Positions 1 through 64,000 of a DNA stretch of 64,000 nucleotides are shown one piece after another. The notes beneath the pieces are model-generated. The model did no database searches. It was not told where the DNA came from and saw only the letters and a list, made by a program, of their open reading frames with translations. The stretch's first letter is position 1; each line of letters opens with the position of its first letter. Source of the stretch: Allolobophora icterica (taxonomy: Eukaryota > Annelida > Clitellata > Crassiclitellata > Lumbricidae); the NCBI GenBank assembly GCA_963556255.1, contig OY744616.1, forward strand, positions 36,002,966 to 36,066,965, written 5' to 3'. The position numbers were made by a program, and so were the translations under genes.

Positions 1-165
1 CAGCCGACTGATCGCTCCTACAACCTCACGGACACGCTTCTGGCCAGTTTCTATAGATAGGCCTAAGTCTAGCCAATCACCTTCACCTTTGTACTACAAT
101 ATTATTCAAATATTTCTTGCCCGTGCTAGTCGAGCCTCTTTAGAAACGAGCACAGCATGGCTGTA
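1..165. other. intergenic, nothing recognised
   Basis: No gene or repeat signature was seen here except one TAGGCCTA octamer at 58-65. Confidence 0.5.
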
Positions 166-193
166 AGATGATGATGATGACGATGATGATGAC

Positions 194-243
<50 letters not shown>

Positions 244-258
244 CGACGATGATGAGCA
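166..258. repeat. (GAT)n trinucleotide microsatellite
   Basis: A nearly uninterrupted run of GAT units with occasional GAC substitutions. Its polyserine reading on the minus strand is a by-product of the repeat. Confidence 0.95.
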
Positions 259-1376
259 GTCCCTTAAGCTAGCCATGAGGCAGCCACAGGTCTGGCTGTA
301 TATTGACGGGTAAAATATGAGCATTTGTCCGTTATTCGTTTCTAAAGCGCTTTAGCAGCGCAGTGTGTTGAATGCCTACGTAGCTCAGCTTTGTCAACGT
401 TCTCAGCGATCGCTGACGTACCTCACAAGACGACACTATACAAGCAAAGAAGCTGCGAGTGGAACTAAGTCTGGTAAACTCTGTTAAGAAATGCTGGCAA
501 AATTTGATATGCAAGCCATTAGAAAAATACCATATGATTCCAGACAACCACTCGTAATTGTAAAGTAATTGTAAACTCCAAATTACTAAAGCGTGGCTCT
601 AAATCTAAGCGCAGGGCACCAGCTTATTCACGAGCGTATGTAATCTATCCCAATCCACCCTAATCCATCAAATTCTGCGCCTTCCAAGCGTCGTTCTCGT
701 CCTCAACAAAACTCACTTTAGCAGCTCCTTTGCCTTCTGTCTCTGGTCTCTCTGGGCCCAGCAAACCACGTTTACTGAGCCCACAGCGGCCCGCACTGTG
801 CAACTGGTGGCAGGCAAACCAATGTGGATCCAAAAACGTCCAACAACAGAGGTGTCTCGATGAAGAGACCTGCTATCTCTTAGAGCCTAAGTGATATCTC
901 ATCAGAGTCTACTTAATATATCCCTCATTCGATAATATACTTATCTCAATTCTATGTATGCATGGAAACATTGTACAGATTGCTTGCTTGAGCTCTTTCT
1001 CTCTGTTCCATTATGAGTTACAGCAAGGAGACTCGCAACCAGAACTTAAGTTTACTCGTTCTTTTCTCTTAAGTATTTCTCTTTCGTTCCTCTCTCATTT
1101 CGATCGTTCTGCCTTCTCATTCTCTCTTTATAACTTCCTACAGCTTTCCTTTCAACTAATTTCCCGGTCCGTTTCTTTCTCGCTTTATTCTCATCCAGTT
1201 CTGGAGAGTGTAGACAACACATTCCAAATGAGCATTTTGCACTCCTTATCATGTCATTATTTCAGGTCTAGTTCTAGATTTCAGTTGTAGCCCTCAGTCT
1301 ATCCATCTCTGACTCTTTCTACCTATCTACCTTTACTTCTGTCTGTCATTGTCCATGATTACTGTCATTCGACACA
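259..1376. other. intergenic, no gene recognised
   Basis: No coding signature could be supported. The stretch from about 1,040 becomes rich in CT on the plus strand (TTTCTC and TCTTTC runs), and this continues in patches to about 1,660. Confidence 0.5.
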
Positions 1377-1470
1377 GAATGACACCTCAGCCAAAAGCTC
1401 ACACCTGAGTATAGCAAGCTCAGTCCAACATGGCCATTTGGCAACTGTATATATGTATGTAAGTATGCAT
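1377..1470 (+). repeat. dispersed repeat ending in a TATG microsatellite, copy 1
   Basis: The block CAGCCAAAAGCTCAC, then CCTGA, AGCA, AACATG, CCATTTGG and AACTGTA, running into TATGTATG, recurs in the same order and orientation at 2,743-2,830. This suggests a retroposon 3' end with a tetranucleotide tail. The family was not identified. Confidence 0.6.
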
Positions 1471-2070
1471 GTGTATGATGCGTATGATGTATCTGCTGCC
1501 CCCAAATTCGCATGAAACTTTACTATATACTCTCTATTCTCTTTTTCCTCCATCTACCTTTTTTTCTTTCAACTTCCCTTTTTCTCAACTATCTCTTCTC
1601 CCATTCCATCTCATTTCACCTGTCTCTTTCTCTCTATTTCTCTCTGTTTCTGACTATTGGTCAGTTATTCCCGTGCCTCGTGTTCTCCATCTGCTAATCC
1701 TCGTTCTTCGTTCTAATGACGGCTTTAGAACTGCAGTGTTTGACGCTAACTGCTGTAAATGGTTTAAATCTCTCCATCACGGCGACGGTGTGGAGTTAGT
1801 GGTGCATGCAGAAGATCATAGAACGGGAAGCCAGTGTAAGGTGTGGAGATGATTTGCCTGTCACACGACAGACAGGTGATAAGCTGACGTGGAAGACTTA
1901 ATATGGATCGACTGTGTGCTGAAGTCTTCTGGAGATTTCATCTAGGTAACATAAAACCGTCGTTTAGTTTCCATTTTCCCCTCGACGAATATAATCTTGC
2001 GTGGATAACGTCAGTCACGGCATTTAGGAAACTCATTTCTAGAGATTAGATACTTAAAGACTTATAAAGA
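1471..2070. other. intergenic, no gene recognised
   Basis: CT-rich low-complexity sequence from about 1,510 to 1,660, then unremarkable sequence. Nothing coding could be supported. Confidence 0.5.
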
Positions 2071-2290
2071 AACTGAGAGATCGACAGAAAGACAGACAGA
2101 CAGAAATACAGACACACAGACAGACAGACAGACATACAAACGGGAGAACTACACAGAGATGACCGATAGAAATACAAGAAGACCTGGACACAGATGGACT
2201 GAATGAAAGACAAAAGGAAGACAGAACGAAAAACAAACGGATAAAGACACACACAAACAGACAGACAGACAGGATCAGCTGGCAGTCGGA
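2071..2290. repeat. degenerate (GACA)n-rich tract
   Basis: Repeated GACAGACA and related AGAC/ACAG units, strongest at 2,090-2,135 and 2,250-2,272. It is an imperfect tetranucleotide microsatellite. Confidence 0.85.
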
Positions 2291-2742
2291 AATATGAACA
2301 AATAATGAGAAAAATGGAAAGCTAGATGGCAAGAGAAAGACGGAGGAGAGGTTGACAGAGAAAGATACATCCATTCCTCTCTTGACTTGTATATATGCAA
2401 TTTAATTACAATAGCGATGGTTACTGATAGCCAAAGAAATAATTATAGGCAGCTTGTAGCTACACACTTCGTTGCTTCAAGCTTAGAACCTTCGAGAACT
2501 CGGAACTACACAACCCAACCCAAAATGACTTTAATTTTTGCGTGGATGTCAGGAACAGTTAAAGTGTACTGTTCATCTCTTCAATTTACAGATGCAGTCA
2601 AAGCTTTAAGAAATAATGAGTTCCGAGATGTTTCTTGAAGGAAGAAAGGAGTTCGGAATCCGGAGAAACATTGGAAGTCGGTTGCAATCCCTGGGGCATT
2701 GGAGTGGAATGGACATGAGCACACGAAAGCTCTCCTTTGTGG

Positions 2743-2830
2743 CTCAGCCAAAAGCTCACCCCTGAAGATAGCAGCTGCGTCAAACATGCCATTTGGTAAC
2801 TGTACTGTATATGTGTTTACGTATGTATGC
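2743..2830 (+). repeat. dispersed repeat ending in a TATG microsatellite, copy 2
   Basis: The second copy of the block at 1,377-1,470, with the same ordered sub-blocks (CAGCCAAAAGCTCACCCCTGA, AACATGCCATTTGG, AACTGTA) and again running directly into TATG repeats. Two copies with the same join to a microsatellite fit a retroposon tail. Confidence 0.6.
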
Positions 2831-3062
2831 ATGTATACAGGTATGTATGCATACAGGATTACAGGTATGTATGTATGCGTGTATGTATGTATGTATGTGT
2901 TTTTGTATGTGTGTATGTGTGTATGTATGTATGCATGTATACAGGTATGTATGCATGTATACAGGTATACAGGTATGCATGTATACAGGTATGTATGTGT
3001 ATATGTGTATATGAATGTATATGTGCGTATGTGCACATGTGCGTATGTATGTATGTATGTGT
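2815..3062. repeat. (TATG)n microsatellite with ATACAGG units
   Basis: A long TATG/TGTA array interspersed with ATGTATACAGGT units. All six frames look open here only because of the repeat. Confidence 0.9.
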
Positions 3063-3227
3063 CCAAATACTTTATACCTAGTCTAACAGGTGCCTTATAA
3101 ACGCGTGGCACACGAACCTCCTATCAAACTGACCTAGTTGAACAAATGCGTTTTCTAATCTGTGCGAAATGTTTCTGGCCTTTTAGTGAGAACTTGCGCC
3201 ACCTATTGACAGCCGCTGAGTGTCAAC

Positions 3228-4472
3228 ATGTCGTTTGGCGCCAAAAAGAAGCTGTCGTCTGCCTCCGTCGCTGACGTATCCACTGTCTACTCCAACATCT
3301 TCCTCCCTCTCATCCACCAATTGCAAAATAAAACGGAAGCCTCCATCTTCTCCTCCTCCTCCTTCTCCTCCTCGTCTCCCTCCGTCAATCTCGCCCTCTT
3401 CCACGCCGACCAACCCGTCATTCTTCGCGCCAACTACAGCTCCGCAGCAACTGAAGCAGCGACGACATCTATCGAACGGTCAACGGTGTGCAGCGACTCA
3501 TCCCGCTACTCGCTCTCCGTCACCGTCATCCTAGCGACCATCATCACGCTGGTTGCCTTGACGACCATTGCAGGCAATCTGCTTGTTATAGTGGCTTTTG
3601 CCAGCGACCGGAAGTTAAGATCTTTCGGTAATTACTTTATTCTGAACCTCGCGATCTCTGATCTGATCGTTGGCCTGTTAATCTGCGTCTACATGCCGTA
3701 CATCCTCAAGGGCTGCTGGTTGCTGACGCGAGCAGGGTGCCTCGTCTTCACCCTCTTCGACTACGTCGTTCCTCTCGCATCCGCCTGGAACATGGCCATC
3801 ATAAGCCTTGATCGCTATTGCAGCGTGGCGCGCCCTGTCGACTATCGCATGCATCTCAACACCCGCCGCGCCGTACTCTTCATGACCGTACCGTGGATCG
3901 CCGGTGCGCTGTGGTACGGCCCGACGGTCCTGTTCTGGACGAAGTTTACGGGAAAGTACGCAGTAGCGGAAGGAGAATGCCAAGTCGAGTTCTACGAACA
4001 CGCCATATACTTGATCACGTGCTCCGTCGTTGAGTTCCTGTTACCGTTCGCGACTGTCGCCTCGATCAACGTCCTCATCTATCTGAACATCCGGCGCCGG
4101 TCACGTGGCATCGTCGCTTCCGGTGACGGACAGAACGCCATGAAGGCCAAGCACCTGTTGTCACGTGACAAGAAGAGCGCGCGCTCTCTGGCGATCCTAA
4201 TCCTCGTGTTTCTGTTCACGTGGGGTCCGTTCGAGGTGTGTTCGTTCGTAAACCCCCTCTGCAGCTTCTGCATTCCTCCGTCCGTCTTCGACGTCGTCTT
4301 CTGGCTGCTCTGGCTCAACTCGACCATCAACCCCATCCTCTATCCGTTTCTCCAGCAACGATTCCGCATCGCCTTTACGAACATCCTCTGCCACGTCGTC
4401 TACAGAAGACGCTTCTACGGGAAACCGGATGGAGATCCATCCGCTAGAAGCGTTGCCACTTCCGGCTGCTGA
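3228..4472 (+). CDS. histamine H3/H4-like aminergic GPCR, intronless
   Basis: A 414-residue class A rhodopsin-like receptor expected at the plasma membrane and probably Gi-coupled by analogy with H3. Seven hydrophobic segments are visible. Landmarks are N117 (TM1), D145 (TM2), the C171-C251 disulfide pair, amine-binding D178 (3.32), DRY 195-197, E269 (5.46), W332 (6.48) and NPILY 368-372. E269 within VVEFLLPF, YLNIRRR after TM5 and FWLLWLNSTINPILYP in TM7 match the histamine H3/H4 group best. The N-terminus (about 90 residues) is Ser-rich with NKT and NYS glycosylation sequons. The third intracellular loop is only about 30 residues, far shorter than in vertebrate H3. There are no introns, which could mean retroposition or an intron-poor family. 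ATG 3,228 is the first in frame after a TATG repeat. Class A aminergic is near certain; H3-like is likely. Confidence 0.88.
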   Translation: MSFGAKKKLSSASVADVSTVYSNIFLPLIHQLQNKTEASIFSSSSFSSSSPSVNLALFHADQPVILRANYSSAATEAATTSIERSTVCSDSSRYSLSVTVILATIITLVALTTIAGNLLVIVAFASDRKLRSFGNYFILNLAISDLIVGLLICVYMPYILKGCWLLTRAGCLVFTLFDYVVPLASAWNMAIISLDRYCSVARPVDYRMHLNTRRAVLFMTVPWIAGALWYGPTVLFWTKFTGKYAVAEGECQVEFYEHAIYLITCSVVEFLLPFATVASINVLIYLNIRRRSRGIVASGDGQNAMKAKHLLSRDKKSARSLAILILVFLFTWGPFEVCSFVNPLCSFCIPPSVFDVVFWLLWLNSTINPILYPFLQQRFRIAFTNILCHVVYRRRFYGKPDGDPSARSVATSGC

Positions 4473-4925
4473 TTGACTTCCGCTTCCGTTGTCGTCGGCA
4501 AATTGGTTGCTGACTTGTGATCTGCGAAAGAAAGATCAACCCCGACAGAAAATTAATGACTTCCGGAATATCAATTCGTGCTGCCCAGGCGGGTCGGTCA
4601 ATAGCTTCATCCTGTGATGTTTTTTCGGTTTTAAGTTCCGGTTCCAGTGTTTCCGGTTTCTGGACTTCACTCGATGACTTGATGTTTCAGCCTCGCGGTT
4701 CCTGATTTCTGCTTCATCACTTCCGGTGTAAATTTTCTGTCGTCTGATCTTCGTCACGTGTCTTAGGATCGAAGGAATGATCCTTTGATCACGCACCTCA
4801 CTCGTTCGGATCATGATCTTTTCGCTTAGATGAAGAAACAATTTACTCTGAGGCTATTGTTCGATTAGGGAAGTTACTGATCTGCGTCATTTAAGTTAAA
4901 CTTTTGTTGACGTTAGACATCCATG
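4473..4925. other. 3' flank of the receptor gene
   Basis: Rich in TTCCGG-like words and without a recognisable gene. It probably includes the receptor 3' UTR. No canonical AATAAA was seen close to the stop. Confidence 0.4.
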
Positions 4926-5160
4926 AAATAATAATAATAATAATAATATTTATTCTTTAATTAAGCGCCAGCAAACGCACTGCGCTGTACATGTACAATT
5001 GTACATGTTATGCGATAAATCTTAACTATTAACAGAACAGACAGCCTGCAATACACGGCGCAAATTGCAGCCTACAAAGCATGTCCGCCTATGGGACTCG
5101 ATCTCTGTACCTCTCGCTCTGTACGCCAGATGTTATCCAATGCGCTATCGGGCATATTTC
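4926..5160 (-). mobile_element. tRNA-derived SINE, minus strand
   Basis: On the minus strand the sequence opens with a tRNA-like head: box A as TAGCGCATTGGATAACATC and box B as a GATCGAGTCCC-type word. It ends in a (TTA)n tail, seen on the plus strand as TAA repeats at 4,926-4,948. It contains a 20-bp perfect palindrome at 4,989-5,008. The RNA would not fold as a true tRNA, so it is called a SINE. Confidence 0.6.
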
Positions 5161-5839
5161 AATGTTGAAATAAATTACTTAAACCTAATCTTGTAACTTT
5201 TGTCTAATTACTTCTATTGCGAAACTAATGGTCTAAAGTAAGTATAGACCTACATTCTTTTGGATTAATTGATTTTCAATTTTGCTATATAAAATAATCT
5301 TATTTTTACACAGTTACGAATATTACTATAGATTTTGTTAAATTGGTTTTTGTGTCGTTTTCTGTGACTGTATGTTTGGGCGCTGACAGATATAGGCCTA
5401 TTATATTATTGCCTACTGTGTCTCTCCTGCTGGTGATATTTGTTCCGTGTAAAAAGTTACCTCCACTGCTCTATAATTGCAGTGTTTTAGTTGTCGAGGG
5501 GTTCAACTCCCTAGCTCTTCTTCTAACCACCTCAGCTAAGTAACTGAAAAGATATGGGGGGGGGGGGTTGAACTGCATCCGTGTTCTTTGATAATCTGTA
5601 AAATTTTCGACCCCAGATCTTTAGGGATGAGAACTGAAACACTGTAGGGCCTATCTATACTGTTTCGAAATAGGTCCAAATTAACACGACTGGCACACTC
5701 CACGTCCTGGTCCATTAAGTGGCCATTAACTAAAGATTCTGTTTCTTTCTAAACTAACCAAGACGACGTTTTCAAACCTGTCGCGTGGTTCCGATCGATG
5801 GGAAGATGTTTTCCTATAATATTTTGGCGCCCCCCCCCC
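5161..5839. other. intergenic, nothing recognised
   Basis: AT-rich with no supported gene. Homopolymer runs occur at about 5,557 (G) and 5,830 (C). Confidence 0.4.
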
Positions 5840-6856
5840 AGTGTAATTCTCCTTACAGATTTTATTTTAGTTATAGTTACAGTTATAGTTAATGGTTTTT
5901 CATTTTAGTCATAGTTACAGTTATAGTTAGTATTATTTTTTAGCTATAGTTATAGTTATAGTTACTGGACTTTTATTTTAGTTAATTTTAGTTAGTACAT
6001 AGTTAAAAATTAACTGGTCCCGATGGCGCTGCGCCTGGTCCCTATGGGGTCATCGATTAAATGTCAACAAATTTTCGGCAGCTTTTGACCTCCTCCCCCT
6101 TGTCAATAACTGTCAAACATTCAAGGACCCCTAACAAAATTATGTCAAAGAAAATTACCCCACCCCAGAAAATTTCTATGACTCTAACAAATGCAAAAAC
6201 TTAAATTGCCGAAAAAACAAAATGTTGTTATTCAGATTTGAATTTTATACTTAATGGCTACAGTACATGTGGAATCACTGTCTGTCACAGATATTTAATG
6301 GATTTTTTCCATTAAAAAATACAATCTCGTTTTCTTTTAAATGTGTATTCAATTTGATTTTTATTATGAACATTTCTATGTTGAACATGAAGATGATAAC
6401 TTTTTATAATATTCTTTTTAACGTAGAAAATTAAAATCAAAACAAGTTATCACTCTTTAAAATGACTACTAATTTTGCGAATTTGCGCTAGTCAACTTGG
6501 GTCGCAATCGCTATAGAAATGTTTATACAATAATTACATTTATGAGCCCATCGATATCTACAAATATTGATGAATGAGCCACTAGGCCCACTATCCTACT
6601 GGGTTAATTCACAAATCCACAATTAGGGGCGAACATAGCAGTTGTAGCGCATTTTCACATTCTCATATTTATCGATATTGCGCTTTTTATTTTATTAACG
6701 AAAATAGCGATGAATTTTCGTTAGTGTTATTTTCGTTATAGTTATAGTTATAGTTAAGGATATTTGTTAGTTATAGTTATAGTTATCGTTAACAAAATCA
6801 TATTTTGTTCGTTAACGAACATTTTCGTTATCGTTAACGTTGACGAGAATCACACT
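5840..6856. mobile_element. possible non-autonomous hAT-like element (TTATAG-rich)
   Basis: The ends are imperfect inverted repeats, AGTGTAATTCTC on the left and GAGAATCACACT on the right. The flanks CCCCCCCC and CCCTCCCC could be an 8-bp target duplication with one mismatch, although the low complexity weakens this. Both subterminal regions carry TAGTTATAGTTA arrays (5,870-5,965 and 6,735-6,790). No transposase was seen. Confidence 0.45.
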
Positions 6857-7710
6857 CCCTCCCCACTGAAATTGGTCATATTACTGCAGGTGTTTCTTAT
6901 TTTGAGAATGGAATTTGTGCATAATTAGTAATACTCAGTCTCTGAATCTTCAGGTGCTTCTCTTTTGTTTTGTCTGTTCCATAGTTTGAAACAGAAGAAC
7001 CCAATCTTGTTCCAAGCTCAGTTTTTAGCTTTTAGCTATGCTATTACATATGTGTCGTCCACTTCAGGAGCACCAGCATGTGTGTTCAATTTACAATGGT
7101 AATTAAGTGAGCTTCTTGATAAGTAAAAATGATACTTAGAACTAAGAGTCGACGAACGCCGCAGTCTTCGTTTAACTCTGCAGTCTCTGAAACTAGGCGG
7201 TACGGAAGTCAGCTGCAACTTTGGTGGCGCCATGCTCAAAACTTAGCTTTGAGAAGTTAAGGCCAGCGAACATTTTAAAACACGAGTTACCGACGCCATT
7301 TTTTTCTACTTCGACCTTCGTCTCAATGGTAAATAGCCGATAATTTACAGAATATTGCACTCTTTTACAATTAAAATGACAGGAAGACTAACCAACAGTA
7401 ATGTGCTTAGTAAACTTAAATTGTGCATGTAGATGTATGTATGTAAGTATGTATGTATTTCTGCATGTATTCGGTTATTTATGCAGCGCCTTTATCAACT
7501 TCATCAATCCGCAAGCGATTGACAATGCAGAGACCTAGATAAATAATGGACGACTGTACAAATTATCCCAATTTAGAGAAAGGCAATGGGTGTTGAATTC
7601 ACGTGGTATATGTTTTGTAATGTAATTGGCTATATATAGCGCATGATGACATGTCAAACAGGTAATGTAATGTAATCCAATGGGGTCTAATTTTTTTATC
7701 TATTTATTAT
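6857..7710. other. intergenic, nothing recognised
   Basis: A short TATG run at about 7,433-7,458. No gene could be supported. Confidence 0.4.
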
Positions 7711-7806
7711 AATCTTCGTTTATTAATTCAAACTGACAAGGACGCAGTAAGATTACGTGATATTGTAGTGACAGATGATAACAAATTTAACAGGAGTCGA
7801 ATTTAA
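7711..7806 (-). mobile_element. truncated SINE fragment (same family as 53,151 and 55,674)
   Basis: This minus-strand 3' end contains AATCTTACTGCGTCCTTGTC and GAATTAATAAACGAAG. Both blocks recur at 53,151-53,417 (minus) and 55,674-55,955 (plus). The tRNA-like head is missing. Confidence 0.65.
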
Positions 7807-8294
7807 TTTAATTTAATTTAATCAAACTAGTCTAACGTAGTCAAATCAAGTCTAGTTTAGTCTTTTCTACCTTAGTTTAATATAATCCAAATTCAAGTCG
7901 AAATTGAGCTGCTAATTACCGTAGCATTCCCAACCTAACAGGAAGTTGATCGAGAATATTATTCAGCCTTTTTTTATTCGTGGTTCTCCACAGATGACAG
8001 AAAGAATGCTCTGCAGCTAGGAAATGAAAACAAAATCGATTCCGCTGGTCCTCTGCTCCACGTGTCATCACACCAGCGTAAACTAAGACAAAGCAAGCGG
8101 AAGAGGAAATGGACCCAAGGGCGACATCTGTGAACGAGCCTCGTAATTGACAATTGCAAGAATGACACCTGTATCGCGTTTCAAGCGACTAGTAGATGCA
8201 GAAAGAGAATCGCATGCAATGGACGATCAATTATAATTGCTATCCAATCACTTGGAACAAATAACGGAATACGGGCGGTACCGGTATAAGGTTG
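7807..8294. other. intergenic, nothing recognised
   Basis: A short TTTAA repeat at 7,800-7,822. Nothing coding was recognised. Confidence 0.4.
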
Positions 8295-8470
8295 CGATAT
8301 GAAAGAAGTTCTAGGGGTGTGCGGGTATAATACCCGTACCCGCGAGTTTACCCGTACCCGACCCGTACCCGCGGGTTGGGTATGGGTCGGGTAGGCTTTT
8401 CACGGGTCGGGTACGAGTAAGAGCATTAAGGGTTACGGATATACCCGATTTTGCCCGTACCGACGTGAAG
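8295..8470. repeat. GGGTA/TACCCG-rich self-complementary block
   Basis: A dense mixture of TACCCGTACCCG and its complement GGGTCGGGTA, so the strand can fold on itself. It looks like the end of a DNA transposon. No matching opposite end was located. Confidence 0.5.
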
Positions 8471-8794
8471 TTTTGGGGTTACATACATGTAATAGTGAGT
8501 CTTGCACCTTCAAAGACTTACTTACTATAACTTTGTAAGTACCACATGCCTGTGTTGACCTATGTCCGTACTCCTCAGTGAACTTGGCATTATTAATAGA
8601 TTTTCAAACTGCAGTTTTAAAGTGGCTTGTTTCCAGTAACAAAATTGCAGTGCTTTTACATATATCTATCATAGTTGAGATTCTCTCTATAGAATTCTTT
8701 ATTGTCATTCGCTACGAATGTCTCTTTACGAATACAGAGTTCAATTGCTCATGATCGTTCAGTTACGCTACGCTACGCTGACAATGATCATATG

Positions 8795-8802
8795 GCTACG
8801 AC
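8795..8802. repeat. 8-bp target duplication GCTACGAC, left
   Basis: Identical to 9,611-9,618 at the other side of the 8,803-9,610 element. Confidence 0.75.
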
Positions 8803-9610
8803 CATAGATGTTAAAATCGTTTTTTTCGTTTTTTATTTCTTTCCAAAAAACGTCGTTTTTTTCGTTTTTTATTTTTCTTATCGTTTTTTTCCGTTTTTAT
8901 GTAACTTTATTTATTCATTTATTTACTGTCTGTTAATGTTTTTCAGTTTCTGTTCAATTTTTTTGTCTAGTGTCCCTTACGTTGTCTCCGTACTTTCAAG
9001 GATTCAGTTAATTTACCTCGCTATTTAGGCTACGTCATCATTTGAGAAATAAATACTTATGAAATAGCACAGTACAAGAAATAAAATTTTATAAAGTTAT
9101 TTCTAAGTTATCTAAAATGCCAAAAGAAAAGGGCGCGGAATGGATTCACGTTACTTTGATAAACGAGAAGATACAAAAACTCAGCATTGGCTAAATTGAA
9201 TTGCATTTACTGTGAGAAAGTTTACACTATAGGCCTATAGTCTACATGTATACCTCCAAAGTTTAGTTTTTAATTGTGTTAGTTTAGTCAGCATGGACTT
9301 ATGTGGACTTATGTTTACAATTTCAATATTTTTAATTTCTCAATTTCTTATTTAACCAAACTTATAAGAAATAAAATAATTTTGGTAGATTGATGTTACT
9401 TAGTGTTTACTAATAAAATTGTGTTATTTGCTAATTAAATTCTGTAAACAAGATTTTTAATTTTAAATTGCAGTAGGGCCTACAAGATGTGAAAAAGTCA
9501 AATTATTTTCGTTTTCGTTTTTTTCCGTTTTTTTCCCGTTTTTTATTTTTTCGAATAAAACGACGTTTTTTCCGTTTTTTATTTAGTTTCTATCGTTTTT
9601 AACAACTATG
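8803..9610. mobile_element. 808-bp non-autonomous DNA transposon built of CGTTTTTT motifs
   Basis: The terminal inverted repeats are CATAGATGTTAAAATCG and CGTTTTTAACAACTATG (two mismatches). They are flanked by perfect 8-bp duplications GCTACGAC. The subterminal arms are packed with CGTTTTTT(C) words in the same orientation at both ends (8,818-8,900 and 9,510-9,600). An 8-bp duplication and a CA...TG terminus fit the hAT superfamily. No transposase is encoded. Confidence 0.75.
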
Positions 9611-9618
9611 GCTACGAC

Positions 9619-9910
9619 ATTGCAACAACTACAAGCACTTCTATTCTAGACTTCTTAAGACGAACGCCTAGTGTCTCCTTAGCACTAGACATGCCAGTCT
9701 ATTGCAGAATGCTCAGTTTAAGCTTCATGAACACTGCATCATTCTAACTCGACTGACTTCTGACTTCTGACTCTACTCTAACTGCTCCCTCTATCTACAG
9801 AGTTACATATCCTAAGTTATTCGGAGGTCTGTTTATATCGTGACTGGTTCGAACCGTAGGACCTCTACCTAGGATCCCTAAAGATTGATATTAGCTAAAG
9901 TACTGAAAGG
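9619..9910. other. intergenic, nothing recognised
   Basis: Unique-looking sequence with no coding signal. Confidence 0.35.
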
Positions 9911-10376
9911 TTGGCCTTAGCAGGCCCGCTGACAGAAATTCCGGGCCCCTAGGCACAGCAGTCACGGGCCCCTAGACAGAGCAGTCGCGGGCCCAATGGC
10001 CCATAGGCAGAGTAGTCACGAACCTCTGAACTAACTTTAGGCTTTATATAAATATAATATCGTACGGTCGTACGAAAAATTAAAAAAACACACAAATTAA
10101 AACAATGAAAGTGGGGGTACGACCGTACGATATTATATTTATATATATACAACTAGGCCTATGCTTTAATTCATATGCTTGAAGTTTAAAGTGATTGTAG
10201 TTAAGTGTCAGATAATATATTTAAATAGGCATAAATCATAAACTTTGTATAAGTGATTATAATATTTTTCATAAGTTGATTGCGGGCCCGGCCCGGGCCC
10301 ATTAAAATCGCCGGGCCCCTGGGCATTTGCCCCCCTTGCCCCTCCCTCTCGGCGGGCCTGGGCCTTAGTGAAACCT
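9911..10376. mobile_element. MITE-like element with GGGCCC-rich ends and an internal hairpin
   Basis: The left end (GGCCTTAGCAGGCCCGCTGA) is an imperfect inverted match of the right end (GGCGGGCCTGGGCCTT). Both subterminal arms are rich in CGGGCCCCT. A 29-bp perfect inverted repeat with a 43-bp loop (10,045-10,073 and 10,117-10,145) lies inside. No coding capacity. Confidence 0.55.
10045..10145. repeat. 29-bp perfect inverted repeat (hairpin)
   Basis: The arms at 10,045-10,073 and 10,117-10,145 are exact reverse complements around the core CGTACGGTCGTAC, with a 43-bp AT-rich loop. Confidence 0.95.
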
Positions 10377-10690
10377 TTCCTAACTATATTGACCAACTGA
10401 ACACTGTTCCTGACGTGGATGGATCGCCTTTCCAGAAGCTTCTAGAATGTACATCTACATCTTTTATCCTGGAGTTATTTTGCGACGATTGATCTAAAAT
10501 ACTCGATGGAGCTTATCTTTGAAGACTGGCGCTGGACTGGAATTCTCTGACCAACTGCAGTATATTATTAATGTTGAGATTGCCATCACAACATCCCATT
10601 TCTATCTCCCTAGGAGCCTCAATGTCTAGTCACTTATCTGGATTCCAAAATTACCTTACAATCATAGATAGATGTAATTGATCGCGGCGT
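10377..10690. other. intergenic, nothing recognised
   Basis: No supported gene or repeat. Confidence 0.35.
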
Positions 10691-10795
10691 TTGAGCGATA
10701 GTCCTATGAGCAATTGTCCTATGAGCGATAGTCCTATGAGCAATTGTCCTATGAGCGATAGTCCTATGAGCGATAGTCCTATGAGCGATAGTCCG
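10691..10795. repeat. 15-bp tandem repeat CTATGAGCGATAGTC
   Basis: About seven head-to-tail 15-bp units alternating between GAGCGATAGTCCTAT and GAGCAATTGTCCTAT. A 15-bp unit keeps frame, so it reads as a spurious peptide repeat. Related words occur inverted at 34,285-34,375. Confidence 0.9.
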
Positions 10796-11487
10796 TATAC
10801 CCTGCCACGATACTCCATCCCACTGCACCGTCTCGACCCGAAAAGGCCACTTTCATACGACGTCAAGCAAGAAATCTGGCAGATGGAGCCCGAAGTCAGT
10901 CTGCGCTGTGCTGCGACCCACCTCGACACTTGAGGCAGGCCTATCTTTAGCTTCACCGCTAGTCTGCCTGCGCTCTTCTTATACTATTACTATTATACAT
11001 TAAATCTTTTATATCTACTCCGCTTTTTCTGCATAACTGGATCAGAACGATCCAAAACTGACTGTTATTGCGTAATCGTGGTTTCCCGGTGTTGCTTTAG
11101 CTGTGTATTCGATCTCTACGAAACAATTCACGATATGCATTCGTTACGAAGCGTGTCCAGAAGAGTAACGTGTAACGTTCTCACGCAGTGTGCAGGGCGA
11201 TGCGCCGGTTAGGCTTTGTTGAACAAACCTCGTCGACGATGGTCTCGATCAACCCCCGCGAGGACTTGATGATGGTCCCGCACTCTGACACGACGATGCG
11301 GACATACGATGGCATACTTAGCACCGTTCCATCCTTGTGGAGCAGCCTTCCATTAAAACATGTATTAACCCCACAGGCAGCTTACGAAACATTTCCAACT
11401 ATCATGTCTGAACTATTTTTACAAGATTTAGATAGCCACGTGAAGCGCCTCTGTAATGGTAACGAAAGGCGCTATATAAGAGACAGA
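10796..11487. other. intergenic with possible LINE/SINE tail
   Basis: No gene could be supported. The segment 11,445-11,487 (GCGCCTCTG, then AAGGCGCTATATAAGA) resembles the tail of the SINE at 14,282 and runs straight into the CA microsatellite. Confidence 0.4.
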
Positions 11488-12139
<652 letters not shown>

Positions 12140-12460
12140 AGTTATATTTTGGCAAACAAGTTCTGCATTGGCTCCCTATCCCGCAGCGAATCGCTTATCG
12201 GGTCTCTGCCTTAGAGTGGCACTGCCTCACGAACAAGGCCTCTGTATATTTGCAAGAGTTTTGCCGCTCCAACCTGAATGTCTAGCGCCGTGTGGTTCTC
12301 TGCGCCCATTCAAGCAGGCTGAGCTTCTGACTCCCTGTTCGCATACTATAGGCAGCGCCGTGTTTTTTCCGTCTCTGGCCCAGCAATCTGAATATTATTT
12401 TATTCTGCGAGAGGTGCTTTATATATTTCTAGATAGGATGCGATGCTATGCGAAAACAAA
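12140..12460 (+). pseudogene. CR1/L2-like LINE reverse transcriptase relic (C-terminal end)
   Basis: The plus-strand frame beginning at about 12,165 reads LHWLPIPQRIAYRVSALEWH, the diagnostic post-RT block of CR1/L2/Rex-type LINEs, then NKASVYLQEFCRSNLNV. In-frame stops follow, so it is dead. It ends near GAGAGGTGCTTTATATATTTCTAG, like the LINE tail seen at 21,605-21,650. It lies just upstream of segmental duplication copy A. Confidence 0.7.
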
Positions 12461-12520
12461 GTGTAGGACACTATAGGGCCTAATATATGATGTCTATGGT
12501 AGGACATGACGTACATCGTG

Positions 12521-12528
12521 TGACGTCA
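12521..12528. promoter_or_regulatory. CRE-like palindrome upstream of F-box gene A
   Basis: TGACGTCA lies 230 bp upstream of the start codon. The same site is kept in copy B at 23,457-23,464 within a conserved block, so it may be a promoter element for CREB/ATF-type factors. Confidence 0.45.
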
Positions 12529-12757
12529 CAATACACCTTTTCCAGACGCCATCATCAATTCGGACCGACAACATCTTTAATTTTAATATCAATGTAATTA
12601 ATTAATTAATTTGCTTTTGCAATAGCGTTTGTGTTTCGATTAACTTAGCATTTACCTACTACCTTTTGGTGTTGTTGGTGTTTCCTGCAATATTGACATT
12701 CATTGTGTCAGTAGGGGACGTTTATTCTTCTGCTATTTCTAATGCGCCCCTAACACT

Positions 12758-15700
12758 ATGTCGAGGAAACGAAAATCACGTGAATCCAATAATGATGGGC
12801 AAACGACTGACGGCTCAGAACGTAAGTTCAGAAAGTTGTTGATAATTCGCTTTATAATTGTTTACAGTTTCAGTGACTAAATCAGTTTCTTATGATAAAC
12901 AATTGGAATTCCGATCAGAACTTCATAGCCAATCCTTCGCGCAGTTTTGTCTGTTTATGCATATTCAGTAGTGTAGGCTCCGCGGTAGCACATGCAACGA
13001 CGAGCTTTTTTGCATAGCTCTGTGCAAATATAAAAATTGTGATGATGATAGTTATCCCACCACTGAAGCCACAGCACTATTGTACGAGGCCGAGACTGCG
13101 CGACCGAGTAATACCTTTGGCGGACAATCTAGCGAGAAAATTCTTTGACAAGAATACTCTATATTGTATAAACTATATGTAAACCAAAGTGCGGTTTAAG
13201 CAGTTGGTATTAATAAAGAATATATTTACTTACTTATTCATGATTGTTCAAATTTAAAATCTCTTTTTCTTCAAATCGCAGACCTCTATAAAGTGCAATG
13301 TATGCTCTGCTAATTCCGAGCAATAGTCTATGTAACTGTATATTAAGTGACACTTTTCAAACTGTTTACAATAGGCTATTGCAACACTTGTTTTAACTGA
13401 CACTTTGCAATCTTTTAATTTTGTATGCGTTATTGTAACAAAGTTTGGTCGTTGTCTCGCACTAATAAAGATCACTCAGCCTACCTTCTTATTCTGCTTC
13501 TAGCACTATTCCAAGAAGAAAACAATGCTAAACGTGCAAAACTCAACGCACTGAGTGACACAACGGTAAGTTATATAACATTGAACTGTAATTCCAAATT
13601 TTTCATGGGATATAGACTTTGCGATTTCATTGAACAGTGAGGTTTATAGTCTGTTAGTAGTTGCCATGCTTTTTCTCTAGCCAAATGGCCTTATTATAGT
13701 ACTCAAGTTGCATAATGACTTAGTCACTAACAACCCTTCAACGGCGAGCTACAGCGGTTTCCCAGTCGCTTTTAGCACACTGTCGTCGCTAAAGTGTTAA
13801 TGCAATGTCATATCAGCAGAAAGATCCAATATGTTTGAAGCTTTCCGATGAAAACTAATTAAAAGTTAAATAGAAAAATGTCAATAACTAGGGACTAAAA
13901 GGCCCTAAAATATGAGAAAATGTTATGCTTGTTAATATTACCAACAAAGTAAAACCGCCAAAGATAGGTTCGATCGATCTTACTTACTCCCCTCTCCAGT
14001 GTGAGAATTGCAGAGAAAAAAAACTGGGGGTTAGACTTTGATGAGTTTCATCCACAAGAAGTTGAATATTTTATCCGTATTTTGCAAACTGAGAAAATTC
14101 AAAAATGCAATAGAAAGCTTAAACTCCTTAAAGTGCTGACATCACCAAATTTATTAGTATACAATTCACATGGTCACAAATCTCACAATAAACCAGAGCA
14201 TTACTTTACTAGTAACCCACAAAGTGAATTGTGAAAGAAAATGCTAAAATATATGCACAACATACTCACACTAGCACAACTGGGGCGTGGTGGCTCAGTG
14301 GTAAGTTCGGCGCCTTGTGACCGGAGGGTTTCAGGTTCGAATCCCACTCTAGCCGCTGCGTACGGACCTTGGGCAAGTCCTTCACTCGCAATTGCTCGTG
14401 GCGCTTCGGCGTGAAAATTCCGGCACAGTATCAAATGCTGTAGTCGGGAGCGCCTCTGAGTAGTAGTAGACTTCGAGAGGCGCTATAGAAATATCCGGAA
14501 TAAAAATTAAAATAAAAACTGAGGGAGTTGGAAACGACCCCCTAGGGTGTGCAATGAAGACTTAACTGAGGATCCTAGACTTAACTGAGGGTCCTAAGAA
14601 AGACTAGGGGATTGAACCCTCCCCCCCAAACCCTCGACAATTCTCACCGTCCCCTTCCCATTAATCTTGTGAATAAGCCACCTAACCAGCATCAGCTGTG
14701 ATGTAAGAAGTTAGTTCTGGGCTGCGTTCAGTTACTTTACTTGTTTTTAATTCAGCTTAACTTCCTAATGTATGTTGACATTGAAAGTATGCTATGTATG
14801 TATTGCTGTAATCTGTACAACTCTGCTTGAAAATTGTTCCACTTCGTTGATCTTATGCTTAAGAAGTGCGTTAACATATGTGATATCTTTACGTTTACAT
14901 GTAGCTACACGATCTACCGATCGAGCTACTTCAAAGTATCCTCGTTAAAGCCGTTGCTATGGAAGTGATGGATTTGAAACTGGCCAAATGTGTGTGGAAA
15001 GAAAAAGCTGATCTGGTAATACAGGAAAGCCGACTAAGAACTGTCTGTTCTCAATGGAACGACATCCTTACGACCAACTCCTTCCGAACTGAACTATGCC
15101 AAACTCTTGATGACACTGGTTAGTTCGTGAAATAAGGAAGCGTTATTCGTAATATTAAATAAGCTTTATTCTTGCTAACGATATTCGAAGACATGAAATT
15201 AGAACAGAGTTTTTCAAACTGTGGTCCGCGGACCCCTGGGGGTCCGCGAAGGATTTTGCGGGGGTCCGCGAGAGCGTTCTGAAAATAATGTGATTTATAG
15301 TGTGCCTGTAACTGTATGATCCACAAGGATCCAATTGGGTATTCGATCACACCAGTTTTGTGATGCTGCTAATAGTTATTCTTTACGTACTAGGGCCTAC
15401 AGTGACGTAAATAAAATGTAGGCTTATGGTCACGTTACATTTCTAGCCTAATAACACGTGTGTTTTTATAAAATTTAATATAAGGCCTATAATTTCTGCT
15501 AATCGACTGCCAATCATTTCTGCATCCAATGTAAGCGCGATGTATTTGAAGCCTTCATCAGAAGTAGGCCTACAACTAGATTCCATTTAAAAAAGTTTAA
15601 GCTATTCACAAAACAAACTTTGAAAGTCTACAAGTGTTTCATTTAGAAAATCAACACTGAATATGAGCCTGGTTGTTTTTTCCATGGATGAAACACCGAA

Positions 15701-18700
15701 GCTCTAGCTAGGACTCTAGGCTAGTTGTTTTTACATAAACGCTATAATATTTATTATTATTTTCTTCTAATTGTAACTCTGGACTGACTTGGGTTTTCTG
15801 AAAAAAAACACACTTGCTCTATAATAGTCTATAGCATTAAGTATTACAAGACATAGTTAGCTTTAAAAAATGTCAAAAATGGACTTGTGGTTCCTCCAGT
15901 GAAGGCTTCATTTGCAATATGCTGGTCTATTTCCGGATTGTGTACTCTGGACTTGTAGAATTATAAATTTGTGGAATTCGCCTGGTTTTAGCCTTTAGAT
16001 GAACGATAATACAGAGATTTTCAAAGCATATCCCTATTTCGTTCACGTTCGCTGTTATATGCTAACTATATAATTTTGCTGTTTGTATTATGGATAACTT
16101 TCTGAAACGTAAGAAAACAGTGCTTAGGCCTATCCAAACTAGCACCAATTACGGACAGTTTTTGCAAAGCAAAGCAAGCACATCCCTCTCGCTGACATTA
16201 CTGGCTTTTGGCGAAACCGATGTTATTCATTTCTTTTAAAAATGACTGTGTTCCATAGTTATTGCAAGGAGTTAATAACAATTTATTTAGTGTTACTTTT
16301 TATATTATAATAGTCCTCAGCGTCATAAATAAGCAAGCGTGTATTGTGGAAATAGTCTATCTGCCTGTTATTTTTATTAAATTTTAAGGATAAATTTTGC
16401 TTTGTAAATACTGGGGGTCCGCGAGCTATGCCTAGAAAAAATAGGGGTCTCTGGTCCAAAAAGTTTGAAAACCTCTGAATTAGAATTAAGGTCAATGCAC
16501 CAGGACTCTGAATTAACGTAAAACTGAGCCATCTATGAATAAGCGTTTAAGTTATTCCTATTATTAAATGAGCTCTATATTCTCTCTTAGGATATTAGAA
16601 AACCTGACATTCGAATTAAGGTCAATGCGTCAGGACTTTTAATTAGTGTAAAACTGGGCCGCCATGAATAAGCTGGTCTCATGTGCCTGGTTTGAAGTAC
16701 CGCTTTATAATTTTTTCAGAATGCATTTACGATTTAGGCGCGTAGCCATCTCAATGCCTCGTTGCCTACTCTTCTAAATGACGGTATACGGTCAGCGTGC
16801 TCTCTGTGGCTGAATTGGCTAGATATGCAAAAAGGGAGCAGAAATCTTAAACTAAATTTCTGTTCTGGCGGGAATTTGAACTCCAACTCTCGGTTGACAC
16901 TCCAGCAGTGTAATACTAAAACTATGTGCACAAGGCTGACCTTTTTGGAGACAAGTTTTCTGGTATACGGCTTAAATTGATCAGTTCCTTCGCATTGGAC
17001 AAATTTCTTCATCCAAATTCCACACCTCCTATCACGGACTACTTTTCTACCAACTATTCTGGTAGAAGTTCGAACACATCTTTTCCTCGCCTAACAAAAC
17101 TGGCCTCCTTGACACCATTCCTACTTGGTTTCTGAAAGAGTGCTTTGTTGTCTTGCGTCCAACCATTACATCGATTATCAATTTCTCATTGCACAAGGGA
17201 TCCTTTCCATCAGAAATTGCTCATGCCGTTCATCTGCTGCTTAAGAAACCTCTCATGACCCTGATGATCTGTCAAATCACAGGCCAATCTCAATTTTTAA
17301 AATTGTATATCTAAAACCCTTGAACGAAGTCATGAATCGCATGCAAACTCACCTATAATCAAACTCACTGATCTCCCCTTTTCAGTCTACATATAATAAG
17401 TTTCACTCAACAGAATTCGCACTCTTGCTGTTCATAATGACACCATATGCTCAATAGACAGGGGTAAGGTGACTTGTCGATTTATCTGCTGCTTTTGATA
17501 CTGTGGGTCATACTCTTCTTCTTCATAGTCTCGAGCATGGGTTTGGGATCTCTGGTCCTGCACTAAATTTGTTTAGTACTTATCTTAGGCCGCGCACTCA
17601 ATCAGTGTATTTAAATGGCAATAATAATTAATCTAGTACATTGTTGGCATGCGGTGTTCCACAGGGTTCTGTGCTTGGTCCTCTTTTGTCTGCATTATGA
17701 ACCACACCATTAGGAACATTGCTAGATGATCATTCGCTGGGATATCATTTCTATGCTGATGATACTCAAATAATCATTCGTTAATTTAAAACATGCAGCT
17801 ACGAAGCACCATCAAACTCGTAATATCAAGGCACATATGTAAATGTGAAGGTCCTTACACACCCTATCATGTTTACACACAGAAACACATAATCTTAACA
17901 TAACTCAAACTGTTTCCGGCAATCGTATCCTGGAAATGATATGATAAATTACCATATAAATTACTACAAACATTACATGTGAGGTTTGGGATCTCTGGCA
18001 ATAATAATTAATCTAGTACTTTGCTGGCATGTGGTGTAACACAAGGTTCTATCATTTCTATGCTGATGATACTCAAATAATCATTCGTGCGATATCATTT
18101 CTATGCTGATGATACTCAAATAATCATTCGTGCGATATCATTTCTATGCTGATGATACTCAAATAATCATTCGTGCGATATCATTTCTATGCTGATGATA
18201 CTCAAATCTATCGGTTGATGCCTTGTGCATTACACACCGGCGCAATAGAAGTTACTAATTACAACTACAATTAATGTCGCGCGTCCCCATACGAACCATA
18301 CACACGGATAAGTCTAGACAAGTTACAGCTCACACTGACGCGCGACTGCAATATTTAACTTTTCGGCGTGTCGTCCGATACAGCATATCTACGATCAAGT
18401 TCATTTTAAGTTTGAAGTTAATTGTGCATGCTTTTCCTTGACGTCTGAAGTATAGCATGCATAATTGCATATAGCAGAGTCAATTTCCTGACTAGTCTTT
18501 ACACGGTTGAATGCATGTGCTTTGATAATTATATTCACATTTTAGGAATATTTCTTTTAATACGTGCCATTTCTTTTGCGCAATAAATAATGCAGCGTAT
18601 ACTATTTTCAGCTGAGGAAACGATTCGTTTGGAAATTTTGCACGAGTTTCGGATCAAGCCAGGAAGCAGCCGTGTGACTACAATGGGAGATGAAATATTT

Positions 18701-19474
18701 CTACTACTGGAAAAGGATTGTGTTATCAACGTTTACAACCGCAACAGGATCAACAGTAAGGTAAAGGCGAACGATGTCATCCAGCTACCAAGAAATAATG
18801 AACCGGTGTACATGGCAGCATGCAGCGTGTCAAACTGCCTGTATGTAGGTCTGCTAGCAGAAGACTTCAGCCTTTCAGTCTTACGAATTACGAAAGAGGA
18901 AGAACATCAGTTTGACATATCTCCATGGATACAGGATCACAGGCTGCCAATTTCTATGATGAGCGTCTCCGCCAATGGTAGCCTAATAATCCTTTCATTC
19001 CAGGAAGGAGATTATCCTATTGTAATAAGCATATATAATGCGAATGGTTCCTTGCAACATGAAATTCAGTCCCGAGACATTGATGCGGAACGCTATATGG
19101 GCATGATGCAAAGATCAAATGGAAACATTGTATTGTCTTACATCAACTACCAAGATAACGAAGCAACCTTGTTGGAGTTTGATACGAGTGGAAGCGAGGT
19201 ACTTAAGTATGATTCATCATTTAGTGAAGAGTGTACTGTGAATTTTGCAGATAGTTATGGTAGAGTTATGATAAGTGAACCATTCGAAAGAATGGAGCTT
19301 TTAGATTCTGAATTTAATCTCCTGGGTATGTACAGTCTTGAGCAGGATGAAGGCAGGAGTCTTTTTCTCAAAGACTTGCACTACGAGAGCGAGAGAAATG
19401 AGATTGTGCGTATTCATGGTGACAAGGCTGCCAAGACCAAAGTTTTAACCATCTTCCGTTTCACAGAAGATTAA
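12758..19474 (+). CDS. F-box / beta-propeller protein, copy A (four exons)
   Basis: Proposed join: 12,758-12,821, 13,504-13,565, 14,905-15,118 and 18,612-19,474. This gives 1,203 nt and 400 residues. Every junction has a GT donor (GTAAGT, GTAAGT, GTTAGT) and AG acceptor, phases match, and the same four junctions recur in copy B. Residues 1-42 are basic and polar (MSRKRKSRES start), possibly nuclear-targeting. Residues about 43-105 form an F-box (DLPIELLQSILVKAV, then VCSQWNDIL). The rest holds about six repeated beta-rich units ending in motifs such as VISIYNANG, LLEFDTSG and LTIFRF, as expected for a WD40/NHL-like propeller. F-box proteins bind Skp1 and present substrates to SCF ubiquitin ligases, so the propeller is the likely substrate-binding part. 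The exact family is not recognised. Confidence 0.8.
13050..13231 (+). mobile_element. short retroelement insertion in intron 1, copy A
   Basis: Copy B lacks this stretch: it reads GATAGTT then CTCATGATTGTTC with nothing between. The insert ends in TATTAATAAAGAATATATTTACTTACTT, a tail (polyadenylation-like word plus TTAC repeats) that recurs inverted at about 62,905-62,950. It was therefore gained after the duplication. Confidence 0.65.
13997..14234 (+). other. conserved segment of intron 2, copy A (possible lost or cassette exon)
   Basis: Following a CCCCTCTCCAG acceptor-like word is a stretch that reads CENC, then a frame change, then DFDEFHPQEVEYFIRILQTE. The counterpart at 31,362-31,470 keeps one frame through CENCRKKTGG and DFDEFHP, but its acceptor reads CTCAA. 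Neither copy is both spliceable and open, so it is probably a decayed exon or old insertion. Confidence 0.35.
14282..14518 (+). mobile_element. tRNA-derived SINE in intron 2, copy A
   Basis: The head has box A (TGGCTCAGTGGTAAGTTCG) and box B (GGTTCGAATCCC). The body includes CTTGGGCAAGTCC, and the tail is GAGGCGCTATAGAAATA then an A-rich run. Copy B reads through the site without it, which proves insertion. The acceptor stem does not pair, so this is not a functional tRNA gene. Confidence 0.85.
14905..15118 (+). CDS. exon 3 of F-box gene A (F-box domain)
   Basis: 214 nt, entered in phase 0 after TTTACATGTAG and left in phase 1 before GTTAGT. It encodes the whole F-box core: LPIELLQSIL, then TVCSQWNDILTTNSFRTEL. 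Confidence 0.82.
15197..16485. mobile_element. hAT-family non-autonomous transposon with 8-bp TSD, in intron 3 copy A
   Basis: The element proper is 15,205-16,477 (1,273 bp). It starts CAGAGTTTTTCAAACTGTGG and ends with the inverted counterpart AAGTTTGAAAACCTCTG. It is flanked by perfect AATTAGAA on both sides. Subterminal GGTCCGCGG/GGTCCGCGAG words are typical of the Charlie/ZBED-like hAT MITE type. No transposase frame was seen. Copy B has the empty site with a single AATTAGAA. Confidence 0.9.
16937..18268 (+). pseudogene. CR1/Jockey-like LINE relic in intron 3, copy A
   Basis: Broken plus-strand frames show reverse transcriptase blocks in order: ISNFSLHKGSFPSEIAHA-like sequence (about 17,170), AAFDTVGHTLLLHSLEHGFG (about 17,490), GVPQGSVLGPLL (about 17,650) and FYADDTQIII (about 17,750). 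Stops and indels interrupt it. Copy B lacks it, with ACAAGGCTG joined straight to the TCGCATGTCCCC block. Its 3' part is a 43-bp tandem array. Confidence 0.75.
18052..18208 (+). repeat. 43-bp tandem array made from the LINE YADD segment
   Basis: About four units of TATCATTTCTATGCTGATGA followed by TACTCAAATAATCATTCGTGCGA. The same words occur once in the LINE frame at about 17,740-17,780. The period is not a multiple of three, so this is a DNA-level amplification. Confidence 0.9.
18612..19474 (+). CDS. exon 4 of F-box gene A (beta-propeller)
   Basis: 863 nt to the TAA at 19,472-19,474, entered in phase 1 after CTATTTTCAG. It encodes the propeller units. An in-frame ATG at 18,590 lies upstream of the acceptor, but copy B shows the same splice site, so the spliced reading is preferred. 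Confidence 0.82.
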
Positions 19475-19711
19475 ACCACTCGAAAGGATATTGACGATTG
19501 GGACAATTTCTATTAAATAATTTCGATATCTCTTGGAATGGGTGCCATGGCTACTAATATCTACAATTGTAAATAACTAAACTGTGTTAAAGACTTGTGC
19601 GATATACATCGAGAATTCGTTTACATGAATCGGATTATGCCTTAAATCGTTCCTCCATAATTCGTGCTTTTTTATTTTAATAAAATTCTGCTCTTACCTC
19701 TAATGACATGT

Positions 19712-20032
19712 ACACTGTAGCAAAAATAGGCAGGGCCGGATTAAGACCCGGTGGCCATAAGCCAAGAACCGGGTTAAGACATCCAGAGGCCCTAACCCCT
19801 AACCCCAAAGCAAAGCCAATATTATTACCAAAGTACGGGTGCCAGAACACAAAGTTCTAAACGTACGTGATAAGCTATGTTTTTCGAATGAGAAAGGCCT
19901 GTATATAGGCTAAATAATAATACTTGCATTGCACGCATACCGTTAACTAATCACTTTACCATTTTATAAGCATTATATAATAATCATTTTAAAATTGTTT
20001 TATTAATATTTAAGTAGCAAAACAGATCCTGT
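19712..20032. mobile_element. left arm of a diverged TIR element interrupted by a LINE
   Basis: GGGCCGGATTAAGACC, then CATAAGCCAAGA, near 19,735 is the inverted counterpart of CTTATGCTTTAATCCGGCA near 21,370-21,386. This suggests one short DNA transposon split by the RTE-like LINE. It is a diverged match and no transposase was seen. Confidence 0.45.
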
Positions 20033-21205
20033 AGCGACCGGATCTTCACATTGAGACAAATCATAGAGATATGCGTGGCGGGAAATACAAATATACTTGT
20101 CAACTTCATAGATTTCCAAAAAGCTTTTGACAGTGTTCAGAGACCAGCGGTGTGGAACATTCTCGCGCAATATGGAATACCGGGAAAAATTATAGACGTC
20201 ATAAAGGGAATGTATACAGAAAGCAGATGCACGGTGAGAGTAGAAGGGAGACTGGGGGAATGGTTCCAGATTGTCACGGGAGTGCGGCAAGGATGTATCT
20301 TATCGCCGTTGCTGTTCCTGTTAACGATTGACTGGGTATTGAGGAGAAGCACGGAGGAGGGAAGATGGGGTTTAGAGTGGAGAGGAGCCGAGAGGCTAAC
20401 AGACCTGGACTTTGCAGACGATATAGCGCTACTGGAAGATACATGGGAGGGAATGAGCGAGCTCACGGGCAGAGTGGAAAAAGAGGCAGGATTGGTTGGA
20501 TTAAGAATCAATACTTCAAAAACAAAGATCATGAAAGTGGGAAAATGGGAGACGAAAGAGAACATCAAAGTTGGGGAAGATGTAATAGAGGAGGTGGAGG
20601 ATTTTTGCTATCTGGGAAGTGTACTTGCAAACAATGGTAGCTGTGACAAGGAGATCAGAGTTAGGCTGGGAAAGGCTAACGCCACATTTGGAAGATTAAA
20701 CAGCATATGGAAAGACAAAGGACTAAGCATCATAACAAAGACAAGACTATACAAGGCCTTGGTCCTGACAACATTGCTATATGGAGCGGAAACATGGCCT
20801 ATGACGAAAGCTAATCAGAAGAAACTAGAGGCGGCTCATCATCGGTGGCAGAGAAGGATACTAGGGGTCACGTGGAAAGACAAGATAAAGAATGAAGATA
20901 TAAGAAAGAGAACGGCTATGGAAAAAATGGAGGATATGCTGATGAGAGCACGCCTACGCTGGCTGGGACATATGCACAGATCAAACAGTGAAAGAATCGC
21001 GAAGCAGTCACTGAACTGGACTCCATCGGGATGGAAGAGGAAACGTGGGAGGCCGAGAAAGACCTGGCGAGCCACGGTCGTGCAGGATCTGGAGGACGGA
21101 GAGATGACATGGGAGGAGGCTGAGGGAGCTGCAGAGGACAGAGTGATGTGGAGGAGCTGTGTCGCCCGATGCGCTACAAGCGCGTGGAAGGACTAAGGTC
21201 TAAGG
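20033..21205 (+). pseudogene. 5'-truncated RTE-like LINE, reverse transcriptase frame open
   Basis: A continuous frame from about 20,033 to TAA at 21,194-21,196 begins inside the RT domain (DRIFTLRQIIE). It contains DFQKAFDSV (motif A), VRQGCILSPLLF (motif B) and FADDIALL (catalytic motif C). The thumb and tail follow: LLYGAETWPMT, RRILGVTWKDKI, RWLGHMHR and GRPRKTWR. No endonuclease domain is present, so it is truncated at the 5' side. It ends in AAGGTCTAAGGTAAG, like the short repeated tails of RTE elements. About 388 residues remain; it cannot move on its own. Confidence 0.85.
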
Positions 21206-21590
21206 TAAGCAAAACTTGCACTTTACAGAACTCAGTATGTTATTATTACTACTGCACCTGGATTATTTAAAATTATACAAAATTAGGAATTTGCTCCGGA
21301 TTTTTTGAGGGCCCTCAGAAACGTTGTGAAACTTGTGGGGCCCTATTAGCCGTGACTTAGTTGGCTTATGCTTTAATCCGGCACTGAAAATAGGATGTTC
21401 AACCACGCCCGCACCCGGTTGCTTGTCGGCCGTAGCTAGGGAGGTTTTTTCGGTGTTTAAACACCCCCCTTCGAAATGAATTTTAAATGCAAAAATGAAA
21501 TAATGCATTTTCTAACACACGGTGTAAGAACTAAGAGGACTCATATGAACTTTAGATGAGGCGGCTCTACAACGCCTTGGTGTCAGCTTC
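21206..21590. other. right arm of TIR element, then unassigned sequence
   Basis: 21,296-21,386 pairs with the arm at 19,735. The remainder shows nothing coding. Confidence 0.4.
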
Positions 21591-22035
21591 TCACGTAGAG
21601 CTTGGGTAATTGTATTGTATTGTATTGTATCTGGACATTAATAAAGCACCTCTCACATGTTCGCTAAACAGAGGCGCTCCCAGTGCGAAAGACCCAATGA
21701 ATAGAAAGTGGTTTAAAGACAGCGGAACGAGGCGCTTCGGCCACCAGCTAATAAAGAGGCGCATGTCAATGAAGTGAGTTGATTCCAAAGAGCAAGACCA
21801 CTGCACGAAAATGCTCGAGTTTTGGCCATACTAGTTTTGCCTTGTGGGACAAAAAGATCATGGCGGTTAAGCGATCGTAATGGACGGAGGAAAGGAGCTG
21901 AAACTGGCAGACGAACGAGGTCACAGAGGTAACTAAGCCCGTATACAAGACCGAAGGACTACAGTGAGAACCTTAAGCTGAATCCGAGCAGTAAGGGGAA
22001 GCCAATGAAGATGATCGAAGGGCATCTGTAATTGG
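21591..22035 (-). mobile_element. probable LINE 3' end, minus strand
   Basis: On the minus strand GAGAGGTGCTTTATTAATGTCCAG leads into ATACAATACAATACAATAC, a pentanucleotide tail like LINE termini. The word GAGAGGTGCTTTAT also ends the relic at 12,410. Upstream reading frames are broken. Confidence 0.4.
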
Positions 22036-23400
22036 TGCTACTTACTCACTTTACATGAATGCATATATTTAGGCTGACGTGACGTCATTCGCAAGACTGA
22101 TCATTACAATACAATGCAGTTGCCCATCTGTAAAATTGATGCTCTGGAAGCGTATAGTAGTAACAGTACTTGCTATAGTGTACTGTAATGTATAGGTCGC
22201 ACCGTACTCGCTACGAGAGCTTACGATGCTGCTCCAAACCAGTGCATATTTTAAGAGATTTACACTACTGGGACAAAGTCGGCCATTGGATCTAATTGAG
22301 GACTTTTTTAAAACTCATCTCTAACTACTGGGACAAATCCTAAGACGTCCCACTAGTTATACAGTTAAAATATGCCCTGGTTAAGGATGAGTCGGATTAG
22401 TTGGTGGTATGAATGAATGAATACTCGTTTATTAAAACATCATAGCTGACAGAACGCAACTAGAAGAAGCTACAGGGGTTACATAGTCTCACGAGCATCT
22501 AATTAGTGTCAGTAGGCATTCTTGTAGAGAATGCGGGGTATAAAATTCTTATTATCTTTATTGGGTAGGGTAAATTTATGCGTGTGTTCGCTGGATCCGG
22601 ACAGCAGGTTTCTTCGATTTATGGTTTCATCGCCTCAGTCAAACGAAATTTCAGCCAAAGGACCATTTTCTCTTTCAGAGATTCTGTGACGGCTGGAGTA
22701 ATCCCTGTGAAATGATTATTACTATTATTGCTACTATTATTAATTAGTCACTTCTATCGCGCCGGTATTTAATGCATTAGAGCCTCAAGCGATGGCGCAC
22801 CAAATCAATCTGTAAGATGAGAGATGCTGTTCATTCAGTTGAGTCTCTATTGTAAGATTTGCTTAAGCGCAGCAATCTGTTCGTCGAAGAACGAAGTTCG
22901 GCTATTGATTGTTGTTGTCCCGTAATCATTGTCTGAAGAGTTGTACTTGGTTGTTTCAGCGCGTTCAACGCATCCACTTAGGCATCAAATCTCCTCACGA
23001 TCGTGTCGATGGAGTCCTGTACTGCCGTCAGCTGTGCATCAATATCTGCCTTCATTATGATATTGTTCTGTCAATAACGCCTGTTAAGTAACAGTTGCCT
23101 GCTGTAGTGCGCTAATTTGCGAACCCTGATGCACTGAATTCATATTCAAAATTGTTACTATCCACTTCTGTAGTTGTGTCACAGTATAAATAATTATTTA
23201 TTCTGTGGTTGTGTGGTCTGTGTTGAAAATTGAGCTTGAAGCGTAACATTCGCGTGTTGCAGTGTACGTATTTATTCTTCCTGGACTGCACTCTCCCGCC
23301 GAAGTGTAGCTATCGAATCCCGTTGCTCTGTAACTACTGGCTGTGTCGTAATAACGCTGCTGTCGTCTGCAGTCATTCTGTCAGTTGTTCTTGCAAACGA
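22036..23400. other. no gene; degenerate retroelement-like sequence
   Basis: No continuous frame. At 23,375-23,397 the minus strand carries TTTGCAAGAACAACTGACAG, identical to a coiled-coil relic at about 56,538-56,557, so part of this stretch may be a decayed relative. A GAAT repeat (22,412-22,423) may be a tail. Confidence 0.35.
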
Positions 23401-23456
23401 AGTGTGGGACTCAGTGATATAGTGTCTATGGTAGGACATGACGTAATCACATCGTG

Positions 23457-23464
23457 TGACGTCA
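23457..23464. promoter_or_regulatory. CRE-like palindrome upstream of F-box gene B
   Basis: TGACGTCA 202 bp upstream of the start codon, in the block conserved with copy A. Confidence 0.45.
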
Positions 23465-23665
23465 CAATACATGTTTTCCAGACGCCAATCACGCCATTAT
23501 CAAGTTGAGACCGACGACATCTTTAATATCAATTTAATTAATAATTTGCAATAGCGCTTGCGATTTCGATCCTCATTAAAGCCGTAGTTATGGAAGTGAA
23601 GTGTTTCTTGCAATACTAACGTTGATTGTGGCAAGAGGCGACGTTTATTCTCTGCTACTCCTGAT

Positions 23666-26600
23666 ATGTCGAAGAAACGAACATCAGCAGAATCCAATAA
23701 AGATGAGCAAACGGGTGAAGGCTCAGAATGTAAGTTAATACAAGAAAGCTTTTGAAGTAGCGCTTTATTATTGTTTGAGGCATCAGTGACTAAATCAGTT
23801 TAGTATGATGAACACATTTGGGAATGGCGGTCAGAACTTCTTAGGCAATCATTGCACAGTTTTTTCTTTCTTAACGCATATTCAGTAGTGTAGGCTTCCC
23901 CTCTCCACGCAAGCACAAGCGACGACCAGCTTTTTTGCATGGCTCTGTGCAAATATAAAAATTGTGATAATGATAGTTCTCATGATTGTTCAAATTTAAC
24001 ATTTGCTGGTTTTTTCAAATCGCAGACCTTTATAAAGTGTAAAATGTGTGTGCTCTGTTAATTCGGAGCAATAGCCTATAGTTATAACTGTTTCAAACTG
24101 TTTACAATATTACATCGTTTTTTAACTGCCACTTTGCAATGTTTCACTATTGTATGCATCGCTGTAACAAAGTTTGGTCGTTGCCTCGCACTAATAAAGA
24201 TCACTCAGCCTACCTTCTTATTCTGCTTCTAGCACTATTCCAAGAAGAAAACAATGCTAAACGTGCAAAACTCAACGCACTGAGTGACACAACGGTAAGT
24301 TACGTGAACATGATATTAACTATAGGCCTAATTCCAAATTCTTCATGGGATATAGACTTTGCGATTTCCTTGAACAGTGAGGTTTATAGTCTGTTAGTAG
24401 TTTGCATGCTTTTTCTCTAGCCAAATGGCCTTAGAGTACTTAATAGTATTTATAACCGAAATCAAGACGGCAATTTATGTCTAAATGCGTCACATCCTTC
24501 GCCGTTTTCATTGTTTTCCTTAACCGTCGTACACAGGGCTCAGTAGGCAATACATTGTGTTCGTCATGTGAATCTTCGATCGGGGCTTCCAACATGCCAA
24601 GCGAAAGCTGTGTAACGACTTAGTCGCTAACAACCCTTTAACGGCGATGTCGCGGTCTACGCGGGTGCATGCATCAAGGGAAGAAAACCGACGCGTCAAC
24701 AAGCTTGTTTACATCGCACGGAAAATTCTGCAGCAAGCTGTCAACATTAATTCGGTGCATGCAACAAGGATATACGTGTTCAGTAGGACTTTCCAGGGAA
24801 AAGTACAGTGACGTCACAGAACGTTCTGGAATCCGGGAGAACTCTATATAAGATAGACCTGATGTACATTAAGGGCCTTTTGACGAAGATTTGTAAACGT
24901 TGAAACATTGCTCGTATAACGTTCAATCGAGACCAGCCAACCTGTGTGCTGTCTACGATTGTGATATTTGATAGACGAGTTGACTTACTCTACACTTAAT
25001 CGACTTTATTTTTAAATAAAGATCTTTTAATAGTTCCGTCGTTGGTTCGTCGTTGCGATCGAAGGAGTCGACCGCGACATTATTGGTGTCAGAAGTGGGA
25101 TCATCGGTGTTGGATCCGGTGAAGAAGACGCGAGCCGGCGGAGGAAGGAGTCAACCCGGAGGATCAAGAGACGGTCTGTTCCAGACAGCGAGCGGATCGA
25201 GACGCCTTTCTACCGTGGGAGACGGGTGAATCGGCATACGACAGTCGGACGGACGAAGTGCGTCGTTCGGCTGAGACAGCAGAAGACAGCAGTCAACATA
25301 CGGGTAAGATCCTAGGTGTTGTCGTGGCTGAGAAGGAGAAAAGAGAGTGGAGTTGCAGCCGAGTGGGAGGCAGCCATTATTTCTCTTTCAATATCTGCTG
25401 ATTATTTCTTTGAAATTTGATCCATTGTTGTGATCGAGGCCAGACTTGCGTGAGCTTGTATAGTTTTTGCGTACTTGGCGAGTGTACTTCTTTGGATACT
25501 GCATAGTTGCACTTTGGGTTGTGGAATTTTCCTTTTGTGTGGCGGGTTTGCCGCGTGGTGTCTGTTTTTTGTTGTTGTTGACTGACTGTTTGTAAAAATG
25601 GAAGCGTTGACAACAGAGATGCAAGCGAATATTCGCAAAATGTCGTCTGAGCGCCTTAGGGTGTATCTTATGAAGGCAGGAAGGGACGAAGATGATGTTA
25701 TGTCATGGGATCGAAATCAATTAATGGAAGAATGGGCCATGGAGATTGGAAAAGAGGAAGAGGAATTTAAGGGTAGTCCAATATCTCCAACAGGAGTGGA
25801 TTACGAGCTGCAGAAGCGCCGTCTGGAGTTCGAAATCCGTAAATATGAAGAACGGAAGGAGAAGGAAGAAAGGGAGGAAAAGAGGAGAGAGGAAGAAAAG
25901 AAAGAACAAAGGGAGAAGGAAGAAAGAGAAAGGGAGGAACGGAAGGAGAAGGAAGAAAGAGAAAGGGAGGAACGGAAGGAGAAGGAAGAAAGAGAAAGGG
26001 AGGAACGGAAGGAGAAGGAAGAAAGAGAGAGGGAGGAACGGAAGGAGAAGGAAGAAAGGGAGGAAAAGAGGAGAGAGGAAGAAAAGAAGGAACGGAAAGA
26101 GAAAGAAGAAAGAGAAAAGAAGGAACGGAAAGAGAAAGAAGAAAGGGAGAGGAAGGAAAAGCAGGAAGAACGAAATGTTAGAGATTCTTTAGCAAGTCGT
26201 ACTAAGCGTTATAGTGATGCCCTCAAGAATATTCTTTGGAAATTTCCTTCCGACCCTATAGAAATTCCAGGTTTCTTTGATCACTTGGATGGTTTGTTTA
26301 ATGTGTATGAGGTGGATGAAGATGTTAGAGCAAAATTATTGCTAGCCATTTTAAGTGAAAGAGCTAAGGCATTAACCATGCGCCTTACTGAGGCACAGCT
26401 CCATGACTACAAATTCCTGAAGGAGTTTTTGCTAAGGGAGTTTAAGATAAGCCCTTCAAATCTTAGAGCCCGATTTTGGTCGTTGCACAAAGCATCGGAC
26501 GAATCATTTACGATCTATTCATCCAAATTGCGTGTGGCTCTTATGTATTATTTGAAAAGTAGAAAGATAACTAATGAGTTTGATAAACTTGTAAGTTTAT

Positions 26601-29600
26601 TGGTTGCGGATCGGCTTAAGGAGTCCTTGTCGAAGGCTTGTTTAGATTATATCTTGGCCCAAGAAAAAGAGGAGTGGTTGAGCTGTGAAGACATAGCTAA
26701 TGCGGCTGACATTTATGTAGCGTCGCATGATGGTGGGAATGACTTAGTATGCCGTAGTCATCCGACACCGAAGTATAACAATTGGATGAGAGGTCAACCA
26801 CATGTTCAAGTCAATAACCAGACAGCTCAACCCAAGTCTCCCAAACCGGAAATAAGGGGTGAAGCCAAGATAGGTGCGAGGGTGTCTCAGGAGGAGGCCA
26901 AGGTAAAGGGTCTCTGTTTCCTATGTCATCAGAAGGGTCATAGGGCAAGGGAGTGCCAGACCAAACCAAGTTCTAAAAAGGTGAGTACTTGTATATTTGG
27001 GAACCCAACTGAAGAAGTGATCGACTCATGTGTTGAGAAGGTCAACGTGTTGCATGAGATACCTGAACAGGTAAAGCAAGGGAATTTATTGGATAATTCT
27101 AAACCAATAGGGTTGGAAACTGCTGTAAGGGTATACGAGAATAGTATTGATGGATTACACGAGAGGTCGTATATCAATGTACAGATTGAAGATCTCCCTT
27201 CTCAGCCAGCATTATCTGATTCAGGAGCAGAAATTTGTTGTATTGATAAGAAAGTAATTGAGTCACTAAACTTACCCGTGATTAAACGGATTAATATAAT
27301 TGGTTTTCAGGGAGAAGGATGTAAGGCAGATGTAGTATACCTACAAATGAAATTAGCTAATTCAATGGAAGGAACGACAAACATTGCGCCATCTTTGTGC
27401 GTCATGTTCGCTGCAGTCCCTGAATTAAATGAACGGGTTATTTTGACACCCCATGTTGTGGACCTATTAAGGGATAGTTCGCAATATGTAGTGATGGTAG
27501 CTGGCGTAGATCGATGTGTACAAATAAATAAAGGGGCAGAAGAAGATAACTTAGAAGTTAATATCGAGAAAAGTAACAGCAACGAATCTTTGCCGTCAGA
27601 AGTGAATGAATATTCTCAGGAGCAACTAGTTGATGATTCAGATAATTTTCTTGATGTTGAGTCAACAGAGTTCAAGTCTGATGAGGGAGTAGCGAATAAT
27701 GATACTTTATTGCGTGAGCAACAGAATTGTCACAATCTTATATCTTGCTGGCAACAAGCGAGACAGAATAAAAATAATTTCTTTATAGATAATAACCTCC
27801 TGTACCACAAAGGGGAAATTATGGGACATAAGGTTAATCAATTATGTTTACCGGAAGATAGAATCGAGGTTGTCTTGCGAGTAGCACACGATGCCCCATG
27901 TGCTGGGCACATGGCTTTTAAGGCAACGAGAGCCAGGATCAAATTAAATTTTTGGTTTCCAAGAATGGATGAGAGGATTCGCGAATATTGTGCGTCTTGT
28001 CAAATTTGTCAACTAAGAACTCCAGTTAAAGTGGCAGATCGAGTCCCGATCACTCCTATTCCGAGGGCGGATGAACTCTGTTTTAACCATCTAAATATGG
28101 ATTGTATTGGCCCTATGGTAGTGACTGGAGAATCCAACAAATCGAAACCCCAGTACAATTATGCTTTGGTTCTGGTGGACAAATTTTCTCGTTGGCCGAT
28201 GGCGTATCCTCTTAGATCGCTGAATGCAAAGGGAGTTTGTGAAGCTCTGTTGCAAGTTTTTACAACTTTTTCTATTCCAAGGATCATCAGTTCTGATTGT
28301 GGTACCAACTTTACCAGTCGTTTGACGAAAGAATTCTTGCGGCGAATGGGTTGTAGTCCCAGATTTAATACCCCTGGACATCCTGAGGCAGCTGGATTGG
28401 TTGAAAGATGCAACCAAAGCTTGAAAACCATGATCTTTAAGCTTGCTCAATCTGATCCTCGTGGATGGCACCAATTGTTACCGTTTGTTCTGTGGAGCCT
28501 TAGAGAAAAACCTTCAGGCACGACTCATATTTCGCCATTCACTATGGTTTATGGAACTCTTCCTCGGGGTCCACTTAGTGTGTTGAAGGAATCGTGGGCT
28601 GGCGAACGAAAAGTACCTCTTAACTTAGGTAAATCACCCGAAGAGTATCTCCAATCACTGAAGGAAAACCTCGAATTCGCGAAAGTTTATGCAGATTACT
28701 ATAGTGATATAGAAACAAAGCGGTATGCAGATTATTATAACTTGCGTAGTACTGACAGAAAATACGAAGTTGGAGATAAAGTAGCAGTATTAGCACCAGA
28801 TTTTGGTAGTTCTAAATTTTATAGTCGATGGCAAGGACCTGCTACCGTAGTCAAGGTTAAATCCCCATATTCTTATATAGTAGAAATAGAGGGAAAACAA
28901 AGACATTTACACGCAAATAAGATCAAGCGATACCATGAACGACTCGAACAAGCGATGATCAATAGCTGTTCAGTAATTGTTGATCAAGATGAAGAATTTG
29001 GTATAGTAGAGGTTGTAGATCAGGAAGAACGTGAACAAATAAGCCCGAGTAAGCGAATTGATCCTCTGATTATAGCGCATCTTTCGCAAGAGGAACAGAA
29101 GCAACTTTTTGAGGTTTTGGATCGGCACTCGGCAGTATTTGTGGATAAACCTGGGTATTGTCCAGTATTAGAACATGAGATTAAGATAACTCATGATTTC
29201 ACTCCTAAGCGTTTAAGGGCATATAAAGTACCTGAGCTACTTAAACCTGAAGTACAACGCCAGATAGAAGAAATGTTGGCATTAGACATCATTCGACCAT
29301 CGAAAAGTGAAATGGCCAGTCCGGTAGTTTGCGTTTTAAAGGGACCCAAAGGTCAAAATGGCGTTCGATTGGCAATTGATTATCGCCATGTTAACAAATA
29401 TTCTCTAGGTGATTGTTACCCGACCCCAGACATTGCTGACGTCTTACAAAAGGTGGGACGGGCAAAGTTTATTAGTGTTTTCGACGCGAAATCGGGGTAT
29501 TGGCAAATTCCAGTTCGGAAAGAACATCGATGGCTTACGGCATTCGTATGTGATGCAGGACTTTTTGAGTTCACAAGAATGCCGTTTGGACTCAAGTCCG

Positions 29601-32600
29601 CTAGCAATACCTTTATTCGTGCTATGACCCAAGTTTTACATCCAGTGCGAAGTTTTACCGAACCATTCGTCGATGATATGGCAGTGGTTTCAATGAATTG
29701 GAATGACCATTTAGAACATCTAGAGAAATTCTTGCAAACTATTGAGGAAGCAGGACTCACTTTGAATTTAAGAAAATGTAATTTTGCACAAAACAAAATA
29801 AAGTTTGTTGGCCATATAGTAGGGTCAGGTTGTATTGAACCTGATCCAGGTAAGATCGCTACGATCAATGATATCCATCCTCCAACAACAAAGAAAGAAG
29901 TTAGAAAGGTTATGGGTTTTTTCAGTTACTTTCGAAGTTTTATACCTGCTTTAGCTGAAAAAGCACGGATAATAACTGATTTGACACGAGATAACATACC
30001 TACGAAGGTGCCTTGGGAGCAAAAGCATCAAGAAGCACTAGATAAGTTAAAGGATGATCTCAGTAAAGCTACACAGTTGCATACCATTGATTTCACTAAG
30101 GAATTTGGTTTAAGTGTTGACGCAAGTGCCACCGCGGTTGGGTGTTGCTTGTTTCAGTGGACCGAAGAAGGTCAGGAAAAACCAATTGCTTTTGCTAGCC
30201 TTAAACTTACAGATACACAGATGCATTGGTCTACAATTGAGAGAGAGGCTTTCGCAGTAATTTGGGCACTTAAACGATTCAAGTCATGGATATTCTTATC
30301 AAAGATAATCATTTATTCAGATCATAATCCTTTGTCTTATCTCACAGATGCAAGCCCTAAGAGTGCGAAACTGACTCGTTGGGCGTTAGCATTGCAAGAG
30401 TTTAACGTGGACTTTCGATATCGTCCTGGGCGTCGGAGCACGGTGGCTGATTTCCTCTCTCGGTTGTGGCTCGGATGGTGGGGGGGGGAGATGGCCCGAC
30501 ACACAGGGATCGAGCCCGCAGATTGTGTGGATAAGTTGACTAACTGATGTGTTTTGTTTTGGTTGTATATGCTGTGTCGAGATGGAGTCTGGAGGCCCGG
30601 CTTGATTGTGATGACCCGTTCGGGATGGTGCTGAAGACGTGTCATCATCTGAGGGCGGAGGGAATGTCGCGGTCTACGCGGGTGCATGCATCAAGGGAAG
30701 AAAACCGACGCGTCAACAAGCTTGTTTACATCGCACGGAAAATTCTGCAGCAAGCTGTCAACATTAATTCGGTGCATGCAACAAGGATATACGTGTTCAG
30801 TAGGACTTTCCAGGGAAAAGTACAGTGACGTCACAGAACGTTCTGGAATCCGGGAGAACTCTATATAAGATAGACCTGATGTACATTAAGGGCCTTTTGA
30901 CGAAGATTTGTAAACGTTGAAACATTGCTCGTATAACGTTCAATCGAGACCAGCCAACCTGTGTGCTGTCTACGATTGTGATATTTGATAGACGAGTTGA
31001 CTTACTCTACACTTAATCGACTTTATTTTTAAATAAAGATCTTTTAATAGTTCCTTCGTTGGTTCGTCGTTGCGATCGAAGGAGTCGACCGCGACAGGCG
31101 AGCTGCAGTGGTTTCCCCAGTCGCTTTTAACACACTCTCGTAGCTAAAGTGTTAATGCAATATCATATCAGCAGAAGGATGGATCCAGTATGTTTGGAGC
31201 TTTCCGATAAAAACTGGTTAAAATGTAAATAATTGAAAAATATCAATAACTAGGGACTAAAAGGTCGTAAAATATGAGACAACGTGCTTGTTAATATTAC
31301 CCACAAAGTAAAACCGTTAAAGATAGGTTCGATCGATCTTACTTACTCCCCTCTCAATGTGAGAATTGTAGAAAAAAGACTGGGGGTTGGTTAGACTTTG
31401 ATGAGTTTCATCCATGTGGAGTTGAATATTTTATCCGTATTTTGCAAACTGAGAAAATTTAAAAATGCAATAGAAAGCTTAAAGTCCTTAAGTGATGCCA
31501 TCACCAAATTTATAAGTATTCAATTCATGTGGTCAAAATCTCACAATGAACCAGAGCATTACTTTATTAGTAACCCACAAAGCGATTTGTGAAAGAAAAT
31601 GCTAAAATATATACGCAATATAATCACACTAGCAAAACTGAGGGGGTTGGAAACGACCTCTGCGTGGTGTGCAATGAAGACTTAACTGGGCGGTCATAAG
31701 AAAGGCTAGGGGGTCGAAGCTCCAAACCTCAGACAATTCTCACCCTGCCCCTCGCTTTAATCTTCTGAATAAGCCACATAACCAGAATCAGCTGTGATTA
31801 TATGATAGAAGTTAGTTCTGGGCTGCGTTCAATTCCTTTACTTGTTTTTAATTCAGCTTAACTTCCTAATATAAGTTGACATTGAAAGTGTGCTCTGTAT
31901 GTATTGCTATAATCTGTACGATTCTGCTTAAAAATTGTTCCACTTGGTTGATTTTATGCTTACGAAGTGTGTTAACATAATTATGTGATATCTTTACGTT
32001 TACATGTAGCTACACGATCTACCGATCGAAATACTTCAGTGTATCCTCGTTAAAGCCGTAGCTATGGAAGTGAAGGGTTTGAAGCTGGCCAAACGTGTGT
32101 GGAAAGAAAAGGTTGATCTTGTAATTGACGAAAGCCGACTAAGAACTGTCTGTTCGCAATGGAACAGCATCCTCACGACCAACTCCTTCCGAACCGAACT
32201 ATGCAGAACTCTTGATGGCACAGGTTAGTAAATGAAATAAAGAAGATTTGTTCTTAATATAAAATAAGCTTTTTCTTGCTTACGATATTAGAAAACATGA
32301 AATTAGAATTGAGGTCAATGCGTCAGAACTCTTAATTAACGTAAAACTGAGGCATGCAGCCACGATTAGGCTGGTCTCATATGCTTGGTTTTTAAGTAGC
32401 GCTTTAGATATTTTAGATTTCATTTACGATATGGGTGCGTGGCCAGTCCACTCTTTCGTTACCTACTCTTCCAAATGATGGCATAAGGGCAGCGTGCTCT
32501 CTGTGGCTAAATTAACTGCATAATTTATGTAAAAATGAGAAGAAATCTTAAACTACATTTCTGGTTTTGCGTGCATTTGAACTCTACCTCTCGATTTACA

Positions 32601-33850
32601 ATCCAGCACGGTAATATTAAAACTATGGCCACAAGGCTGTCGCATGTCCCCATAAGAACGATGTACATGGATAAGTCCATACAAGTTACAGCTCATACAG
32701 ACGTACGCCTGAAGATCTGCGCTTACTGCGTGCAATATTTAACGCAGTGGTCAGATACAGAAAATCTACGATTCAAATTCATTTAAAGTTTGAAGTTAAT
32801 TTCGGGTGCTCGTCCTTGACGTTTGAAGCAGCATGCATAGCATACAATGTCATGTATACAGTCAACTTCCTGACTGATCTTTACACGGTTGAATGCATTA
32901 CTTTGATGATCATTTTTCACGTTTTAAGATTACTTGTTTTAATACTTGTCCTTTCTTTGGCGCAATTAATAATGCAGAGTATACTATTTTCAGCCGAGGA
33001 GACGATTCGTTTGGAAACTATACATGAGTTTCGGATCAAGCCAGGAAGCAGCCGTGTGACTACAATGGGAGATGAAATATTTCTGCTACTTGAAGAAGAT
33101 CGTGTGATAAATGTTTACGACCGCGACAGGATCAACAGTAGGGTAAAGGCGAAGGATGTCATCCAGCTACCGAAAGCAGAACCGGTTTGCATGGCAGCTT
33201 GCAGCGTGTCAAACTGCCTGTATGTAGCCCTACGAACAAAGAAGTTCTTCGACCTTTCAGTCTTACGCATTACGAAAGAGGAAGAACATCAATTTAACAT
33301 ATCTCCATGGATCAAGGATCACGGGCCGCCAATTGCTATGTTGCGCGTCTCGGCTAATGGTAGCCTAATAAGCCTCTCAGTGGAGGTAGAACCTACTGTA
33401 ATAAGCATATATAACGCGAATGGTTCCTTGCAACATGAAATAAAGTCCCCAGATACCGATGCGTTCAGATATACAAACGTAATTCAAAAAACAAATGGAA
33501 ACATTGTATTGGCTTATATCAACGAAGATTACCAAACAACTTTATTGGAGTTTGAAACGAGTGGAAGAGAGGTGCGCAAATATGATTCGTCATTTGGTGA
33601 ACAGAGTGCTGTGAATGTTGCAGATTGTCATGGTCGAGTTATGTTAACGGATCCGTTCGATAGAATGGAGCTGTTAGATTCTGAATTTAATCTCCTGGGT
33701 ATTTACAGTCTGCAGCAGTATGGTAATGGCATGGGCCGTTGTCTCTATGACTTGCACTACGAGAGCGAGAGGAATGAGGTTTTACAGATTCATTCGGATT
33801 TGAGTACCAAGACCAGGGCCTTAACTACCTTCCGTTTCACAGAAGATTAA
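23666..33850 (+). CDS. F-box / beta-propeller protein, copy B (four exons, LTR element in intron 2)
   Basis: Proposed join: 23,666-23,729, 24,233-24,294, 32,010-32,223 and 32,994-33,850. This gives 1,197 nt and 398 residues. Exons 1 to 3 have exactly the same lengths as copy A (64, 62 and 214 nt), and exon 4 differs by six nucleotides, so the frame is kept. The F-box reads LPIEILQCILVKAV, then VCSQWNSIL. The propeller keeps VISIYNANGSLQHEI, MELLDSEFNLLG and the FRFTED end. Preservation of frame and splice sites in both copies argues that both are, or recently were, functional. Intron 2 holds a full-length LTR retrotransposon in the sense orientation, whose polyadenylation signals (25,015 and 31,032) could truncate the transcript. 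Confidence 0.8.
24643..24647. repeat. 5-bp target duplication GGCGA, left
   Basis: GGCGA directly before the 5' LTR, repeated after the 3' LTR at 31,097-31,101. Copy A has a single ACGGCGAGCTAC at the matching place. Confidence 0.92.
24648..25079 (+). repeat. 5' LTR
   Basis: Begins TGTCGCGGTC and ends GACCGCGACA (10-bp inverted ends, TG...CA). It differs from the 3' LTR only at 25,038 (G versus T) by my alignment. A TATATAAG box is at 24,845-24,852 and AATAAA at 25,015-25,020. Confidence 0.97.
24809..24852 (+). promoter_or_regulatory. LTR core promoter: CRE, heat-shock element and TATA box
   Basis: TGACGTCA (24,809-24,816) is followed by GAACGTTCTGGAA (24,819-24,831). The latter is three perfectly alternating GAA/TTC/GAA pentamers of a heat-shock element. 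TATATAAG starts 14 bp later. The same trio is in the 3' LTR at 30,826-30,869. Stress-inducible transcription is an inference. Confidence 0.7.
25084..25101 (+). promoter_or_regulatory. primer binding site, tRNA-Leu type
   Basis: TGGTGTCAGAAGTGGGAT begins 4 nt after the 5' LTR. It is complementary to the CCA-bearing 3' end of a leucine tRNA as I know it from animals. Confidence 0.8.
25102..25597 (+). other. 5' leader of the LTR retrotransposon
   Basis: A 496-nt untranslated leader between the primer site and the gag ATG. GA-rich at first, then T-rich. It presumably carries packaging signals, none of which I can identify. Confidence 0.6.
25598..30547 (+). CDS. gag-pol polyprotein, Gmr1 order (PR-INT-RT-RNase H)
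   Basis: One open frame of 1,649 residues. Gag has a highly charged coiled coil (residues about 75-205) with an 11-residue repeat (ERKEKEEREREE type). A CCHC knuckle starts at C440 (CFLCHQKGHRAREC). The protease motif is DSGA at 541-544. The integrase has an HHCC finger from H764, then D835, D900 and E936, giving a DD35E triad. RT follows downstream, with FVDD at 1,357-1,360 in place of the usual YxDD. RNase H starts at VDAS (D1508) and continues through EREAFAV and DHNPLSYL. Gag and pol are fused with no stop or frameshift between them, so Gag/Pol ratio control must be post-translational or absent. All catalytic residues I can check are intact. Confidence 0.95.
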   Translation: MEALTTEMQANIRKMSSERLRVYLMKAGRDEDDVMSWDRNQLMEEWAMEIGKEEEEFKGSPISPTGVDYELQKRRLEFEIRKYEERKEKEEREEKRREEEKKEQREKEEREREERKEKEEREREERKEKEEREREERKEKEEREREERKEKEEREEKRREEEKKERKEKEEREKKERKEKEERERKEKQEERNVRDSLASRTKRYSDALKNILWKFPSDPIEIPGFFDHLDGLFNVYEVDEDVRAKLLLAILSERAKALTMRLTEAQLHDYKFLKEFLLREFKISPSNLRARFWSLHKASDESFTIYSSKLRVALMYYLKSRKITNEFDKLVSLLVADRLKESLSKACLDYILAQEKEEWLSCEDIANAADIYVASHDGGNDLVCRSHPTPKYNNWMRGQPHVQVNNQTAQPKSPKPEIRGEAKIGARVSQEEAKVKGLCFLCHQKGHRARECQTKPSSKKVSTCIFGNPTEEVIDSCVEKVNVLHEIPEQVKQGNLLDNSKPIGLETAVRVYENSIDGLHERSYINVQIEDLPSQPALSDSGAEICCIDKKVIESLNLPVIKRINIIGFQGEGCKADVVYLQMKLANSMEGTTNIAPSLCVMFAAVPELNERVILTPHVVDLLRDSSQYVVMVAGVDRCVQINKGAEEDNLEVNIEKSNSNESLPSEVNEYSQEQLVDDSDNFLDVESTEFKSDEGVANNDTLLREQQNCHNLISCWQQARQNKNNFFIDNNLLYHKGEIMGHKVNQLCLPEDRIEVVLRVAHDAPCAGHMAFKATRARIKLNFWFPRMDERIREYCASCQICQLRTPVKVADRVPITPIPRADELCFNHLNMDCIGPMVVTGESNKSKPQYNYALVLVDKFSRWPMAYPLRSLNAKGVCEALLQVFTTFSIPRIISSDCGTNFTSRLTKEFLRRMGCSPRFNTPGHPEAAGLVERCNQSLKTMIFKLAQSDPRGWHQLLPFVLWSLREKPSGTTHISPFTMVYGTLPRGPLSVLKESWAGERKVPLNLGKSPEEYLQSLKENLEFAKVYADYYSDIETKRYADYYNLRSTDRKYEVGDKVAVLAPDFGSSKFYSRWQGPATVVKVKSPYSYIVEIEGKQRHLHANKIKRYHERLEQAMINSCSVIVDQDEEFGIVEVVDQEEREQISPSKRIDPLIIAHLSQEEQKQLFEVLDRHSAVFVDKPGYCPVLEHEIKITHDFTPKRLRAYKVPELLKPEVQRQIEEMLALDIIRPSKSEMASPVVCVLKGPKGQNGVRLAIDYRHVNKYSLGDCYPTPDIADVLQKVGRAKFISVFDAKSGYWQIPVRKEHRWLTAFVCDAGLFEFTRMPFGLKSASNTFIRAMTQVLHPVRSFTEPFVDDMAVVSMNWNDHLEHLEKFLQTIEEAGLTLNLRKCNFAQNKIKFVGHIVGSGCIEPDPGKIATINDIHPPTTKKEVRKVMGFFSYFRSFIPALAEKARIITDLTRDNIPTKVPWEQKHQEALDKLKDDLSKATQLHTIDFTKEFGLSVDASATAVGCCLFQWTEEGQEKPIAFASLKLTDTQMHWSTIEREAFAVIWALKRFKSWIFLSKIIIYSDHNPLSYLTDASPKSAKLTRWALALQEFNVDFRYRPGRRSTVADFLSRLWLGWWGGEMARHTGIEPADCVDKLTN
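30651..30664 (+). promoter_or_regulatory. polypurine tract
   Basis: GAGGGCGGAGGGAA sits immediately before the 3' LTR, where plus-strand priming is expected. One C interrupts it. Confidence 0.8.
30665..31096 (+). repeat. 3' LTR
   Basis: 432 bp, same ends as the 5' LTR, followed by the target duplication GGCGA at 31,097-31,101. Confidence 0.97.
32010..32223 (+). CDS. exon 3 of F-box gene B (F-box domain)
   Basis: 214 nt with the same boundaries and phases as 14,905-15,118. All F-box core hydrophobics are conserved. Confidence 0.82.
32994..33850 (+). CDS. exon 4 of F-box gene B (beta-propeller)
   Basis: 857 nt after CTATTTTCAG. A longer open frame extends upstream to 32,747 through the intron but has no counterpart in copy A, so the splice-site start is preferred. 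Confidence 0.82.
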
Positions 33851-34143
33851 ACCACTCGAAAGGATGCTAACGATGGGAACAATTAATATTAAATAATTTC
33901 GATATCTCTTGGAATGGGAGTGCCATGGCTACTAATATCTACAATTGTAAATAACTGAACACTGTTAAAGACCTATGCGATTTACATTGAGAATTCGTTT
34001 ACTTGAATCGGATTATGCCTTAAAATCGTTCTTCCTTAATTCGTGCCTTTTATTTTAATAAAATTCTACTCTGTTGTCCTCTATTGACCTTAGTTTGTCC
34101 TTTTTATTTTAATAAAATTCTGCTCTAACCTCTAATGACATGT

Positions 34144-34934
34144 ATTCAAAATAGTGTGAGGAGCTACCCTCGCAATCGAAGACAATGGTGCTTCGGTCCA
34201 ATTAATACATATTTACATATATTTATACGCGTCTAGGTTATTCAAACAAGGTCGAGGGGGATTTGGCACGGCAGAGACCTCTGCCATGGATGGTTCTAGG
34301 ACTATCGCTCATAGGGCCTTCACTCAGGGAACATCGCCCATAAAGTCTTTCGCTCATCGGACTATCGTACGCTAAGGTATTAAATATAAGCACATCAAAG
34401 TAGGGAGGCGAGCAATCAACTTCCAATTAGACGCAATTATAAAAGTAATCAACTGCTCCAATTGACTTCATTAAACTGCAAATATTTACCTAGGTTCGTT
34501 GACTTAATGCTGCATTGAGTTTTTTATGTCTTTTTACAACAAACGATTCATGTAACAAACCTCGACGTCTGTGTTTTATTAACATCTATTATTTTGCTAC
34601 ATCTGAGTTTCAGTCCAGACAACCACAGAGGCCAGAGGTCGCTGACGCCGAGTCCGTGCTTCACTGAACGAGTCTCACAGTCCAGCACTGACCAACAGTC
34701 GTGTTTTTAAACAGGTTGATGCAGTAAATGCTAGGCATATTTCAAAGCCTGTCATCCTTTTACCTCTGAGAAATACTTAAACTATGCAGTTAGCGGTATT
34801 TTGTTGCAAACTGCTGTGCAATGGATGGCTGCATAGAAGTCATCGACTGCTGACTAGGGTTTCAATGGAAGAGAGCAGCTGGCGATAAGAGATGATTATT
34901 GGCCATAGTATGTATTATATATGTATATATATAT
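34144..34934. other. intergenic; inverted relative of the 10,691 tandem repeat
   Basis: 34,285-34,375 contains GGACTATCGCTCATAGG and related words, which on the minus strand match the CTATGAGCGATAGTCC units at 10,691-10,795. The rest shows nothing recognisable. An AT dinucleotide run sits at 34,918-34,945. Confidence 0.45.
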
Positions 34935-35735
34935 ATATATATATTATTAAAGTAGTTTTATATAGCGCCCCTTCAAGATTGCCTACTTAGGAGCACTCCC
35001 AGCCCAATCACGGTCGAACAACACAGTTTTGAGGGCAGTAAGAAGCAGGGTGAAATGATCAATCGGTATTTGACTGAGCTTGTTAGGGAGCCCGTTCCAG
35101 GTCATGGGGCAGCCACAGAGAAGGCACGACGCTGTCGTATGGATGTCCGCGCGCGGGAAACAATAAGTTCAGCTTGCGCAGCTGAGCGGAGAGAGCAACG
35201 GCGCTGTGAGCATGAGGTGGGACAGCACAGCTCCCGCAGGTGTGGATGGGTCAAGCCTTCAAAGCACCGCCGGACCAAGGTAGAGATTCGGTAATTGATA
35301 CGCTGTGGGTAGGGCAGCCAGTGGAGGACATCCCTCATATACGCAGACACTCTGCCAAACTTGGAGATGCGGCCTACAAGGCGGGCAGCAGCCAGCACAC
35401 AGGATTCTGTTCAGAGGCTCAATTCGGCAAGTCGGGAGTCAGTCATATATGGCACTGCAGTAGTCCAATTGAGAAACAACAAATGCATGGACAAGCGTGG
35501 AAGCTGCACCGGGGGACAAAGAACGGGAGATCACCTTGAGTTGTCGGAGCTGGTAATAGCAACTGCGGGAGAGAAGATTTATGTGCCGCATGAATGTAAG
35601 TTCCTGTTCCAGGATGACTCCCAAGTCCCGGACCCATGTCGAGAAAGAAAGGTGTGGGAATTGCAAGGCAAGAGCAGACAGATCTGTTTTAGAGAGCTGC
35701 TGTATGGGGCGTGCCAAGCCATATAAATAGGTATA
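34935..35735 (-). pseudogene. CR1/L2-like LINE relic, minus strand
   Basis: The minus-strand frame at 35,717-35,439 reads VRDLGVILEQELTFMRHI, then QLRQLKVISRSL and QLDYCSAIYD, which are the RT thumb and linker. A second frame (35,398-35,102) continues with AARLVGRI and LHWLPYPQRINYRI. The two frames need a shift, so the copy is dead. Its 3' end runs to about 34,935 with a TAATATAT tail. Confidence 0.8.
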
Positions 35736-36272
35736 GTATAGGCCTACACCGGGTGAAAATATAAGCTGAATAAGGGCAAATGGACTAATACGGTTGCTTA
35801 GTTAATTTTGAAGATTTTATGTCAGTGATTTGTGTGCACGCACATGACTCATTGTAATCGGCTGTGAAAAATTGTTAATTCGGAGTTTTTCTGACATCGA
35901 ATTATGGTTGATGACGTAGCTGCATCAGGTGTTATTGTAACCTACTTAAATTACACCTCCATTGGTTAATCATTTGATTTTGAGCCTATATCTGAATAAG
36001 AGATAGGCTAAATATTAACAAACTAGAGTATTTACCCGTCATATTAGGACGGCAGTGTATATAAGCCTATATGTATCGTTGGTTAAAATGCTCTGATCGC
36101 CGTCGTCAAGACCGCAGTACTGACGTCACAAACGGTTTCTGTTTCACAATAAATTCCAGAGCGTTTATCGACAGGCACACGCTCTATGGATATTATATGT
36201 ATAGATTCAGTTGCGCAGCACGAATGTCCATAAAGCAGGTTCACTGTCATCATCATTTTCATTGTGTTGTTG

Positions 36273-36279
<7 letters not shown>
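35736..36279. other. intergenic, nothing recognised
   Basis: AT-rich with one TAGGCCTA at 35,739-35,746. No gene supported. Confidence 0.4.
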
Positions 36280-36313
<34 letters not shown>

Positions 36314-36640
36314 TTTTTTTTTTTTTTTTTTTTTGCCCCGAGGTATACAGGATCCCTCAGGGACTTCAACATTATTTACAGAGTAGATTTGTCCGGAATG
36401 GGCCCTATTCGTCCAGGTTTAAGTTGTTGAAGGTACCCATAAAGGCCACCGCGTTGAAACGTTGAATCGTGAGCGCAAGGCGTTGAAACAAGAAAGACGT
36501 TTCACGAATGTCCCCCGTAACAGTTTTGAGTTTCTGCCCTAGAGCAGAAAGAAAGGCCAAGCCCTCATTGTTAATCGGGCCCATGGTTTCAAATGCCAGG
36601 GGAACAAAAAAATGAGTAGCGGACAGCTGGCAATATTTAT
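36280..36640 (-). pseudogene. LINE 3' end, minus strand (C-terminal domain relic)
   Basis: The minus strand from 36,638 reads VPLAFETMGPIN, then GDIRETSFLFQRLALTIQRF, matching the 52,859-53,083 relic (VPLAFETLGPIN, then GDHRETTFLYQRLSMTIQRF). A 3' end follows with CCTGAGGGATCCTGTATACC-type sequence, poly(A) and TAA repeats (seen as TTA at 36,280-36,312). Confidence 0.75.
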
Positions 36641-36644
36641 CGTG

Positions 36645-36724
<80 letters not shown>

Positions 36725-36775
36725 TGCTACTACTACTACTACTATTATTATTATCCTTATTATTATTTTAAAAGC
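36641..36775. repeat. (TTA)n microsatellite
   Basis: A TTA array with a (CTA)n patch at 36,725-36,742. It lies between two LINE 3' ends and is probably an expanded LINE tail. Confidence 0.9.
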
Positions 36776-36840
36776 ATCGATATTGTTTGGAATGGTTTAG
36801 AAACGTTGAGATGGTCGCTCCTCGGCTCCGGGCAGCATCG

Positions 36841-36867
36841 ACGAGGTCGCCCGGAAGGCGACCTCGT
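36841..36867. repeat. 11-bp perfect hairpin
   Basis: ACGAGGTCGCC and GGCGACCTCGT flank a 5-nt loop. The GC-rich stem stands out in AT-rich surroundings. Confidence 0.9.
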
Positions 36868-36869
36868 TA

Positions 36870-36990
36870 CTATTAATATTTTTTTATGCCCCGAGGTACA
36901 TATGATCCCTCAGGGGACTTAAATATTAATTAACAGAAGTAGATCATCTGGAACGGCCACTATTCCTCAGGTTTACTCTTATTTCGATCT
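36870..36990 (-). mobile_element. second LINE 3' end of the same family, minus strand
   Basis: On the minus strand the stretch has a GGCCGTTCCAGATGATCTA block and then CCTGAGGGATCATATGTACC and TCGGGGCATAAAAAAAT. This parallels the plus-strand end at 53,085-53,160. Confidence 0.65.
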
Positions 36991-37129
36991 CGATTCTCCA
37001 ATAACATAGTTCGATGTTCGACTGTGATTTCTCCTAAAGCTACCATTGATTGATGCCTGTTGCATTATTATAACGCTATAGAAGCTATTCAGTTAATCGA
37101 GTTGTCTTTCGGTAATTTCAATTCTTTGC
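36991..37129. other. left margin of the endogenous virus
   Basis: 139 bp between LINE sequence and the integrase stop codon. No terminal inverted repeat matching the right margin (51,730-52,200) could be found by eye. Confidence 0.4.
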
Positions 37130-38533
37130 TTAAGTGATGCAATCAAATTGTTCTTGCTGAACAACGTGCGTGCTTACTGTTACGTTAACTTCGCTTAGCG
37201 CATCGGAAAGAATATTTGGCATTTCTTTTGTGACAGTTATCTTATAGGTCGGAGGATCGGTGTATTGAATTTTTGTCACAGTAAAGGTCTCTTCCGTCCA
37301 TCTAGGCGTAAAGCCCGCCTCAAAGAATTTCTTCTTTTTAGAAATTCGGACTCTGTCGCCTATTGAAAATTTCGGTTTATTAGGCGGTTTTGGATTCAAT
37401 CCGCCATATAAATTTTTCCATACAGTGGTCTCATTTATCTTTATACTCGCTTTTATTGGAGTCATTTTTATGGAAGAACGTCTAGTGTTGTTATAACGAG
37501 CAACCATATTTTCTAAAACATCGATATATTTCCTAGTCGAATTAGCTGTGAAATATTTGAACATCTTCTCCTTCATCGTTCTGTTCCAACGTTCGATAAC
37601 GGATGACTTCTCTTCATTTTCAATAGAGTAAATCTGGAATCCAATTGATTTCACGTTTTTATTATAAAACTCCTTACCCTTATCGACCCACAGTTTCTCG
37701 GGTTTTCGTCCGCTACTGGAAAATATATTGGTGAAAGCATCGAACACAGATTTTCCGCTTTTATCTTTTATCGGGACAAGCCACCCGTATTTTGAAAATA
37801 TATCGATAACACTTAATAAATATTTAACGCCATTGTTATATTTCGCGAAAGATTGCATGTCTATGAGGTCTGCAGCCCAAGTGTCGTCAACACCTTTAAC
37901 GTAAACCTTCCTTTTAGTAAAATGTCGTATTACCGGTTTATGCAATTGTTCGGCGAGTTCATCCGTCCATTTTTGAGACGGTTTAACAGCTGGCTTTGAA
38001 TCGGAAGTACCTAAACCTAAACCAAGATTGGCTTTTGTCATCAAAATAGGTTTAATTATCGCTCTTTCGACGCGCTCACGTAATGTAGGATTATTTATAT
38101 TATTTAATTCATTTACCATTACTCTGTCGGCTGCATTTCTAGCAGCGGTATCCGAATACTGGTCATAAGCCAAATCATGAGAGTATGCTGCTTGGTCGAT
38201 TCTGTCAACTGGTTTACTCCAGTCTTTGGGGGAGCCGTCAGGATTCAATCTTAAATCTAATCTAGTTCCTGGTCCCGTAAACGAATGTCCTGGAAGATGC
38301 AATTCTCCAGGAAATTTTGACCACGGCAATTTTATATTCTTAGTAGCTGAATTTAAAGACCCAACTAGATCGCCTCCTGTTTTGGCAGCGGAAAGAAATC
38401 GAGTTTTAGTTTTTCCGCAGTCGGAACATACGGCTCTAATCATAGGTCTTTTATTTTTACTGATGAAATTTTGAGTATCTGTCATTTCGGTTTCTCTCTT
38501 GCACTTTACGCAATACATCTGTTCCATATACAT
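37130..38533 (-). CDS. zinc ribbon - phospholipase A2 - integrase fusion protein
   Basis: 467 residues transcribed leftward, opposite to the other viral genes. Residues 8-39 form a zinc ribbon (C8, C11, C36, C39) like DUF5679. Residues about 80-165 resemble the parvovirus VP1-type phospholipase A2: calcium loop GPGT 87-90 and catalytic HDxxY at H119-Y123. That activity is known to breach endosomal membranes during virus entry. Residues about 215-340 form an rve integrase core with D222, D284 and E314. The D284-E314 spacing is 29 residues, shorter than the usual 35. A C-terminal SH3/chromo-like segment (about 388-432) follows. Joining a capsid-entry enzyme to an integrase in one frame is unusual. 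The start is the first ATG, 35 bp from the divergent ATPase start. Confidence 0.88.
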   Translation of the reverse strand: MYMEQMYCVKCKRETEMTDTQNFISKNKRPMIRAVCSDCGKTKTRFLSAAKTGGDLVGSLNSATKNIKLPWSKFPGELHLPGHSFTGPGTRLDLRLNPDGSPKDWSKPVDRIDQAAYSHDLAYDQYSDTAARNAADRVMVNELNNINNPTLRERVERAIIKPILMTKANLGLGLGTSDSKPAVKPSQKWTDELAEQLHKPVIRHFTKRKVYVKGVDDTWAADLIDMQSFAKYNNGVKYLLSVIDIFSKYGWLVPIKDKSGKSVFDAFTNIFSSSGRKPEKLWVDKGKEFYNKNVKSIGFQIYSIENEEKSSVIERWNRTMKEKMFKYFTANSTRKYIDVLENMVARYNNTRRSSIKMTPIKASIKINETTVWKNLYGGLNPKPPNKPKFSIGDRVRISKKKKFFEAGFTPRWTEETFTVTKIQYTDPPTYKITVTKEMPNILSDALSEVNVTVSTHVVQQEQFDCIT

Positions 38534-38568
38534 TTTAATATAAAACTATTTTTATAATTAAAAAAGAA
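38534..38568. promoter_or_regulatory. 35-bp divergent intergenic region
   Basis: Separates the leftward integrase gene from the rightward ATPase gene. It is almost pure A/T and would have to hold both start-site-proximal elements. Confidence 0.6.
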
Positions 38569-39351
38569 ATGGAAGTTAAAGATTTATCCTGGAACGACGA
38601 GACATCTAAAAGATTTAATAACCCGTTATTACCTAGAAGTATAAGGGGTCTGATCGTTGGGAAGTCTGGATGCGGTAAGACTACGCTATTATTAAATTTA
38701 CTTTTGAATCCAGGATGGTTAGATTACGACAGCTTACAGGTATTTGGAAGATCTCTCTTTCAACCAGAATATAAAATACTTAAAAAAGCATTCGAAGAAA
38801 AGTTATCGAAAGAAGCAATTGTCAATTTGTTTGGTTGTCAAGACGAGATTGCAAGGTTAAATGTATCGCCAGCATTAGTCGTTGAAGAAATGGCTAAAAG
38901 CACAGTTAAAAAATCCGATATGAACTGTCGATTCTTTGAAACTTCGGAAGAAGTGCCCGATCCGAGAGACTTGAATCAGCATAAAAAGAACTTGATGATT
39001 TTCGACGATTTACAATTAGAAAAACAAAACAAATGTGAATCGTATTACATCAGAGGAAGACACAGTAATGTTGATTCGTTTTACCTCGCACAAAACTACT
39101 TCAAACTGCCTAGACAGACCATCAGAGAGAATTCAAACTTTATCTGTTTATTTCGTCAAGACCTTAAAAATATTAATAATATATACAACGATCACGTAGG
39201 CGTAGATGATATGCCTAAAGACGAATTTGTAAAACTGTGCAAAACTGCGTGGGAGCGTCCGCACGGATTTGTAGTGATAGATTTAACCAGTAAAAAGAAC
39301 AACGGTAAGTATAGGAGTGCGTTGGATACATTTTATATGCCTTCAGCATAA
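38569..39351 (+). CDS. genome-packaging ATPase (FtsK/HerA, A32-like)
   Basis: 260 residues. Walker A is GKSGCGKTT at 31-39 and Walker B is LMIFDD at 142-147, followed by the DSFYLAQNYFKLPRQTIREN block that serves as the sensor/arginine-finger region in this family. The protein would pump viral DNA into the preformed capsid. Length is typical for Polinton and adintovirus ATPases. It is the first rightward gene, and its start is fixed by the short gap to the integrase gene. A decayed relative of its C-terminal half lies at 54,600-54,850, outside the element. Confidence 0.93.
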   Translation: MEVKDLSWNDETSKRFNNPLLPRSIRGLIVGKSGCGKTTLLLNLLLNPGWLDYDSLQVFGRSLFQPEYKILKKAFEEKLSKEAIVNLFGCQDEIARLNVSPALVVEEMAKSTVKKSDMNCRFFETSEEVPDPRDLNQHKKNLMIFDDLQLEKQNKCESYYIRGRHSNVDSFYLAQNYFKLPRQTIRENSNFICLFRQDLKNINNIYNDHVGVDDMPKDEFVKLCKTAWERPHGFVVIDLTSKKNNGKYRSALDTFYMPSA

Positions 39352-39371
39352 GCCTTCAGCTTCTTCATAAG

Positions 39372-39402
39372 TTATATATTATATATATATTATATATATA
39401 AA
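39372..39402 (+). promoter_or_regulatory. TATATA run upstream of the penton-like gene
   Basis: A continuous TATATA tract ends 3 nt before ATG 39,403. It belongs to the set of TA-rich tracts found before most structural genes of the element. Confidence 0.6.
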
Positions 39403-40194
39403 ATGGAAGCGCGATTGGAAAAGATAGTTCTCAACACAGAAAAGATCGCTCGTAACACGGAGCCTAAAGAGTCATTCAGCATTTTGGTGAGCGAAAGGAG
39501 CACGCAAATTAGAACTAAATTTAATCCTCTGATTCAACTTGACAAAAACAAAAAGTATGAAATGTGTCTTGTTAATTTAGAGACTTATTTTTCCTTCCCG
39601 AATATATATTCTTTAAACAACAAATTTGCGTATTCGCCGGATAATGGTAAAACGTGGTTTACTATAGAAATCCCAGAAGGGAGTTACGAAATCGTAGATA
39701 TAAACGAACACATTCAGAGAATCATGAAACAATCAGGACATTATGACGAAACGGGAGATGCGTACTGTATAACGTTACAAGCGAACAACAATACTTTGAA
39801 ATCGGTGTTAGATATCGGTGCTAACTATCAGGTTAATATGACAATCGAGAACTCGATTAGAACTGTTTTAGGATTTAATAGCCGAGTGTATTCAGAAGGA
39901 TATAACGAATCCGAGAACATAGTAAATATTATGAACGTAAATAGTTTGAGAGTAACCAGTGACGTAATAGGATCTTCGTACTCTAACGGAACAACGGAAA
40001 ACATTATATATTCCTTTTTCCCGAATGTAGGTCCCGGATACAAGATTATAGAAGTGCCCGTTAATTTAGTATATCTTCCTATTACGCTATTTACGATTTC
40101 GGCTATGGAAACAAAACTCACAGATCAAAATGGAAAACTAATCAACCTTCGAGGAGAGGAGTTGTCGATCAGGTTTAAAATTAGAGAAGTGTGA
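39403..40194 (+). CDS. penton-like minor capsid protein
   Basis: 263 residues, beta-rich and without membrane segments. The position between the ATPase and core protein genes, the length, and the N-terminal coil followed by FSILVSERSTQIRTKFNPLI and KYEMCLVNLETYFSFPNI fit the single-jelly-roll penton proteins of Polintons and adintoviruses, which sit at capsid vertices. The identification rests on context and overall pattern, with no catalytic motif to check. It ends four bases into the longer possible frame of the next gene. Confidence 0.7.
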   Translation: MEARLEKIVLNTEKIARNTEPKESFSILVSERSTQIRTKFNPLIQLDKNKKYEMCLVNLETYFSFPNIYSLNNKFAYSPDNGKTWFTIEIPEGSYEIVDINEHIQRIMKQSGHYDETGDAYCITLQANNNTLKSVLDIGANYQVNMTIENSIRTVLGFNSRVYSEGYNESENIVNIMNVNSLRVTSDVIGSSYSNGTTENIIYSFFPNVGPGYKIIEVPVNLVYLPITLFTISAMETKLTDQNGKLINLRGEELSIRFKIREV

Positions 40195-40230
40195 AAATTA
40201 ATTATCGTGGTATTAAAGTTTTTAATTTCA

Positions 40231-40244
40231 ATTATATATATAAA
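40231..40244 (+). promoter_or_regulatory. TATATATA box before ATG 40,245
   Basis: ATTATATATATAAA lies directly before the start codon. It supports the downstream start over the in-frame ATG-like start at 40,191 that overlaps the preceding gene. Confidence 0.6.
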
Positions 40245-40868
40245 ATGAGTCGATATACGAATACAAAAGTTAATGTTTCGGATGGACAAAAAGACAAAAT
40301 TAAACGCGCAGTTGAAGCAGGGACAGGAACGAGTATAAGACTAACTCACGCAGATCTATCCGGGGAACACGTCTTAGCTCTTACACGAGCACAAATTAAT
40401 AAAATGGCGAAAGCATATCAGAATGGAACGGGTACTATGCTCAAAATGAGTAAAACGCAAATACACCATAATATGAAAGTCGAAGGTGGTTTTCTTCCAG
40501 CGTTATTACCACTTCTAGCTACAGCTGGAAAATTCCTTCTTTCTAGCGTTCTGCCAAGTCTTGCAACTGGAGCTTTAAGCGGATTAGCGAGTACAGGTGT
40601 AAGTAAGTTAATGGGATCTGGTGTTAATGGAAGTGCTTTATACATAAAGAAAGGAGGAAGAAGCTACAAGATGGTTCCGCACGCAGCAGGTCTTTACCTG
40701 AAACCATGGTCAGGGTCGGGATTAGACGGTGTAGGAGAAGGACTGTACATGCGCAGAGGTTCTGGATTTGTCAATGGTTCAGGATTGATTCTTGGAAACG
40801 ACAATCCTATTTCAAAAGTACTTTCTAACATCCCAATCCTTGGTCCGCTTCTTGGAATGATTCTGTAA
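40245..40868 (+). CDS. Polinton/adintovirus core-like protein with hydrophobic centre
   Basis: 207 residues from ATG 40,245. The N-terminal half is polar and basic (GQKDKIKRAV, then LTRAQINKMAKAY and KMSKTQIHHNMKVEGGF). A hydrophobic glycine- and alanine-rich segment follows (about 83-125, FLPALLPLLATAGKFLLSSV). The C-terminus is glycine-rich and ends in a second hydrophobic stretch. Similar small proteins next to the penton gene in this virus group are thought to be virion core or membrane-active components, comparable in position to adenovirus core/pVI-type proteins. The exact role is not known. An in-frame extension to 40,191 exists but would overlap the penton-like gene. Confidence 0.65.
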   Translation: MSRYTNTKVNVSDGQKDKIKRAVEAGTGTSIRLTHADLSGEHVLALTRAQINKMAKAYQNGTGTMLKMSKTQIHHNMKVEGGFLPALLPLLATAGKFLLSSVLPSLATGALSGLASTGVSKLMGSGVNGSALYIKKGGRSYKMVPHAAGLYLKPWSGSGLDGVGEGLYMRRGSGFVNGSGLILGNDNPISKVLSNIPILGPLLGMIL

Positions 40869-40904
40869 ATATATATATTAATATATATATATAAATAATA
40901 TATA

Positions 40905-41306
40905 ATGTCGCGATACGGTATGCCAATGCACAAGTTTATAACAAAACGCAATTCTCCGAGGAGAGTTAGAACTCGACCAGAATCAGTATTTTGGTTGCCT
41001 AAAGAAGTAACGCATCGGGCTATAAGACAACCGGGCTCACAGCGTTGGGAGATTTTCGCACAACGAGCCATCACAATTCAACCCAGATCGTCGGTCTCGC
41101 AAGAGCTAGGATTTGGCGTTCGACTAACTAGGGGAGTCTGTCTAGTCTCGCTTAGACAAGCGATTAAAGAAAAGAAATGTAGCTTGCAAGATTCAACCAT
41201 TTGCGAAGATGTAGAAGACATTGTTATCACTATTCAAAACAATTCCGATTCTGTAGTTATCATTAACGAAAAAGATTCGCTATGCTACATTAATTACCAC
41301 GTTTAA
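40905..41306 (+). CDS. unknown viral protein, possible dUTPase-like fold
   Basis: 133 residues. The N-terminal 45 are basic. From about 50 the pattern (AITIQPRSSVSQELGFGVRL, a Cys/Lys loop, then EDIVITIQNNSD and NEKDSLCYINY) resembles the beta-prism of trimeric dUTPases. The spacing of a central strand pair and a final G/K-D-x-L-x-x-I turn is suggestive, but the canonical uridine-binding and catalytic residues are not evident. It may therefore be a structural derivative, or unrelated. A TATATA tract (40,868-40,900) precedes the ATG. Confidence in a real gene is high and in the fold low. Confidence 0.6.
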   Translation: MSRYGMPMHKFITKRNSPRRVRTRPESVFWLPKEVTHRAIRQPGSQRWEIFAQRAITIQPRSSVSQELGFGVRLTRGVCLVSLRQAIKEKKCSLQDSTICEDVEDIVITIQNNSDSVVIINEKDSLCYINYHV

Positions 41307-41334
41307 ATTTTTAAAAATCTTAATAATAATAATA

Positions 41335-41871
41335 ATGGAATATAAACAAGTGGAAAATTCAGCCCAATCGTATCGTTTTAAAAAAATTAACGAAATTCAA
41401 AAAGAAATCGAACAAGAACGCGATAAAAGGACCGCCTTAAGTACAAAGTATCGTAGGAACATAAGAATGATTAGCATTATCGACAACGCTCTGATAGTAA
41501 CTGTGATGGGGCTCAGCAGCTCGGGCCTGGCAGCTCTTGCTACTGTAATTGCAACTCCGGCCATAGCGATAGCAACAGGTACGGCAGTAGGTGTAGGATT
41601 GTTAATTATTATCGGAGGACAAGTTAGTAAGAAGCTTGCACTGAAATTGACAAAGCACGAAAAGATTAAAACGTTAGCGGAAGCAAAACTAAACACAATC
41701 AGTAGCCTTATTTCAAAAGCTCTTGTGGACGACAATATTTCAGACGTTGAATATTCGCTAATTCTAAGCGAGTTTGTGAAATTCAACGATATGAAAGAAA
41801 AAATTAAAAATAAAACCAAAGTTAGCACAGAAAAATTAACGTTTAACGAGAACGTTTTAACGGGAACGTAA
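41335..41871 (+). CDS. viral membrane protein of the Polinton type
   Basis: 178 residues. A charged coiled coil (about 1-45) precedes a long hydrophobic, alanine- and glycine-rich region (about 48-100, probably two transmembrane segments). An amphipathic helical tail follows (HEKIKTLAEAKLNTISSLIS, then DNISDVEYSLILSEFVKF). I know proteins with this layout from Polinton-rich invertebrate genomes. They are presumed virion or host-membrane proteins of unknown function. The gene follows the 133-residue gene by 28 bp and starts after a TAATAATAAT stretch. Confidence 0.6.
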   Translation: MEYKQVENSAQSYRFKKINEIQKEIEQERDKRTALSTKYRRNIRMISIIDNALIVTVMGLSSSGLAALATVIATPAIAIATGTAVGVGLLIIIGGQVSKKLALKLTKHEKIKTLAEAKLNTISSLISKALVDDNISDVEYSLILSEFVKFNDMKEKIKNKTKVSTEKLTFNENVLTGT

Positions 41872-41956
41872 ATTAAACGTTCGAAATCAACGTTCGAATT
41901 TACGTTCGAATTTACGTTTAAAAAATATAGCTATAAGCTTATATAAATAAAATATA
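41872..41956 (+). promoter_or_regulatory. ACGTTCGAATTT tandem repeat and TATA-like start region
   Basis: Three to four copies of an ACGTTCGAA(A/T)T unit at 41,878-41,920. CTTATATAAATAAAATATA runs up to ATG 41,957. The repeat is absent from other viral intergenic gaps. Confidence 0.55.
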
Positions 41957-42889
41957 ATGTCGTTTCTAAAGATAACCGATCCCGCAAAAAGAGATTTTAT
42001 CGTTGAGGAGTTTCTGAAATCGAAGAAGAATATTCGACAAAACTTTTTATCCGAGAGATTAGGAGACATCGGACTACAACGAGAATTAACGAGATTGTAC
42101 AAACCAATAGTCGACTCGCAATCAACAATTTCAAAAGAACAAAAGGCTTTGTTATCTACTATAAAAGAAAACTCTGCAGAGACAGCTAACGCTTTAAAAG
42201 CGCTTCCCGCTTCTATTTCGACATCGTTAAAAGCCATTCAGTTTCCTCAATACCCTTCGATACAGGCTTACGGAGAAGACCCGGTAGGCCTAGAAGATAT
42301 AAAAACCTTAGAACTAGGAGATATTGCGGTGAAGTACCTGCAACAATACGCGTCCGATAAAAAGACGGTAGACACAACGTTCGGAATAAACTCTAAAGAC
42401 GGCCAATTTTATATAGGCGACAGTCCTATATCGATCGACGGCAGTAACGTGACGGTAGGCGATAGGCCTAAGATATACGAAGGAACTCCAGGACTTTGGG
42501 AATTATTAACGATGGCCAAACCGGACGAGTCGATTTTCAATGCAAACGATCGGGAAGAATATGCCGAGATTCTGAAGATAACGAATGCTATGAGGCAGCC
42601 GAAAAATCCAAGTAAACCAAAATCCTCTAGGAGCTTAAAATATAAAAATATTATTAAACCGATATGGGACTCGATGATGTCAAAGGCGCAAGGTAAAGGA
42701 ATAGGCCTACAGCGTATCGTTATTCCTCAAGATCCTAATGCATTAATAGAAATGTTATCTCTGCGAATGGCCAGCTTCGAGGCGGGGAATACGGGTGTGA
42801 GAAATGAGATAGTTGGTATATGCGACGAGTTACTAAGACAAGGAGCGATAAATAAAAATGAATATAAAAATATAATGCTATTAATATAA
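41957..42889 (+). CDS. conserved Polinton/adintovirus virion-associated protein (unknown function)
   Basis: 310 residues, no membrane segments. The N-terminal third is helical and charged. The centre has a beta-rich GINSKDGQFYIGDSPISIDG followed by a GTPGLWELL motif (about 178-186), a signature I associate with a conserved Polinton protein of unknown role. A basic linker (PKNPSKPKSS) and a helical C-terminus follow. Three TAGGCCTA octamers lie in the gene (42,285, 42,463 and 42,702). It ends 3 nt before the next ATG, so the pair may be co-transcribed. Confidence 0.7.
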   Translation: MSFLKITDPAKRDFIVEEFLKSKKNIRQNFLSERLGDIGLQRELTRLYKPIVDSQSTISKEQKALLSTIKENSAETANALKALPASISTSLKAIQFPQYPSIQAYGEDPVGLEDIKTLELGDIAVKYLQQYASDKKTVDTTFGINSKDGQFYIGDSPISIDGSNVTVGDRPKIYEGTPGLWELLTMAKPDESIFNANDREEYAEILKITNAMRQPKNPSKPKSSRSLKYKNIIKPIWDSMMSKAQGKGIGLQRIVIPQDPNALIEMLSLRMASFEAGNTGVRNEIVGICDELLRQGAINKNEYKNIMLLI

Positions 42890-42892
42890 AAA

Positions 42893-43471
42893 ATGTTAGT
42901 AGTTGCTAAAAGAAGGTATAAGAAACAATATGTTATCGGAGGGGCGGGAATATTCGATGTTGTTGCGGGTTTTTTCAAGAAACTATTTACGTCAAATGCG
43001 GATAAACAAATAGCGTCCACCGCTCTCAGCGTAGGAAAAGATGCGGCTAAAGACATCGGGCAAAAAGCGCTGGATGTTGGTAAAACTGTCGCTGCTGACG
43101 CTGGGAAACGATTAGTCGATAAAGCGATTGCTAAAATTATGAGTCCCAAAAATTTACCGACTACAAGGTCAGCTGCTACGGAACTCGCTTCACATGCGCT
43201 TCCAGCGCTTTCAGCGCTTCCAGCGCTTTCAGCGCTTCCAGCGCTTCCAGCGCTTTCAGCGCTCCAACCGCAGCTGAACGAAGGTAAGGACTTGCTAACT
43301 CAAGAAAGTAAAGACGTGCTAACTAGACTTATTAACGACGGAACGCGTTCGAAGAGTACAAATATAAATAATTTAATGATGGGGCACGGTATGAATTCCA
43401 ATGCAAAGAGCGCTATTAGAATTCAAGATCTCGTTAGACGTTTAAACGGAGCTGGATTGAAAGTTGCATAG
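42893..43471 (+). CDS. core/pVI-like viral protein with ALPALS repeat
   Basis: 192 residues. The start is basic (KRRYKKQ). An amphipathic helix follows (GGAGIFDVVAGFFKKLF, about 16-32), reminiscent of membrane-lytic helices that adenovirus-like particles use. Next come alanine-rich helical repeats (VGKDAAKDIGQKALDVGKTV) and a tandem ALPALSALPALSAL stretch (about 103-126) encoded by 15-bp DNA repeats at 43,198-43,263. A basic C-terminus ends in VRRLNGAGLKVA. It is probably a virion core or lytic protein matured by the viral protease; this is inference from composition and position before the capsid gene. Confidence 0.6.
   Translation: MLVVAKRRYKKQYVIGGAGIFDVVAGFFKKLFTSNADKQIASTALSVGKDAAKDIGQKALDVGKTVAADAGKRLVDKAIAKIMSPKNLPTTRSAATELASHALPALSALPALSALPALPALSALQPQLNEGKDLLTQESKDVLTRLINDGTRSKSTNINNLMMGHGMNSNAKSAIRIQDLVRRLNGAGLKVA
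43198..43263 (+). repeat. in-frame minisatellite inside a viral gene
   Basis: About six units built from CTTCCAGCG and CTTTCAGCG. All keep frame and give alternating ALPAL and SAL residues. Confidence 0.9.
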
Positions 43472-43519
43472 GTTATTTATATTTAAATAAAATAAAATCA
43501 TATATTATTAATAAAAAAA

Positions 43520-44581
43520 ATGCAATCAGATATAGTAAGATTCACGGAACAACCTTTGACGGACAAGAGTATCGAACGATACGAATTTCACGAGTACGAA
43601 CCTACTGCGAGAACGAATCTAAACACAACGGGTGAGATTCGTATAAACATTGAACTCCAAGATTTATTCAGCCACCCTTCAGAATCCTATTTGCTATTCG
43701 AAGGAAGACTGACTAAAGCGGATAACACCGCATACGTTAATGCCGATGCAGTGGCTGTTGCGAATAACGGGCTAATTCATCTCTTTAGCCAAATATCGTA
43801 TTCTCTGTCGAATCAAGAAATAGAAACGTTATTTCACCCAGGTCAAGCTACCACGATGCTCGGACTGCTTAAATACCCAAACGATTTTCAACTGGCACAA
43901 GGTTTAAATCAGCTGTGGTACAAAGACAGTGGTGCAACGGCCGTTGTCGCCGATAACACGGGGTTTGCGGTCAGACAACAGTATCTTATTCGAAAACCGA
44001 CTGCTAAGGGAACGTTCAGCTTTATAGTTGCATTAAAGCATATCTTCGGTTTTTGCGATGATTATGACAAGATTGTTTACGGTTTGAAACATACGCTAAC
44101 GTTAGTGCGCAAAGCCGACGACGACGCAATTTATAGAGGCCACGATGCAGCGGCTGGAAAAGTTGCAATAGAGAAGATATCGTGGTTTATGCCTCACGTT
44201 ATTCCATCCGATATGGAAAAAATGCAGTTATATAAAACGATCGAATCGAAAGCATCGTTGGCTGTAGCCTATCGCGCTCGTCAATGCGATACCATAACTG
44301 TTCCTCAGTCGACTACTTTCAGTTGGAGACTTAGTGTCAAGACATCTCCGGAAAAACCGAGGTATATAATAGTAGGATTTCAGACAAGTCGTGACGGGAA
44401 TCAAGAAGCTAATCCGTCGATCTTCGACCATTGCGATCTTAAGAACATGTACGTGATGATGAATCAGGAAAGATACCCGGCTGTGGACTACAACCTATCG
44501 TTTCCTAATCAACAATTCTCGAGAGCGTACCGAGCAGCGGCAACGTTTAGCGAAAAATTCTACGGAATGGATCATTGGTAA
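43520..44581 (+). CDS. major capsid protein (double jelly roll), frame interrupted near the 3' end
   Basis: 353 residues up to a TAA at 44,579-44,581. The N-terminus (DIVRFTEQPLTDKSIERYEF, then LNTTGEIRINIELQD) and the later INVELEN-like strands, the HGQAT-type turn and the tail (YPAVDYNLSFPN) fit the double-jelly-roll hexon-like coat of Polintons and adintoviruses. The protein is about 80 residues short. The missing C-terminal part is present in the frame that starts at 44,575, so the gene carries a shift of minus one between about 44,553 and 44,578. No canonical slippery heptamer was seen, although a run of five A lies at 44,553-44,557. A natural one-base loss, an assembly error or a programmed shift are possible. 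Confidence 0.85.
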   Translation: MQSDIVRFTEQPLTDKSIERYEFHEYEPTARTNLNTTGEIRINIELQDLFSHPSESYLLFEGRLTKADNTAYVNADAVAVANNGLIHLFSQISYSLSNQEIETLFHPGQATTMLGLLKYPNDFQLAQGLNQLWYKDSGATAVVADNTGFAVRQQYLIRKPTAKGTFSFIVALKHIFGFCDDYDKIVYGLKHTLTLVRKADDDAIYRGHDAAAGKVAIEKISWFMPHVIPSDMEKMQLYKTIESKASLAVAYRARQCDTITVPQSTTFSWRLSVKTSPEKPRYIIVGFQTSRDGNQEANPSIFDHCDLKNMYVMMNQERYPAVDYNLSFPNQQFSRAYRAAATFSEKFYGMDHW

Positions 44582-44820
44582 CGCAGAGTAATATAACACC
44601 GAGTGATTATAAAGAACTATATCCGCTAATGATTTTCGACGTTAGCAAACAATCTGAGAGATTGAAATCGTCGGTCGTCGATATTCAGATCAAAGCTATA
44701 TTTAATACGGCAGTGCCGGCCGAAACCGAAGCTTATGCTATCGTAATTTCGGACAAGTTGCTAGAGTTTCAGTCGGACGGGCAGAAGCTAAACGTCGTCT
44801 ACGGTAGGAGCTCGTCTTAA
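44575..44820 (+). pseudogene. C-terminal part of the major capsid protein in shifted frame
   Basis: About 80 codons with no good ATG of their own (a TTG begins the open stretch). The segment (DYKELYPLMIFDVSKQSERL, then DIQIKAIFN and AYAIVISDKLLEF) is the characteristic final strand set of Polinton-type capsid proteins. It overlaps the end of the upstream frame by 7 nt. It supports a single ancestral gene. Confidence 0.85.
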
Positions 44821-44877
44821 ATCGCCGCGATTTAAATGCTAAATGCTAAGGGTGAAGGCTATGAATAAAATTTCTTT

Positions 44878-44901
44878 TTTTTCTTAAACATACATAAAGA
44901 G
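44878..44901 (+). promoter_or_regulatory. TTTTTCTTAAACA box before the SAP-like gene
   Basis: TTTTTCTTAAACA at 44,878-44,890, then TACATAAAGAG and the ATG. The same 13-mer at the same distance precedes the polymerase region (45,499-45,511). It is not seen before the structural genes. Confidence 0.65.
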
Positions 44902-45444
44902 ATGTTTACTTATATTAGTAATAAGAAGATGAAACTTCCAGAGCTGAGAAGCTTACTGGTCCAGCACAACATTAGGGGTTGTGCTCATCTCAACAAGCCC
45001 GAACTTATAGCTCTATTGAGCGCAATGGAGATTTGTGTTCAAGATAACTCAGAAAAAGAGAAACTAGAGAAACTACAGAGACGACAAAGGCAAGAACTGC
45101 AGAAAGAGCAGCAGAAAGAATATCGAAAAGCATATCAGATAGAATATCAGAAAGGATACTGGAAAGAATATCGGAAAGAACGAATACTTAAAAGAAACTA
45201 CCAGGAAGGCGCGTATGATAGAACGAGGTATATCAGAAATCAGCCGAGAAAAGTAGAAATTTTAGACCTAGAAACCGGTGATGTTGTCGTGTATCCGTCG
45301 ATATACAAAGCAGCTAAGGCGCACGGGCAAAATGCACCAATAATAGAATGGTATAATGGAAAAGTATGGCGAAATAGATACAAAATCAAGGTGTACGATC
45401 GCATTAACGACAAAACTATCGATTCCGTTGTGAATGAGCTGTGA
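44902..45444 (+). CDS. SAP-like and NUMOD-like DNA-binding protein
   Basis: 180 residues. An N-terminal SAP/LEM-like helix pair (KLPELRSLLVQHNIRG, then NKPELIALLSAM; about 10-45) is followed by a highly charged coiled coil with repeated EYxKxYQ units (about 55-105). A C-terminal module (VEILDLETGDVVVYPSIYKA, then AKAHGQNAPIIEW) resembles the NUMOD helix-turn-helix found beside homing endonucleases, with Ser-Ile-x-x-Ala-A as landmark. It is therefore a probable DNA-binding protein acting in replication or transcription. Its upstream box is shared with the polymerase gene, which fits joint early expression. The family is not formally recognised. Confidence 0.6.
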   Translation: MFTYISNKKMKLPELRSLLVQHNIRGCAHLNKPELIALLSAMEICVQDNSEKEKLEKLQRRQRQELQKEQQKEYRKAYQIEYQKGYWKEYRKERILKRNYQEGAYDRTRYIRNQPRKVEILDLETGDVVVYPSIYKAAKAHGQNAPIIEWYNGKVWRNRYKIKVYDRINDKTIDSVVNEL

Positions 45445-45498
45445 GATTTTGGGAAAAAATAAAATAAATAAAAAATTAAACATAAATAAATATTTGTG

Positions 45499-45551
45499 TT
45501 TTTCTTAAACAAGACTTAAAGAAATGAATATATATATGTATATATAAAGGA
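45499..45551 (+). promoter_or_regulatory. TTTTTCTTAAACA box and short upstream ORF before DNA polymerase
   Basis: The box at 45,499-45,511 is followed after 12 nt by ATG 45,524. That ATG opens a seven-codon frame through a TATATA repeat and stops at 45,547, five bases before the polymerase ATG at 45,552. It is one base out of frame with the polymerase. It may be a regulatory upstream ORF, or the result of slippage in the TA repeat. Confidence 0.55.
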
Positions 45552-48500
45552 ATGGACTACAAGTTGAAAACTGTAAAAGAATTGAGAGTCATGGCAAAAC
45601 GGAGCGGCATGGTCGGATATTGGAAACTGTCAAAAGCGGATCTGATTGCTGCTATGAGCAAAGATAAAAGCTTGCTCGACTCTCCAGTTCCCAATATTCG
45701 AACCCCAATTCTTACTCCGACCAAGTTCGTTTCCAAGCCAAATAAAGTTCTCAGTGAGTTGAAAACTAAGGTTAGGTCGAATGTTAATTCTTTTGCAGAT
45801 TGGTTAATTAGTTACATACCTCCTAAAGTGAAGAAACCTGTGAACGAAAGATTGGAATCGTTTAAATCGAAAATAAAGACTCTCTTTGCTAAAATCAATA
45901 CTAAGAAGTTCGAAATTCGAAAGACTGCATCGGCAATTAAAGGATTCACTAAACAATACACTATTGACGGTTCTTCTGGAATCGATGCAGTATCTTTTCT
46001 TAACGCCGTTAGACCGCAGGTGGTTAGTCTGTTGTCAAGAGATCGTCAGGTTAAGGTTCAACTCGTTCTTACATGTACCATGGAGCGCGTTGATATGAAA
46101 TCTGGAGAAGAAGAATCCGCGAATGTTCCATTCGTCTCGAAAACTGAAGTTATTTTAGATGCTACCGATATTAACGAAATATACAATAATGCAATAAATA
46201 AGATCCCAGAGACTATGGCGAGTTTTCAGATGCGGGGAAGTAATTGGAGATTCGTTAATGTTGTTAAATTAGATGTCAATACTGCTGTGTATAAACCACT
46301 GAAAGGCAGTTCTTACATTCCGTTGCCTACAGAACTATCTAGCAAAAAGGCTATTATCAATATGAAAAACGATGACGACCAATGTTTCAAGTGGTGCATT
46401 ACTAGAGCTTTAAATCCAACTGACAATCATCCCGAAAGAATTACGAAAGAATTAATCAAACAATCGAAGAAACTCGATTGGAGCGATATCGAATTTCCGG
46501 TTGCGGCGGATGCTAATATAATAAGCAAGTTTGAAAGAAATAATAATATAAGCGTTGACGTATTCGGTTATGAAAATAAGATAGTATTCCCAATTTATGT
46601 GTCGAATCAACGAGACGATAAAGTTTCTATCGTTGAACTATTGCTTATTTCAGACGGAGATAAGAAACATTATTGTTGGATAAAGAATTTTAACAGATTG
46701 ATGTCATCACGTACAGAAAAGTCAACTATATCAATGCACTATTGTAGAAGATGTTTAAACGGTTATACAAGAATAGAAGCGCTCAATAAACATACCGTGT
46801 ACTGTTCGCAAAACGCCGCTCAAAAAATAGAAGTCCCAGAACCGGGAACTACGTTAAGTTTTAAAAATTATAATAGGTCGATGAGAGTTCCCTTTATCGT
46901 TTATGCAGATTTCGAATCTTTCATCAAACCTATAGCCACTTGCAAGCCAGATCCTCGCGTGTCTTACACCGATAAATACCAAAAACACACGCCTAGCTCG
47001 TTTTGTTATTACGTAAAATGCTTCGACGATATATTATATCAACAAGATCCTGTAACGTACACGGCCGAAAGCGAAGACGACGATATCGGTCAAATATTCG
47101 TAGAAAGTCTCGAAGAGACTATAAAACGAATATACAATCAGTTTAAATTTCCGAAGAAGATGATATTTACTCCAGATGACCGAAAAAAGTTTAAGGAAAC
47201 TACTTTATGTCATATCTGTGGAGGGGCGTTGGGTACAGATCGGGTTCGAGATCACTGTCATTTGAGCGGTAAATTCAGAGGGGTCGCTCATAATGGTTGT
47301 AATCTAGACTATAAAGTTCCGAGGTTCTTTCCAGTAGTATTTCATAATCTGTCCGGATACGACAGCCATCTGTTCGTAAAAAAATTGCGAGGTGATCAGA
47401 ATGAGAAAATTAAATGCATTCCTAATAACGAAGAGAAGTACATATCGTTTAGCAGAGAAGTGATCGTCGATAAGTTTCTAAACAAAGAAGGGAAAGAAAT
47501 TAATGTTAAACGCGAATTGCGATTTATCGACAGTTTTAGATTCATGGCCTCGAGTCTTGACGCTTTATCTAAGAATCTGAAGAAAGAACAATGTAAAAAT
47601 CTTGGCGCATTATATTCTGGGAAACAGCTCGATCTTTTACTTAAAAAAGGAATTTACCCGTACGATTACGTTACTTCCGTCGATAGATTTAACGAAACCG
47701 AACTACCTCCCAAGTCCGCATTTTATTCGCGGCTAAACGACTCAGATATTAGCGACGAAGATTACGATCACGCCAAAACTGTATGGAATGCATTCGGATG
47801 TAAAACGTTTAGAGAATACCACGACCTGTACAATGTTTCGGATGTTCTACTTTTAGCCGATGTTTTCGAAAACTTTAGAGACGTATGCATGAAGAATTAT
47901 CGGCTAGATCCCGCATGGTATTACACTTCTCCGGGACTGGCCTGGGATGCCGCTTTGAAGTTGACCGGTATAAAGTTGGAGTTGTTGAGCGATTACGATA
48001 TGATTCTGATGATTAAGCAAGGAATAAGAGGAGGCATCAGCACAATTTCGAATCGTTATGGGAAAGCCAACAATAAGTATATGACGGCGGATAAATTCGA
48101 TAGCAGCGAGCCTTCGTCATATATAACTTATCTAGACGCTAATAATTTATACGGTTGGGCGATGAGCAAGCCTTTACCGACTCGTGGATTTAAATGGATG
48201 AGCGACGACGAGCTAAATAATTGGAATGTTTTGGGATCGTGTATATTGGAAGTGGATTTGGACTATCCTCAAGATATCCATAATCTCCACAACGACTATC
48301 CTCTGGCTCCCGAGAGCATCTCGTCGGAATTTACATCTAATATACCAAAACTAATTCCGAACTTGAACGATAAAAAGAAGTACGTGGTACATTACGAAAA
48401 TTTGAAGTTGTACGAAAGGCTCGGGTTGAAGATCGCGAAAATTCATAGAGGGATTCTATTCGAAGAAAGCCCTTGGTTGAAATATTATGTAGACCTAAAC

Positions 48501-49328
48501 ACTGAATTGAGAACGAGTGCCACTAATAACTTTGAGAAAGACTTTTTCAAATTGATGAACAATAGCGTCTTTGGAAAAACTCTTGAAAGGATCGAAAATC
48601 ATGTAGATATAAAATTGGTATGTCACGAGAAGGAAGCTATTAAGTTAGTTGCAAAAACTAATTATGACCGCCTGACGATTTTCGACGAGAATCTAATCGC
48701 CGTTCACATGAAAAGGACGAAGTTGTTTTATAATAAACCGATATACCTAGGCATGTGCATATTAGACTTAAGTAAAACTTTGATGTACGACTTTCATTAC
48801 AATTTTATACGACAAAAATACGGCGATAAAGCTAAATTGTTATTCACCGATACAGATTCATTGGCATATGAAATACAAACAGAAGATTTTTACGAGGATA
48901 TCGCCGAAGACGTTGCGGTTCGATTCGATACGAGTGATTACCCTGAAGATCACCCCTCGGGTTTAAAGACCGGAATGAACAAGAAAGTTATCGGTATGTT
49001 CAAAGACGAATCTGCAGGAAAACAGATTTTCGAGTTCGTAGGTTTAAGGGCCAAGTTGTACTCGTATAGAATGGATGGCGAAGATCATAAGAAGTGTAAA
49101 GGCATTAAGCAAAATGTCGTGAAGAAAACGATAACTCACGATGATTACAAAAACTGTCTGTTTACCAAGAGAGAACGACTAAGAAAAATGAACGTTTTTA
49201 GATCGTATCATCACGATATTTATACCGAACAGGTAAATAAAGTTGCATTATCCGCGGATGATGACAAACGAGTAATAATGGAAGACGGTATTCACACACT
49301 AGCGTACGGACATTACTCTTTACGCTGA
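45552..49328 (+). CDS. protein-primed family B DNA polymerase with N-terminal extension
   Basis: 1,258 residues, replicates the viral genome. A SAP-like start (KLKTVKELRVMAKRSG, 5-36) is followed by a basic linker and a domain at about 265-395 with D-D-D-Q-C278-F and H373-Y-C-W, an arrangement like OTU-type cysteine proteases. A C2H2-like finger lies at about 398-418. The exonuclease has D453/E455 (YADFESF), FHNLSGYDSH (597-606) and Y760-x3-D764. A Cys/His cluster (C553, C556, H568, H570, C583) is inserted in it. Polymerase motifs are A (LDANNLYGW, D862), B (KLMNNSVFGK from 1,000) and C (FTDTDS, D1100/D1102). All catalytic acids are present. Terminal-protein function may reside in the N-terminal part. 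The OTU reading is tentative. Confidence 0.95.
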   Translation: MDYKLKTVKELRVMAKRSGMVGYWKLSKADLIAAMSKDKSLLDSPVPNIRTPILTPTKFVSKPNKVLSELKTKVRSNVNSFADWLISYIPPKVKKPVNERLESFKSKIKTLFAKINTKKFEIRKTASAIKGFTKQYTIDGSSGIDAVSFLNAVRPQVVSLLSRDRQVKVQLVLTCTMERVDMKSGEEESANVPFVSKTEVILDATDINEIYNNAINKIPETMASFQMRGSNWRFVNVVKLDVNTAVYKPLKGSSYIPLPTELSSKKAIINMKNDDDQCFKWCITRALNPTDNHPERITKELIKQSKKLDWSDIEFPVAADANIISKFERNNNISVDVFGYENKIVFPIYVSNQRDDKVSIVELLLISDGDKKHYCWIKNFNRLMSSRTEKSTISMHYCRRCLNGYTRIEALNKHTVYCSQNAAQKIEVPEPGTTLSFKNYNRSMRVPFIVYADFESFIKPIATCKPDPRVSYTDKYQKHTPSSFCYYVKCFDDILYQQDPVTYTAESEDDDIGQIFVESLEETIKRIYNQFKFPKKMIFTPDDRKKFKETTLCHICGGALGTDRVRDHCHLSGKFRGVAHNGCNLDYKVPRFFPVVFHNLSGYDSHLFVKKLRGDQNEKIKCIPNNEEKYISFSREVIVDKFLNKEGKEINVKRELRFIDSFRFMASSLDALSKNLKKEQCKNLGALYSGKQLDLLLKKGIYPYDYVTSVDRFNETELPPKSAFYSRLNDSDISDEDYDHAKTVWNAFGCKTFREYHDLYNVSDVLLLADVFENFRDVCMKNYRLDPAWYYTSPGLAWDAALKLTGIKLELLSDYDMILMIKQGIRGGISTISNRYGKANNKYMTADKFDSSEPSSYITYLDANNLYGWAMSKPLPTRGFKWMSDDELNNWNVLGSCILEVDLDYPQDIHNLHNDYPLAPESISSEFTSNIPKLIPNLNDKKKYVVHYENLKLYERLGLKIAKIHRGILFEESPWLKYYVDLNTELRTSATNNFEKDFFKLMNNSVFGKTLERIENHVDIKLVCHEKEAIKLVAKTNYDRLTIFDENLIAVHMKRTKLFYNKPIYLGMCILDLSKTLMYDFHYNFIRQKYGDKAKLLFTDTDSLAYEIQTEDFYEDIAEDVAVRFDTSDYPEDHPSGLKTGMNKKVIGMFKDESAGKQIFEFVGLRAKLYSYRMDGEDHKKCKGIKQNVVKKTITHDDYKNCLFTKRERLRKMNVFRSYHHDIYTEQVNKVALSADDDKRVIMEDGIHTLAYGHYSLR

Positions 49329-49359
49329 GCACATAAAGAATCTATTCGTTGATTATAAA

Positions 49360-49806
49360 ATGAGTTTTAGAAGTGTTACAGAAATTGACGTTTGCGGAGT
49401 CGTGTTACCGAATGTTCCTTTGTCGAATATACAACTGCTAGACGCCGCGAAGAAGAAACTAAATATCACAAACTTTAGAGGCGTGTTCCTACGAGACGAG
49501 TTGCCCGAGAGACCGAGTAGGCCAACTAACGAAAGCGGCATTCTTAATCTAGATAAATCTAGTGGGAGCGGGACTCATTGGGTGTGTTGGATCAAGAAGA
49601 AAGGCGAAATTTCGGCGAAATATTTCGACGGCTATGGTCTCCCTCCACCTACCGAGCTACTGAAATATTTACGTCGTCCGGTTTATTACAACAGCGAACG
49701 AATACAGCCCGATAACGAAGTGTTTTGCGGTCATCTGTGCTTGTACGTGTTGAAGATGATGGACGATGGCGCGAATTTTCAGGAAGTTATAAACGGTTTG
49801 TTTTAA
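49360..49806 (+). CDS. adenain-like cysteine protease
   Basis: 148 residues, of the adenovirus-protease/Ulp1 clan that matures virion precursors. The catalytic order His-Asp-Gln-Cys is visible: H73 in GTHWVCW, D90 in YFDGYG, Q116 and C123 in FCGHLCLYVL. It is shorter than adenain (about 200) but normal for Polinton and adintovirus proteases. Likely substrates are the core, pVI-like and penton-like proteins of the same element. It starts 31 bp after the polymerase stop and ends before a TATATA tract. Confidence 0.92.
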   Translation: MSFRSVTEIDVCGVVLPNVPLSNIQLLDAAKKKLNITNFRGVFLRDELPERPSRPTNESGILNLDKSSGSGTHWVCWIKKKGEISAKYFDGYGLPPPTELLKYLRRPVYYNSERIQPDNEVFCGHLCLYVLKMMDDGANFQEVINGLF

Positions 49807-49835
49807 TATATATATATATCTATATATATTATAAA
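49807..49835 (+). promoter_or_regulatory. TATATA tract before fibre-like gene 1
   Basis: A TATATATATC/TATATATAT run ends 7 nt before ATG 49,836. The N-terminus encoded from that ATG matches fibre-like gene 2, which fixes the start and rules out the longer frame through the protease gene. Confidence 0.65.
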
Positions 49836-50543
49836 ATGCCTGTGGATAAATTCGGACATACTGATGTTGGATATTCAGAAAGAGTAATTGCCGGAGGAGT
49901 TACATTGTCTCAAGCAAATGCTACTTTCCTTCGTATGGATGGAACAAACGCTGCGACCGAGAATATTAATTTAGATTCTCATAAAATTGTCAACGTGTCA
50001 GATCCTACTAACCCCCAAGATGGTGCTACCAAATATTACGTAGATAATGCTCATAAGAAATGTTATCTCGGATATATACCTAATTTAGAAACCGACGAGA
50101 GTAGTACCGGATTCGTCGCTAGTGCCAGTTCACACATAGACGGATATCGAGCGTACGGAGCGTTCAATAGTCTAAACGCGGATGGTTTGAACGGATCTTG
50201 GGTTTCTAATGATTCTTTGAATACCTGGATACAGATAAAATGTCCTGAGCCGGTTAAAATTTGGCGAATCGCGTTGAAAGCCATCGATAATGTACATAGA
50301 ATACACAGTGTCTTTTGGGCCATATCAGGGCGTAACGACGGCGATTCGACATTTACGACGTTATTTACGATGACGACTCCGTTATACAGAACCGCAACTG
50401 CCCCGTCATTTTTCAATATTTCAACGAATACTGCGTATCAGTATTACAGATTTACGAAAACACATATTCCCGGTGGGACTATTATTATCGGTCAGATTAA
50501 CGTAGGACTTCATAGCATACAATTATACATATACGATACTTAA
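49836..50543 (+). CDS. fibre-like receptor-binding protein 1 (short)
   Basis: 235 residues. Residues 1-70 are almost identical to fibre-like protein 2 and include a phage-tail-fibre-type shaft unit (NLDSHKIVNVSDPTNPQDGA, then TKYYVD). Such units trimerise into beta-helical shafts. Residues about 73-235 form a compact beta-rich head with WIQIKCPEPVKIWRIALKAI-like strands and a final LYIYDT, resembling F5/8 type C (discoidin) domains that bind glycans or lipids. It probably projects from the capsid and binds cells. It lacks the middle shaft of gene 2. Its place at the right end after the protease, in a duplicated pair, suggests diversification of host attachment. Confidence 0.75.
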   Translation: MPVDKFGHTDVGYSERVIAGGVTLSQANATFLRMDGTNAATENINLDSHKIVNVSDPTNPQDGATKYYVDNAHKKCYLGYIPNLETDESSTGFVASASSHIDGYRAYGAFNSLNADGLNGSWVSNDSLNTWIQIKCPEPVKIWRIALKAIDNVHRIHSVFWAISGRNDGDSTFTTLFTMTTPLYRTATAPSFFNISTNTAYQYYRFTKTHIPGGTIIIGQINVGLHSIQLYIYDT

Positions 50544-50640
50544 ATCGTGGTAGGTTATTCATGAGCTCACCCAACGGTTTGTTCTGATATAAATAAAATA
50601 TATATACATTGTATATATATTTTGTGTATATATACTAAAA
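50544..50640 (+). promoter_or_regulatory. gap with polyadenylation-like word and TATATA promoter
   Basis: GATATAAATAAAATATATA and later TGTATATATATTTTGTGTAT and ATATAC, then ATG 50,641. It shares the TATATA character of the other structural-gene starts. Confidence 0.55.
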
Positions 50641-51729
50641 ATGCCTGTGGATAAATTCGGACATACTGATGTTGGATACTCGGAAAGAATAATTGCCGGA
50701 GGAGTTACATTGTCTCAAGCAAATGCTACTTTCCTTCGTATGGATGGAACAAACGCCGCGACCGAGAATATTAATTTAGATTCTCATAAACTGGTCAACG
50801 TGTTAGAACCTACTAATTCCCAAGATGGTGCTACCAAAAATTACGTAGATTTAAACAGCGGTGTAAACAAAGTTTCTAAGACTGGTGACGTTATGACCGG
50901 CAATCTATTTTTAAGTGTGGGCTCGGATCGTCAACGTAATATGGGGTGTAAGGATCTACGCGGAAACAAACTGTTTGCTTTGATACTGGGTAATCTGTTA
51001 AACAAAATAGAAGGTTATTTAAACCAACCTATAACGTTGCAATCGATCGAAGGTTTCTTGTGCAAAGTGGGAACGGAAAATATAATTCGATTCGGTAAAT
51101 CGTCCAGCGACCATAAAATCGATGTTTACCAAGATATAGTTATGAGACAAAAATCTATAACCGATTTAAAAAACCCCGTTAATCCTCAAGATGCCTCCAC
51201 TAAAAATTATGTAGATAACGCTCTTAGTAGAGCGGATAATAATGCTCTGAAAAAATGTCATATCGGATACATACCTATTTTGGAGGCTGACGAAAGTGTT
51301 ACCGGATTTATGGCAAGTGCTAGTTCAACTGTTACTGACAAGTATCAAGCGTATGGAGCTTTCAATAGTCTAAATGCAGATGGTTCAAACGGAACATGGA
51401 TCGCGGATAGTAGGTCAATCCTAAATGTCTGGCTGCAGATAAAATGTCCTGAGCCGGTTAAAATTTGGAGAATTGCGTTGAAAGCGATAAGACACAACAG
51501 AGGCACATACCAGATTACAAACTGGATTTTAAACGGAAGTAACGATGGATCAACGTTTACCCAATTATTAAGATCGACGCAGGCATTATTAAACACCGAA
51601 TCTGCTCCGTCATTTTTTAATGTTTTAACCAATACTGCGTACCAGTTTTACAGACTTACAGTAACAAGCAACCCCAGTCACACTGTGGTAGGGGTAGAAG
51701 TCCTACAATTATATGTATACGATACTTAA
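50641..51729 (+). CDS. fibre-like receptor-binding protein 2 (long)
   Basis: 362 residues. A common base (1-70) ends in SQDGATKNYVD. A second shaft section (about 78-192) has VMTGNLFL and a second unit ending PQDASTKNYVD (182-192). The head (about 205-362) is a discoidin-like domain related to that of gene 1 (WLQIKCPEPVKIWRIALKAI, then LQLYVYDT), but with diverged loops such as DSRSILN and RHNRGTYQ. The GD(V/T)MTGNL and NPQDxxTKxYVD words are those of bacteriophage tail fibres, and the family presumably forms trimeric spikes. Loop divergence on a conserved base is what one expects for changing receptor specificity. Confidence 0.78.
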   Translation: MPVDKFGHTDVGYSERIIAGGVTLSQANATFLRMDGTNAATENINLDSHKLVNVLEPTNSQDGATKNYVDLNSGVNKVSKTGDVMTGNLFLSVGSDRQRNMGCKDLRGNKLFALILGNLLNKIEGYLNQPITLQSIEGFLCKVGTENIIRFGKSSSDHKIDVYQDIVMRQKSITDLKNPVNPQDASTKNYVDNALSRADNNALKKCHIGYIPILEADESVTGFMASASSTVTDKYQAYGAFNSLNADGSNGTWIADSRSILNVWLQIKCPEPVKIWRIALKAIRHNRGTYQITNWILNGSNDGSTFTQLLRSTQALLNTESAPSFFNVLTNTAYQFYRLTVTSNPSHTVVGVEVLQLYVYDT

Positions 51730-52206
51730 AATCGGGGAATTATAATAAGTGATCATAAGTTCACACACACACACACACACAGCAAGTCCGTCACCCCGGA
51801 TTTCTCTGCACAGATACCAGATCATTGATGCGCAAGCATCAATTTCAGGAGCATTGCTCCCTGTTGCGAGAACAGTTGTTAATTAAGTCGTTCATCCTAA
51901 CCGTTCATTCATTCATTACAAACGCACCGGATAACTTTGACCCGTTAAACACACACCGTGTGTGTGTGTGTATACATGCGTGGTCTTACTAAATAAAACC
52001 TGAAGCTGCTAATCCAGCTGCTGAAGCTCCTGAAGCTCCTGCTAATCCAGCTGCTCCTGCTAATGCAGCTGCTGCTGCTGCTGAAGCTGAAGCTGATGCT
52101 GCTGCCGCTGCTCCTGCTCATGATGCACCTGTGATGGGCATTTGCACCTGTGATGCGCATTTGCACTCTTTATTGAAACAGGCCCAAAGTCCATCAAGTT
52201 TCCCTA
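51730..52206. other. right margin of the viral element
   Basis: Contains short (CA)n runs (51,762-51,780 and 51,950-51,971), two adjacent hairpins (51,825-51,842 and 51,848-51,860) and a GCT-rich tract (52,005-52,120). The last reads as alanine/proline/glutamate repeats in one frame but has no good start. No inverted copy of the left margin was found. Confidence 0.5.
51825..51860. terminator. twin hairpins after the last viral gene
   Basis: TTGATGC-GCAA-GCATCAA (a GNRA-type tetraloop) and GGAGC-ATT-GCTCC, about 100 bp after the stop of fibre-like gene 2. A 3'-end-forming or replication role is only a guess. Confidence 0.4.
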
Positions 52207-52207
52207 C

Positions 52208-52262
<55 letters not shown>
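52207..52262. repeat. (TAA)n microsatellite
   Basis: A continuous TAA array, comparable to the TTA array at the left side of the viral element. Confidence 0.95.
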
Positions 52263-52500
52263 CTTTGAGCAGCATGATCTTGTCGAGTGATTCGTTCCAG
52301 ACACCCACCGCACAGTCTTCGGACATAGTTTCTTAGCCCGAGGGAACAGAACTATATACCTCGGGTGCAAAAAATAACAATAATAATAATAATAATAACA
52401 ATCAATATATTTAATTAGTTTCTGACACCAGTAGGGGGGATCATATATACCTCGGGTAAAAAATAATAAATCAGCCCCGAGGACTACGCCTCGGGGCAGA
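52263..52500 (+). mobile_element. stacked LINE 3' ends
   Basis: Two closely spaced copies of a 3' end with CCCGAGGGAAC, then TATACCTCGGGTGCAAAAAA, and ATCATATATACCTCGGGTAAA, each with a TAA tail. They are the same family as 36,280-36,640 and 53,085-53,160. Confidence 0.55.
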
Positions 52501-52559
52501 TTTATGTGCTCCTCACCAATGCCCTTGTGGAGCGACGGTCCAAGAGGACGGCTCACATG

Positions 52560-53160
52560 GGACGTCATGCAGCCTCGGGCCAGGTCGTACTGCTAGACAT
52601 GCCTTACTAAACGACATCATTTGGCGTAGCCTCACCAAAGCTGGCTTTCCAGCCGCAAAGGAGCCCACTGGACTTGTCAGGTCTGATGGGAGACGTCCTG
52701 ACGTGTAACTCATCCCACGGGAGGGTGGTAAATGCCTTGCCTGGGACGCCACTGTTATTGACACCCTGGCAGAATCATACCGCACCAGATCAGCTGAGGT
52801 TGCGGGTGCTGCTGCCGAGATAGCAGCTGATAGAAAAACATGTAAATATACTGCCATTTTGTCATCATATTGCTTTGTGCCCTTGGCCTTTGAAACTCTG
52901 GGTCCAATAAATCAGGAAGGCCTCGCACTGATCAACCTCCTCGGCTACCGCCTGGCCCAAATATCAGGAGACCACAGAGAGACTACCTTTCTTTATCAGC
53001 GCTTATCTATGACAATCCAACGCTTCAATGCTGTCGCTTTAGTTAGCCCCTGTTGCAGTGATAAAACCATCTGCGAAGACTAGCCATTCCAGGACAATGC
53101 CCCCTAAGTTTTGAACACCCGAGGGATCATATGTACCTCGGGGGGGGGGGAATAATAATA
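52560..53160 (+). pseudogene. LINE C-terminal domain relic with RPD...WD motif
   Basis: The plus-strand reading LLNDIIWRSLTKAGFPAAKE, then GLVRSDGRRPDV, stop, then CLAWDATVIDTLAESYR, and finally VPLAFETLGPIN and FLYQRLSMTIQRF to TAG at 53,083. The RPD plus WDAT arrangement resembles a PD-(D/E)xK endonuclease core like that of R2/R4-type LINEs; clade uncertain. An in-frame stop shows decay. The 3' end carries CCCGAGGGATCATATGTACC, TCGGGG and TAATAATAA. Confidence 0.75.
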
Positions 53161-53417
53161 AGCGTTTATTAATTCAAGCTGGCAAGTACGCAGTAAGATT
53201 ACATGATATTGTAGCCTAGTAACAGACGATAAGTTTAACAGGAGTCGAATTTAACTGTGTACGGCAGCCATGCAAGGCGCCCATCTGTACTACTGCTCAT
53301 TTACAATCGCCACCTAAGGATTGAAGGCTGAGTCAACCTTGTGGGGCTAGCGGATATCGAACCCGCGTCCTTCTGATCTTCGTGCCAGCGTGTTACCATT
53401 AAGCAATCTCCCCGTTA
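53151..53417 (-). mobile_element. tRNA-derived SINE, minus strand
   Basis: On the minus strand: box A GCTTAATGGTAACACG, box B GGGTTCGATATCC, a body with ATGGCTGCCGT and GTTAAATTCGACTCCTGT, and a GAATTAATAAACGCTTATTA tail. The 3' half matches 55,674-55,955 and 7,711-7,806. Confidence 0.85.
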
Positions 53418-53900
53418 TGCTAGTGTACACCGAGACCCTTCTCGAAAAATTTCCTAATGTTTCTATCGCTCTGCGCATGATCATGTCATTGGTGATCTCC
53501 GCCTGTTCTGGTGACACTGTCCGTTAAGATGAGACTTATTAAAAATAAACTGCGAACTTATGTGATCCACAAACGTTTAACTACACTGGAACTTCTTAGT
53601 GTTGTTACAAAGTTTACAGCTGCAAAAAGTGGGAAATGTTCCTGAGCGGTTAACAATGAGGAGAATAGATTTGAAATTTGATGCTAACTGTGTGTTGTCA
53701 ATATAGGCTAATATAGCAAAAATTTGAAACAATCTTAAATAGTCCCAAAATGCAAAGCTTTAAAGTTGGGTTGTATGCATTGACTAATAACTTGAGCAGC
53801 AAGGTACACAGTATTGACGCTTCTTTACAACAGGTTGATTGTGTGTCTTTACGACATCCCTGTCATTCCATGCTCAACATGACAAGGGACCTGAGTAAAT
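53418..53900. other. intergenic, nothing recognised
   Basis: No gene or repeat could be supported. Confidence 0.4.
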
Positions 53901-53902
53901 AA

Positions 53903-54405
53903 TTAGCATGGGGCCCCCGAGTGATTAATCCGGCATTGGTCACAAGGGCTTGAGGTTGGCCCCAGCACAGCTGAATGAGCTGTAATCGCGATGTATTCGC
54001 GATCGGGGTACTTTTCCAAGACTGCGATATTTCTTTCTAATTTAGGAGCTTTAGCTATAGACACTTCTGTTCTGTTTAATCTGTCAGAGAGCATTTCTAG
54101 GGACTCGGTGTGATGTTGTGTGATTTTTGGTGTTCAAGAGATCTAAGCTGTTCTAGTCCTAAGTTATACAAAGTTTCGTGCTGGTGCTGCATTAATCTGT
54201 GTTGTTCTACGCCTAGGCTGTGAATATGGCGCTCCAGGAATTTCTCCAGACGCTCTACAATCTCCGCGTCCCTAGAACTAGCGACTGACAGCCTAGAAGT
54301 CGGTCGTTCCCTACTTACTTCTTCCGCTGAAGACGGTAAATTTAATTTTCTAAGTTTAAAGACTGGGCTAGTAGATTTTTCCATATTTTTCTTTAGATAG
54401 TACAA
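53903..54405 (-). pseudogene. unidentified coiled-coil reading frame with one stop
   Basis: The minus strand from ATG 54,405 (or the internal ATG of MEKSTSPVFKLRK) runs 102 codons to a TAG at about 54,097. The same frame resumes at once to 53,903. It is polar and helical (EIVERLEKFLERHIHSLG, then LYNLGLEQLRSLEHQ). It could be the N-terminal gag/ORF1 part of a retroelement or a host exon. No family was recognised. Confidence 0.4.
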
Positions 54406-54599
54406 TTAAACAAGTAAAGCAGCTTGCAGACAATCAGTTCTACAACAAAGTAATCAACATAAACACTGATACTTTTAGTAAATCGCTGGCAGCTTCATCA
54501 GCTGTTCCCGCGTTCTCCAGCTGCTGCAGCTATCACAAGCGGCTACAACTGACTGTCTGGCGATGACTAATGGAGCTCCTTACAAACTCACAGAAATCT
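54406..54599. other. intergenic, nothing recognised
   Basis: No supported feature. Confidence 0.35.
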
Positions 54600-54850
54600 A
54601 AAATAATATCTGCCAATGTTCACCTCATTAATGATAATAAGAAAACCCCTTGTAACGAAGTAGTGTGCTACAATACGACATTTGAGGAAGGCATAGTAAT
54701 GTAGATTGTTCTTACATTCCCTAAAAATTATTTCAAACTGCCTAGACAAACTATCAGAGAGAATGCAAACTTTATTTCTTTATTTCATCAATACCTGAAA
54801 AATATTTATCGTATCTTTAGTGATCACGTAAGCACAGACATGATGAGATA
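54600..54850 (+). pseudogene. relic of a second viral packaging ATPase
   Basis: 54,697-54,850 aligns with 39,050-39,215 of the ATPase gene: GAGGAAGGCATAGTAATGTA versus GAGGAAGACACAGTAATGTT, then TATTTCAAACTGCCTAGACA versus CTACTTCAAACTGCCTAGAC. The reading keeps NYFKLPRQTIREN, then SLFHQ. Weaker similarity extends back to about 54,600. Indels and stops mark it as an old fragment of a related but different viral insertion. Confidence 0.85.
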
Positions 54851-54954
54851 GGCCTACTTCCACGATCAGCGCCTTAGGCGCCGATTTTTTCCTCAATAGC
54901 CTAACTGATGGTGATTATTAATTAAATTGAGCCTATATTTTTGGTCGACTGCGC

Positions 54955-55565
54955 CAGAACGCAGATCCTAAAAATAATGATACGAGAAAACTTCTATAAG
55001 TATCTTGGGATAGTCACCGATGAAAACTAACCTGGAAAGAGCACATAGACCACGTTATTAATAAAATAAAATAAACTATTGTTATATTCTCAAACTAAGA
55101 AATAAGTTAAATTGTATTCTAAAGGATCAATTCTTTACATTAATTTACCCTCACTTGTTTTATGGGATGGAGATTTATCCGACCGCTGAGCAAGTCTGTT
55201 TTATTTCGGTTAAATATTATGTATTAATCATATTCTACGCATACTTATTGATTTATATCTGAACTACAACCTTCTTCCGTTAACACAACCATGCAATTTT
55301 TAAAGTATTATGTGTTGCTCATAAATGTGTGTAGAATTTGGATGTTCCACTGAAGCTTATATGCCATGACTATTATAAACTTAACGCCGATGTTCATTCC
55401 CATTATACAAGGAACAGTGACAATACCTTTATACCTAAATTTTTATCTAGTAAAGAACTGAAGACAACTCGTTACTGTGGGGCCAAATGGTGGCCAAAAC
55501 TTCCTATTCATATTAGAAACATAAGTTCACATCGAAGATTTAAAAGCCTATTCAAATTGTATTAG
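54955..55565 (+). pseudogene. Jockey/CR1-like LINE relic
   Basis: Broken frames show YKYLGIVTDEN (about 54,995), a helical KINK-type stretch and LFYGMEIY (about 55,160). A frame at 55,338-55,565 has HYTRNSDNTFIPKF, then KWWPKLPIHIRNISS, the usual C-terminal end of such reverse transcriptases. Stops and shifts interrupt it. Confidence 0.75.
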
Positions 55566-55673
55566 ATTGATTCCCTGAGTATGTAGACAATGCCCTGGAT
55601 ATATATGTTACAGTTAGTAAAAAGATCATCTGACTTGTTGGTTTGTTAGTAATGGTGATTGTTTGTGCTATGA

Positions 55674-55955
55674 TGGGGGTCCATAGAGTAGTGGTAACAT
55701 CACTGGCGTGAAGAGCAAGCGGTAGCGGGATCGCTTCCCGCAACCCTCCCAAAAAGGTCCACTCAGCCTATTTTCATTCGCGAGATGGCGCGTTGTTAAA
55801 ATGAGATGTAGGACGTGATGGGCTCCTTGTATGGCTGCCGTGTACAGTTAAATTCGACTCCTGTAATAACTTGTGATCATCCGTTCATACTGATTTGTAA
55901 TCATACTGCATTATTGTCAGTTTGAAGATATTAAACGAAGATTATTATTATTATC
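55674..55955 (+). mobile_element. tRNA-derived SINE, plus strand
   Basis: Head: GTCCATAGAGTAGTGGTAAC (box A) and GGGATCGCTTCCC (box B variant). The body has ATGGCTGCCGTGTACAGTTA and AATTCGACTCCTGT. It ends GATATTAAACGAAG then (ATT)n. It shares the 3' half with 53,151-53,417. Confidence 0.8.
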
Positions 55956-56370
55956 ATGATAGCTATTAGTACGTAAGTGCTGTGTGTAGGTTCCGGGTGT
56001 TGTGTTATTATGAGCATAAGATTTGATTTGAATTATTTGGGCCACCGGCGAGATGAGTCCTATGAGACTTCACCGGTAGCCTGCCACTGTGTTAGTATAG
56101 GCCTATGTGTTGATATTGCTTTATTGGGTGGCGAATAGACTACTTACTGACTTAATATAATTTCCAAACTGAAAACGCTTTGGCATTGCCCTAGCGGCTC
56201 AACTAATACGATGGTTGGGAAATGGGATACTGAGAGTAGCGATTTTACATATAAACGATTCACGAATTTATACGAAATTAACATGGAACCTTTGGGTAGT
56301 ACTGGGTAGCTTAGTGAGTGTGGATATTGTGAGGAATTAACCGAATGGTTTGGTCAAATGCGTTAGCCGC
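55956..56370. other. intergenic, nothing recognised
   Basis: No gene supported. One TAGGCCTA lies at 56,098-56,105. Confidence 0.4.
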
Positions 56371-56780
56371 TTAATTATTGTGGCACTTAATTGTGGAGTT
56401 AGCAATGCAGTTGTATTTAAGCGATTGCTCTTGTCCTGATAGCTGTGTCTGAAGCGAAAAGGTCTCAATTTCCAATGCACTGATTTTGTTACCTTGCACT
56501 TCGGAACGCCCGACTATCGCTGCCATAGTCTGCTGTTGCTCTGTCAGTTGTTCTTGCAAAGTACCGTTTACCCGAGTTCGAATATTATTTGTTCACCTTG
56601 TAAGCTTACTTGGTTTGTACGAGAATTGCTGTGATTAACTGTGTCGCTTCGGTTATCTGTGAGTGAAGCGTCATATTTAAGGCATTGATTTGCTCATCTC
56701 CAGCTGCAATTAGATTCGAGTGTTCAATCTCGCCAACTCATGACCCGCCACTTGTGTCTTCAGCAACTCTAGGATTTGGT
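56371..56780 (-). pseudogene. coiled-coil fragment, minus strand, shared with 23,375-23,397
   Basis: The minus-strand frame reads LQEQLTEQQQTMAAIVGRSE, then KISALEIETFSLQTQL, a heptad-like glutamine- and leucine-rich coil. The sequence beyond it towards 56,780 has similar but interrupted coils. The word TTTGCAAGAACAACTGACAG is repeated exactly near 23,390. It is probably a decayed gag/ORF1-like gene. Confidence 0.45.
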
Positions 56781-57860
56781 TTTAGATAGATTTCTGGACT
56801 TAACAGTCTTAACTGAGATTTGACTTCTAAGAATCCGAAAAAGCACGTCATTAAAACGACACATGTCAAATTCGTAACATTGTAACGGATGAAAATATGA
56901 ATTAAAATGCTAGGAATTTCGCATTTCTGACTTACAATGCTGAAACGTTTTACAGACTTTTCTATGCATTTGCAAGGCCGTATTAATTCTCAGTCTGATA
57001 AGCAACCTAAGAATTTTGTTCAAACAGTTATCTTTGCTGTTTCGTGATAGTTCCTCTATGTACTAATCTAATGTATAATCAAGTGACTTCTATTATAATG
57101 CACAAGGAATCGATGCTTCAGTTGGCACCGTGGTCCAAAAAGGTAATCTATTGGTGAAGCCCGTTCGAAATCAAGGGCTAGTTCATCTGTACACGATATA
57201 TCATTGGCCTGAAAGTGAAATGGATTTGTGACTAGGCATCGATGAGTGCTCAGCAAATAAAGCACTGGAACAATGAAAATTATTAGATCAGGTAAGAGAT
57301 TTTTTTCGTTAGTAGACAATAAACCAATCTGATCTAAAGACAATGCAATTGTTAAGCCTAGGACAGAAGAATGTCTTCTCGGCCTACATTTATCTTAGGC
57401 TTTAGGCGCAAGACAATTGGTTTAAAAGTCAGCATAATCAAGTTTATGGATCGCTTTGGTAATTCTAGCGAAATGTACTAATGGAAGTCATTGTCTTATA
57501 TATCGGTAAAATTGTGAACTTGTTAACTTCTGGCTATCGACTGAATAGAATTCATTTAAAGGTCGTGTCGAATTTTTCTTCGCTTCATTTGACAATTTCA
57601 CAAGAAACTATACAGTACATATGTGCTTAGTAAGAAAACTTCCTGGTGGGAATGCCTAGACTTACTGGCTTGGATGTTGGAAGGTTTGTATTGTCTTGCT
57701 TTGTCTGGTCGGTCGTTCTCGGGGGGGGGGGGTGTGCGGGGTGGGCGGTTATGAGGTGTGCTGATTATGCTGGTTAGCGCTGTTGACACAGTGAAGATTT
57801 GCTGGGCGAATAGCGAATAGGCTGAATTACTGAGACCATACGCACATCATTGCAATCCAA
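56781..57860. other. intergenic, nothing recognised
   Basis: No supported gene. A G homopolymer of 11 lies at about 57,721. Confidence 0.4.
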
Positions 57861-58162
57861 ATCTAGCTGATTCCGATATTAAATAGTTAGTTAAGTTAGT
57901 TAGGTTTGATCTACTCAATGTGGAACATATACACTAATTTATTATCATTTCTCTATGCTGTTCGGCGGGCTTATCGCCCTTAGTGGCATCCCATTAGAAT
58001 TACACTAGTCATTACTTCCTTTTGTTTGTTTGTGTCAAACTTTAAGTTATGCTTTCATCTAATCCGGATGGGCAACCATTAGCAATGCCTGATTGACGTG
58101 TCATTATTACTGAGTGTGTTAGTTCTAATAAAGCTATTTGAATTGATTTGATTTGATTTGAA
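57861..58162 (+). mobile_element. LINE 3' UTR with TTGAT tail
   Basis: AATAAAGCTATTTGAATTGA followed by TTTGATTTGATTTGA is a typical LINE terminus with a short tandem tail. The body upstream has no open frame. The left boundary is approximate. Confidence 0.45.
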
Positions 58163-58455
<293 letters not shown>

Positions 58456-58611
58456 GATTATCTGTCTATCTAATTATCTATCTATCTAATTATCTATCTA
58501 TCTATCTACTTATCTTTCCTGTCTATCTTTCTATCCATCAATCTATCTATCTATAAATCTATCTATCTATCCATCTATTTATGTATGTATATCTTCCATT
58601 GATCTAGCTAT

Positions 58612-61399
58612 TCATATATCGACCTCTCTATCATCTCGCTCTCTTTCGCCTATGAAATGACAACAGAGTTAGCAACCTAAAGTAGTGTAAACTTCATTCT
58701 ATTTTCTTCCAACACGAAAATGTTCGCATGATTCTCGCTAGACTTTTACAAACAATTTTCCCTGTGTTTACCGTATTTTCCAATAATCAGCCAGAGACAT
58801 AGAGAAATCTAGATTCACAGTGTTGTCAATCGATGAATTGGCCAGTGAAGCTAACAACCGCAAACTATCTTGCAACAGGATTCGACACATCATGGCAAAG
58901 TCAACAATCTTTAAAGTTATCTTTAAAGCGACGTAATTTTCATGAAGTCATATATACTATTAAAAATGTTATAGATAGGCCTATACTTCCTTATGGTGAT
59001 ATATAAATGTTAATTTATTTTGCCATATATTTGAAGTGATATTTGTTTTACTCTTCAGTCAAAACATCTGTCCTATTATTAGGCCTTACACAGTAGCACG
59101 CATTGCTTTCTGAATGTGATCACAGTGAATAGCGACTGCACTTATACGCATTCACGTATGACATTTCTTGCTGCAACGTGGTCTCCCTTTACCAGACATG
59201 ATTTTGAAGAGTCTTGTATGCACAAAGCGAAGCTTCCGATGAGTTGGTGTTTTGGTAAATAGCGCCATCTATTAATTGCATCCTGGTATTGAGCGCTGCC
59301 TAAACGTTGAATTCTTTGTGACTGAGAGGAGTCGAGTGGCGGCAGTTGCCTGTTCATGCTTTGAATTCTTCTGCTTGTCTTCCCCACGCATCGAGACCCA
59401 TTCTCACAATTTCTACGTCGTTACATACTAGGAGCTATGGCAACCCACCGCGACTCTTCTTTTGGCTGAAAGAGAATGTTGTTCTTGTGCCGGTTGGATC
59501 GAGTACCTGTCCAAACTTCCGATTCTTCAATACAGTGTTGTTTCTTCGAGGCTTTTGTAGGAAGTTACGTCTTCATCGTTACACTAAGTGACACATTGAG
59601 CAGCGGAAGAATTCAAGTGCTCAGCGCTCGGCCTGACTGCAACAGGTACGCGTCTATTAGTTTCCCATGGATACTAATGGATATGACCGAGAAAACCCCG
59701 GTTGACAAACCAGTCTCTTCTTCCCATGAAGCGAAATCCTAAACGCTAACGATTATTCTACGCTGATCGGTCACATCAAAGTCGATCTGTTCGCGAAGTT
59801 AAGTGGACTGTAAAGAATACACTTCTGATGTGTGAACGGTGTTTGCAGTTTCTAAATAGCCTTCGTTTGAATTAAGGAGTCTTTAAATAAGGTCTTAACT
59901 TCTATAGAGCGCAGAGACTCTGATCTACAGTGCTCCAAACTCTAGCTACGGTTTCATTCAACTCAAAGAACAAGTCCCTACGACCTACGTTGTTGCCTTG
60001 AGCCTAGATCCGAAAGAAATAATACTGAGTGAAATTGTCTCTGAGCTGAGACTTGCAGAGGATGCAAGTCTTACTTAATACTTCCTGAGGTAATCTATCT
60101 CTGCGCTATTGGAAGTTGCTTGAAATGAGCTATGCACATGTTTTGTCACATTACATTACAATGCAGATGCAATGGCGTCGCTGCCTATATCTATGGTACT
60201 GCTTTTGCCGTACCACCTTGTAAGGTGGTACAGCAACAATATACCTTTGCCGTACTACTTTTTCTGTTAAAAGCTTCCGTCCTCGTGATGACGCCACTCT
60301 GCAAATGCTACCATTTTAGGGCATCCCTGACTGTCACAGCAATTATACATGTCTTCCACTATTTTCTTTTCTTCCATGAACTACAGAACTAGATATTTTA
60401 TTCAAACTATTTTCAGGCTCTCTGTTTCTGTCTTTGTCTCTCTTTCATCCGTTTCAATCTTCGACTTTTTAGTTTCTCTTCCGGTCTCTGTCTCCTCTTT
60501 TCCCTGTGTCTCTGCCTGTGTCTCTGCCTGTCTGTCTCTCTGTCTGTCTCTCTGTCTATATCTGTCTTTCTGAATGAGCCAAGACTCAGCAACTGAAAAA
60601 GTTCAATGCCCATGATCTGCTCTTGGGTATGTGATTTTATCATTTATCCCTACTGACCCAGAGAAGAGTTCTAGACAAAGATTTCGATTACATTAACTAA
60701 TAGTGAGTATCAATAGCTAGGATTTATTTAAAACTGTAGTCGACCATTGTGTTTATAGTTGGCTTCACATCTTAATACTCTTAGTTTATTTGCTGTTCCT
60801 GTGTCATGGCTCATCCCACGCTCAGTGGAAAACAGTGACAAGAGTATCTAATAAGTCGAGTTATCGCTAAACTTTCCCATGTTACACATGCATCAACAAC
60901 CTATTCCTCCACTAATACATGGCAAACATTTCCTTCCTCAAAATGTCATCTATTTCATCACATTGAATAGTTTCTTCTGCTTCAGTTGCTACATAAATTT
61001 ATTGATTGCACAATTCATAACAATTCAACTCGTCCAAAGCACTTTACTTATAATTCCAAGCTTTATAAAACCCACCAGGTTTTAACCAATCGATAGATCT
61101 TCCTCTTAATTGTTCCTCGTCAACTGAGATTATTTCTCCACTACCTTATTCGGATGAAAACACCAAAACACACAACAATGATGTGCGGAAGCTTTTCCGA
61201 TAATTGTCGTCACATTAGCTTTAGCACGCTTCTGGAAACAGGAAGGAGTCCTGACATTGATTGCTCGACGGTCGATAAAAAGAGTATAAACGCAAAACGT
61301 CGATAGCTTTGTTTATATAAATTCCTGTGCGCGCAGCTATCGCTGGCAGAACTGTATATCGAGATTGGAAAAGTGAGACGTTGTGTTTTTCCTACTATA
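58612..61399. other. long intergenic stretch, no gene recognised
   Basis: No frame with family resemblance. There is a (TCTG)-rich patch at about 60,500-60,565. A TTTATATAAA TATA-like word at about 61,311-61,320 lies 80 bp upstream of the predicted secreted-protein start. Confidence 0.4.
61310..61321 (+). promoter_or_regulatory. TATA-like box of the secreted-protein gene
   Basis: GTTTATATAAAT is placed 80-90 bp before ATG 61,400 in a GC-richer stretch than its surroundings, compatible with a core promoter. Confidence 0.5.
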
Positions 61400-63617
61400 A
61401 TGTATCCTGAAGTGTTCCTTCTTGCGCTGTTAACTGCAACTGGTAAGTGTTGAGTTTGTGTTGCTGAATGCAACGTTAACTGTTGTTCGTGCAGCTAACT
61501 GCGATCTGCAGATGTTAAGCCGTTGTGGTCTATGTTGGTAAATTTAAGCGCTACTGTTTAAATTTCTAATTGCAATCGGTATTCGTGAAACTGATGTTTA
61601 TGTTGCTAAAATCGACTTGTATGTTATGCTAAATTGTTGTTGCATGTGTTGCTAAATATAAATGCTTTGCGATGTTGCTAACTGCAATCGTTATAATCGA
61701 TGTTGCTATAATCGATGTTGCTCATGTTGCTAAGAGCTATTGGCGATTGCTTAATTATTTCCATGTTTGTAATCTTAACATTTAAACGATGAGCGTGTAC
61801 CAAAAGCGACTGGGAAACCAATGCAGCTCGTCGTTAAAGTGTTAATCTTAGTTACTGTTGGTGCATGTTGATATTGTTGCTAACTTCTTTCAGCATGTCT
61901 TAACATGTTGCAAATGATGCTGTTAAAATCAAACGATAAGTTATGTTGTTGCCTGTGGATAAAATAGTCATATTTTTAATGTTAAGTGGCTATCCTTCGG
62001 TCTGTGAAGCCTCGTGGGTCCTGACTGACGTTGTGCAAAAGATTGCGATTTCAAAATGCGATTTTGCTTATAAGCGACCACCGATTGCTGCCTTTCAGAT
62101 TAAATTAAAACAGTCTAAGATGAAATTTAGAATCTTTTTAACATCACTCTAGATTTCGTAAACAGATTTTAAAGAATGTTGCCATATCTAAAGTATATAT
62201 GAAAATTCGACATGAGATAAATTTAAGACAGTGTTTTCCAAAATGTGGTCCGCGGACCAAGAGGGTTCCGCGGAGGATATGGCGGGGTCCGCGAGAGCGT
62301 TCTGACCGTTATTCATTAATGATTAACAATGCATGGTTTTAGCATTAACAGCCTGTGTTTTCACATTCATACACTACTTGCATAATTGTAGAAATAGTCT
62401 GTCTGTCATTTTGATTCAATTTTAAGTGATCAATGTTACTGTTTACATACTTTGGTCCGCGAGCTATGCCTATTAAAAATAGGGGTCCCTGGTCCAAAAA
62501 TTTTGAAAACCATTTATTTAAGACATTGGAGAGTAAAATACACGATTCTACTCTGAAAACGATAGCATTTGACTTGACATATCAATGACTTTCTATGCTT
62601 AGGGCAACTTGGTATGAAACTAGCTGGAATTTAGAATTTCTTGTAAAACTGATACTTTTCAGAGTTATGTTGGAAAGAACGCGGTACAGAAGCACTTCAA
62701 GTTTTCAAAACACCAGGTTACTAATATTTATCAGCACTCTTGTTACCTGATCTGGTCGTAACTAGTTATTACAAATCATTTACCTGTGCTTAAGCTTCCT
62801 GTAAATGTTTTTCATAACTGCAATTTAGCAACATAAATCACAGTAATATGAATATATTATTTTTAATGATATATTTAGGAGTCTATATATATATATAGTT
62901 ATTTATAAGTAAGTAAGTATATTCTTTAATAAAACCAGTTGCCAAACAGCACTCTGGTGAACATGCATCAGCATACATACATCATGATAAATTAATACGA
63001 GAATAGTATAGTACAAATAGTATAGTACAAATATATATGCATACATACATACGTATGAATGCATACGTATGTACATGTGCACATAAGTAAACATATGTAT
63101 GTGTGTATGTATGTATGTATGAATCTGCAGTTTTATATAACGCCTTTTCTACCTTTGAAAAGCATTAAAACATTGCTTTCTAAACCACAGCGTTCATGCA
63201 TTTATATGTTATATTTAGCAGCTCCTGCGTTTGGTAATTGACGCGCTAGGGTTAGCGTCTTCATACATACGTAGATATACATTAATGCATGCATGCATTG
63301 GTGCTAAACCTAATATGTTTAGTAGAATAGAGTGCAAAATGAAAATTCCTGAGTTTCATAAGTGCTTTATCTAGAACTAGTAATATAGTTTTAGACGGGT
63401 GAACGATGACACCTAAATTTTGTTTGTAGATTATCTGAAAATGATCGATGTCCGTGGCAGCCCAGTCCCGACGAACATCACTTTGTCTACAATTCACCGT
63501 CTCATCCTAAACATTGAAGCCGTCGCAGAGGCTTATGTTTACTTGAATGGCACGAACAACCAACCTGGCTATCAATTCGCATTTGGCATTGGATCAGCCG
63601 CCATTGGCTTCAAGCAA
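61400..63617 (+). CDS. first two exons of a predicted secreted protein (incomplete)
   Basis: Exon 1 is 61,400-61,442 (43 nt), encoding MYPEVFLLALLTAT, a compact signal-peptide core, followed by donor GTAAGT. Exon 2 is 63,430-63,617 (188 nt) after TTTTGTTTGTAG. Phase 1 matches phase 1, giving D-Y-L-K-M-I-D-V-R-G and then 50 residues including INLNIE-like and YVYLNGTNNQPGYQFAFGIG. The exon is GC-richer than its flanks. The weak donor (GCAA then GTATTG) leaves phase 0. The EAYVYLNG...YQFAFGIG pattern faintly recalls methyltransferase-FA/DUF3421-type beta domains, but I do not trust that. Further exons lie beyond the window. Intron 1 contains a hAT copy at 62,229-62,515. Confidence 0.5.
62221..62523. 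mobile_element. small hAT non-autonomous copy with 8-bp TSD
   Basis: The element proper is 62,229-62,515 (287 bp). It starts CAGTGTTTTCCAAAATGTGG and ends GGTCCAAAAATTTTGAAAAC plus CATTT. It is flanked by perfect ATTTAAGA on both sides. The subterminal GGTCCGCGG and TCCGCGAGCTATGCCTA words match the copy at 15,205-16,477, of which this is an internally deleted relative. Confidence 0.88.
62905..63125 (-). mobile_element. retroposon 3' end, minus strand, with TATG repeats
   Basis: On the minus strand a GTTTGGCAACTGGTTTTATT word followed by AAAGAATATACTTACTTACTT is similar to the tail of the copy-A insertion at 13,050-13,231. The adjacent CATA/TATG repeats resemble the 1,377 and 2,743 repeats. 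Confidence 0.45.
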
Positions 63618-63659
63618 GTATTGTTTCATTGATGCATTGCAATCTATGAAAGGCGTATA

Positions 63660-64000
63660 CATGTATGTACACTTATGTACATGTACATGTATGTATGTAT
63701 GTATGCATGTATGTATGTCTGCATGCATGTATGTATGCATGTATGTATGCATGTATGTATGCATGTGTGTATGTATGTATGCATATATGTATGCATGTAT
63801 GTATGCATGTTTGTATGTATGTATGTAGGTATATGTGTATGTATGTGTGTACGTGTGTGTTTGTATGCATGTATGTATGACATTGTATGTGTATGTATTT
63901 AATATATTATTTATGTATGTATGCATGCATGCATGTATGAATGCATGTATTCATGTACACGTATTTATACGTATATATATTATTTATGTTTGTATGCATC
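63660..64000. repeat. (TATG)n microsatellite reaching the window edge
   Basis: TATG/CATG units from about 63,660, degenerating after 63,900. It follows the donor of exon 2, so it lies in an intron of the secreted-protein gene. Confidence 0.9.

What the first reader, a model, noticed from the sequence alone, without database searches (positions are those of the whole stretch)
37130..51729. Nearly intact adintovirus/Polinton-like endogenous virus in an animal chromosome
The sequence shows integrase, packaging ATPase, penton-like and major capsid proteins, adenain-like protease and protein-primed PolB in one 14.6-kb intronless block. Established knowledge: this set defines Maverick/Polinton elements and the adintoviruses. 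Inference: with only the capsid gene broken, the insertion is recent and the lineage may still produce particles somewhere in this host group.
Basis: partly seen in the sequence, partly recalled or inferred. Interest (0 to 1): 0.9.

Follow-up and report, generated by a model that had tools for sequence, protein, structure and literature searches.

The report
Young endogenous virus family in earthworm
This stretch is one damaged copy of a large virus-like jumping element that has about 150 similar copies, many with undamaged genes, in the genome of the earthworm Allolobophora icterica, which makes this animal a good place to ask whether such elements still form virus particles.

Summary
The block is a real Polinton (Maverick), an integrated virus with a double-jelly-roll capsid, in an earthworm chromosome. 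The genome matches Allolobophora icterica wcApoIcte1.1. Integrase, packaging ATPase, major capsid protein, adenain/SUMO-type protease and PolB are confirmed at the stated places; 'penton' rests on position and appearance.

The window copy is less intact than reported. Besides the frame change in the capsid gene, its left end is gone: homology to sister copies starts at 37,236, so the integrase lacks its chromodomain end and the left terminal repeat is lost. The right end is at 52,208.

The family is the news: 148 PolB sites; capsid gene uninterrupted in 107 of 114 other scored places. Two other copies were read at both ends: 18.5 kb, AGTAG...CTACT, 6-bp target duplications (one exact, one 5 of 6). 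dN/dS is 0.07-0.08 for the capsid and 0.13 for the protease, but 0.51 for the distal part of fibre 1. Copies recombine (PHI p = 0.001). The capsid is 76% identical to a Hydra chromosomal copy.

Best reading: a recently active, capsid-dependent endogenous virus lineage. Particles are inferred, not shown. New member of a known kind.

The parts
37236..52208 (+). Remnant of the Polinton element (14,973 bp); left terminus lost, right terminus ...CCCTACT at 52208
   Evidence: 19 of 20 fetched left ends align from 37236 on. Right end: shared with L010 and L014 up to 52208-52212 and less far with L023, while most of the 30 right-end loci part earlier, many at 52173; L049 carries the reverse complement of this terminus, AGTAGGGAAACTTGATGG
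37130..38533 (-). Fused DUF5679 zinc-ribbon + parvovirus-type PLA2 + retroviral-type integrase ORF; true element part 37236-38533; chromodomain-like C-terminus lost
   Evidence: Pfam; solved integrases 2x6n 2.2e-4 and PFV integrase 3l2q 0.0025; PLA2 motifs HDLAY and FTGPG (motifs recalled); comparison with sister copies
38569..39351 (+). Packaging ATPase (FtsK/A32 type)
   Evidence: PF04665 3.1e-09; Walker A GKSGCGKT
39403..40194 (+). Putative penton / minor capsid protein
   Evidence: Position and appearance only; no significant family match
40191..40868 (+). Putative core/membrane-active protein (weak adenovirus pX/mu-like match)
   Evidence: PF05829 E = 0.0011, below Pfam cut-off; no PHROG match
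40905..41306 (+). Open frame, 133 aa, function unknown
   Evidence: no match over cut-off
41335..41871 (+). Putative membrane protein, 178 aa
   Evidence: Hydrophobic stretch by eye; weak Pfam matches below cut-off
41957..42889 (+). Open frame, 310 aa, function unknown
   Evidence: no match over cut-off
42893..43471 (+). Open frame, 192 aa, function unknown
   Evidence: no family match
43520..44581 (+). Major capsid protein, N-terminal 353 aa; frame ends early in this copy
   Evidence: PF21738 2.4e-45; 107 of 114 other scored places have no stop and an open frame of at least 421 aa
44551..44820 (+). Stretch that holds the C-terminal part of the major capsid protein in a different frame
   Evidence: Three-frame translation, compared by eye with the homologue alignment
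44902..45444 (+). HeH/LEM + NUMOD1-like DNA-binding protein, 180 aa
   Evidence: PF12949 1.2e-05, PF07453 6.1e-04, both under cut-off; dN/dS 0.85 among 8 copies, few changes
45552..49328 (+). Family B DNA polymerase with endonuclease-VII-like stretch, 1258 aa, open
   Evidence: Motifs; 42.5% identity over 1032 columns to a PF03175-matching PolB of the same genome; phrog_423 endonuclease VII 5.2e-06
49360..49806 (+). Adenain/SUMO-type cysteine protease, 148 aa
   Evidence: S273R E = 1e-4; H-D-C pattern, 0 of 1000 shuffles
49836..50543 (+). Fibre-like gene 1: phage tail-fibre-like repeat + discoidin-like distal part
   Evidence: PHROG tail families; no Pfam match; 92.9% DNA identity with fibre 2 over 240 columns at the start; distal dN/dS 0.51 (29 copies)
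50641..51729 (+). Fibre-like gene 2: tail-fibre-like repeats + F5/8 type C (discoidin) domain
   Evidence: PF00754 8.2e-07, over cut-off; PHROG tail families; 113 genomic places scored, 100 without stop
36960..37235 (.). Sequence left of the break; not part of the element family
   Evidence: 12 places in the whole genome: itself and 11 short, diverged ones

Best explanation
A defective copy of a young, high-copy Polinton (Maverick) family of the earthworm Allolobophora icterica. Shown: two sister copies read at both ends are about 18.5 kb, end in AGTAG...CTACT and are flanked by 6-bp duplications (one exact, one 5 of 6); most of the scored sister places have uninterrupted capsid, polymerase and fibre frames; six of seven genes tested are under purifying selection; copies recombine. 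Inferred: DNA is copied from the ends by the protein-primed PolB, packed by the ATPase into capsids of the double-jelly-roll protein matured by the protease, brought into germline cells by fibre binding and a PLA2 membrane step, and inserted by the integrase. The window copy lost its left end and capsid frame during or after insertion and is now probably dead unless helped by other copies.
For: Gene set. 148 PolB sites, control 0. 6-bp target duplications: TCTACC/TCTACC on C7, TACAGT/TACAGC on C3. TIR arms of the C3 copy differ at 2 of about 1,864 positions. Capsid frame uninterrupted in 107 of 114 other scored places, PolB without stop in 31 of 37, window included, fibre 2 in 100 of 113; by my matching of listed coordinates at least 14 of the 37 PolB copies have all three open. 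dN/dS: MCP 0.083 (7 copies) and 0.072 (tail of the N-part, 8 copies chosen by PolB), protease 0.131 (29), PolB 0.158 (8), INT 0.200 (20), fibre 2 0.214 (30), fibre 1 0.357 (29). Recombination: PHI p = 0.001, Rmin 29 in about 6.8 kb of 8 copies; in 7 sisters integrase tiles are 87-99% and PolB-centre tiles 96-100% identical to the window. MCP 76% identical to Hydra vulgaris P0305.
Against: No particle, transcript, extrachromosomal form or empty site was examined. Copies were ranked by protein similarity to the window, so the scored sets lean towards intact and similar ones (MCP 115 scored of 1896 candidates, PolB 37 of 2656, FIB2 113 of 2164). Purifying selection on capsid genes also fits elements that need capsids only inside the cell. 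No relative was found in IMG/VR with these queries. HeH shows no constraint (0.85). Arms of the C7 copy differ more (95.4% over 835 columns, mostly gaps).
Confidence: 0.82

Rival explanations
1. A transposon only: the family multiplies inside germline cells by self-synthesised DNA and integrase, and never leaves the cell; capsid genes are kept because replication or integration intermediates need them in cis.
For: All evidence comes from chromosomal copies of one assembly; many recombinant copies could arise inside one nucleus; no relative in IMG/VR with these queries.
Against: Capsid and protease are the most constrained genes and the distal part of fibre 1 is far less so; two tandem receptor-binding-like genes are kept; the capsid is 76% identical in Hydra, another phylum.
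Confidence: 0.27
2. The window copy, or much of the family, spreads by help in trans: most copies are passengers of a few competent ones.
For: The window copy lacks the left end and has a broken capsid frame, yet PolB, protease and both fibres are open; recombination mixes copies.
Against: 107 of 114 other scored capsid frames are uninterrupted; none of the 19 left ends with integrase shares the window's truncation.
Confidence: 0.12
3. Programmed frameshifting in the capsid gene, so that the window gene is not broken.
For: The C-terminal part is present in another frame; PMC11071296 (passages) discusses possible slippery sites in adintovirus penton genes.
Against: 107 of 114 sisters have one continuous frame; most of the 120 listed public homologues are single proteins of 415-447 aa.
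Confidence: 0.01
4. Assembly error or contaminant.
For: The left end is atypical; raw reads were not examined.
Against: Host flanks and target duplications in two sisters; copies on 16 of 16 chromosome-size contigs over; PacBio assembly of QV 53.2 (PMC11530748, passages).
Confidence: 0.02

Closest known systems
Polinton/Maverick elements (Polintoviricetes)
   Same: PolB, RVE integrase, A32-type ATPase, cysteine protease, DJR capsid, size 15-20 kb (PMC4028283, passages), TIRs and 6-bp duplications (PMC8097293, passages); AGT...ACT ends (recalled)
   Different: PolB that Pfam DNA_pol_B_2 misses; integrase fused to DUF5679 and PLA2; two tandem fibre-like genes; more copies with uninterrupted single genes than the maximum of 38 intact elements per vertebrate genome (PMC8097293, passages). 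The criteria differ: theirs counts whole elements, mine single genes, three genes in at least 14
Adintoviruses (Adintoviridae)
   Same: Integrase with chromodomain-like end in sister copies, hexon/penton/adenain/PolB set as described in PMC11071296 (passages)
   Different: Reference sequences were not at hand, so alpha/beta placement is untested; the window copy lacks the chromodomain
Sf Mavericks of Spodoptera frugiperda (PMC5803895, passages)
   Same: A parvovirus-VP1-type PLA2 domain encoded by the element; endonuclease-VII-like stretch in PolB
   Different: There PLA2 sits in a separate CAP ORF; here it is joined to the integrase
Polinton-like viruses with phage-like fibres (PMC12220804, passages)
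   Same: Phage tail-fibre repeats and discoidin domains as attachment proteins
   Different: PLVs mostly lack pPolB and RVE integrase (PMC11071308, passages); this element has both

Membership tests
[quoted passage not shown]
   Family B: motifs A, B, C in order (recalled motifs) and 42.5% identity to a PF03175-matching PolB. Protein priming (terminal-protein domain) was not tested
Polinton/Maverick | Retroviral-type (RVE) integrase | tested here: met
   PF00665 2.9e-07, slightly under Pfam cut-off (31.1 of 32.6 bits); solved integrases 2.2e-4 and PFV 0.0025. In the window copy the C-terminus is lost
Polinton/Maverick | A32/FtsK-type packaging ATPase | tested here: met
   PF04665 3.1e-09, over cut-off
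Polinton/Maverick | Adenain/Ulp1-type cysteine protease | tested here: met
   S273R E = 1e-4; pattern in 0 of 1000 shuffles; no Pfam match
Polinton/Maverick | Double jelly-roll major capsid protein | tested here: met
   PF21738 2.4e-45; no solved-structure match by sequence; broken frame in this copy, uninterrupted in most scored sisters
Polinton/Maverick | Minor capsid (penton) protein | tested here: inconclusive
   No significant match; structure prediction switched off
Polinton/Maverick | Terminal inverted repeats starting AGT, 6-bp target duplication, 15-20 kb | tested here: met
   Two sister copies: 18,465 and 18,517 bp, AGTAG...CTACT, TIR about 1.86 kb (C3), duplications 6 of 6 (C7) and 5 of 6 (C3). 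Window copy: right end only
Adintovirus | PolB with N-terminal OTU-like domain | tested here: inconclusive
   A Cys...His arrangement is visible by eye (recalled motif); no profile or structure test was possible
Adintovirus | Hexon reciprocally recognisable with reference adintovirus hexons by BLASTp | not testable with these tools
   No reference adintovirus sequence available
Adintovirus | Integrase with C-terminal chromodomain | tested here: met
   Sister copies only: PF00385 in 8 of 10 scanned integrases, E 1.6e-4 to 7.1e-3, all under Pfam cut-off, none in L041 and L044 at E <= 0.01; homologue P0016 over cut-off. Lost in the window copy
Polinton-like virus (PLV) | Typically lacks pPolB and RVE integrase | tested here: not met
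   Both present

The most novel reading that the evidence does not exclude
A. icterica carries a live endogenous dsDNA virus: virions with twin discoidin-type fibres still form, co-infect, recombine and reinsert into the germline, and the DUF5679-PLA2-integrase fusion is carried in the particle so that one protein serves membrane escape and integration. This family, and perhaps a second one with DNA_pol_B_2-type PolB, would be animal Polintons caught in the act.
Probability: 0.3. Interest if true: 0.88.

Novelty: new member of a known kind. Interest (0 to 1): 0.58.

Why it matters
Whether animal Polintons form virions is open: PMC8097293 (abstract start in listings, passages) says that Maverick particles have not been observed. 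A soil worm with 148 PolB sites, whose scored copies mostly have uninterrupted capsid genes under the strongest selection of the seven genes tested, turns that into a direct test on collected animals. Two points may be of general use: heavy recombination among endogenous copies, and an integrase joined to a parvovirus-type PLA2, an arrangement common in sequence databases (by my count 107 of the 120 listed hits carry both PF00665 and PF08398; 10 of 10 sister integrases scanned do). I did not find that fusion described in the passages I read after (81 papers, 30 listed, phospholipase passages of five opened) or (0 papers); that is not a full survey.

Tried and rejected
Left end in the window: no inverted repeat of the right end except LINE-like tails and microsatellites; explained by loss of the left end. 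IMG/VR relatives of integrase, capsid (protein and alignment A1) and PolB: none. Rfam: none. Pfam DNA_pol_B_2 on the window PolB: none, even at E = 10 for its C-terminal 659 aa. Solved structures matched by sequence: none for the capsid profile and PolB. FIB1/FIB2 gene conversion within a copy: rejected, within-copy identity 0.9230 equals between-copy 0.9232 (29 copies). First attempt at target duplications on four copies failed because their right ends lie further out. tRNA scan of the mitochondrial piece: none. The capsid tree (66 rows) says little on host jumps because only 3 Hydra rows bear names; they form one group apart from the window. A value of 0.467 for distal fibre 1 was wrong: it held one row (L035) taken from the neighbouring fibre 2, with that row dropped, gives 0.512 for the distal part and 0.168 for residues 1-70. 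Target-duplication proof by an empty paralogous site was tried once and not answered.
Full report
What is there. The block holds, in order, integrase (minus strand), packaging ATPase, a putative penton, several small proteins, the major capsid protein, a HeH/NUMOD1 protein, PolB, an adenain-type protease and two tandem fibre-like genes. Domain calls: PF18930 4.1e-12, PF08398 1.3e-10 and PF00665 2.9e-07 in one 467-aa frame; PF04665 3.1e-09; PF21738 2.4e-45; PF00754 8.2e-07. The protease matches the solved cysteine protease S273R at 1e-4 and has the H-D-C pattern (0 of 1000 shuffles). PolB has motifs A (862), B (1000) and C (1099) in order (motifs recalled; single motifs occur in 6 to 51 of 1000 shuffles). 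Pfam's DNA_pol_B_2 does not see it, but a PolB from elsewhere in the same genome matches that model at 9.6e-24 and is 42.5% identical to it over 1032 columns.

The host. The window lies at C19:36002966-36066965 of a 1,117,693,669-base assembly of 328 contigs. A short contig, C328, carries COX1 in which TGA, ATA and AGA/AGG read as W, M and S, with neighbours nad3-nad2-cox1-cox2-atp8-cox3, which I recall as the annelid order (reading and gene names by eye). Total and scaffold number differ a little (1,117.80 Mb and 356 there). So the host is Allolobophora (Aporrectodea) icterica, and the window is on its chromosome 15.

The window copy is damaged at two places. First, the capsid frame ends at 44581 and the C-terminal part continues in another frame (within about 44551-44820). 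In the genome 115 places were scored; of the 114 others, 107 have no stop and an open frame of at least 421 aa, 5 have stops, 2 have shorter frames. So the break is private to this copy or rare. Second, the left end is lost: of 20 fetched left ends 19 align with the window, all from 37,236; the twentieth (L055) has no integrase there. 16 of the 20 left loci carry an integrase-strand frame of 493-499 aa, L053 474, L052 356, L046 271, L055 96. Ten of the 16 were scanned: all ten carry DUF5679, PLA2 and the integrase core (the core near its cut-off), and 8 of 10 a weak Chromo match, all under Pfam's cut-off. The window's own last residues are unrelated, and the sequence left of 37,236 has only 11 short diverged matches elsewhere. 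The right end is at 52,208: homology with L010 and L014 reaches there, other sisters part earlier, many at 52,173, because right ends differ among subfamilies.

Intact ends. Four copies in different host flanks start with AGTAGTACAATTGG (L042, L043, L045, L047); others with AGTAG variants (L046, L049, L056, L057, by eye). For two copies both ends were read: on C7 the duplication is TCTACC on both sides, on C3 TACAGT and TACAGC, 5 of 6. By arithmetic the elements measure 18,517 and 18,465 bp. The C3 arms differ at 2 of about 1,864 positions; the outer C7 arms are 95.4% identical over 835 columns (5 mismatches, 33 gap positions), so arm identity is not equal among copies. Some pairs of copies share left boundaries that are not AGTAG termini (L039/L040, L051/L052, L044/L048); I take these as recombination or secondary ends, unexplained.

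How many and how young. A 45-base PolB piece with up to 3 mismatches occurs 148 times, control 0 (100 places listed, all exact). PolB: 37 places scored of 2656 candidates, 95-100% identical, 31 without stop, window included. Fibre 2: 113 of 2164 scored, 100 without stop. Matching the listed coordinates by hand, at least 14 of the 37 PolB places have PolB, capsid and fibre 2 all open (in one of them, on C2, capsid and PolB lie about 2.4 kb further apart than usual); for many others one gene was simply not among the scored places. The window and its closest fetched sister differ at 24 bases and one gap in 6,774. No clock for earthworms was available, so I give no date.

Selection (pooled pairwise, window included): MCP N-part 0.083 (7 copies), its tail 0.072 (8), protease 0.131 (29), PolB 0.158 (8), integrase 0.200 (20), fibre 2 0.214 (30), fibre 1 0.357 (29), HeH 0.847 (8, few changes). 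Fibre 1 splits into 0.168 for residues 1-70 and 0.512 for the rest (29 copies); the discoidin part of fibre 2 is 0.281 (30) (which corrects a value). Differences shared by several copies are more constrained than singletons for MCP (0.01 against 0.16), protease (0.08 against 0.47), integrase (0.20 against 0.40) and, less so, PolB and fibres, as expected if copies decay after insertion; HeH goes the other way (1.45 against 0.17, on few changes). An earlier run that also counted the window's own duplicate locus gave similar values. Bias: copies came from searches ranked by protein similarity. MCP tail, protease, fibre 1 and integrase values rest on copies chosen by another gene, so that bias is small for them. 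Dropped rows: L055 for the integrase, L035 for protease and fibre 1. Only seven genes were tested.

Recombination. On 8 copies, 179 informative sites, 5062 of 15931 pairs incompatible, PHI below all 1000 permutations at window sizes 5, 10 and 20 (p = 0.001), Rmin 29. In the same 7 sister copies integrase tiles are 87-99% identical to the window while PolB-centre tiles (45700-47700) are 96-100%.

Beyond this genome. Capsid: 4127 proteins at E <= 0.001 of 5856 candidates; best 91% (P0241); Hydra vulgaris chromosomal P0305 76%. Such identity across phyla suggests transfer between hosts, though most listed hits carry no host name and the tree cannot test it. Fibre relatives include Nematostella and Dreissena proteins. 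The integrase fusion is widespread (2277 hits of the 8000 scored).

How it works, with steps marked. Shown: gene set, ends, duplications, copy number, selection, recombination. Inferred: protein-primed copying from the ends, packaging, fibre attachment, PLA2 membrane step, integration. Against particles: nothing outside chromosomes was examined, and the IMG/VR scans found no relative. A pure transposon that needs capsids inside the cell remains possible.

Novelty. Polintons, discoidin domains in Polinton-like viruses (PMC12220804, passages) and PLA2 in Mavericks (PMC5803895, passages) are known. Intact vertebrate Mavericks number at most 38 in a genome (PMC8097293, passages); I made no such comparison for invertebrates. 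No paper on earthworm Polintons showed up in the 15 rows listed of one search (148 papers held two of the three terms; none of the 15 listed contains the word earthworm, listing only). I file it as a new member of a known kind, made interesting by youth, number and testability.

Noticed in passing
Genome-wide, e.g. L075 (C20:27122900-27126760): A second high-copy PolB family that matches Pfam DNA_pol_B_2: 52 places listed (91 scored of 1541 candidates), none with stops, most frames near 1250 aa; the window's family is not among them.
   Followed up: partly
54678-54845: Relic of another Polinton ATPase gene (79.5% DNA identity over 156 columns; 70.7% protein identity over 41 residues), 2.5 kb right of the element.
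   Followed up: no
24647-31096: Ty3/Gypsy-type LTR retrotransposon (by eye): 1649-aa open frame between two 433-base repeats 99.8% identical, so a recent insertion.
   Followed up: partly
36298-36350, 36879-36975, 52352-52505, 53111-53143: Several LINE-like 3' ends (by eye) with TAA/TTA tails around the element, mimicking inverted repeats.
   Followed up: partly
18276-19694 and 32639-34072: Duplicated single-exon gene pair, 81.8% identical over 1453 columns, on either side of the LTR element; function unknown.
   Followed up: no
3228-4472: Single-exon class-A GPCR-like gene (by eye); no NCBIfam match.
   Followed up: no
58211-58550: Tandem array of an 8-base unit.
   Followed up: no
44902-45444: HeH/NUMOD1 gene shows almost no constraint among copies (8.5 nonsynonymous to 1.5 synonymous shared differences), unlike its neighbours.
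   Followed up: no
G000 contig C257:6513-7808 and C8:61145195-61147845: C257 carries a COX1-type gene without TGA codons (perhaps a bacterial contig), and C8 an inverted pair of COX1 pieces with TGA codons, likely mitochondrial insertions.
   Followed up: no
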